Shown here: in pieces, positions 1 to 44,192 of the stretch
How positions within the stretch are numbered: position 1 is the first letter of the stretch
Layout: each line of letters starts with the position of its first letter
NCBI GenBank assembly: GCA_029834535.1
Contig: JAQMWT010000399.1
Coordinates: 1-44,192 of the forward strand
From: Chrysophaeum taylorii
Lineage: Eukaryota; Sar; Pelagophyceae; Pelagomonadales; Pelagomonadaceae
DNA: 44,192 nt
Direction of reading: 5' to 3'
Position numbers and translations under genes: made by a program
The notes under the pieces: model-generated
What the model saw: the letters and a program-made list of their open reading frames with translations, nothing else
Database searches by the model: none
Told to the model about the DNA's origin: nothing

Positions 1-1363
1 GCCGACGGTGACGTGAGAACGTTGAACGTGGGCTTGAAAACGAGAATTGCTTGCACGGACGAAGACGCTCTGGATCAACCTTCGCTGATCCGCTGGATCA
101 GGCCTGATACGATGTCAATCCTCTAACGACACCGGAGAAGGGGCGGCAGATGTTCCTGGAAATCGGCACAAGGTTCATTGGTACCCGCGCCTGCACCGCC
201 GGCACCGACATGTCAGCACACGAGTTTCCGACGACCGCTATCCGTTCCCAGATCTCGAGGGTCTTGACGCCGCGAACATCGGCAGCGCTCTTCCAAGGGT
301 CTGCCTCCGACGACGCCGCAAGTGGTAGGAAGTGATTTCGACTCTGAGAGCCCAGGGGGCGAAAGATATCGAGCCGGACGCACCCATAGCGGCCAGCATG
401 GCCGGGCTGCAGGACGCATTGTGGGACGAGGTGACGAGCCTCTCGCTTTGGGAGCGGCAAGTGCACGTCTGCGGCGCCGGTGATCCGCCTTTGATGCCAG
501 CCGGGTGTTGAGGAAGTTGAGTCGCCTCTCTGGCATTCTATGCCAACTGCGATCAGCAATGGATAGCTGCGGATCTCCAGAATAGAGCCAGCGCTTTTCA
601 ATCCCGAGACCGCGTGGGGGAAGTCCCAGGACCAAAATAGTTCTTGGAGACTGCCGATGCCGTTAGTCGTGAAGAACCCGAGGTCGTCTCGTGACGGCGC
701 GCCAGCCAACCAGGCGGAAAAATCTGACTCGTTGTCGTGCCTTCCCGCACGGCGCGAGCCGAAGAAACTGAACGGTGATAAAGCATGCGACGGCACCGGC
801 ACTGTGCCGTTGGATTCTGGCGATCTAGAAACGGGCTGCAACGCGTCCCTCTCCCTCCACGTCTCTATCCATCCCCTCGAGATCCGTTTCTTGCCTGGAG
901 GAGGAAGCGATCCAGATGACACTCTCGCGTGTCGATGCAGAGCCAGAGAGAGGCGTGCTTGTGCAGGAGCCAGAAACTAGCAATGTGCCCGATGAGTGGT
1001 GTGAGGCCACAGTCGACGCGTTGCCGTTGGCGGCTTCAGCGCCGAGTGAACCGACGGTGAGGATTCGACGCCAATCACCGGTGATCTCGAGGGTTGCCCA
1101 GCGAGCGATGCACCGACGAAGGTGGATTGCGGCGGCGAGCCATCGCTCGACGTTGTAAATGACGAGTGCGAACCAACTCCAACTCACGCGGCGCCGGACT
1201 TGGTCACATCGCCACGCGAGCAATCGAGCCTGGACCAAGCGGAGTCTTTGGAGCTGGAACCCGCGGCGCTTGCTTTGGCTGCAAACGCCGACGGTGACGT
1301 GACGGTTGATACGGCTGGCCTTGAAAACGAGCCTTGGCTGGGCACGGACGAAGACGCTCTGAC
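1..1363 (+). pseudogene. Degraded first visible copy of the 1257-bp unit of the giant gene
   Basis: This stretch aligns along its whole length with the 419-codon unit repeated downstream, but it carries many scattered one- or two-base insertions, deletions and substitutions up to about 950, so no long frame survives. From about 950 it is almost identical to the later copies, apart from a missing base near 1055 (ACGGTGAGG against ACGTGTGAGG) and one near 1363 (GACCCC against GACTCCC). The array clearly continues to the left of the window. The damage may be a real decayed edge copy, or poorly corrected consensus at a contig end. The sequence cannot separate these, but the abrupt change from noisy to clean favours the second. 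Confidence 0.7.
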
Positions 1364-3016
1364 CCCTTCGCTGATCCGCTGGATCAGCCTGATCACGATG
1401 TCAATCCTCTAACGACACCGGAGATAGGGGCGGCAGATGTTCCTGGAGAATCGGCACCAAGGTCTCAGTGGCTACCCGAGCCTGCGCCGCCGGCGAATGT
1501 CGACGTTTCCGACGACCGCCTCCTTCCAGATCTCGATGGTCTTGACACCGCGAACATCGGCAGCGCTCTTCCAAGGGATCTGCCTCCGACGACGCCGCAA
1601 GTGGTAGAAGCTGATTTCGACTCTGAAGCCCAGGGGGCGAAAGATATCGAGCCGGAAGCACCCATATGCGGCAGCATGCCGGAGCTGAAGGACGTTGTGG
1701 ACGAGGTGACGAGTTCTCTCGCTTTGGGAGCGCCAGTGCACGTCGCGGCGCCGAGTGATCCGCCCTTTGATGCCGGGCCGGGTGTTGAGGAAGTTGAGCT
1801 CGCCTCTCTGGCATTCATGCCAACTGACGATCATCAATTCGACGCTGCGGATTTCCAGAAAGAGCCAGCGCTTTTCAATCCCGATGACGCGTTGGTGGAA
1901 ACCAGGCAAACTAGTTCTGGAGACTGCGATGCCGTTCTCGAGGAAGAACCCGAGGTCGTCGTCGTCGACGGCGCGCCCAGCCAACCAGCGAAAAAATCTG
2001 ACTCGTTGTCGCGCCTTCCCGCACCGGCGCAAGTCGAAGAACTGGACGGTGATAAAGCATGCGACGGCCTCGGCACTTTGCCATTGGATTCTGGCGATCT
2101 AGAAACGTTGCTGCCACGCGTCTCTCCATCCCCTCGAGATCCGTTTCTTGCTGAGGTGGATACGGATCCAGATGACACTCTCGCGGTCGATGCAGAGCCA
2201 GAGAGAGGCGTGCTTATGCAGGAGCCAGAAACTAGCAATGTGCCCGATGAGTGGTGTGAGGCCACAGTCGACGCGTTGCCGTTGGCGGCTTCAGCGCCGA
2301 GTGAACCGACGTGTGAGGATTCGACGCCAATCACCGGTGATCTCGAGGGTTGCCCAGCGAGCGATGCACCGACGAAGGTGGATTGCGGCGGCGAGCCATC
2401 GCTCGACGTTGTAAATGACGAGTGCGAACCAACTCCAACTCACGCGGCGCCGGACTTGGTCACATCGCCACGCGAGCAATCGAGCCTGGACCAAGCGGAG
2501 TCTTTGGAGCTGGAACCCGCGGCGCTTGCTTTGGCTGCAAACGCCGACGGTGACGTGACGGTTGATACGGCTGGGCTTGAAAACGAGCCTTGGCTGGGCA
2601 CGGACGAAGACGCTCTGACTCCCTTCGCTGATCCGCTGGATCAGCCTGATCACGATGTCAATCCTCTAACGACACCGGAGATAGGGGCGGCAGATGTTCC
2701 TGGAGAATCGGCACCAAGGTCTCAGTGGCTACCCGAGCCTGCACCGCCGGCGAATGTCGACGTTTCCGACGACCGCCTCCTTCCAGATCTCGATGGTCTT
2801 GACGCCGCGAACATCAGCAGCGCTCTTCCAAGCGATCTGCCTCCGACGACGCCGCAAGTGGTAGAAGCTGATTTCGACTCTGAAGCCCAGGGGGGCGAAA
2901 GATATCGAGCCGGAAGCACCCATATGCGGCAGCATGCCGGAGCTGAAGGACGTTGTGGACGAGGTGACGAGTTCTCTCGCTTTGGGAGCGCCAGTGCACG
3001 TCGCGGCGCCGAGTGA
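1364..3016 (+). CDS. Giant repeat protein, segment A (419-residue unit)
   Basis: The segment reads in the array frame from the missing base near 1363 to a six-G run at 2890-2895, where every intact copy has five G. After the extra G the frame runs on only to a stop at 3016 and the product stops resembling the repeat. It covers one full 419-residue unit: the DPFADPLDQPDHD stretch, the PELKDVVDEV helix-like stretch, the EEEPEVVVVDG acidic patch, the SPRDPFLAE core and the SLDVVNDECEP stretch. The variants TDPDD and LMQEP are shared with the next copy, so these two are recent duplicates. I recognise no catalytic or folded domain. It is most likely an internal piece of one large gene rather than a separate gene. 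Confidence 0.6.
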   Translation, partial: PFADPLDQPDHDVNPLTTPEIGAADVPGESAPRSQWLPEPAPPANVDVSDDRLLPDLDGLDTANIGSALPRDLPPTTPQVVEADFDSEAQGAKDIEPEAPICGSMPELKDVVDEVTSSLALGAPVHVAAPSDPPFDAGPGVEEVELASLAFMPTDDHQFDAADFQKEPALFNPDDALVETRQTSSGDCDAVLEEEPEVVVVDGAPSQPAKKSDSLSRLPAPAQVEELDGDKACDGLGTLPLDSGDLETLLPRVSPSPRDPFLAEVDTDPDDTLAVDAEPERGVLMQEPETSNVPDEWCEATVDALPLAASAPSEPTCEDSTPITGDLEGCPASDAPTKVDCGGEPSLDVVNDECEPTPTHAAPDLVTSPREQSSLDQAESLELEPAALALAANADGDVTVDTAGLENEPWLGTDEDALTPFADPLDQPDHDVNPLTTPEIGAADVPGESAPRSQWLPEPAPPANVDVSDDRLLPDLDGLDAANISSALPSDLPPTTPQVVEADFDSEAQGGERYRAGSTHMRQHAGAEGRCGRGDEFSRFGSASARRGAE

Positions 3017-4121
3017 TCCGCTCTTTGATGCCGAGCCGGGTGTTGAGGAAGTTGAGCTCGCCTCTCTGGCATTCATGCCAACTGACGATCATCAATTCGA
3101 CGCTGCGGATTTCCAGAAAGAGCCAGCGCTTTTCCATCCCGATGACGCGTTGGTGGAAACCAGGCAAACTAGTTCTGGAGACTGCGATGCCGTTCTCGAG
3201 GAAGAACCCGAGGTCGTCGTCGTCGACGGCGCGCCCAGCCAACCAGCGAAAAAATCTGACTCGTTGTCGCGCCTTCCCGCACCGGCGCAAGTCGAAGAAC
3301 TGGACGGTGATAAAGCATGCGACGGCCTCGGCACTTTGCCATTGGATTCTGGCGATCTAGAAACGTTGCTGCCACGCGTCTCTCCATCCCCTCGAGATCC
3401 GTTTCTTGCTGAGGTGGATACGGATCCAGATGACACTCTCGCGGTCGATGCAGAGCCAGAGAGAGGCGTGCTTATGCAGGAGCCAGAAACTAGCAATGTG
3501 CCCGATGAGTGGTGTGAGGCCACAGTCGACGCGTTGCCGTTGGCGGCTTCAGCGCCGAGTGAACCGACGTGTGAGGATTCGACGCCAATCACCGGTGATC
3601 TCGAGGGTTGCCCAGCGAGCGATGCACCGACGAAGGTGGATTGCGGCGGCGAGCCATCGCTCGACGTTGTAAATGACGAGTGCGAACCAACTCCAACTCA
3701 CGCGGCGCCGGACTTGGTCACATCGCCACGCGAGCAATCGAGCCTGGACCAAGCGGAGTCTTTGGAGCTGGAACCCGCGGCGCTTGCTTTGGCTGCAAAC
3801 GCCGACGGTGACGTGACGGTTGATACGGCTGGGCTTGAAAACGAGCCTTGGCTGGGCACGGACGAAGACGCTCTGACTCCCTTCGCTGATCCGCTGGATC
3901 AGCCTGATCACGATGTCAATCCTCTAACGACACCGGAGATAGGGGCGGCAGATGTTCCTGGAGAATCGGCACCAAGGTCTCAGTGGCTACCCGAGCCTGC
4001 ACCGCCGGCGAATGTCGACGTTTCCGACGACCGCCTCCTTCCAGATCTCGATGGTCTTGACGCCGCGAACATCGGCAGCGCTCTTCCAAGGATCTGCCTC
4101 CGACGACGCCGCAAGTGGTAG
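2890..4121 (+). CDS. Giant repeat protein, segment B
   Basis: The array frame resumes after the six-G run and stays open to about 4090. There a GGG found in the other copies (CCAAGGGATC) is GG, and 60 bases on, near 4147, a GGGGG run is GGGG. The two deletions break the frame and the stop at 4121 follows. The first in-frame ATG is at 2934, inside the unit, so it is not a credible gene start. The segment carries the DPLFD variant where most copies have DPPFD, and the ALFH variant where most have ALFN. The coding content equals slightly less than one unit. Confidence 0.55.
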
Positions 4122-4147
4122 AAGCTGATTTCGACTCTGAAGCCCAG

Positions 4148-7071
4148 GGGCGAAAGATATCGAGCCGGAAGCACCCATATGCGGCAGCATGCCGGAGCTG
4201 AAGGACGTTGTGGACGAGGTGACGAGCTCTCTCGCTTTGGGAGCGCCAGTGCACGTCGCGGCGCCGAGTGATCCGCCCTTTGATGCCGAGCCGGGTGTTG
4301 AGGAAGTTGAGCTCGCCTCTCTGGCATTCATGCCAACTGACGATCATCAATTCGACGCTGCGGATTTCCAGAAAGAGCCAGCGCTTTTCAATCCCGATGA
4401 CGCGTTGGTGGAAACCAGGCAAACTAGTTCTGGAGACTGCGATGCCGTTCTCGAGGAAGAACCCGAGGTCGTCGTCGTCGACGGCGCGCCCAGCCAACCA
4501 GCGGAAAAATCTGACTCGTTGTCGTGCCTTCCCGCACCGGCGCGAGTCGAAGAACTGGACGGTGATAAAGCATGCGACAGCCTCGGCACTTTGCCATTGG
4601 ATTCTGGCGATCTAGAAACGTTGCTGCCACGCGTCTCTCCATCCCCTCGAGATCCGTTTCTTGCTGAGGTGGATGCGGATCCAGATGACACTCTCGCGGT
4701 CGATGCAGAGCCAGAGAGAGGCGTGCTTGTGCAGGAGCCAGAAACTAGCAATGTGCCCGATGAGTGGTGTGAGGCCACAGTCGACGCGTTGCCGTTGGCG
4801 GCTTCAGCGCCGAGTGAACCGACGTGTGAGGATTCGACGCCAATCACCGGTGATCTCGAGGGTTGCCCAGCGAGCGATGCACCGACGAAGGTGGATTGCG
4901 GCGGCGAGCCATCGCTCGACGTTGTAAATGACGAGTGCGAACCAACTCCAACTCACGCGGCGCCGGACTTGGTCACATCGCCACGCGAGCAATCGAGCCT
5001 GGACCAAGCGGAGTCTTTGGAGCTGGAACCCGCGGCGCTTGCTTTGGCTGCAAACGCCGACGGTGACGTGACGGTTGATACGGCTGGGCTTGAAAACGAG
5101 CCTTGGCTGGGCACGGACGAAGACGCTCTGACTCCCTTCGCTGATCCGCTGGATCAGCCTGATCACGATGTCAATCCTCTAACGACACCGGAGATAGGGG
5201 CGGCAGATGTTCCTGGAGAATCGGCACCAAGGTCTCAGTGGCTACCCGAGCCTGCACCGCCGGCGAATGTCGACGTTTCCGACGACCGCCTCCTTCCAGA
5301 TCTCGATGGTCTTGACGCCGCGAACATCGGCAGCGCTCTTCCAAGGGATCTGCCTCCGACGACGCCGCAAGTGGTAGAAGCTGATTTCGACTCTGAAGCC
5401 CAGGGGGCGAAAGATATCGAGCCGGAAGCACCCATATGCGGCAGCATGCCGGAGCTGAAGGACGTTGTGGACGAGGTGACGAGCTCTCTCGCTTTGGGAG
5501 CGCCAGTGCACGTCGCGGCGCCGAGTGATCCGCCCTTTGATGCCGAGCCGGGTGTTGAGGAAGTTGAGCTCGCCTCTCTGGCATTCATGCCAACTGACGA
5601 TCATCAATTCGACGCTGCGGATTTCCAGAAAGAGCCAGCGCTTTTCAATCCCGATGACGCGTTGGTGGAAACCAGGCAAACTAGTTCTGGAGACTGCGAT
5701 GCCGTTCTCGAGGAAGAACCCGAGGTCGTCGTCGTCGACGGCGCGCCCAGCCAACCAGCGGAAAAATCTGACTCGTTGTCGTGCCTTCCCGCACCGGCGC
5801 GAGTCGAAGAACTGAACGGTGATAAAGCATGCGACGGCCTCGGCACTTTGCCATTGGATTCTGGCGATCTAGAAACGTTGCTGCCACGCGTCTCTCCATC
5901 CCCTCGAGATCCGTTTCTTGCTGAGGTGGAAGCGGATCCAGATGACACTCTCGCGGTCGATGCAGAGCCAGAGAGAGGCGTGCTTGTGCAGGAGCCAGAA
6001 ACTAGCAATGTGCCCGATGAGTGGTGTGAGGCCACAGTCGACGCGTTGCCGTTGGCGGCTTCAGCGCCGAGTGAACCGACGTGTGAGGATTCGACGCCAA
6101 TCACCGGTGATCTCGAGGGTTGCCCAGCGAGCGATGCACCGACGAAGGTGGATTGCGGCGGCGAGCCATCGCTCGACGTTGTAAATGACGAGTGCGAACC
6201 AACTCCAACTCACGCGGCGCCGGACTTGGTCACATCGCCACGCGAGCAATCGAGCCTGGACCAAGCGGAGTCTTTGGAGCTGGAACCCGCGGCGCTTGCT
6301 TTGGCTGCAAACGCCGACGGTGACGTGACGGTTGATACGGCTGGGCTTGAAAGCGAGCCTTGGCTGGGCACGGACGAAGACGCTCTGACTCCCTTCGCTG
6401 ATCCGCTGGATCAGCCTGATCACGATGTCAATCCTCTAACGACACCGGAGATAGGGGCGGCAGATGTTCCTGGAGAATCGGCACCAAGGTCTCAGTGGCT
6501 ACCCGAGCCTGCACCGCCGGCGAATGTCGACGTTTCCGACGACCGCCTCCTTCCAGATCTCGATGGTCTTGACGCCGCGAACATCGGCAGCGCTCTTCCA
6601 AGGGATCTGCCTCCGACGACGCCGCAAGTGGTAGAAGCTGATTTCGACTCTGAAGCCCAGGGGGCGAAAGATATCGAGCCGGAAGCACCCATATGCGGCA
6701 GCATGCCGGAGCTGAAGGACGTTGTGGACGAGGTGACGAGCTCTCTCGCTTTGGGAGCGCCAGTGCACGTCGCGGCGCCGAGTGATCCGCCCTTTGATGC
6801 CGAGCCGGGTGTTGAGGAAGTTGAGCTCGCCTCTCTGGCATTCATGCCAACTGACGATCATCAATTCGACGCTGCGGATTTCCAGAAAGAGCCAGCGCTT
6901 TTCAATCCCGATGACGCGTTGGTGGAAACCAGGCAAACTAGTTCTGGAGACTGCGATGCCGTTCTCGAGGAAGAACCCGAGGTCGTCGTCGTCGACGGCG
7001 CGCCCAGCCAACCAGCGAAAAATCTGACTCGTTGTCGTGCCTTCCCGCACCGGCGCAAGTCGAAGAACTGA
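4148..7071 (+). CDS. Giant repeat protein, segment C (more than two units)
   Basis: From the G-run break near 4147 the array frame is open through more than two 419-residue units, up to an A run at 7018-7022. That run has five A after GCG, whereas other copies have six A, or GG followed by five A (giving AKKS or AEKS). Losing one A sends the frame to a stop at 7071. The first ATG in frame is at 4189. The copies change from VDADPDD to VEADPDD and from AGLEN to AGLES along this stretch, a gradient expected from stepwise tandem duplication. The product is strongly acidic and rich in Pro, Ala and Val, with few aromatics. Confidence 0.6.
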
Positions 7072-10000
7072 ACGGTGATAAAGCATGCGACGGCCTCGGC
7101 ACTTTGCCATTGGATTCTGGCGATCTAGAAACGTTGCTGCCACGCGTCTCTCCATCCCCTCGAGATCCGTTTCTTGCTGAGGTGGAAGCGGATCCAGATG
7201 ACACTCTCGCGGTCGATGCAGAGCCAGAGAGAGGCGTGCTTGTGCAGGAGCCAGAAACTAGCAATGTGCCCGATGAGTGGTGTGAGGCCACAGTCGACGC
7301 GTTGCCGTTGGCGGCTTCAGCGCCGAGTGAACCGACGTGTGAGGATTCGACGCCAATCACCGGTGATCTCGAGGGTTGCCCAGCGAGCGATGCACCGACG
7401 AAGGTGGATTGCGGCGGCGAGCCATCGCTCGACGTTGTAAATGACGAGTGCGAACCAACTCCAACTCACGCGGCGCCGGACTTGGTCACATCGCCACGCG
7501 AGCAATCGAGCCTGGACCAAGCGGAGTCTTTGGAGCTGGAACCCGCGGCGCTTGCTTTGGCTGCAAACGCCGACGGTGACGTGACGGTTGATACGGCTGG
7601 GCTTGAAAGCGAGCCTTGGCTGGGCACGGACGAAGACGCTCTGACTCCCTTCGCTGATCCGCTGGATCAGCCTGATCACGATGTCAATCCTCTAACGACA
7701 CCGGAGATAGGGGCGGCAGATGTTCCTGGAGAATCGGCACCAAGGTCTCAGTGGCTACCCGAGCCTGCACCGCCGGCGAATGTCGACGTTTCCGACGACC
7801 GCCTCCTTCCAGATCTCGATGGTCTTGACGCCGCGAACATCGGCAGCGCTCTTCCAAGGGATCTGCCTCCGACGACGCCGCAAGTGGTAGAAGCTGATTT
7901 CGACTCTGAAGCCCAGGGGGCGAAAGATATCGAGCCGGAAGCACCCATATGCGGCAGCATGCCGGAGCTGAAGGACGTTGTGGACGAGGTGACGAGCTCT
8001 CTCGCTTTGGGAGCGCCAGTGCACGTCGCGGCGCCGAGTGATCCGCCCTTTGATGCCGAGCCGGGTGTTGAGGAAGTTGAGCTCGCCTCTCTGGCATTCA
8101 TGCCAACTGACGATCATCAATTCGACGCTGCGGATTTCCAGAAAGAGCCAGCGCTTTTCAATCCCGATGACGCGTTGGTGGAAACCAGGCAAACTAGTTC
8201 TGGAGACTGCGATGCCGTTCTCGAGGAAGAACCCGAGGTCGTCGTCGTCGACGGCGCGCCCAGCCAACCAGCGAAAAAATCTGACTCGTTGTCGTGCCTT
8301 CCCGCACCGGCGCGAGTCGAAGAACTGAACGGTGATAAAGCATGCGACGGCCTCGGCACTTTGCCATTGGATTCTGGCGATCTAGAAACGTTGCTGCCAC
8401 GCGTCTCTCCATCCCCTCGAGATCCGTTTCTTGCTGAGGTGGAAGCGGATCCAGATGACACTCTCGCGGTCGATGCAGAGCCAGAGAGAGGCGTGCTTGT
8501 GCAGGAGCCAGAAACTAGCAATGTGCCCGATGAGTGGTGTGAGGCCACAGTCGACGCGTTGCCGTTGGCGGCTTCAGCGCCGAGTGAACCGACGTGTGAG
8601 GATTCGACGCCAATCACCGGTGATCTCGAGGGTTGCCCAGCGAGCGATGCACCGACGAAGGTGGATTGCGGCGGCGAGCCATCGCTCGACGTTGTAAATG
8701 ACGAGTGCGAACCAACTCCAACTCACGCGGCGCCGGACTTGGTCACATCGCCACGCGAGCAATCGAGCCTGGACCAAGCGGAGTCTTTGGAGCTGGAACC
8801 CGCGGCGCTTGCTTTGGCTGCAAACGCCGACGGTGACGTGACGGTTGATACGGCTGGGCTTGAAAGCGAGCCTTGGCTGGGCACGGACGAAGACGCTCTG
8901 ACTCCCTTCGCTGATCCGCTGGATCAGCCTGATCACGATGTCAATCCTCTAACGACACCGGAGATAGGGGCGGCAGATGTTCCTGGAGAATCGGCACCAA
9001 GGTCTCAGTGGCTACCCGAGCCTGCACCGCCGGCGAATGTCGACGTTTCCGACGACCGCCTCCTTCCAGATCTCGATGGTCTTGACGCCGCGAACATCGG
9101 CAGCGCTCTTCCAAGGGATCTGCCTCCGACGACGCCGCAAGTGGTAGAAGCTGATTTCGACTCTGAAGCCCAGGGGGCGAAAGATATCGAGCCGGAAGCA
9201 CCCATATGCGGCAGCATGCCGGAGCTGAAGGACGTTGTGGACGAGGTGACGAGCTCTCTCGCTTTGGGAGCGCCAGTGCACGTCGCGGCGCCGAGTGATC
9301 CGCCCTTTGATGCCGAGCCGGGTGTTGAGGAAGTTGAGCTCGCCTCTCTGGCATTCATGCCAACTGACGATCATCAATTCGACGCTGCGGATTTCCAGAA
9401 AGAGCCAGCGCTTTTCAATCCCGATGACGCGTTGGTGGAAACCAGGCAAACTAGTTCTGGAGACTGCGATGCCGTTCTCGAGGAAGAACCCGAGGTCGTC
9501 GTCGTCGACGGCGCGCCCAGCCAACCAGCGGAAAAATCTGACTCGTTGTCGTGCCTTCCCGCACCGGCGCGAGTCGAAGAACTGAACGGTGATAAAGCAT
9601 GCGACGGCCTCGGCACTTTGCCATTGGATTCTGGCGATCTAGAAACGTTGCTGCCACGCGTCTCTCCATCCCCTCGAGATCCGTTTCTTGCTGAGGTGGA
9701 AGCGGATCCAGATGACACTCTCGCGGTCGATGCAGAGCCAGAGAGAGGCGTGCTTGTGCAGGAGCCAGAAACTAGCAATGTGCCCGATGAGTGGTGTGAG
9801 GCCACAGTCGACGCGTTGCCGTTGGCGGCTTCAGCGCCGAGTGAACCGACGTGTGAGGATTCGACGCCAATCACCGGTGATCTCGAGGGTTGCCCAGCGA
9901 GCGATGCACCGACGAAGGTGGATTGCGGCGGCGAGCCATCGCTCGACGTTGTAAATGACGAGTGCGAACCAACTCCAACTCACGCGGTGCCGGACTTGGT

Positions 10001-10841
10001 CACATCGCCACGCGAGCAATCGAGCCTGGACCAAGCGGAGTCTTTGGAGCTGGAACCCGCGGCGCTTGCTTTGGCTGCAAACGCCGACGGTGACGTGACG
10101 GTTGATACGGCTGGGCTTGAAAACGAGCCTTGGCTGGGCACGGACGAAGACGCTCTGACTCCCTTCGCTGATCCGCTGGATCAGCCTGATCACGATGTCA
10201 ATCCTCTAACGACACCGGAGATAGGGGCGGCAGATGTTCCTGGAGAATCGGCACCAAGGTCTCAGTGGCTACCCGAGCCTGCACCGCCGGCGAATGTCGA
10301 CGTTTCCGACGACCGCCTCCTTCCAGATCTCGATGGTCTTGACGCCGCGAACATCAGCAGCGCTCTTCCAAGGGATCTGCCTCCGACGACGCCGCAAGTG
10401 GTAGAAGCTGATTTCGACTCTGAAGCCCAGGGGGCGAAAGATATCGAGCCGGAAGCACCCATATGCGGCAGCATGCCGGAGCTGAAGGACGTTGTGGACG
10501 AGGTGACGAGCTCTCTCGCTTTGGGAGCGCCAGTGCACGTCGCGGCGCCGAGTGATCCGCTCTTTGATGCCGAGCCGGGTGTTGAGGAAGTTGAGCTCGC
10601 CTCTCTGGCATTCATGCCAACTGACGATCATCAATTCGACGCTGCGGATTTCCAGAAAGAGCCAGCGCTTTTCAATCCCGATGACGCGTTGGTGGAAACC
10701 AGGCAAACTAGTTCTGGAGACTGCGATGCCGTTCTCGAGGAAGAACCCGAGGTCGTCGTCGTCGACGGCGCGCCCAGCCAACCAGCGAAAAATCTGACTC
10801 GTTGTCGTGCCTTCCCGCACCGGCGCGAGTCGAAGAACTGA
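7020..10841 (+). CDS. Giant repeat protein, segment D (three units)
   Basis: The array frame reopens after the short A run at 7018-7022 and stays open for three full units. It ends at the same kind of break, GCG followed by five A near 10,788-10,792, with a stop at 10,841. These units share the EADPDD, LVQEP and AGLES variants, and the last one switches to THAVP and AGLEN. No start codon in a credible context occurs, since candidates near 7032 lie inside the unit. That identical A-run shortening occurs in two non-adjacent units could reflect gene conversion, or a systematic homopolymer error. Confidence 0.6.
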   Translation, partial: KSDSLSCLPAPAQVEELNGDKACDGLGTLPLDSGDLETLLPRVSPSPRDPFLAEVEADPDDTLAVDAEPERGVLVQEPETSNVPDEWCEATVDALPLAASAPSEPTCEDSTPITGDLEGCPASDAPTKVDCGGEPSLDVVNDECEPTPTHAAPDLVTSPREQSSLDQAESLELEPAALALAANADGDVTVDTAGLESEPWLGTDEDALTPFADPLDQPDHDVNPLTTPEIGAADVPGESAPRSQWLPEPAPPANVDVSDDRLLPDLDGLDAANIGSALPRDLPPTTPQVVEADFDSEAQGAKDIEPEAPICGSMPELKDVVDEVTSSLALGAPVHVAAPSDPPFDAEPGVEEVELASLAFMPTDDHQFDAADFQKEPALFNPDDALVETRQTSSGDCDAVLEEEPEVVVVDGAPSQPAKKSDSLSCLPAPARVEELNGDKACDGLGTLPLDSGDLETLLPRVSPSPRDPFLAEVEADPDDTLAVDAEPERGVLVQEPETSNVPDEWCEATVDALPLAASAPSEPTCEDSTPITGDLEGCPASDAPTKVDCGGEPSLDVVNDECEPTPTHAAPDLVTSPREQSSLDQAESLELEPAALALAANADGDVTVDTAGLESEPWLGTDEDALTPFADPLDQPDHDVNPLTTPEIGAADVPGESAPRSQWLPEPAPPANVDVSDDRLLPDLDGLDAANIGSALPRDLPPTTPQVVEADFDSEAQGAKDIEPEAPICGSMPELKDVVDEVTSSLALGAPVHVAAPSDPPFDAEPGVEEVELASLAFMPTDDHQFDAADFQKEPALFNPDDALVETRQTSSGDCDAVLEEEPEVVVVDGAPSQPAEKSDSLSCLPAPARVEELNGDKACDGLGTLPLDSGDLETLLPRVSPSPRDPFLAEVEADPDDTLAVDAEPERGVLVQEPETSNVPDEWCEATVDALPLAASAPSEPTCEDSTPITGDLEGCPASDAPTKVDCGGEPSLDVVNDECEPTPTHAVPDLVTSPREQSSLDQAESLELEPAALALAANADGDVTVDTAGLENEPWLGTDEDALTPFADPLDQPDHDVNPLTTPEIGAADVPGESAPRSQWLPEPAPPANVDVSDDRLLPDLDGLDAANISSALPRDLPPTTPQVVEADFDSEAQGAKDIEPEAPICGSMPELKDVVDEVTSSLALGAPVHVAAPSDPLFDAEPGVEEVELASLAFMPTDDHQFDAADFQKEPALFNPDDALVETRQTSSGDCDAVLEEEPEVVVVDGAPSQPAKNLTRCRAFPHRRESKN

Positions 10842-13800
10842 ACGGTGATAAAGCATGCGACGGCCTCGGCACTTTGCCATTGGATTCTGGCGATCTAGAA
10901 ACGTTGCTGCCACGCGTCTCTCCATCCCCTCGAGATCCGTTTCTTGCTGAGGTGGATACGGATCCAGATGACACTCTCGCGGTCGATGCAGAGCCAGAGA
11001 GAGGCGTGCTTATGCAGGAGCCAGAAACTAGCAATGTGCCCGATGAGTGGTGTGAGGCCACAGTCGACGCGTTGCCGTTGGCGGCTTCAGCGCCGAGTGA
11101 ACCGACGTGTGAGGATTCGACGCCAATCACCGGTGATCTCGAGGGTTGCCCAGCGAGCGATGCACCGGCGAAGGTGGATTGCGGCGGCGAGCCATCGCTC
11201 GACGTTGTAAATGACGAGTGCGAACCCGTTCCAACTCACGCGGTGCCGGACTTGGTCACATCGCCACGCGAGCAATCGAGCCTGGACCAAGCGGAGTCTT
11301 TGGAGCTGGAACCCGCGGCGCTTGCTTTGGCTGCAAACGCCGACGGTGACGTGACGGTTGATACGGCTGGGCTTGAAAACGAGCCTTGGCTGGGCACGGA
11401 CGAAGACGCTCTGACTCCCTTCGCTGATCCGCTGGATCAGCCTGATCACGATGTCAATCCTCTGACGACACCGGAGATAGGGGCGGCAGATGTTCCTGGA
11501 GAATCGGCACCAAGGTCTCAGTGGCTACCCGAGCCTGCACCGCCGGCGAATGTCGACGTTTCCGACGACCGCCTCCTTCCAGATCTCGATGGTCTTGACG
11601 CCGCGAACATCAGCAGCGCTCTTCCAAGCGATCTGCCTCCGACGACGCCGCAAGTGGTAGAAGCTGATTTCGACTCTGAAGCCCAGGGGGCGAAAGATAT
11701 CGAGCCGGAAGCACCCATATGCGGCAGCATGCCGGAGCTGAAGGACGTTGTGGACGAGGTGACGAGCTCTCTCGCTTTGGGAGCGCCAGTGCACGTCGCG
11801 GCGCCGAGTGATCCGCCCTTTGATGCCGAGCCGGGTGTTGAGGAAGTTGAGCTCGCCTCTCTGGCATTCATGCCAACTGACGATCATCAATTCGACGCTG
11901 CGGATTTCCAGAAAGAGCCAGCGCTTTTCAATCCCGATGACGCGTTGGTGGAAACCAGGCAAACTAGTTCTGGAGACTGCGATGCCGTTCTCGAGGAAGA
12001 ACCCGAGGTCGTCGTCGTCGACGGCGCGCCCAGCCAACCAGCGAAAAAATCTGACTCGTTGTCGTGCCTTCCCGCACCGGCGCGAGTCGAAGAACTGAAC
12101 GGTGATAAAGCATGCGACGGCCTCGGCACTTTGCCATTGGATTCTGGCGATCTAGAAACGTTGCTGCCACGCGTCTCTCCATCCCCTCGAGATCCGTTTC
12201 TTGCTGAGGTGGATACGGATCCAGATGACACTCTCGCGGTCGATGCAGAGCCAGAGAGAGGCGTGCTTATGCAGGAGCCAGAAACTAGCAATGTGCCCGA
12301 TGAGTGGTGTGAGGCCACAGTCGACGCGTTGCCGTTGGCGGCTTCAGCGCCGAGTGAACCGACGTGTGAGGATTCGACGCCAATCACCGGTGATCTCGAG
12401 GGTTGCCCAGCGAGCGATGCACCGGCGAAGGTGGATTGCGGCGGCGAGCCATCGCTCGACGTTGTAAATGACGAGTGCGAACCAATTCCAACTCACGCGG
12501 TGCCGGACTTGGTCACATCGCCACGCGAGCAATCGAGCCTGGACCAAGCGGAGTCTTTGGAGCTGGAACCCGCGGCGCTTGCTTTGGCTGCAAACGCCGA
12601 CGGTGACGTGACGGTTGATACGGCTGGGCTTGAAAACGAGCCTTGGCTGGGCACGGACGAAGACGCTCTGACTCCCTTCGCTGATCCGCTGGATCAGCCT
12701 GATCACGATGTCAATCCTCTGACGACACCGGAGATAGGGGCGGCAGATGTTCCTGGAGAATCGGCACCAAGGTCTCAGTGGCTACCCGAGCCTGCACCGC
12801 CGGCGAATGTCGACGTTTCCGACGACCGCCTCCTTCCAGATCTCGATGGTCTTGACGCCGCGAACATCGGCAGCGCTCTTCCAAGGGATCTGCCTCCGAC
12901 GACGCCGCAAGTGGTAGAAGCTGATTTCGACTCTGAAGCCCAGGGGGCGAAAGATATCGAGCCGGAAGCACCCATATGCGGCAGCATGCCGGAGCTGAAG
13001 GACGTTGTGGACGAGGTGACGAGCTCTCTCGCTTTGGGAGCGCCAGTGCACGTCGCGGCGCCGAGTGATCCGCCATTTGATGCCGAGCCGGGTGTTGAGG
13101 AAGTTGAGCTCGCCTCTCTGGCATTCATGCCAACTGACGATCATCAATTCGACGCTGCGGATTTCCAGAAAGAGCCAGCGCTTTTCCATCCCGATGACGC
13201 GTTGGTGGAAACCAGGCAAACTAGTTCTGGAGACTGCGATGCCGTTCTCGAGGAAGAACCCGAGGTCGTCGTCGTCGACGGCGCGCCCAGCCAACCAGCG
13301 AAAAAATCTGACTCGTTGTCGCGCCTTCCCGCACCGGCGCAAGTCGAAGAACTGAACGGTGATAAAGCACGCGACGGCCTCGGCACTTTGCCATTGGATT
13401 CTGGCGATCTAGAAACGTTGCTGCCACGCGTCTCTCCATCCCCTCGAGATCCGTTTCTTGCTGAGGTGGAAGCGGATCCAGATGATACTCTCGCGGTCGA
13501 TGCAGAGCCAGAGAGAGGCGTGCTTGTGCAGGAGCCAGAAACTAGCAATGTGCCCGATGAGTGGTGTGAGGCCACAGTCGACGCGTTGCCGTTGGCGGCT
13601 TCAGCGCCGAGTGAACCGACGTGTGAGGATTCGACGCCAATCACCGGTGATCTCGAGGGTTGCCCAGCGAGCGATGCACCGACGAAGGTGGATTGCGGCG
13701 GCGAGCCATCGCTCGACGTTGTAAATGACGAGTGCGAACCAATTCCAACTCACGCGGTGCCGGACTTGGTCACATCGCCACGCGAGCAATCGAGCCTGGA

Positions 13801-16800
13801 CCAAGCGGAGTCTTTGGAGCTGGAACCCGCGGCGCTTGCTTTGGCTGCAAACGCCGACGGTGACGTGACGGTTGATACGGCTGGGCTTGAAAGCGAGCCT
13901 TGGCTGGGCACGGACGAAGACGCTCTGACTCCCTTCGCTGATCCGCTGGATCAGCCTAATCACGATGTCAATCCTCTAACGACACCGGAGATAGGAGCGG
14001 CAGATGGTCCTGGAGAATCGGCACCAAGGTCTCAGTGGCTACCCGAGCCTGCACCGCCGGCGAATGTCGACGTTTCCGACGACCGCCTCCTTCCAGATCT
14101 CGATGGTCTTGACGCCGCGAACATCGGCAGCGCTCTTCCAAGGGATCTGCCTCCGACGACGCCGCAAGTGGTAGAAGCTGATTTCGACTCTGAAGCCCAG
14201 GGGGCGAAAGATATCGAGCCGGAAGCACCCATATGCGGCAGCATGCCGGAGCTGAAGGACGTTGTGGACGAGGTGACGAGCTCTCTCGCTTTGGGAGCGC
14301 CAGTGCACGTCGCGGCGCCGAGTGATCCGCTCTTTGATGCCGAGCCGGGTGTTGAGGAAGTTGAGCTCGCCTCTCTGGCATTCATGCCAACTGACGATCA
14401 TCAATTCGACGCTGCGGATTTCCAGAAAGAGCCAGCGCTTTTCAATCCCGATGACGCGTTGGTGGAAACCAGGCAAACTAGTTCTGGAGACTGCGATGCC
14501 GTTCTCGAGGAAGAACCCGAGGTCGTCGTCGTCGACGGCGCGCCCAGCCAACCAGCGAAAAAATCTGACTCGTTGTCGCGCCTTCCCGCACCGGCGCAAG
14601 TCGAAGAACTGAACGGTGATAAAGCACGCGACGGCCTCGGCACTTTGCCATTGGATTCTGGCGATCTAGAAACGTTGCTGCCACGCGTCTCTCCATCCCC
14701 TCGAGATCCGTTTCTTGCTGAGGTGGAAGCGGATCCAGATGATACTCTCGCGGTCGATGCAGAGCCAGAGAGAGGCGTGCTTGTGCAGGAGCCAGAAACT
14801 AGCAATGTGCCCGATGAGTGGTGTGAGGCCACAGTCGACGCGTTGCCGTTGGCGGCTTCAGCGCCGAGTGAACCGACGTGTGAGGATTCGACGCCAATCA
14901 CCGGTGATCTCGAGGGTTGCCCAGCGAGCGATGCACCGACGAAGGTGGATTGCGGCGGCGAGCCATCGCTCGACGTTGTAAATGACGAGTGCGAACCAAT
15001 TCCAACTCACGCGGTGCCGGACTTGGTCACATCGCCACGCGAGCAATCGAGCCTGGACCAAGCGGAGTCTTTGGAGCTGGAACCCGCGGCGCTTGCTTTG
15101 GCTGCAAACGCCGACGGTGACGTGACGGTTGATACGGCTGGGCTTGAAAGCGAGCCTTGGCTGGGCACGGACGAAGACGCTCTGACTCCCTTCGCTGATC
15201 CGCTGGATCAGCCTAATCACGATGTCAATCCTCTAACGACACCGGAGATAGGAGCGGCAGATGGTCCTGGAGAATCGGCACCAAGGTCTCAGTGGCTACC
15301 CGAGCCTGCACCGCCGGCGAATGTCGACGTTTCCGACGACCGCCTCCTTCCAGATCTCGATGGTCTTGACGCCGCGAACATCAGCAGCGCTCTTCCAAGG
15401 GATCTGCCTCCGACGACGCCGCAAGTGGTAGAAGCTGATTTCGACTCTGAAGCCCAGGGGGCGAAAGATATCGAGCCGGAAGCACCCATATGCGGCAGCA
15501 TGCCGGAGCTGAAGGACGTTGTGGACGAGGTGACGAGCTCTCTCGCTTTGGGAGCGCCAGTGCACGTCGCGGCGCCGAGTGATCCGCTCTTTGATGCCGA
15601 GCCGGGTGTTGAGGAAGTTGAGCTCGCCTCTCTGGCATTCATGCCAACTGACGATCATCAATTCGACGCTGCGGATTTCCAGAAAGAGCCAGCGCTTTTC
15701 AATCCCGATGACGCGTTGGTGGAAACCAGGCAAACTAGTTCTGGAGACTGCGATGCCGTTCTCGAGGAAGAACCCGAGGTCGTCGTCGTCGACGGCGCGC
15801 CCAGCCAACCAGCGGAAAAATCTGACTCGTTGTCGTGCCTTCCCGCACCGGCGCAAGTCGAAGAACTGAACGGTGATAAAGCATGCGACGGCCTCGGCAC
15901 TTTGCCATTGGATTCTGGCGATCTAGAAACGTTGCTGCCACGCGTCTCTCCATCCCCTCGAGATCCGTTTCTTGCTGAGGTGGAAGCGGATCCAGATGAC
16001 ACTCTCGCGGTCGATGCAGAGCCAGAGAGAGGCGTGCTTGTGCAGGAGCCAGAAACTAGCAATGTGCCCGATGAGTGGTGTGAGGCCACAGTCGACGCGT
16101 TGCCGTTGGCGGCTTCAGCGCCGAGTGAACCGACGTGTGAGGATTCGACGCCAATCACCGGTGATCTCGAGGGTTGCCCAGCGAGCGATGCACCGACGAA
16201 GGTGGATTGCGGCGGCGAGCCATCGCTCGACGTTGTAAATGACGAGTGCGAACCAACTCCAACTCACGCGGCGCCGGACTTGGTCACATCGCCACGCGAG
16301 CAATCGAGCCTGGACCAAGCGGAGTCTTTGGAGCTGGAACCCGCGGCGCTTGCTTTGGCTGCAAACGCCGACGGTGACGTGACGGTTGATACGGCTGGGC
16401 TTGAAAACGAGCCTTGGCTGGGCACGGACGAAGACGCTCTGACTCCCTTCGCTGATCCGCTGGATCAGCCTGATCACGATGTCAATCCTCTAACGACACC
16501 GGAGATAGGGGCGGCAGATGTTCCTGGAGAATCGGCACCAAGGTCTCAGTGGCTACCCGAGCCTGCACCGCCGGCGAATGTCGACGTTTCCGACGACCGC
16601 CTCCTTCCAGATCTCGATGGTCTTGACGCCGCGAACATCGGCAGCGCTCTTCCAAGCGATCTGCCTCCGACGACGCCGCAAGTGGTAGAAGCTGATTTCG
16701 ACTCTGAAGCCCAGGGGGCGAAAGATATCGAGCCGGAAGCACCCATATGCGGCAGCATGCCGGAGCTGAAGGACGTTGTGGACGAGGTGACGAGTTCTCT

Positions 16801-19800
16801 CGCTTTGGGAGCGCCAGTGCACGTCGCGGCGCCGAGTGATCCGCCCTTTGATGCCGAGCCGGGTGTTGAGGAAGTTGAGCTCGCCTCTCTGGCATTCATG
16901 CCAACTGACGATCATCAATTCGACGCTGCGGATTTCCAGAAAGAGCCAGCGCTTTTCAATCCCGATGACGCGTTGGTGGAAACCAGGCAAACTAGTTCTG
17001 GAGACTGCGATGCCGTTCTCGAGGAAGAACCCGAGGTCGTCGTCGTCGACGGCGCGCCCAGCCAACCAGCGAAAAACTCTGACTCGTTGTCGTGCCTTCC
17101 CGCACCGGCGCGAGTCGAAGAACTGAACGGTGATAAAGCATGCGACGGCCTCGGCACTTTGCCATTGGATTCTGGCGATCTAGAAACGTTGCTGCCACGC
17201 GTCTCTCCATCCCCTCGAGATCCGTTTCTTGCTGAGGTGGAAGCGGATCCAGATGACACTCTCGCGGTCGATGCAGAGCCAGAGAGAGGCGTGCTTGTGC
17301 AGGAGCCAGAAACTAGCAATGTGCCCGATGAGTGGTGTGAGGCCACAGTCGACGCGTTGCCGTTGGCGGCTTCAGCGCCGAGTGAACCGACGTGTGAGGA
17401 TTCGACGCCAATCACCGGTGATCTCGAGGGTTGCCCAGCGAGCGATGCACCGACGAAGGTGGATTGCCGCAGCGAACTGGCTTTTGCGCATTTATTGGAG
17501 GATTTTACTTGTGGGCAGACATTGTCTACTGCTGAAACCTTTATGTACATTGTGGAATCACCGACGGAAGCCGTTTGTGTGTATCTTGATGCGAATTCTG
17601 ATGGAATCTCTGTTGCTGCCATCCCGTGTGACCGGATACCGCACGATATCGTGATTGATGTTGAGCCCACACTTAATTTGGACGACTGCTATCCCGGCGA
17701 AAAATCTCAGGAGGTTCGTTACTTGGCTCCTCCTGATTCTCCAGTTAGTGTTGATGTGGTGACTGCGGAGGATGCGCCACAGTTCAAAAGTGTAAGCACC
17801 GTTCCTACGGATGCCGCGATAAAGATGGAATTGGTTCCAGTGTTGATGGCGTCTGCCCGACCCACTGTCGATGATGACTTCGATCCTGAGGACTATTTAT
17901 TAGACGACGCTCAGCCTTTGAAACCAATGCATCCTGTTGAACCATCGAGCGATGCTATGGCTGACGAACACACTTTTGCTCTTGCAGAAGTGCACACCGA
18001 CATTGTTGATTCACCCGTTGAAACCGTCTTCTTCTTTGTTGCTGTGAAATCCGAAGAAACCTTGCTCCCTACTGTTCCGTACGACAAGGCACTACATGAC
18101 GTTGTGATTGAAGTTGAGCCCACGGTCGAGTTGTGCATTGACGAGCCCAGCGAAGTAACAGTGCAAGAGCGACACATGGTTCCGCCGGCACAGCCAGCGA
18201 GCGTCGATCTGCTGACTTCGGAGGATGCGCCGCAGCTTGAAAGTCAAAGCCCCGTGCCGATGGAAGCTGTCTCGAGGACTGATCTCCTTCCAGAGATTAC
18301 GACGGTTCCTCGCGTCTCGCTTGCAGGTGACGATGACATCGACCCTCACGATCATTTATTGTTGGACACTCGGCCCTTCAAGCCGATGCATCCTGTTGAA
18401 CCGTCTTACGAAGCCGTGTCCGACGGACTCACTCACGCTCGTGCAGAAGTACCCATCGACGCTTCTGAGTCACCGGTCGAACTCTCTCTACTGTCGGCTG
18501 CTGGGGAGCACGAGGAAACCTTGCTCGCTGCTGTCCCTTACGACAAGAAGGCACCGAATGACGTCGTGACTCATGTCGAGCCCACGTTTAACTTTAGCAC
18601 AGACGAGCCCGTATTTGTGGCGTTGCAGGGCCGATACATGGATCCTCCGTTATCGCCAACTATCGTTGACGTGCTGCATGCCGAGGACTCGCCGAAAATA
18701 GAAAGCCTAGGCTCAGTACCTATGGAAGCTGTCGCGAGTTGTGACGTCGTTCCTGTAATTGTGGCGTCTCCTCGTCTTTTGTTCGCAGCTGATGATGGCG
18801 TCGACCCGGAGGATTCTTTATTCGTAGACGCGCAGCCGTTGCAAACGACGCCGTCTGGCGAGCCGTGCCTTGCTATCATTGCTGACAAGGCGTCTCTTAC
18901 TCGCGCTGAAAAATCCGAAGAGATATCCGTCGAGTCTCCGGTCGAGCCTGTATTTGTATCGCCCGTGACGGAGCCCGAAAACTGTTCCCTCTCGGCTGCC
19001 CCGTGCGGTAGCCTCGCTGTGGACGTCTCGGAGACCACCCACGAGCCAAAGCTTATCCTGGATAAGCAAGAGTCATCAGTCAGCCTTACCATCCCAATTG
19101 ACACACAACTGCAGGGCGTTTTGGAACCACGAGAGTCGATGGTAGTGGTGACGCAGGACCTGCTTGGGTTTGCCAAACCAATGGACAAGATGCCGCATGA
19201 CGTTGTGATTGAAGTCGAGCCCACGGTCGAGTTGTGCATTGACGAGCCCAGCGAAGTAACAGTGCAAGAGCGACACATGGTTCCGCCGGCACAGCCAGCG
19301 AGCGTCGATCTGCTGACTTCGGAGGATGCGCCGCAGCTTGAAAGTCAAAGCCCCGTGCCGATGGAAGCTGTCTCGAGGACTGATCTCCTTCCAGAGATTA
19401 CGACGTTTCCTCGCGTCTCGCTTGCAGGTGACGATGACATCGACCCTCACGATCATTTATTGTTGGACACTCGGCCCTTCAAGCCGATGCATCCTGTTGA
19501 ACCGTCTTACGAAGCCGTGTCCGACGGACTCACTCACGCTCATGCAGAAGTGCCCATCGACGCTTCTGAGTCACCGGTCGAACTCTCTCTACTGCCGGCT
19601 GCTGGGGAGCACGAGGAAACCTTGCTCGCTGCTGTCCCTTACGACAAGAAGGCACCGAATGACGTCGTGACTCATGTCGAGCCCACGTTTAACTTTAGCA
19701 CAGACGAGCCCGTATTTGTGGCGTTGCAGGGCCGATACATGGATCCTCCGTTATCGCCAACTATCGTTGACGTGCTGCATGCCGAGGACGCGCCGAAAAT

Positions 19801-22800
19801 AGAAAGCCTAGGCTCAGTACCTATGGAAGCTGTCGCGAGTTGTGACGTCGTTCCTGTAATTGTGGCGTCTCCTCGTCTTTTGTTCGCAGCTGATGATGGC
19901 GTCGACCCGGAGGATTCTTTATTCGTAGACGCGCAGCCGTTGCAAACGACGCCGTCTGGCGAGCCGTGCCTTGCTATCATTGCTGACAAGGCGTCTCTTA
20001 CTCGCGCTGAAAAATCCGAAGAGATATCCGTCGAGTCTCCGGTCGAGCCTGTATTTGTATCGCCCGTGACGGAGCCCGAAAACTGTTCCCTCTCGGCTGC
20101 CCCGTGCGGTAGCCTCGCTGTGGACGTCTCGGAGACCACCCACGAGCCAAAGCTTATCCTGGATAAGCAAGAGTCATCAGTCAGCCTTACCATCCCAATT
20201 GACACACAACTGCAGGGCGTTTTGGAACCACGAGAGTCGATGGTAGTGGTGACGCAGGACCTGCTTGGGTTTGCCAAACCAATGGACAAGATGCCGCATG
20301 ACGTTGTGATTGAAGTCGAGCCCGCGGTCGAGTTGTGCATTGACGAGCCCAGCGAAGTAACAGTGCAAGAGCGACACATGGTTCCGCCGGCACAGCCAGC
20401 GAGCGTCGATCTGCTGACTTCGGAGGATGCGCCGCAGCTTGAAAGTCAAAGCCCCGTGCCGATGGAAGCTGTCTCGAGGACTGATCTCCTTCCAGAGATT
20501 ACGACGTTTCCTCGCGTCTCGCTTGCAGGTGACGATGACATCGAACCTCACGATCATGTATTGTTGGACACTCGGCCCTTCAAGCCGATGCATCCTGTTG
20601 AACCGTCTTACGAAGCCGTGTCCGACGGACTCACTCACGCTCATGCAGAAGTGCCCATCGACGCTTCTGAGTCACCGGTCGAACTCTCTCTACTGTCGGC
20701 TGCTGGGGAGCACGAGGAAACCTTGCTCGCTGCTGTCCCTTACGACAAGAAGGCACCGAATGACGTCGTGACTCATGTCGAGCCCACGTTTAACTTTAGC
20801 ACAGACGAGCCCGTATTTGTGGCGTTGCAGGGCCGATACATGGATCCTCCATTATCGCCAACTATCGTTGACGTGCTGCATGCCGAGGACGCGCCGAAAA
20901 TAGAAAGCCTAGGCTCAGTACCTATGGAAGCTGTCGCGAGTTGTGACGTCGTTCCTGTAATTGTGGCGTCTCCTCGTCTTTTGTTCGCAGCTGATGATGG
21001 CGTCGACCCGGAGGATTCTTTATTCGTAGACGCGCAGCCGTTGCAAACGACGCCGTCTGGCGAGCCGTGCCTTGCTATCATTGCTGACAAGGCGTCTCTT
21101 ACTCGCGCTGAAAAATCCGAAGAGATATCCGTCGAGTCTCCGGTCGAGCCTGTATTTGTATCGCCCGTGACGGAGCCCGAAAACTGTTCCCTCTCGGCTG
21201 CCCCGTGCGGTAGCCTCGCTGTGGACGTCTCGGTGACCACCCACGAGCCAAAGCTTATCCTGGATAAGCAAGAGTCATCAGTCAGCCTTACCATCCCAAT
21301 TGACACACAACTGCAGGGCGTTTTGGAACCACGAGAGTCGATGGTAGTGGTGACGCAGGACCTGCTTGGGTTTGCCAAACCAATGGACAAGATGCCGCAT
21401 GACGTTGTGATTGAAGTCGAGCCCACGGTCGAGTTGTGCATTGACGAGCCCAGCGAAGTAACATTGCAAGAGCGACACATGGTTCCGCCGGCACAGCCTG
21501 CGAGCGTCGATCTGCTGACAGCGGAGGATGCGCCGCAGCTTGAAAGTCAAAGCCCCGTGCCGATGGAAGCTGTCTCGAGGACTGATCTCCTTCCAGAGAT
21601 TACGACGTTTCCTCGCGTCTCGCTTGCAGGTGACGATGACATCGACCCTCACGATCATTTATTGTTGGACACTCGGCCCTTCAAGCCGATGCATCCTGTT
21701 GAACCGTCTTACGAAGCCGTGTCCGACGGACTCACTCACGCTCATGCAGAAGTGCCCATCGACGCTTCTGAGTCACCGGTCGAACTCTCTCTACTGTCGG
21801 CTGCTGGGGAGCACGAGGAAACCTTGCTCGCTGCTGTCCCTTACGACAAGAAGGCACCGAATGACGTCGTGACTCATGTCGAGCCCACGTTTAACTTTAG
21901 CACAGACGAGCCCGTATTTGTGGCGTTGCAGGGCCGATACATGGATCCTCCATTATCGCCAACTATCGTTGACGTGCTGGACGCGCCGCAAATAGAAAGC
22001 CCAAGGCCCTTTTCAAGGGAAGCTGCCTCGAGGATTGATCTCATTCCAGAGATTGCGACGCCTCCTTCTATTCTCGTCGCGTTTGACGATGACACCGACC
22101 CCGAGGAATTTGTGTGGATGGACGGTTGTCCGTCGAATCCAACGCTTTCTGGAGAGCCCTTCTTCGAAGTCGGGAATGACAGACTCGCTTTTGTTCGCAA
22201 AGATGAGCCCACTTACACTGCTGAGTCACCATCCGAACCCATCTTTGTATCCCCTGCGGCTGACTCTGATAAGGCCTCGCTCACCCCCCCACAGAGCAAC
22301 AAGGCACCACGTGATGTGGCTCTTGAAACTGAACCGACGGTCGATTTGAGCGCTGAGGAGCCTGGCCGAGCAGCGTCCTACGAGCCACGCGTGGTTAAGG
22401 CCGTGTTGCCGTCAAGTATCGATATCGTTGACGCGGAAGATGCGGGATGCCGTGATCCTATGCCGATGGTGATTGCCGTGGCGGTCAATCTATTTCCGTA
22501 CATTGCTTCGTCTACTCGACGCTCGATCGCACCAGTTGATGACATGGATCCTTTCGACAATTTGATGGCTGCTTGGGAGCCACAGAAACCAGAATTATGC
22601 ACTGAGCCCGTGCTGAGCGAAACCGTGATGGAGTGTGATCCAATTCGCGCTGAGAAAGTAACCGAGGTCGCCGCTTCACCGACCGAATCGGCTGACGTCT
22701 CGAATTCTTACTATGATCATAAGATCGATCGTAGTTCACAAGAGACTGCAGCCGTGCCGATGCCTCGCGTGCCAGCAAGTGTTGTTCTTGTGGACGCTGA

Positions 22801-25800
22801 GGACTTGCCCCATCTGGGAAGTTCTAATACCACACCCAAGCAAGCGGTAGCTGTGGATAATCTTCTTCCGGACTTCGTGGTGTCGCCCTCTGCACTTTTT
22901 GCGGATGTCGACGTTCGTGCGAACGAAACTTTAGAAGCATGCGAGGCGACGGACCGCGTAGCACCACCAATCGAACCAAGCTTGGAAGATCTGGCAGCGA
23001 TCGCTGATTTCGATGGTCCCTTACTAGCATCAGTCTTTCCTAATTTCCGCTCGGCGCTGGACGGTCCGACTCTCGAACGAGAACCAAGACTGAGCACTGC
23101 TAATAATCCTCACCCGATGATTGTACCGCAACCACTAATCCAAGCGTCGCCGTCGCCACCAGAAGTTGGCAAAGAAGATGGATACTGTCACATCCTGTGG
23201 GGTGCCAATGTATCTCCGACTACAGCTCGAGCATCTCTGAGGCTTGCGCCTCGAGCGCCAGCGAGCGTCGACTCGACGAATTTCGAGGAAGGGCCGGAAT
23301 GCGAAGATTCGGCGTTTTGCGCACCGTTGGACAGTCTACTTTCCGATATCGCGGTATCGCCTGTTGTCCCTGTACACGTTGAAAACGACTGCGATCCTGA
23401 TGATAATTTGGTGAACGATCTTGAACCCGAAGTCCCAATCTCGACAAACGAGCCGACAGGAAACAACAACGCCGAGGATGCGAGCATTCCGGCACAAAGC
23501 GAAAGTGCTCTGGGAATCGTGGGGGCGCCAATTGAACAACCTCTCGCCGTTGGACAAGTCGTCGTCGATTTGGATCTTGACATAGAGTTCGCGGCACTTC
23601 CGGAAGAAGTCGCTGTTATGCTTCGAATACCAGAGGCAGTAGACCTCGTGGACGCGGATGACGAGGCAAGGAGTTTAAGCCCCGACGTCGTGACCGTTTC
23701 CATTAATATGAACGAGCTGCTCCCAGACGTTGTGGCAACGACGCCGAAAGACCTATTTGCTCTAGAGGGCGATTTTGATCCCGCGGATGATCTAGAAGCT
23801 GCAAACCAGCCGGTGACGCGGTCGCCTCCTCCTCTCGAGCCGGTCCTAAACGAAACTGCTTCTGACGGCGGTGGTGCCGATCCAAGCCACATCCCCGGGA
23901 TTCAACTCACGATGCTTCCAACAACAGACTTAGTCGCGTTTGCTTGCGAGATCCGAAGAAGTATGGATGACCAAGAACTTGCGTGCAGCTTGAATGTTGA
24001 GCAACCCGTTGTCGTCGAGCCCGTGCCGTCACTACTTGAAGAAGAAGAAGAAGAAGCATTTGTCAGCGAGATCAATGACGACGTTTGTGCTGTGGGTGCC
24101 TTTCCAGAAACACCAGGGCCTCGGCCTGTAGTTGAACCCTTGGAGTCGCACGACGTGTCAGTCCTCCCGCACCATATCAGCACCGAACAAGCACTGGGAG
24201 CTGCGGCCGTGTTGCAACCTTCGACGCCATCGGTTGTGGATATTACGTGTTTCGAAGAAGATAGTCCGTTGGCGCCTGGTTGTGACGTGAATTTTGGCGT
24301 GCGCGTCGCGATTATGCGGCAGCTTAATAAGTTTCCCAAATTCATCGCGTCCCCAAGGTATCTCCTGATTGACGATGACGTCGACCCGTTTGACCGCGTT
24401 GATCTCGCCGTCGAGCAGACGGCGGTTCCAGAAATCCCAAGCGCCGTAACAACGTTGCGCGACGTCATCTTGGAAGATGGTGAAAATGCGTTTCTTGAAC
24501 GTGCGTTGTTGTCCACCTTTCTGGTAGCGCCCGTCCCATCTCGAATCGAATTGAGTTCGGTTGCAGTCCGAGACGCCGAACTTCATCTTCTTCCAAATAG
24601 TCTCCCTGCTGTGAACTTCCGAGCTGAGATCGAGCGCGACGAAGTTGACCTTTGGAAGCTAGACGCCGCTCTGCCGACCGTCGAAGCATCGCCTGATGAA
24701 GCGACGACCACCCCCAAAGCTACCAAGCCGTGTGCGCGTTGTGAAGCACCGCGGCATCTGTTGGCCCCTTCGGACTTTATTGAAGAGGAGGTCGTGGACG
24801 TAATTGGAACGGCCGCGGCTGCGGTGCCAACGGGCGTTGTCGTGCAGCCGCTAGAGACATCATCGATGCTCTCAACTGTTAGAGACACAGCACCGTCCCC
24901 AAAATCTCGAGACGACAATCCAGCAGTTTCTGTTGCTGTTGGTGCTCTCCTTGGAAGCGGAGTCAGCAATGAACTATGGGTTTGCGAGAAGGATACTTCA
25001 AAGGAAACGTCGTCGAGGATCCGCGCTATTCACCACGCAGTTTTTGTTGCCGCATCGCTCGAGGAACCTACGACGACGATGATGGAGCTCGATATCGTGA
25101 CGCCCACCTCGCTTTCTGACGTAGATAGTGTCGATAATGCAGTTCCGTCTCCAGTCGAACTCGAGGAGCCGCCGCAGATAATCTTCGAGGTCGATCGACG
25201 CAGCGCGCCAGCGAGCTGGCCATCCGCTCCACAATGCATGGTGGAAAAAACCACGCATAGCCATAATCTCGACGAAGTTCACCGCGCGAAGATAAGTCGT
25301 TGGCAGCAGCGGCCGTTTGTTCCACGCGGACAACTCGAGGGCGCGCGCATCTCAGACGAGGATCGACCTAAGTCATCAATGTCAGACGAAGACCGGAGCG
25401 CATTAATGCAAGATGAGGTGTGTGTGCTCGAGATCCGCCGTTCGTTCCGAGCCCCGCATCCGATCGCTCCCCTCGTGGAGCACAAGTATCTTCCACAAAA
25501 GCTCGAGATTCCGCCGCCGATCGAAATAGAGATTCGCACGAACTTCAAACACCAGGCGGGATACTTCCGTGGGTCCAGCATGATACCACGTGTCCCTCCC
25601 CGCGCGTTGTTTTGCAACCCCGTTCCCGAGCCCGTCGAGATTGTGATTCGTACGAACTTTAGGCACCACACGGCGGGATACTTGCGAGGGTCTGTCAATG
25701 TCGGTCCTCCTCGTGCCGCGCACCGCGCATTGCTCGGCAACCCCGTACCTGAGCCGATAGAGATTGAGATCCGCACGAACTTCATGCATCGCCAATACAA

Positions 25801-27856
25801 CGCGAGGGGCAGCTTATCCTCAGGGATCAACAGCATAGGGCCTCGTGCCGCGCACCGCGCGTTGCTCTGCAACCCCGTGCCCGAGCCGATAGAGATTGAA
25901 ATTCGCACGAACTTCAGGCACCAACACTACCACCCATCGAGGGGCAGGGGCAGCTGCAGCTCCTCCTCGGGGGTCAACAGTATTGGGCCTCGTGCCGCGC
26001 ACCGCGCGTTGCTCTGCAACCCCGTGCCCGAGCCGATAGAGATTGAAATCCGCACGAACTTCAGGAACCAACACCACCGCACGACCAACGGCTCAACCAC
26101 GGGTGTCAACAGTATTGGACCACGCGCCGCACACCGCGCGTTGCCCTGCAACCCGGTGCCCGAGCCCTACGAAATCGAGATCCGCACGAATTTCGGGCAC
26201 TCCGGACACCGCCCGCCCGTAGTCTTTCCTGTCCCTTACCGCGCGTTGCTCTGCAACCCCGTGCCCGAGCCGTACGAAATCGAGATCCGCACGAACTTCA
26301 GGAACCAACACCACCGCACGACTAACGGCTCAACCACGGGTGTCAACAGTATTGGACCACGCGCCGCACACCGCGCGTTGCCCTGCAACCCGGTGCCCGA
26401 GCCCTACGAAATCGAGATCCGCACGAATTTCGGGCACTCCGGACACCGCCCGCCCGTAGTCTTTCCTGTCCCTTACCGCGCGTTGCTCTGCAACCCCGTA
26501 CCCGAGCCGTACGAAATCGAGATCCGCACGAACTTCAGGAACCAACACCACCGCACGACTAACGGCTCAACCACGGGTGTCAACAGTATTGGACCACGCG
26601 CCGCACACCGCGCGTTGCCCTGCAACCCGGTGCCCGAGCCCTACGAAATCGAGATCCGCACGAATTTCGGGCACTCCGGACACCGCCCGCCCGTAGTCTT
26701 TCCTGTCCCTTACCGCGCATTGCTCTGCAACCCCGTGCCCGAGCCGTACGAAATCGAGATCCGCACGAACTTTGGACTCAAAAAAAAGGCTGCGCCACCG
26801 CGCGTTTTGCCTCGTACCCCACACCGCCGCGCATTGCTCAGCAACCGGGTGCCCGAACCATACGAAATCGAAATCCGCACGAATTTCAGCACGCGAGACG
26901 CCAGCACGAACGCGTCTCTCGCGGCCGCGTCTTTGCCTACCCCGCAAGAGATTGAAATACGTACGAATTTCGGGGCATCGCCTTCGCCCCTCCGTTCGCC
27001 GGCGGAGCGCTTTGCGTTTACGTCAACGCCGAGACCCGACGACGTGCGCACGCCCGCGGCGGCGGCCACCACCCCAGTTCGCGCGCGGCGCGTCATCACG
27101 CCCGACGTATTCAAAACGCCGGTCAAGACGCCCGCCTTGGGGTGGAAGATTGGCGTGCCATCGACGCCGGGCGAAGTGCGTTCCACGGACAAGCCAGAGA
27201 CGCCTTGCGGGTTGTCTTCGATTCGTCGGTTTGGCGGCCGTGAGACTCAGCGCACGATTGCCTCGTTCGTTCCTGTCACGCTGAGCGTCGCGCTACGCGT
27301 CGTGATGAAGCAAGTCACCGACAGGGAGCGGCCGCCAACTGGTATCGTCAAGCCAAAGAAAAGAGCGCTGCCCGTCCTCGCGCCCCGCGAGCCCTACGTT
27401 ACAGACGTTGTCTCGTTCGGCGAGGCGGAGCCACCGACGGCGTCGCGACTCCCCGCCTTGCCGCCACTCCCGGCGGAGGGATCGCTCTTCGACGAAGCTT
27501 CGACCGACCTCGTGTTCATATCTCCAATTCGCGCGGATCCGCCACCCGTGCCGCGCCTCTCTGGCGACGACGACGACGACGACGAAGAAGAAGATTCCGC
27601 GGGCGGCCTCTTTATTGTCAATCTCACGTACAAAAACCTCGCTGGAGTCGCGATTCGCAAGCTCGCCCGCAGTACTGTTGCCCGATCGCGGTTGCCGCGC
27701 CGGCCCTTGGCGCCGCGAGAGACAGTGCTTGAGGCAGACATCAGCAGCAGCAGCCTAGAGAGCATCCTAGTCGCCGCCACAAACACTGCCGGCGAAAGTT
27801 ATTACATCGATGACGACGTCGGGGCCCAAGTCTCGTGCGTGCGTGCACTTCCGTAG
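10791..27856 (+). CDS. Giant multi-repeat acidic protein, C-terminal 5,680 or so residues
   Basis: This is a single uninterrupted frame of about 17 kb, ending at the TAG at 27,856. In order it holds the last 419-residue units (to 17,466), a bridging module, 3.5 copies of a 367-residue unit (18,095-21,979), several diverged single modules (to about 24,500), a unique stretch, 13 EIEIRTNF motifs (25,523-26,971), and a Thr-Pro-rich basic tail. The tail has an acidic Asp/Glu run near 27,565-27,600 and two LAPRE boxes (near 27,379 and 27,709). The body is very acidic and Pro-rich and looks disordered. I see no enzyme motif, membrane segment or known fold. The N-terminus is outside the window, so secretion cannot be judged. 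It could be a structural, scaffold or matrix protein, but that is a guess. Its 3' end faces the gene at 28,156-29,463. Confidence 0.85.
18095..21979 (+). repeat. Second tandem array, 1101-bp coding units, 3.5 copies
   Basis: Copies begin at 18,095, 19,196, 20,297 and 21,398 (HDVVIEVEP), exactly 1101 bases (367 codons) apart. The fourth stops after about 582 bases, where CATGCCGAG is missing and the sequence diverges. Each unit contains two related submodules. One is the HDVVIEVEP to PVELSLL half, the other the PNDVVTHVEP to PVEPVFVSP half. A linker (CGSLAVDVSETT to LLGFAKPMDK) completes the unit. Copies differ at only a handful of positions. Confidence 0.95.
22000..24460 (+). repeat. Diverged single modules related to the 367-residue unit
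   Basis: After the second array the protein keeps the same architecture with strong divergence. Acidic DPxD cores stand near 22,085 (DDDTDPEE), 22,537 (DDMDPFD), 23,388 (DCDPDD), 23,768 (GDFDPADD) and 24,371 (DDDVDPFD). Most are preceded by a P-x-I/V-x-x-SP-type stretch, and some are followed by an EP. The paired VD-x-x-x-A/E-ED box recurs between them (DIVDAEDA, LVDAEDLP, LVDADDEA). These look like old copies of the module that was later amplified upstream. Confidence 0.7.
25523..26971 (+). repeat. 13 copies of the EIEIRTNF motif in the giant protein
   Basis: The octapeptide starts at 25523, 25637 (as EIVIRTNF), 25760, 25892, 26039, 26171, 26276, 26408, 26513, 26645, 26750, 26864 and 26948. 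Most copies are preceded by a conserved RAL-L/P-CNPVPEP-I/Y and followed by variable linkers (Gly/Ser/His/Asn/Thr-rich). Spacing is 28-49 residues. The near-invariance of the octapeptide against free linkers suggests a binding motif or a beta-strand-forming module. I do not recognise it as a known domain. Confidence 0.9.
26060..26770 (+). repeat. 237-bp higher-order tandem repeat, three copies
   Basis: Inside the EIEIRTNF array a block of 79 codons with two motifs (FRNQHHRTTNGST... and FGHSGHRPPVVFP...) is present three times at exactly 237-base spacing (motif starts 26,039, 26,276, 26,513 and 26,750). The copies are almost base-identical, so this expansion is recent and separate from the older motif array. 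Confidence 0.9.
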
Positions 27857-28155
27857 GTGGTGGCTCTTGTGGGTGGTTCTTTCTTCTTCACGGTGGCTCT
27901 TGTGGTCATATTCTATGCGGAACTGCCACATGTGTTAATATATAAGCTCGGCTTTAATACCACAAGCGTGGATGGACGGACGGGAAAAGGCGCTGATAAA
28001 GAAGATCTTTAGTTTGCGCGCGGCCGAAGGTGTGCGCGCGACCTCCCAAATACAGGAAGGAAGGGGGGCTTCGTAGTAGTAGTCGTAGTAGTCGAGACTG
28101 CGCCACATAAACGAATAAATGAATCGCGTGCCCTCGAGCGAGAAAACGAGGCTGC
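27857..28155. other. Gap between two convergent genes
   Basis: About 300 bases separate the stop of the giant gene from the stop of the minus-strand gene. The stretch contains an AT-rich piece (TTAATATATAAG near 27,937) and a short TAGTAGTAGTCGTAGTAGTCG run near 28,074. Both 3' ends must terminate here. I see no clear AATAAA for either strand and no further gene. Confidence 0.6.
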
Positions 28156-29463
28156 TCACGCGTCGTCGTCGTCGTCGTCGTCGTCGAGGAGCCAACGTGG
28201 CGCTCTGTCGAAAACGTCGCCCGAGTGAGGCGTCGTGGATGTGGTGTCGTTAGCATCGGCGGAGTGGAGCCACGCCGGTTCTGAGAAGCGCGCGACCGCG
28301 AGGTCTTTTCGAGAATTGTCGAGGAGAACCTCGTCCTCTTCCTCGAGGAGCCAGGTGGGCGTGCGCTCGATGACGCTCTTGGAGCGTTGGTAGTTCGGGG
28401 CCGCGAGGTCTTCCAAGGCCGTCGTTGCGCCAACGGTCTGCAGGCGGAGATCTGGCGCGCTTTTCATATTTTGGAATTTTGGTCTCGTAGCTCGACGCTC
28501 GAAGAGCGCGCGTCGCGTGCTCGAGGACGACACGATTTCGTCGACGGTGGCGCGCTTGTGGGGCTCGGCGCGCACCGGACTATCGCGTAGCATGGGCGCG
28601 TCGGGGTCGACGAAGGGCGCACATTTCGCGTAGGACGCGTGGCGGGTCGCCGTCGGCGGCGCGCTCCTCAATTTCTCGAAAATTTCGTCCTTCCAAGTAG
28701 CCTTGGCTGCGTCGTCGAAATCGACGTCCGAGATCACAGCCCACACGGCCTGGAGCTCTCTCAAGTCGAGGCCGTGAGGAGCGTACTTGGTCTGAAGATC
28801 GGCCGCGTGAATCTTCTTAATCATCGTCGACTCCCATCGGAGCAACCACAGTATCTTCTTATCTAAAAGCCGCTTCGCGAGGCTTTTCGTCGCGCCGTAA
28901 TTCAAGAGATCGTCGAGCCTTAGGGTTCCGATATCTGGCGGAACGTATCCTCTTTGCGCCCGAAGCGCGTCCGCGTGTTCCTGACGGTGCTCGGCTTCCC
29001 ACCGCCGACGCTCGGCTTCTCGCTCGCGATGATAGTCGGGATGTGCCCGAACGAACTCGTCCCATTTCTCGATCTCCTTGGTCGCCGCCTCCTGCTCGAC
29101 AGGATCTTCCGTCTTCATCACCTTCTCCATCGCTTCCTGGAGCTTGTCCTTCGCCTCCCAAAACGATACAGAATTCTCCAGCGGCGTCAGCCCGGCATTC
29201 TTCAACTGCGCCTTGAGCATCTCGATCGTCGTCGACTCGTCGCTGGTCGAGACCGTCTCGTGCTTGGGCGTCACCACCGGTTCCTCCTGAACCTTGTTGC
29301 CCGTCGTCGTCTTCACCTCCTCCAGCTCCCGTCGGAGCGATGAGTTCTCCGCCTCGAGGCAAGCGATCCGCAGCGTCAAAGACGACGGTGCGTCCGTCGA
29401 CACCTCGAAGCATTTCCTAAAGTCAGAAGCCGTCAGCGTCCGCATCGTCTCCTCTATCACCAC
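28156..29463 (-). CDS. Coiled-coil protein with C-terminal PxWL-acidic motifs (435 aa)
   Basis: This is an intact minus-strand frame. Residues 30-52 form a short leucine-zipper-like coil (LEAENSSLRRELEEV). Residues 80-170 are charged and helical (FWEAKDKLQEAMEKV, then EIEKWDEFVRAHPDY). Residues 173-265 form a compact conserved-looking helical domain (YVPPDIGTLRLDDLLNYG, DKKILWLLRW, KYAPHGLDLRELQAV). The C-terminus repeats a short motif three times, RTPTWLLEEED (367), EPAWLHSAD (395) and RAPRWLL followed by an Asp tract (420-435). From memory, helical domains of this style occur in uncharacterised stramenopile proteins, but I cannot verify this. No enzyme motif is visible. The start at 29,463 gives MVIEETM, and an alternative Met lies six codons on. 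The (GTC)n at 28,160-28,187 encodes the Asp tail. Confidence 0.8.
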   Translation of the reverse strand: MVIEETMRTLTASDFRKCFEVSTDAPSSLTLRIACLEAENSSLRRELEEVKTTTGNKVQEEPVVTPKHETVSTSDESTTIEMLKAQLKNAGLTPLENSVSFWEAKDKLQEAMEKVMKTEDPVEQEAATKEIEKWDEFVRAHPDYHREREAERRRWEAEHRQEHADALRAQRGYVPPDIGTLRLDDLLNYGATKSLAKRLLDKKILWLLRWESTMIKKIHAADLQTKYAPHGLDLRELQAVWAVISDVDFDDAAKATWKDEIFEKLRSAPPTATRHASYAKCAPFVDPDAPMLRDSPVRAEPHKRATVDEIVSSSSTRRALFERRATRPKFQNMKSAPDLRLQTVGATTALEDLAAPNYQRSKSVIERTPTWLLEEEDEVLLDNSRKDLAVARFSEPAWLHSADANDTTSTTPHSGDVFDRAPRWLLDDDDDDDDA

Positions 29464-29673
29464 CCTTCGCTGGGCCTGGCGTCCTACTCTCTCTCCCTCA
29501 GTATCCCGCCCAACTGCTTACGTGTTGGCACCCTTCAATGTGCGCCGAAAACCTTTAGTCCTAGTACGCAATCCTTTTCGAAGAATTATTGGGCATAAAG
29601 TTCACTGCAACACAAAATATTCCCTTCGATTTTCGACCTCTTTAAACTTTACCCTATAGGACGACGAGAATTG
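29464..29673 (-). promoter_or_regulatory. Upstream region of the 435-residue coiled-coil gene
   Basis: About 200 bases upstream of the minus-strand start, bounded by the microsatellite. It is less GC-rich than the genes and includes TTTAAACTTTACCC near 29,640 and an ACAAAATATT stretch near 29,611. I see no canonical TATA box or initiator, so the label rests on position alone. Confidence 0.3.
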
Positions 29674-29692
29674 CTCTCTCTCTGTCTCTCTG

Positions 29693-29727
<35 letters not shown>

Positions 29728-29846
29728 GTCTCTCTCTCTGTCTCTCTGTCTCTGTCTGTCTCTCTGTCTGTCTCTCTGTCTGTCTCTCTGTCTCTCTCTC
29801 TCTCTCTCTCTCCCCCTCTCTCTCTGTCTGTCTCTCTCCTCTCTGT
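29674..29846. repeat. (CTCT/CTGT)n microsatellite, about 170 bp
   Basis: A pyrimidine-strand low-complexity tract mixes CTCT and GTCT steps without a clean period and ends in CTCTCCTCTCTGTGG. Apparent open frames here (all Ser/Leu/Val or Arg/Glu) come from composition only. It lies 0.2 kb upstream of the coiled-coil gene. Confidence 0.95.
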
Positions 29847-30715
29847 GGAAAGATGGGGGGTCTAGGACGAGACTTGTTAGAACCAGTGGTGCCGCGAATG
29901 CGCGAGCACACGCCCCTGCGTTGTATTTGAAGTCACTGCTGAACTCAGAGATTTGAGAGAAGAAGCACCAGCGGATTGATTTTTTTGCGACGCGCATCAC
30001 GAAACCCTTCTTCCTTCATGCAAAAGGCCCCCCTCCTCTCTTCGCCCGCCCCGCGGCTCGGTGACGACCCCGACACGGGACACATCCGCCCACCACTCCC
30101 GTCTCCAACCCCAACCACTGAGCGCCCCCACGTTCTCACTTCGCAGTTGTCGACCTTTAAAAGCCCTGCTTTTTAACCTCGGGACACGCAAGCTTTCCAG
30201 GCACCCGAAAACCCCCCCGACCCCTGCACGCCCTGCGGCGCAGTCGACCTTTTTAATAGTGAATGAAACCCTTCTTAGCACTGTGTTCGCACTCCTCCCC
30301 GTAGCAGTCGACATTCCCTTTGACGGTGCGTGAAAGGATTAGGGATATGATAAGCGTCTTCACTTTTGTACACACCCCCCTCTTAGCAGTCGACTCTTAA
30401 TACTCAAACCGCCCGACGACCCACCCCGAAAAAAAAAAAATCCACTGTCTACTCCGTGCTGCCCATGTCCTCGAAGAGCTTCTCGACCGGATCGTCCGAT
30501 GGCACCGCCTGGATGCCCTGCGCCGCAAGGTCGGTGCTTTTTCCTGCCGCGGTGGTGGCACCAAGGTCTTCGAGGCGGCGGCGATGACCAAGTTCTCCTT
30601 ATTCCAAAAGAAAAGAGGTACATAATACTTACCCCTTTCTCAACATCTCCCAGATTTTTGTCAACAGGCCACAAAATAAATATACCGTTTTATATCGATA
30701 TTATTTCAATATTAT
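29847..30715. other. Unassigned region with four GTCGAC-centred motifs
   Basis: I find no gene with convincing coding character between the microsatellite and the hAT element. The main structure is four copies of a C-rich tract followed by GCAGTCGAC and a T/A-rich tail (see the motif entry). A short stretch at about 30,465-30,620 (plus) has some coding look (VLEELLDRIVRWHRL) before a stop, but no family is recognisable. It could be the remains of a gene interrupted by the transposon. Confidence 0.4.
30143..30400 (-). repeat. Cluster of four TTAAA-x-GTCGACTGC motifs
   Basis: GTCGAC centres lie at 30149, 30243, 30307 and 30389. Read on the minus strand they share TTAAA/AAG, GTCGACTGC, then a G-rich tract. 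The copy at 30,371-30,400 reads GTCGACTGCTAAGAGGGGGG followed by TGTGT. The same motif recurs on the plus strand at 38,151-38,174, 39,926-39,937 (5' half only) and 40,311-40,340. The function is unknown. It is a dispersed repeat, possibly an element end or a regulatory site. Confidence 0.6.
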
Positions 30716-30840
30716 CAGCGTTGGGAATTCACTGGGCTCACTTCACGAGGTTCACTGAATTTGGTTCACTTCACTTCACTTCACTTCACCGAAAATTTTC
30801 GTCCGAAGTCCAATGTTCACTTCACGTTCATTCACTTTGG
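30716..30840 (+). repeat. hAT left terminal and subterminal repeats
   Basis: After the 18-bp inverted repeat come a TCACTTCAC, a run of four TTCAC-type repeats (30,774-30,791) and a TTCACTTCACGTTCATTCAC block (30,816-30,835). Such subterminal arrays are transposase binding sites in hAT elements generally, so this role is inferred from the family. Confidence 0.8.
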
Positions 30841-30867
30841 CTGACGGCCTGGCCGGGACCCCGTCTG

Positions 30868-33307
30868 ATGAGCGAAGTCGAGCCGCGCTACCTGGAGGTG
30901 GAGGATAATGTTGATGATGAGGAGGAATACGCGGAACAGGAGGAAGTTCACAAGAACGAGCCGATTGCGACGTCGATGTTGTGACGTGGAACACTCCCGG
31001 CAAAAGTGGACGAACATCCAGGTTTTTCCAAGGTGTGGGACTGCGTGCGTCGACTGAAGGAAAATCATGCTGACCGCGTCAGTGGGAAGGCGACGCGTGT
31101 GTGTATCCGGTGCTGGGAGCGCCTGAAGGTGACGAGAGACTTCAAGAAAGGCACGTGGCAGACGACCAAGCCCTCTTGGGGCCCACTTCAAGGCTGCGCA
31201 TCCGGAGGAGGATTCGACGAGCTGGGACGTCAACAGCTCACCAAGAAACAGAAGACAGACCATGAAAAGGAGGGCGTTATGACGGCCGTGGGCGTTGTGG
31301 CAGCCTCGAAGGGTAAATCGGATATTAAGAGATACTTCATGGCCATGCCCAGCCAGGCAAAGCACTCTTCCCAGATGGCGCTCTCGGCTCGGCACTACGT
31401 GTACACGTCGCAGCGGATTTCCAAGCGCACCTTCGACGACGAAGATCATCGCAACCTAATTGAGGCGTATTACCGAGGCGGTGGCGGGAAAGGCAATGCC
31501 CGTTCATGACTCGAAAGGCGCTGTTTGAATGGGTGGACGCTGAATATCGTTGCTTTGTTCGAATCTTGAAGCACGTCCTTACGGAGTGTTATGAAGCGGC
31601 TTTCGGCAATCCATTCGCCCAGGTGCTGCATGACGGCGGGACACTCAAGGATAAGTTCAAGGCCATTGGCCTATCCTTCATCTGGCCCGATTGGAGTGGC
31701 GTTGAGACGGTGTGCGTGGGCCTCGTTCCAGCTGACGACGGAACCGATTCCGGCACGGCTTCTCTGCTCCGTTCTGTGGTCGCGGAGCGTGCGGGAATGG
31801 ACATCGATTTGGCGGCCGCAACCATTGTTCAAGACCGGGCTGCAATTGGCGTCGCCGAAGAATTTTTTGTTGAGGTCGAAGCATGTGACATGCATGATAT
31901 CTCAAAAATCTCGGCAGCGGCATGTGGCGACTTGACACGACCCAGAGGCAAGCAGGTGATCACTTCATTCCCAGCTGGCCACGAGCTGCTGACAGTGCCC
32001 GCGATGGAGCCAAGTACTTTTCTTACGGCACATGTTTGAAGGATCTGCATGCGCTTTTGCCATTACAGCCGGGGGAAATCGCCGAAGCTCGACCTCAATA
32101 AGACGAGGTTCCGGGCGCGATACCTACTTATTCGTACCTTGCTGCGTATGCACCGCGTGCTTAAACTATACACGGCGACCAACATTGGACTACCCTGGAC
32201 AATCCGTGATGAGCAATGGGTGGTGTTGGCTGAATTCGAGGCGATTTTTGCTATAACGGACCGTTATTTTCGTGCAACATGAACACTTATACCTGGGGGT
32301 GTGCGCCGCATTGATCAAGCACAACATGATCGAGTCTCTGCGAGCTGGGACGCTAGAAGTCATTGATCTCCCGAACATAACTGCGAAATCCATGCCACGT
32401 AAGACTGTCGATGTTGACGACCTCAGCGAGACCGGCAAAATCTGTCTTGAACGGGCTATTCTCGAATGTGAGCGTCGGTTTTGCGGGAATAATGTAAACT
32501 ACGTGCGTCACTTCAACTACAAATTCAACGATCGCGAGCTGATTACCTTCCTTCTTGACTTTTGGACTATCAACTGTCGGCACCTGTCGTCCAATCAGAA
32601 AGCTCAGGCCGGGAAGTTGCTCAAGCAAGAATATGTGATTTACGCACGGACTGCATTCCACCACGAAAAGGCAAAGACTTCCTCCGAGCCTGCGCCGCCC
32701 TCCGAGCCTGCGCCTGGCCGCAATCTCTTGGCGGCACTCGACGCACCCGACGCTTGGGACGACATTAGTGGCGACGTGCCTTCTATTGCTATGCCTGAGA
32801 ACCAGATGCCCGATTTCAATGTGAAGTTTGAACAGGCCTTCATTCAATGGATCAGGCTCTCGAGATCGCTCAAATGGGAAAGAGCATTATCCTGAACTTG
32901 AGAAGAAGGATGAAGTCGGCTTCACAGACCTGGCTGTGCTCGACGTTGGAAAGCTGTATCGACCGCTCACCAAGGTGCAGTATGGGTTCCTTCCGGACAT
33001 GGAGGGAGCCTATAAGGCTTCAATTGGTACACATGGCGCGCAGAGCTACTGTGAGCGCTGCCTGAGCATTGGAAATCATGTCCTGACCGAGGGAAACACG
33101 TTGCTCGGCGCGGACGAGACGGACATAGTTGCCCTACTGCGCATGAACAAGAATTTCATTGCGGCGGCCCGGATTAAGTACAGGGACCTCGGACACGAGA
33201 CCAAGTTTTTCAAAAACGCCGGGATCTCCATCCGCGAAGACTCTTTGGAGATGGAGGTTGATGAGGAAGAACCAGACGAAGATACCGAGGTCGTTCACAT
33301 CGCCTAA
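30868..33307 (+). pseudogene. hAT-family transposase (BED finger, RNase H-like core, dimerisation region), frame-broken
   Basis: Reading starts at MSEVEPRYLEVED (30,868), an acidic leader that ends at a stop at 30,984. The BED finger follows: the first half (VWDCVRRLKENH, then CIRCWERL) is in one frame to about 31,180. Its His pair (AHFKAAH, 31,181 on) is in the next frame. The RNase H-like part (KALFEWVDAEYRCF, then ALIKHN) spans 31,506-32,895 with a break near 32,010 and again near 32,270. The C-terminal dimerisation motif (ERCLSIGNHVLTEGN to LLRMNKNFI) lies at 33,050-33,160 and the protein ends at 33,307. At least five breaks exist, so this copy looks inactive as written, although single-base consensus errors could create the same picture. 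Confidence 0.85.
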
Positions 33308-33459
33308 AGTAAGAAACACTGAACCCCATCCACGGCAACTCCTCCTTCGCCCCAAAACGCGAATGAATCTAAGAGCACCAGACCTAGGCAATACCGCGCG
33401 GGGGGCACGGAACTGACGGGGCGCGGCAGGGACCGACGCTGGCGTTAAAAATAAAAATA

Positions 33460-33598
33460 AAAAAAAGTGGCGTTCACTTCACAAAGGTTCACGATGGCCA
33501 CGTAGGGTGACGTGTTCACTTCAAATCACTTCACCAATATTATCGCGTGGCTGGTGAAGTGGTTCACGTTCACTTGCTGAAGTGAATTCCCAACGCTG
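33460..33598 (-). repeat. hAT right subterminal and terminal repeats
   Basis: The block holds GTTCACTTCAC, GGTTCACG, GTGTTCACTTC, TCACTTCACC and inverted GGTGAAGTGG copies, then the inverted terminal repeat. It mirrors the composition of the left end, but the order of motifs is not the same. Confidence 0.8.
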
Positions 33599-33606
33599 AA
33601 TATTAT

Positions 33607-34230
33607 ATCAATATTATATCGTTTCGTTTGTATTTTCCAAGTTTCGCTTTGAAAACCGGCTGGTAGACCCGTTCACAACGCCGACGTATGATGAGCCTCT
33701 TACTGTGACAGCCTGGGAAGACCATGGCATCAAGATAATGGAGCGGTTCTACCCAGACTCCACTGATCAATCTTCGCGAGGTGACCTTCGCCGAGCTCAA
33801 GCAGACCGCTCTCTGCCGTGGCCAGTGGGGCGCGCTCATCGAACGCAAGCAGTCCCTCATCGAAGCGCCCGCCGACATGTGCGACTCGTTAATACTTATA
33901 CGTGCTACGACACTTACCCTCGCTGAATATGGGCGTGCGCACGTCGAAAGTTCTGACCATGCGGGACTTCGCGACTGTTGAGCCCAGTCACACCGTGTTT
34001 CGTGTGCCGCCGGGCCCGTCATCGTGCCAGTCGTACCTAGCCGTCTGCGGTTTGGGCTTCTTCGCTGGACGCGTCTCCCACCGTTTTGGAACATAGGTTT
34101 TTGGCTAATCGACGTTGACCCTACAATGCTATAAAATCCCAAATGTATGTATGATTTCTGGACAATCGATCGTTACAAGAGCGTCAAGCTCCACCCGCTT
34201 GAGTCTTTCCCTTACCCCTTTTTGTTGGTG
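33607..34230. other. Region between hAT element and Lys-rich gene, no assigned gene
   Basis: A plus-strand frame at about 33,752-33,980 reads INLREVTFAELKQTALCRGQW and continues to GLRDC before a stop. It looks coding-like but matches no family I know. The rest includes an AT-rich stretch next to the transposon and the likely upstream region of the gene starting at 34,231. A 179-codon antisense frame here lacks coding character. Confidence 0.35.
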
Positions 34231-35456
34231 ATGACCTCTTCGTTCACTTCGGCCGAGATTGCTATGGCCGAGACGCGCGCTGCCCTTGCGGCATCGGAGG
34301 AGAATGCGGCAAAGGCCGAGGCGAAACGGCGCAAAGAGGAAGCCAAGGCGGCGAAGAAGGTCGCCAAGCGCTTAGAGAAACGCGAGCGGAAAGCAAAGCG
34401 CAAGCGAGACACGAAACACCGCAAGCGGAAGCGGCACAAATCATCCAAGGACGAGAGCTCGGAGTCGGAGGACGACGACGAGGAAGCCGAACTCGCAAGA
34501 GCTCGACAAGCTCGTCAGAAAAGAGCGGAGGCCGCGGCAGAAAGAGCGACTCTGAGAGCGTTCGAGGCCCGAGTCGAGGCCGACGGCGCGGTCCTCGTCC
34601 AAGACGTGCCGCCGGAATTACCCGAGTCTTGCAGGGTCGTACCCAAAGCCCGCGGCAGAGGATCTCCGGCTTGGATGGCCAAAGCACCGCTGGATCCACT
34701 AACTCTCGACGGACTGCCCCGCGACGGGCGGGCAGAAATGCCAGCAGGGATGGCGAACCCCCCAGCCTCGCAGCCGCTCCGCAGCGAGACTACTGCCGCG
34801 CCGCGGCCCACTCTCGCGGCGCTTGTGCATCCTCCTGGCCGCGGCAGAGGGCGACAACTCCAGCGTGGATGGCCAAGTTGCCCGAGCCGGACGAGTCGTT
34901 CTCGTCGCGAGCCCCTGCAGCAGCAGCAACGGCAGAACCTCCTCGCGGTCGTGGAAGAGGGGCAACTGCATCGACATGGATTAAAAAGACGACCGGTCCG
35001 GGCATCACTCATTCTTCTTCTTTCATTGGCCGAGGCAGAGGAGCTACGACGCCGGCTTGGATGATGAGCGCGCGACCCGAAGTAGTACCTCCCGCGCGGA
35101 GCTCGCGATCTTCGACGATTGGACGAGGTAGAGCTGCCACAGCACCCGCCTGGATGCGGGGACGCCACCCCGACGCCGCTACCGCGAAGCAACCCGCCGC
35201 ATCTGCTGGTACCGATCCCGATCCGACCGTGGCGGCTGCGGTCGACGCTCTCTTCGCTTCGCTCGCCGGTCCGCTCGCGGCGGCCGCCGCCGCACAAAGC
35301 GCCGTTTTGGGCAGGGGGTCATGTCTACCTTCGATGCAATTTTCAGAGGCCACGGCTACGAACCAGTCAGCTCCAAAACAAGTAGAAGAGGACGAAGCGA
35401 CGGCCAAAGCGCGTGCCGCGGCCGAGGCTATTCGACGTAGGCTTGGCCTCAAGTAA
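34231..35456 (+). CDS. Lys/Glu-rich protein with repeated RGRG-PAWM motifs (one frame break)
   Basis: The start at 34,231 (MTSSFTSAEIAMAE) precedes a long charged helix (ETRAALAASEENAAKAEAKR), then a basic Lys/Arg tract (KRDTKHRKRKRHK) resembling a nuclear localisation signal, an acidic Ser/Asp patch (DESSESEDDDEE) and another Arg/Ala-rich helix. The second half repeats a short motif: RGRGSPAWMAK near 34,659, a decayed GRAEMPAGM near 34,729, TTPAWMAK near 34,857, then GRGRGATASTWIKK, GRGRGATTPAWMM and GRGRAATAPAWMR up to about 35,160. The frame shifts by one base near 34,850, at the boundary of one motif copy. The product ends AIRRRLGLK, and its stop codon lies inside a (GTAA)n repeat. An RNA-linked nuclear role is plausible from the RGRG and NLS-like parts. 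This is an inference. Confidence 0.6.
34655..35160 (+). repeat. RGRG-x-PAWM motif array, about six copies
   Basis: A unit of roughly 25-32 residues has a GRGR-rich start, one to three Ala/Thr/Ser and PAWM (or the variants PAGM and STWI), followed by a variable Pro/Ser/Ala linker. The copies are too diverged at DNA level to be a recent tandem expansion, so retention of the Trp-centred motif suggests selection. Confidence 0.65.
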
Positions 35457-35469
35457 GTAAGTAAGTAAG
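35451..35469 (+). repeat. (GTAA)n microsatellite overlapping the stop codon
   Basis: AAGTAAGTAAGTAAGTAAG runs across the end of the PAWM-motif gene. The first TAA is its stop codon and further copies provide spare stops only in every third repeat. Confidence 0.9.
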
Positions 35470-36600
35470 CCTGAGGCTGTTTGTGCCGGGCGCATGGGAA
35501 GAACGCGGTGTGAGGCACTTTACTCACGTTGCCGAGGAGACCCCGGCCGGCGCGAGGAAAGGCGAGCGGTCGACTTACTTCAGGTGGGTGGGGAACACCG
35601 GCGTCGTCACAGTGATGGTCGCGGTGGACTCGGATGTTCTCGACACAAAAAAACGCGCAGCCCATGTCTCCCGGGCCCCGTCGAACAGCACCTGCGCAGC
35701 TTCGGCACCGTCGTGATGGTCTCGTCTTTGGCGCCTTCGGCAAGGCCAGCGGCAAGGGCAGCGCTGTGTGCCATAAGGTCGTCGCCAACGCTGGTGCGGA
35801 ACAGACCGCCCGTATGGGCTGCCGTTGGCTGCGACAACGTCACCGAGGCCAAGGCGGCCCAGCTCCGCCGCGTCTATCGCGAAGTGGCATCGCAACGGCC
35901 GGGATCGCTGCGCCTTATTAGAATTTCATCATGCTCATGAAATTCTTATATCGCGGACCCGTGGTCTTGAAGATGGCTCGCCTGTTCCTGGTAGAGAAGC
36001 TTTAATCCATGCCCAGAGCACTTTGCCCCAGTTGATCACGCGTTGATCTCGTTTCGGATTTCATCGACAAAGAAGTGGGTTTTGTGTTGGCGCGCGATGT
36101 CCAGCCCTCGGGGTAGGACGCACTTTGAGACAGCGCTAACAGCATCAATTTTATAATAACAATGACGGTTCAATAAGAACGCCCCTCGCTGGTCTGGCGG
36201 ATACATACTGCCCCGCCGGCTTCCAGCGAAAGGCCCGCGATGATGGCTTCTTCCAAGATGGCTACAACAACGGCTCGCTCTCGGTGTCCAAAGTTCGTTA
36301 AGAGGAACGGCTCCAACTGTGACCGTCGATGGCGCTTCGATGGAACAAGCCGCCCTCCAACGCCACAGAACACACGAGCGAGCAGTGGACTTCATCCGAG
36401 AGATAACGAGGACATCGAACAACAACGAACGACTCGAGCAAATGTGATTTGATCCGTAATGGTAAAAAATGATGCAGGCAGTTGTGCAGAAAGATTTATG
36501 CCACACAGGGCAGCAACGCGAGTCTCCACCTAACAACAGCAAACACCAACCAGCGCTGTCTGTGCACAAAGAAACAGAAGAACGATTGTTCTTTTATAAT
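35470..36600. other. Unassigned 1.1-kb stretch
   Basis: Two pieces have some coding look but no recognisable family. One is a plus-strand piece near 35,575-35,660 (VGNTGVVTVMVAVDSDVLDT), which changes frame downstream. The other is a minus-strand piece near 36,180-36,350 (EPFLLTNFGHRERAVVVAIL), followed in another frame by VLPRGLDIARQHKTHFFVDE near 36,110-36,050. Both could be fragments of broken genes. A 10-bp-stem hairpin lies at 35,920-35,946. Confidence 0.35.
35920..35946. other. Hairpin, 10-bp perfect stem
   Basis: AGAATTTCAT is followed after seven bases (CATGCTC) by ATGAAATTCT. The stem is perfect and AT-rich. It does not match the conserved histone 3' stem-loop. No gene boundary that I can support lies beside it. 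Confidence 0.6.
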
Positions 36601-36713
36601 CTAAGTCCGTACCGGCGTACGTACTTGCGGTGCGGCAAAAACTCCATTATTGCTTCGTTCGTTCATTCGTTCATTCCGTTGAGGGAAGGTGTGTGTGTGA
36701 TTGGGCGAAGAAG

Positions 36714-36737
36714 ACGATGATGATGATGATGATGATG
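36714..36737 (+). repeat. (GAT)n microsatellite
   Basis: Seven or so GAT/ATG triplets just upstream of the protease region. In one frame they spell a run of Met, which makes a tempting but unconvincing start. Confidence 0.9.
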
Positions 36738-36789
36738 TCGGTCGTTGCGGAGGCCCGGCGCAGCGAGTTGCTGCCGCGGTCCGAGGTGG

Positions 36790-37621
36790 AGGCGATGGGT
36801 ATAGTGTGGCGGAAACTACTCGGATTCGCACGACAAGCTTCGAGCGTCCTACCCGTCGACGTACACGTGGTGCGAGGTGAACGGGACGAGCTTCTGCACC
36901 ATGTCCCGGAACCAACACATTCCGCAGTACTGCGGGTCGTGCTGGGCCCACGGCGCCGTGAGCGCCCTCGCGGACCGCGTGAAGATCGCCCGGAACGCCC
37001 AGGGTGCCGACATCAATCCGTCGGTCCAACACATCCTGAATTGCCACGCCGGCGGAACGTGTAACGGTGGTTCCGTTGACGGGCCGTATCAGTGGCTCAT
37101 GTCGAACTATTTGTCGTATGAAACATCTAACCCCTACGTCGCGTGCTCCTCGGACGTATCGGGGGGCCTCTGCGACGCGGGCGAGTGGACGTGCGGGCCA
37201 TCAACGTAGCCCGCACCTGTCCTACCTTTGGCGAGGCGTGCGAGAGCATCCAGCCGTACCCCAACGTCACGATTTCCGACTACGGTAGCATCTCCGGCGA
37301 GGCGGCGATGAAGAAGGAAATTTACGAGCGCGGACCCATATCTTGCGGCGTCGACGCGCTGCCGCTCCTCAACTATACGACGGAGTAGTTACCGACAAAG
37401 GCACCTCGATCGACCACGTCGTCTCCGTCGTCGGCTGGGGCCCCGACTACTGGATCATCCGCAACTCCTGGGGCGAATACTGGGGCCTTATGGGCTACGC
37501 CCACGTCGGTTTCGGCGCGCTCCTCCTCGAAGACCAATGTGCTTGGGCGACCCCGAGCGTCTACACGGCCCCCGAGCTCAACAACCAAGTCCACTGCTAC
37601 GAAGGCGGCGAAAACTGCTGA
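36790..37621 (+). pseudogene. Cathepsin X/Z-like cysteine protease (peptidase C1), frame-broken
   Basis: Papain-family protease of the cathepsin X type, a lysosomal or secreted carboxypeptidase in animals. The active-site stretch NQHIPQYCGSCWAH (36,910-36,951; catalytic Cys codon 36,940) includes the HIP insertion that marks cathepsin X. The catalytic His is in [12 protein letters not shown] (codon 37,415) and the Asn in [11 protein letters not shown] (37,463). The family landmarks [10 protein letters not shown] and [13 protein letters not shown] are also present. The frame shifts twice, near 37,195 (before RAINVARTCPTFGEACESI) and near 37,377 (NYT to GVVTDKG). Each is repairable by a single base, with no sequence missing by family comparison. 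The pro-region is unclear: the frame opens at 36,805 just after a stop, and a signal peptide is not evident. Either a recent pseudogene or a functional gene with two consensus errors. Confidence 0.8.
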
Positions 37622-37754
37622 GTACATTAAAGCCAAGACGTTCCCAAAGATTTTTTTGTGAATATATATTACTTCAAACCGTGCGCGCGACGCGTCGGCG
37701 ACGAGGAGATTGAGTGATTGCTTGGTCAAAACAGCAAACACACAAGCCTTTTCA

Positions 37755-37780
37755 ACTACTACTACTACTACTACTACTAC
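37755..37780. repeat. (ACT)n microsatellite
   Basis: About nine ACT triplets in an otherwise unassigned stretch. Confidence 0.95.
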
Positions 37781-38019
37781 GCTGGATCATCTGCGCGGCG
37801 CCCTTCGCCGGCTTAGAACCGGGGGAGACCGAGCACACCCGGCGACGCGTGGCCAGGCGCAACCTCGTCGGTTGACTTTAAAACCGGTCGACGTTGCCGG
37901 CGCCAGGGCACATGGCGAGGGTCAGAGTTGTTTGTTTGCCCGCGCCATTGCTGGAGGTCGACCTGGCCCTGACGACGTCGTCGCGGTCGAGGGTAAGTCC
38001 AAGATCGACCAACCCGTAG

Positions 38020-38055
<36 letters not shown>
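38020..38055. repeat. (CAT)12 microsatellite
   Basis: Twelve perfect CAT triplets. On the minus strand this gives a poly-Met frame, which is an artefact. Confidence 0.95.
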
Positions 38056-38150
38056 TGAGCGTTAGTTATTAGTTCCAAAGCTTAAACCGAAGAGGAGGAT
38101 CATGTAAATTCTGGACAAGACTCAAGCCGCCGAGAAAGAGTGAGACGTCT

Positions 38151-38174
38151 TTAAATGTCGACTGCAAGAGGGTG
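38151..38174 (+). other. Dispersed GTCGACTGC motif copy
   Basis: TTAAATGTCGACTGCAAGAG followed by GGTGG matches the cluster at 30,143-30,400 in opposite orientation and the copy at 40,311-40,340. It lacks the TAAG of the best copies. Function unknown. Confidence 0.55.
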
Positions 38175-38513
38175 GACGTCCTGCGTCCGGATCACAGACG
38201 GTTGTACTTCGCTGGGTACGTGCGACCTCGGGCGCTGCCGGCCCGCCCACCTCCCAGGAGACACAAGGCCAAGCGCGTACCGGTTTGATGCATGATGCGA
38301 GATTTAATCCTTCCTTCCGATAATAATAGTAATATGGAGGCTTTTGACCCCAGCCCGCCCGCCCGCCGCCTCGGTGCGAGACCTGCTTCGACTTAAATGG
38401 CGCCGCAAGGTAAGCGCCAAGCGCGATGGCCATCGTCGACTAGGTCCGACCAACCCAGCGACCCTTATCCACAACAACGACTCTGGTCGTCGTGCGTAGC
38501 ACACACTTCCGTT

Positions 38514-38738
38514 AAGAAAAAAATTCATCGCCGTATGAGTGGCAATTTTAATATTCTAAATACTTGTGGTGTTTACTGTCGCATCCGATGGTGGGGCGCC
38601 CCCCAGAAAAAGAAAAGGGCGACGGCGCAAGAAGAAAAAATTCATCGGCGTATGAGTGGCAATTTTAAGATTCTAATACTTGTGCTGTTTATTGTCGCAT
38701 CCGATGGTGGGGCGCCCCCAGAAAAAGGGCGACGGCGC
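38514..38738 (+). repeat. Tandem duplication of a signal-peptide-encoding segment (115 and 110 bp)
   Basis: Copy 1 (38,514-38,628) and copy 2 (38,629-38,738) share the poly-A-TTCATCG start, ATGAGTGGCAATTTTAA, the CGCATCCGATGGTGGGGCGC block and the CAGAAAAAG...GGCGACGGCGC end. In copy 2 the ATG at 38,652 opens MSGNFKILILVLFIVASDGG, a textbook hydrophobic leader. In copy 1 an extra A (CTAAATAC against CTAATAC) destroys the hydrophobic run. Confidence 0.85.
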
Positions 38739-39805
38739 GCGTCTTCGTTTTTGTGGGGGCTCGAAGATCAACCGCAGCGGCCTCGGAAACCAGTTCTGGA
38801 CCGCGTGGCGGGTCTGCAATTTACCGTGTCGTCGACGCCGTAGAAGCTCATCGAGGCGTCTTCGCGGAGATCCTCGCGCCCTTCGTCGGAAGGGTTCACG
38901 GGGAACCTCGTGGGCCTTGTTTTTCGACACGGCGCGGATGCGCGAGGTTGCGGTCTGGGAAGACGTAGACGAGACCGTTCCCGTATACAGCACCGACTGC
39001 GACGAGGCCAAGCAACTCCTCGCCAGGCACCAGATGTGTGGCGACGAGGCATCGTGCGTTCCAGGGTGCGAGAAGGCGGACCCCTTTGAGGTATGCCGGC
39101 GCGTCAATTCGACGATATTTGCATGGGTGGACGCGTCGGCGAGATTGCCGTGCAACCCTTTCCTCGACTGGGGAAGCCCTCGTACAGCCATCCCTTCAGT
39201 TCGCCGTTGTTTTTGGATGCAACCAAGAGAAGGCACTGCACCTCGGCGTGCCCGGAGCCCCACCTTCCCTTTCCCCGAGTCCCCCGCTCGAATACGAAGC
39301 TCGGCGACGCGATGACGATTGGTTTCTCGCCGCACGTGCGCGCTTTCGCCGCTAAGTGTTCTCTGCGGTCGGTCTGACCGACCCTTCCAGCTCAACGCGA
39401 TCCACCTGCGTCGCGCCGACCGGAACCATCCGAAATGGCACGCTCACTTTTCGCCGATTCCGTCTAAACTGCACCGCCTGCGACGCTTGTCGCTACCGCT
39501 GCATTCCATCAAACCGGGATGTCGAGCTCGTCAAACGAAACTTTTCACACGACTTGCCGGTCTGGATCGCCACCGACGACGCCCGCGACCTGTTTTTGCA
39601 ACCGGGCTCGGCCTGGGCTCCTTCGTCGAACCTATTCTCGTGGCGGACTGGCTTACCAGAAATGTCAATCCTCGACAAAACCGCTTCCTCGCGGCTGCGA
39701 CCTCTTTTTCTCATGCACGCCCGCAACTCCATCTCGACGTCTTCTCCACCTTCTCCGCCATGGCTACCGATGCGCGGAGCCAGCGCCTCCCAATCCGTTC
39801 TGTAG
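38652..39805 (+). pseudogene. Secreted or Golgi protein remnant, possibly fucosyltransferase-like
   Basis: The signal peptide or signal anchor (MSGNFKILILVLFIVA) is followed, across at least four frame changes, by pieces that together suggest one protein. They are SGLGNQFWTA (38,777 on), FDTARMREVAVWEDVDETVP (38,924 on) with a Cys-rich stretch (HQMCGDEASCVPGC), SNTKLGDAMTIGF and HVRAFAAK (39,290-39,350), and HDLPVWIATDDARDLF (39,550 on), ending at 39,805. A GLGNQ-type loop, a central H-x-R and a hydrophobic-ATDD strand in this order recall GDP-fucose-dependent glycosyltransferases, but this is pattern recognition only. Frame breaks near 38,800, 38,915, 39,170 and 39,355 make it a pseudogene as written. 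Confidence 0.35.
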
Positions 39806-39968
39806 CATGTCTTCACCCTGCGTCCTGCGTTCGTTGTTCTGGCACTTTGTTTAATATTATGCTTGCGCGCTTCCTAACTACCTACTAATCGACACATGTT
39901 TTTCTGTCTGCCTGTTTGTTTGTCTTTAAATGTCGACTTACCCGTTTGATCGCCGACCGCATGGTTGC

Positions 39969-39996
39969 GATTCATGAGGACGGTGCCTCATGAATC
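39969..39996. other. Hairpin, 11-bp perfect stem
   Basis: GATTCATGAGG and CCTCATGAATC flank a six-base loop (ACGGTG). It lies near the left side of the Helitron-like mosaic. Helitron 3' ends carry a hairpin shortly before CTRR, but the bases after this one do not give a clean CTRR, so an assignment is not made. Confidence 0.6.
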
Positions 39997-40288
39997 CTGA
40001 GCCCGAGGGCATCCGCCGCAGGTTGGCACCTATTCGCCTCCGGCGGGCCGGTTGGCAGCCGGAACGTTCGCAGTGGACACGAGTATGGCCGCGCAGACGG
40101 AAGGTTATCGACGAGTTGGTTGTCAGGCACATCGCGGTCTCCTCGTCGTCGCATGGCGACAAGCTTGATGATCACTCTCCGCCGACCCACCTTTCGGCGC
40201 CCTCGTCTACAGGCCCGTGATTCATTCCGGACTGGCTCCTGTCGGTCCGGCCTGGCTCCCATGCTCGAGAGGTCTGAACTAGACTGAA

Positions 40289-40312
40289 GTTAGTTAGTTA
40301 GTTAGTTAGTTA
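40289..40312 (+). repeat. (GTTA)n microsatellite
   Basis: Six GTTA repeats running straight into the TTAAATGTCGACTGC motif. Confidence 0.9.
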
Positions 40313-40340
40313 AATGTCGACTGCTAAGAGGGGGTGTGTG
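40311..40340 (+). other. Best plus-strand copy of the GTCGACTGCTAAG motif
   Basis: TAAATGTCGACTGCTAAGAG followed by GGGGTGTGTG shares over 20 bases with the reverse complement of 30,371-30,394. The two sit 10 kb apart in opposite orientations. Confidence 0.6.
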
Positions 40341-40430
40341 TGGGGACCATGAAGGATGTGCGGGTTTGGGGGTATGTTTGTCCCTCGATTTAGGTAAGGA
40401 TAAGGTAGGCCCGCGAGCCAGGCGGGCATT

Positions 40431-40989
40431 GATCCTCCAAGCCGTCTACGGCGACCTCGCAGACTGTTTCCACGACCCGCGGCGGCTCTTTCAGCGCGCC
40501 ATTCACGCCCCGTCGAAACGATGTTGTCGATGCTGACAACGCGCGCATGACCGCGGCCTTTTTTTCCCGGAGACGAGGCGTGGGAGTTCTTTTCGGCTGA
40601 CTAGGCTGGGTCGGAAGACGACGCCTCGCTCTTTACAGAGTTTTCAACTCCCTGACAACCAACGGCATGCTGACTTTGATCGCGAGCTGTTCTTCGCAAC
40701 CTCGACCCGTCGCACGGCCACTGCAACGGTACCAGATACATGATCGATCGTGTCGTTGTCACCGAGGCTCCAACCTGTATCCCTTAAGGCCCGCCTACGC
40801 CAAACGATCAAGAGCCAGGGCCAGACGCCCCGCGAGGTCGGCGTCCTCTTGCCCAAGCCCGTCTTCTGCCACGTCCAGCTCTACGTGGCTCTCTGTCGAT
40901 CGGCAACCCCGGGGATATCCTCCACCCTACCCCACACGTGCTGCGCAATACCGATAAGCCCCCTCCCGGCGTCTACACGCGCACTGTAG
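40431..40989 (+). pseudogene. PIF1/Helitron-type helicase C-terminal remnant, copy A
   Basis: Translated in pieces, it carries the C-terminal landmarks of PIF1-like helicases as found in Helitrons. A PR-x-x-V-V-D-A-D-N-A-R-type segment lies near 40,507-40,545, followed by a Leu-Asn-Ser-Leu-Thr-type stretch. The last motif TIKSQGQTPREVGVLLPKP then VFCHVQLYVALCRSATPG stands at about 40,800-40,915. The usual family form is TINKSQGQT and VALSR, so this copy has lost an Asn and carries Cys for Ser. The nuclease (Rep) and N-terminal helicase parts are absent and the frame is broken several times. Confidence 0.75.
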
Positions 40990-41012
40990 GTGTCCCTGCC
41001 ACTGGGTGAACT

Positions 41013-41308
41013 ACAACCATGAACTTACTGTTGAGATTGGGACTAGGTGAACTTAGTGACCAGGTGAACTTACTGGACCAGGTGAACTTACTGCGGCTTT
41101 TAGTAAACTCAAAGTTTGCGCGGCGTGTGATCAAAGCGCTAGATTGGCGGGGGAGAGACGAAGCTGAAGGAGAGTGAGGTGAGTGGGTGCGGGTTTACGC
41201 CGAATTTACTGGGGTAAGAGATTGGGACTAGGTGAACTTAACGGCAACAGATGAATTTGCTGGGGTTAGAGATTGGGACTAGGTGAACTTACTGGCCTGC
41301 ACTTGTCC
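41013..41308 (+). repeat. AGGTGAACTTACTGG repeats, copy A block
   Basis: Irregularly spaced copies of CCAGGTGAACTTACTG with variants (TTAGTG, TTAACG, GATGAATTTGCTGG), interspersed with GAGATTGGGACT. No frame is conserved. It looks like non-coding, possibly subterminal, repeat DNA of the same element as the helicase tail. Confidence 0.75.
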
Positions 41309-41434
41309 TAACTACTAATCGACAGATGTTTGTCTGTCTGTTTGTTTGTCTGTCTGTTTGTCTGTCCCTCGATTTAGGGTAAGGATCAGGTAGGCGCGAG
41401 AGTAAGGATCAGGTAGGCGCGAGAGCCAGATAGT

Positions 41435-42012
41435 GATCCTCCAAGCCGTCTACGGCGACCTCGCAGACTATTTCCACGACCCGCGGCGGCTCTTTCAGCG
41501 CGCCATTCTCACGCCCCGTCGAAACGATGTTGTCGATGCTGACAACGCGCGCATGACCGCGGCCTTTTTTTTCCCGGAGACGAGGCGTCGGAGTTCTTTT
41601 CGGCTGACTAGGCTGGGTCGGAAGACGACGCCTCGCTCTTTACAGTAGAGTTTTCAACTCCCTGACAACCAACGGCATGCTGACTTTGATCGCGAGCTTA
41701 ATGTCTTCGCAACCTCGACCCGTCGCACGGCCACTGCAACGGTACCAGATACATGATCGATCGTGTTGTGTCACCGAGGCTCCTCCAACCTGTATCGCTT
41801 AAGACCCGCCGACGCCAAACGATCAACAAGAGCCAGGGCCAGACGCCCCGCGAGGTCGGCGTCCTCTTCCCAAGCCCGTCTTCTGCCACGCCTCCGCTCT
41901 ACGTGGCTCTCTGTCGATCGGCAACCCCGAGATGCCACTCATCTGGGTCGACGACTCCACCCCACCGCCGCAATACCGATAAGCCCTCCCGGCGTCTACA
42001 CGCGCACTGTAG
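41435..42012 (+). pseudogene. PIF1/Helitron-type helicase C-terminal remnant, copy B
   Basis: The same part of the protein as copy A, in places better preserved. One frame reads ILTPRRNDVVDADNARMTAAF near 41,507-41,570, and the last motif retains the Asn lost in copy A (TINKSQGQTPREVGVLFP, near 41,820). The LYVALCR box follows. Other stretches are worse, with a TAG-like insertion near 41,645 and shifts around 41,700 and 41,880. It cannot encode an active helicase as written. Confidence 0.75.
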
Positions 42013-42019
42013 AACTTCT

Positions 42020-42321
42020 GGGCCAGGTGAACTACTGGGGTTTGAGATGGGCAGGATCAGAACCAAACTTATTGAGTCAAACTTATTGGACCAAGTGAAC
42101 TTACTGGGGTTTTAGGTATGAACGTTAGCGGTGCGCGGATCAAAGCAGCTTAGATTGCGGAGCAGACCATGCCTCGCCATGCTGGTGAGGGATGAACAGT
42201 TTATTTACGCCGAAACTCATTAAGTTGAGATTGGACTAGGTGAACTTACTGACCAGGTGAACTTACTGGTTAAGATTGTACCAGGTGTTCCGCTTGGCGA
42301 ACTTACTGGCCTGCACTTGTA
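42020..42321 (+). repeat. AGGTGAACTTACTGG repeats, copy B block
   Basis: Counterpart of the copy A block, with the same GAACTTACTG core, the GGGGTTTTAGGTATGAACG variant, and the same terminal CTTACTGGCCTGCACTTGT. Confidence 0.75.
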
Positions 42322-42563
42322 ATCACGTTCATGTCGTACTGGGGTGCCGTGACCATATGGTGTTGGAGTAATGTTACGAATGGTATGAGGCGTTAGACTA
42401 GCGATAGGAGAAAGACGTAAGGATACTGGATATGGTGCAGGGGTAAGTGTCATAGCTTCTTCACACAGGTGCTGGAAAAGAAGGAAAAGGAAAAAGGGGT
42501 AAGTGAGGTCTTCACACAGGTGCTGGAAAAGAAGGAAAAGGAAAAAAAGGGTAAGTGAGACGC
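42322..42563. other. Purine-rich spacer with a 51-bp tandem duplication
   Basis: CTTCACACAGGTGCTGGAAA followed by AGAAGGAAAAGGAAAAA occurs at 42,459 and again at 42,510. A further 18-bp duplication (TTGAGGAAGACGTCACA) lies just outside at about 42,578-42,613. No gene is supported. On the minus strand it lies downstream of the copia RNase H, where a 3' LTR would be expected, but I cannot define LTR ends. Confidence 0.5.
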
Positions 42564-44192
42564 TCACAGAGGAGAAGCTTTGAGGAAGACGTCACATTTG
42601 AGGAAGACGTCACAGAGGCATTGTGGCAAGAAAAAGAGACAACAGAGATCAGGGCGAAGATCAGGAAGTGAGGTAAAGAGCACGAAGCCGGAGGAAGGAA
42701 GGAGCTTCCGTACTGCGGGTGAAAATATCGCTAAGATTGTTAAGGCGGGTATGTGCTTGAGATCGATGATGTGGTTGCGATGGTACTCGGCGGTACTGTA
42801 AAAGCGAATGTCAATATGGCGGGGGGGCCGTGTGACACAATTGTGACGAACTTGGGGGAAGGTTGTGCTATTATCAACATCCATTGTGACCGTTTGACGG
42901 GGGAGATCAAAGTCATCAGTTTTTGAGAGAGCTCAGCGTAGCAGCAGTAAAGAGCAGCAATTCAGCTTCGAAAGAAGAACGGCGCTATTGCGAGCGGAGC
43001 AGCGTCATCATAGAACCAGCAAGGAGAAAACAAAAACCAGTTGTAGAGTGGCGGTCATCAGGGTCGTCGGCCCAGCTGGAGTCGGAATAACCACAGAGAC
43101 GAAGGGTTTTAGAATCGCGACCAAGAATAAGGGCAAGATCCTGAGTACCGTTGAGGTAACGCAGAGTGTGGGATAAAGCGTGCCAGTGGGGTTTACCAGG
43201 ATTGTGGGAAAAACGCGCACACCGATTGACGGACCAAGTGATATCAGGGCGAGTCATGATGGAGATGAAGAGGACACAGCCAACAATACGGCGAAGCGAT
43301 GCTGCCATGAAAATGTGATCTGAGAACCAGGAGCGGACAATCAGCCGCAGAAAGATGAAGACCTTTGGGAGCGGAGTGAGTTCGTCGCTGTTGATGCGCC
43401 GATGTTCAGGATTTTACGCATGGGATTGGTCAAGAGTGAGGGTTCTCCGAGGGCGATCACGCGTAATGCGAAGACCAACGTAAAGGTGAGATCGAGTTCA
43501 TTGACGTCAGTGAAAGCGCGGAAACGGAGGAGCCGCTTGTAATAATGCCCAGTGAGGGTGTGCCTGCAAGAAGATCATCGACGACCAAAACAAGACGGAG
43601 GACCACGGTAGAATTGAGCACGAGCTTGTAATGGCAAGTGTCACCAGATCCGCGGACGAAGCCACAAATCATTGAGAAGCCGTTCCAAATAAAGCCACCA
43701 ATTGCGACAAGCTTGTTTGCAACCATACCAAGAGCGACGGAGCTTGTGTCGATTTTAAACCGGTGGGTTGGCGAGGAGCACGCCTGGGTGGCCAGACATG
43801 ATGCCTCGTCAATGGGAGCTTGAATAAAAGCGGAGCTAACATCCAACCCCAGTAAATCCCAGTCACGAACAGCGACAAAGGTCAGAAAGAAACGGATCGT
43901 GACGATGTTGGCAACTGGCAGCGCGTGTCATGATAACCACGCCGTGAACCTGTAACTGCGGACGACAAGGCGAGCCTTGTAATGATTTGAAGCGGCCAGA
44001 GTCACGCCTCTTGCGGAGGATCCACTTGAGGGGCCGCAAATGTTGCCAGAAAAAGTCTGAGGGAGGCGAATCACATCCCAACAACCGTTGACCAAGAGAG
44101 CTGTATTCTTTAGCGATGGCTTGCAACCAACCAGGACGCTCGCATTGAGTCGAGTTTTTTTCATAGCAATACGTAACTGAACGAAGTACAAC
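42564..44192 (-). pseudogene. Degenerate Ty1/copia retrotransposon, reverse transcriptase and RNase H, runs off the right edge
   Basis: On the minus strand, right to left: a segment before the RT (AIAKEYSSLG, then LKWILRKR, then YKARLVV in another frame; 43,950-44,130), the RT core (LDVSSAFIQAPIDE near 43,830, and the catalytic box as LVVDDLLAG near 43,570), and the TRPDITWSVNRCARFSHNPG and HTLRYLNGT segments (43,120-43,260). RNase H follows with GYSDSSWADDPDDRHSTTGF (43,030-43,090), FEAELL (near 42,970), VDNSTT and RHIDIRFY (42,780-42,880). These are standard copia landmarks in standard order. The reading frame changes repeatedly, and the catalytic YVDD-type box is VVDD. Integrase and gag, if present, lie outside the window. 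Confidence 0.9.

Follow-up and report, generated by a model that had tools for sequence, protein, structure and literature searches.

A locus split between two contigs in an alga that may encode one giant, mostly disordered repeat protein

The DNA analysed here, a stretch of 44,192 nucleotides referred to as the window, is a contig taken from its first base (C399, positions 1–44192) in a genome of 70.8 Mb and 697 contigs, and its left edge falls within an array of repeat units of 419 amino acids (aa). This raises the questions of whether the array belongs to a single gene, how far such a gene extends, and what kind of protein it would encode. The genome itself contains 84 matches to the chlorophyll-binding family PF00504 and thus belongs to a photosynthetic alga. 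AFAP leader motifs are a mark of red-type complex plastids, and their presence in two of six loci examined would place the host among algae with plastids of this type.

The 419-aa unit has 47 matches in the genome (51 candidates, 51 scored), all of which are on C399 and one other contig, C159, where they occupy facing contig ends (the right end of C159 and the left end of C399) in one orientation. At its right end, C159 carries a 9,805-codon open frame, which codes for 9,799 aa from the first ATG (C159:58180). Full 419-aa units are present at C159:77110–87165, flanked on both sides by partial units, and the array finishes in noisy copies at the contig end (88655). C159 therefore supplies a start, with no stop codon ahead of the noisy end, and C399 supplies a stop codon (27854–27856) with units that reach its left edge. 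From this arrangement we infer that C159 contains the 5' half and C399 the 3' half of one gene split by assembly failure; the window holds the 3' half only. The two clean frames together comprise 15,483 codons (9,799 + 5,684) and 1.64 MDa (1,033 + 606 kDa), and no intron is present in the parts seen. With the noisy ends included, the assembled coding DNA amounts to ~19,443 codons if the contigs abut, and the joined protein would have ~19,400 residues plus any gap, at ~2 MDa. The giant frame is very likely a gene. The first-pass annotation, made on the window alone, had proposed one giant repetitive gene of more than 9,000 residues, read in one frame over ~27.8 kb and open at the left edge. The single gene finds support, and the open edge is right in substance, as both unit and frame recur at the facing end of C159. 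The size was an underestimate, and a continuous frame had been assumed across real interruptions: the longest frame is that listed in Table 1, and indels break the frame upstream of it.

Table 1. Features of the giant repeat frame within the window
Feature	Position	Strand	Basis
Contig-end remnant of 419-aa unit (unit positions 538–1257), indel-rich	1..731	+	blastn, 87.7% identity, 59 gap openings
Array with 13 complete 419-aa (1257-bp) units, of which the first is noisy; on its right a partial unit of 389 nt	732..17475	+	unit comparison
Longest uninterrupted frame, 5,684 aa, with stop codon	10802..27856	+	ORF listing
Diverged acidic stretch between both arrays, one module	17476..18094	+	module HMM
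Array of 367-aa (1101-bp) units, 3.5 copies (206 + 3 x 1101 + 376 nt)	18095..21979	+	unit comparison
Six diverged module copies	21950..24478	+	HMM, residues 3717, 3869, 3988, 4150, 4276, 4473
Basic region with 13 EIEIRTNF-type motifs	25523..26971	+	pattern search
C-terminal tail (294 aa) and stop codon	26972..27856	+	frame translation

From N- to C-terminus, the two contigs encode a basic N block, 214-aa units, 419-aa units, 367-aa units, diverged modules, a motif array and a tail. The N block (~3,420 aa, pI 9.6, 14.3% Ser, 15.2% Pro) is itself repetitive, with spacings mostly of 303–318 and 459–621 nt. Ten 214-aa units start at residues 4004–5930 of the C159 frame and match residues 110–314 of the 419-aa unit at 53% identity. 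The core is acidic (pI ~4.1, pieces 4.05–4.13), and Lys and Arg together make up 3.8% of the 419-aa unit and 5.2% of the 367-aa unit. The EIEIRTNF-type motifs mostly occur as PVPEPxEIEIRTNF, with spacers of variable length, in a motif array of pI 9.7–10.0 (9.7 for 25200–26960); the tail has a pI of 8.6, or 7.9 with other bounds. Most of the anatomy first described was recovered, including the 3.5 copies of the 367-aa unit, the diverged modules after the arrays and the 13-copy motif array, and three points need adjustment. First, the array of some 14 near-identical 419-residue units is real, and contains exactly 13 full units (the first of them noisy) with a 389-nt partial copy and a noisy partial copy. 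Second, the tail called basic is so, and the motif array is more basic than the tail. Third, the protein called acidic is acidic in its core and basic over the ~3,400 aa of the N block.

Comparison of these parts by hidden Markov models (HMMs) points to a common building block. An HMM with 16 seed modules, which are counted among its own matches, detects 58 modules at E<1e-3, split between the C399 frame (25) and the C159 frame (33). Twelve control sequences, two of them reversed and ten shuffled in 50-residue blocks, gave no match. An HMM built from one module yields 20 matches in the C399 frame and three in the C159 frame, again against none in the controls. Each 367-aa unit contains two module copies. 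The module between the two arrays, at frame residue 2311 (nt 17732), scores E 1.1e-29 and is itself a seed. The six diverged copies, all among the seeds, score E 1.9e-18 to 4.4e-29 with the 16-seed HMM; with the single-sequence HMM, built without them, their values are 9.6e-25, 6.8e-10, 6.8e-7, 1.3e-5, 6.4e-4 and 0.012. Judged by these matches, the acidic part is built on one module of ~95 aa (~95–150 aa), repeated by estimate some 70 times in the core, and the 419-aa, 367-aa and diverged parts, initially listed as separate items, are one family. In the N block the matches are weak, with a best E of 4.8e-6 (residue 2583) and none from the one-module HMM, and they only suggest that this block may belong to the module family.

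The physical properties of the chain would fit a cytosolic and probably mostly disordered protein. Hydrophobic stretches considered as membrane segments were rejected, since the highest 19-residue hydropathy in the two clean frames is 1.63, and no membrane segment is predicted. The N-terminus read from ATG 58180 begins MSRGDMGRASSFDD, and its first 80 residues contain no signal peptide or hydrophobic targeting stretch (maximum 13-residue hydropathy 0.99); a secreted or plastid location was rejected on this basis, provided that this ATG is the true start. In charge-hydropathy analysis, residues 1–1000 and 4001–9805 of the C159 frame and 1–2000 of the C399 frame fall on the disordered side, and residues 1001–4000 of the C159 frame and 2001–5684 of the C399 frame lie only just within the folded side; disorder is thus called for the 214- and 419-aa arrays but not for the 367-aa and C-terminal parts. 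An AlphaFold2 model of 14 aligned modules, a shallow alignment, has a mean pLDDT of 58.5, a pTM of 0.12 and one 4-residue helix. This low confidence fits disorder, but also the shallow alignment.

No known family was recognized in any part on first reading, and the searches agree. A Pfam scan (E 0.1) of the entire clean C399 frame and of residues 1–3607 from the C159 ATG gave no family with a stretch that matches by itself. KdpD exceeds its curated cut-off on a 2,283-aa piece of the array taken as a whole (43.5 vs 26.1 bits, E 3.2e-11), PTS_EIIA_1, BRCA2_TR2 and GlyL_C score below theirs, and the NCBIfam model PurS falls below its cut-off on the C-terminus. All five were rejected, as none has any single passing stretch, and their scores are read as small contributions that add up over identical repeats. 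Protein searches with queries from outside the N block, scoring length-matched candidates only, such that giant relatives annotated at other lengths could escape, found no homologue of residues 3700–5684 of the C399 frame among 1,013 proteins scored, of the C-terminal 813 aa among 7,989, or of the 14-module alignment among 7,995. No viral contig was confirmed for the C-terminus (600 pattern matches) or the 419-aa unit (1), and there was no match in phages or plasmids, in PDB for the C-terminus or module alignment, or in PHROGs for four pieces. The gene is not reported among the matches listed in open-licence PMC papers.

A spacer or spring anchored at its two ends is suggested by the charge pattern, the chain length and the absence of any recognizable fold. 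The reading favored here, at a probability of about one half, is that a single locus encodes one giant, mostly disordered triblock protein with docking end blocks and a spacer or spring core. The protein would be a cytosolic triblock polymer, with an acidic core between a basic, Ser/Pro-rich N block and a basic C block that carries a short sticker-like motif 13 times. The core module would have been amplified in levels, from module to 214-, 367- and 419-aa units and from these to arrays, and unequal exchange would change the length of the core. The basic end blocks (N block and motif array) may dock on partners such as the cytoskeleton, nucleic acid or multivalent proteins, and the acidic, proline-rich core between them may act as an entropic spacer or spring, its length determined by the number of units. 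A more specific form, in which an almost fully disordered triblock polymer of ~19,000 residues serves as a lineage-specific spring or ruler whose length is adjusted as 1,257-bp units are gained or lost, is a tentative proposal that we consider rather doubtful; a D-rich, DxDxDP-like motif would allow a putative calcium-dependent compaction of this polymer.

The main rival to the spacer or spring is a condensate scaffold, in which the repeated motifs (EIEIRTNF with its 13 copies, the N repeats rich in Ser, Pro and Arg, and the acidic modules) would be stickers and the protein would recruit partners multivalently or drive phase separation through its charge, with no mechanical or spacing role. 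The regular short motifs on variable spacers, the blocks of opposite charge and the low-confidence, fold-less module model are all consistent with such a scaffold. For one version of it, a pyrenoid linker, the N-terminus argues against a plastid location in lacking a hydrophobic targeting segment, if the first ATG is the start. A condensate scaffold is a possible explanation and overall an unlikely one.

Next in standing are two separate genes, one per contig, that both contain the 419-aa unit, in which case no 19,000-aa protein exists. The junction between C159 and C399 is unassembled, as this explanation would have it. Several observations weigh against it: both arrays reach noisy contig ends and face each other in orientation, one contig has a start without a stop and the other a stop with units up to its left edge, and the unit is not reported on any third contig. 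Two genes are therefore improbable; even so, the product of C159 alone would have 9,799 aa, counted from the first ATG, and that of C399 no fewer than 5,684 aa. The possibility that the two contigs show the same stretch of units twice was rejected. When the eight full units of C159 are slid along the 13 of C399, no register matches: the lowest mean is 8.0 mismatches per unit, vs 10.2 over all 104 pairs, although two of these pairs are identical. Barring effects of alleles or errors, at least 8 + 13 full 419-aa units thus exist. Three probes from elsewhere in the gene revealed no other locus genome-wide beyond matches of E 0.0165 (C59) and 0.0097 (C315), and the probe spanning 25415–27853 is single copy apart from the C59 match.

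Several lines of evidence bear on whether the frame is maintained as coding sequence. First, dN/dS is 0.39–0.79 in all 31 repeat pairs outside the near-identical arrays, with no stop and with third positions changed most, in protein-guided alignments of pairs that are not independent. Second, repeat alignments made at the DNA level without protein guidance begin in phase in 69 of 69 cases (40/40 and 29/29), and mismatches per codon position (963/885/1321 and 1076/783/1468, from overlapping pairs) exhibit a third-position excess; the gaps in these alignments count against coding, since 104 of 198 in one set and 152 of 222 in the other are not multiples of three. Third, the 20 near-identical 419-aa units differ by 28 nonsynonymous and 11 synonymous changes (2,842:929 possible), which is close to neutral and indicates that the exact core sequence is hardly constrained; these homogeneous units carry shuffled variants, which fits unequal exchange. 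Fourth, codon usage compared with four reference genes (889 codons) clearly favors the giant frame in two parts only, the motif array and the tail; the margin is 0.01 in the 367-aa array, and a different frame scores better in the N block and in the 214-aa, 419-aa and diverged parts. As coding evidence, codon usage is inconclusive to contrary.

These data also address the suggestion that the locus is a fast-drifting, little-used frame, expanded by unequal exchange and with hardly any function. The near-neutral variation among recent units fits drift, as do the lack of a relative in the protein searches, codon usage that fails to distinguish most of the frame, and the end of a mobile element 88 bp upstream of ATG 58180, because of which this start may not be the original one. 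Against drift stand the 15,483 codons in two uninterrupted frames, thousands of them outside the near-identical arrays, and dN/dS values below 1 in every diverged pair. A drifting frame is accordingly quite improbable.

The interruptions in the window divide the C399 frame into pieces at 1334–3016, 2934–4121, 4189–7071, 7032–10841 and 10802–27856 (ORF listing). From 2006 on, five single-base indels relative to one unit shift the frame (~2890, 4090, 4147, 7018 and 10788), each in a run of G3, G5 or A6; apart from the noisy first full unit (732–2005), four of the 12 other full units carry one or two single-base indels. Indel noise rises only at both contig ends. The first 1,000 bases of C399 contain 66 indel events and 35 mismatches relative to the unit, and the six following 500-base bins 0–2 indel events each; at the right end of C159, 22 indel events are present in 87156–88155 and five in 88156–88655, with none in the six preceding 500-base bins. 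The frame breaks and the ~1 kb of contig-end noise are thus most likely assembly errors, worst at contig ends inside the repeat. That the breaks are real and this gene copy a pseudogene would account for the five indels, the further ones in 732–2005 and the noisy first kilobase of C399, and is very improbable given that each of the five falls in a homopolymer of 3, 5 or 6 bases, that noise increases at the contig ends only and that the 9,805-codon frame of C159 has no break.

If the locus encodes one giant disordered protein, it can be compared with known systems by design. Titin has a disordered PEVK region, the repeat regions of epiplastins and alveolins are rich in E, V and P, the alveolin-type repeat corresponds to Pfam IMCp, and the PKZILLA proteins are giant polyketide synthases encoded by giant genes of a microalga. 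The algal protein shares with titin (connectin), a giant chain (PMC12198301), its giant size and, as proposed, the use of proline- and acid-rich repeats as an entropic spacer; it differs in having no Ig or FnIII domain (Pfam E 0.1; clean C399 frame and residues 1–3607 from the C159 ATG) and a lysine-poor core (K+R 3.8%) in which no lysine-rich PEVK repeats were found, and there is no muscle. FAZ10 of trypanosomes, a giant cytoskeletal protein (PMC5358337), is likewise a giant in a unicellular eukaryote, a likeness of description. PYCO1, a diatom pyrenoid linker (PMC10288592), is also a repeat protein with sticker motifs; the algal protein is far larger, has an acidic core and lacks an N-terminal targeting segment (if ATG 58180 is the start). 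Unlike epiplastins and alveolins (PMC6212826), it has no membrane-skeleton Pfam match, IMCp included (E 0.1, parts scanned). Repeat regions rich in E, V and P are a feature that it has in common with them. Nor does it contain KS, AT, ACP or other catalytic domains as in PKZILLA (Pfam, parts scanned), or the signal peptide or membrane anchor of secreted mucin- or wall-like repeat proteins (again if ATG 58180 is the start). By design, then, the algal protein resembles giant disordered or cytoskeletal proteins, and by sequence it falls in no family tested.

Should C159 and C399 prove to be one gene, it would be among the longest eukaryotic coding frames; its product, which has no detected relative, would rank with the largest proteins of eukaryotes and be very large as disordered proteins go. 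Giant repeat genes break assemblies and may therefore be undercounted. The nested repeats of module, unit and array record the growth of a giant chain, and they allow a direct test of whether array length matters.

The 24-bp sequence GGTGAACTTACTGGCCTGCACTTG occurs in 1,893 copies genome-wide (912 + 981), and its reversed control in none; among the first places listed, it is in places arranged in tandem with a period of about 1.04 kb. Because Pif1-type helicase remnants lie beside it (PF21530, 23.5 bits, slightly below the cut-off of 23.9), the repeated sequence is probably part of a Helitron-like element. One end of this type, on C159, the second contig presumed to carry the 5' half of the giant nested-repeat gene, lies 88 bp upstream of that gene's ATG.

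Features in the window and on contig C159
Feature	Location	Strand	Remarks
435-aa frame	window 28156-29463	minus	convergent with the adjoining giant gene
hAT-type transposon, candidate	window 30716-33598		2,883 bp; inverted ends and flanking duplication
Two overlapping frames	window 34135-35456		repeated RGRG-ATxPAWM-like motifs
Cysteine protease, papain family (PF00112)	window 36805-37621		lies in two frames
Helitron-like element, candidate	window 41040-42320; end also at C159:58080		24-bp GGTGAACTTACTGGCCTGCACTTG and Pif1-type helicase remnants
Copia-like reverse transcriptase remnants	window 42985-44192	minus	right end of the window contig
Seven frames, 199-292 aa each	C159:44451-53707		spacing 1.36-1.49 kb

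Two further loci in the window have features of mobile DNA. The first looks like a hAT-type transposon: its inverted ends, beginning CAGCG, are identical over 18 bp, and an 8-bp duplication, AATATTAT, flanks it. Several broken frames lie inside, and those scanned against Pfam gave no match. Second, within the Copia-like remnants, positions 43460-43927 match RVT_2 in Pfam with an E value of 0.0018, a hit too weak to reach the cut-off for that family.

Of the seven frames on C159, the three that were translated are near-identical to each other; a Pfam scan of two of the seven returned no family. A search of the whole genome assembly with a conserved SSU rRNA 21-mer found no match.

Near the giant gene, the 435-aa frame is acidic at one end and contains, by eye, repeats with WLL; a Pfam scan assigned it to no family. 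The overlapping frames probably reflect another single-base break, and the papain-family protease, judged by eye, appears to resemble cathepsin Z.
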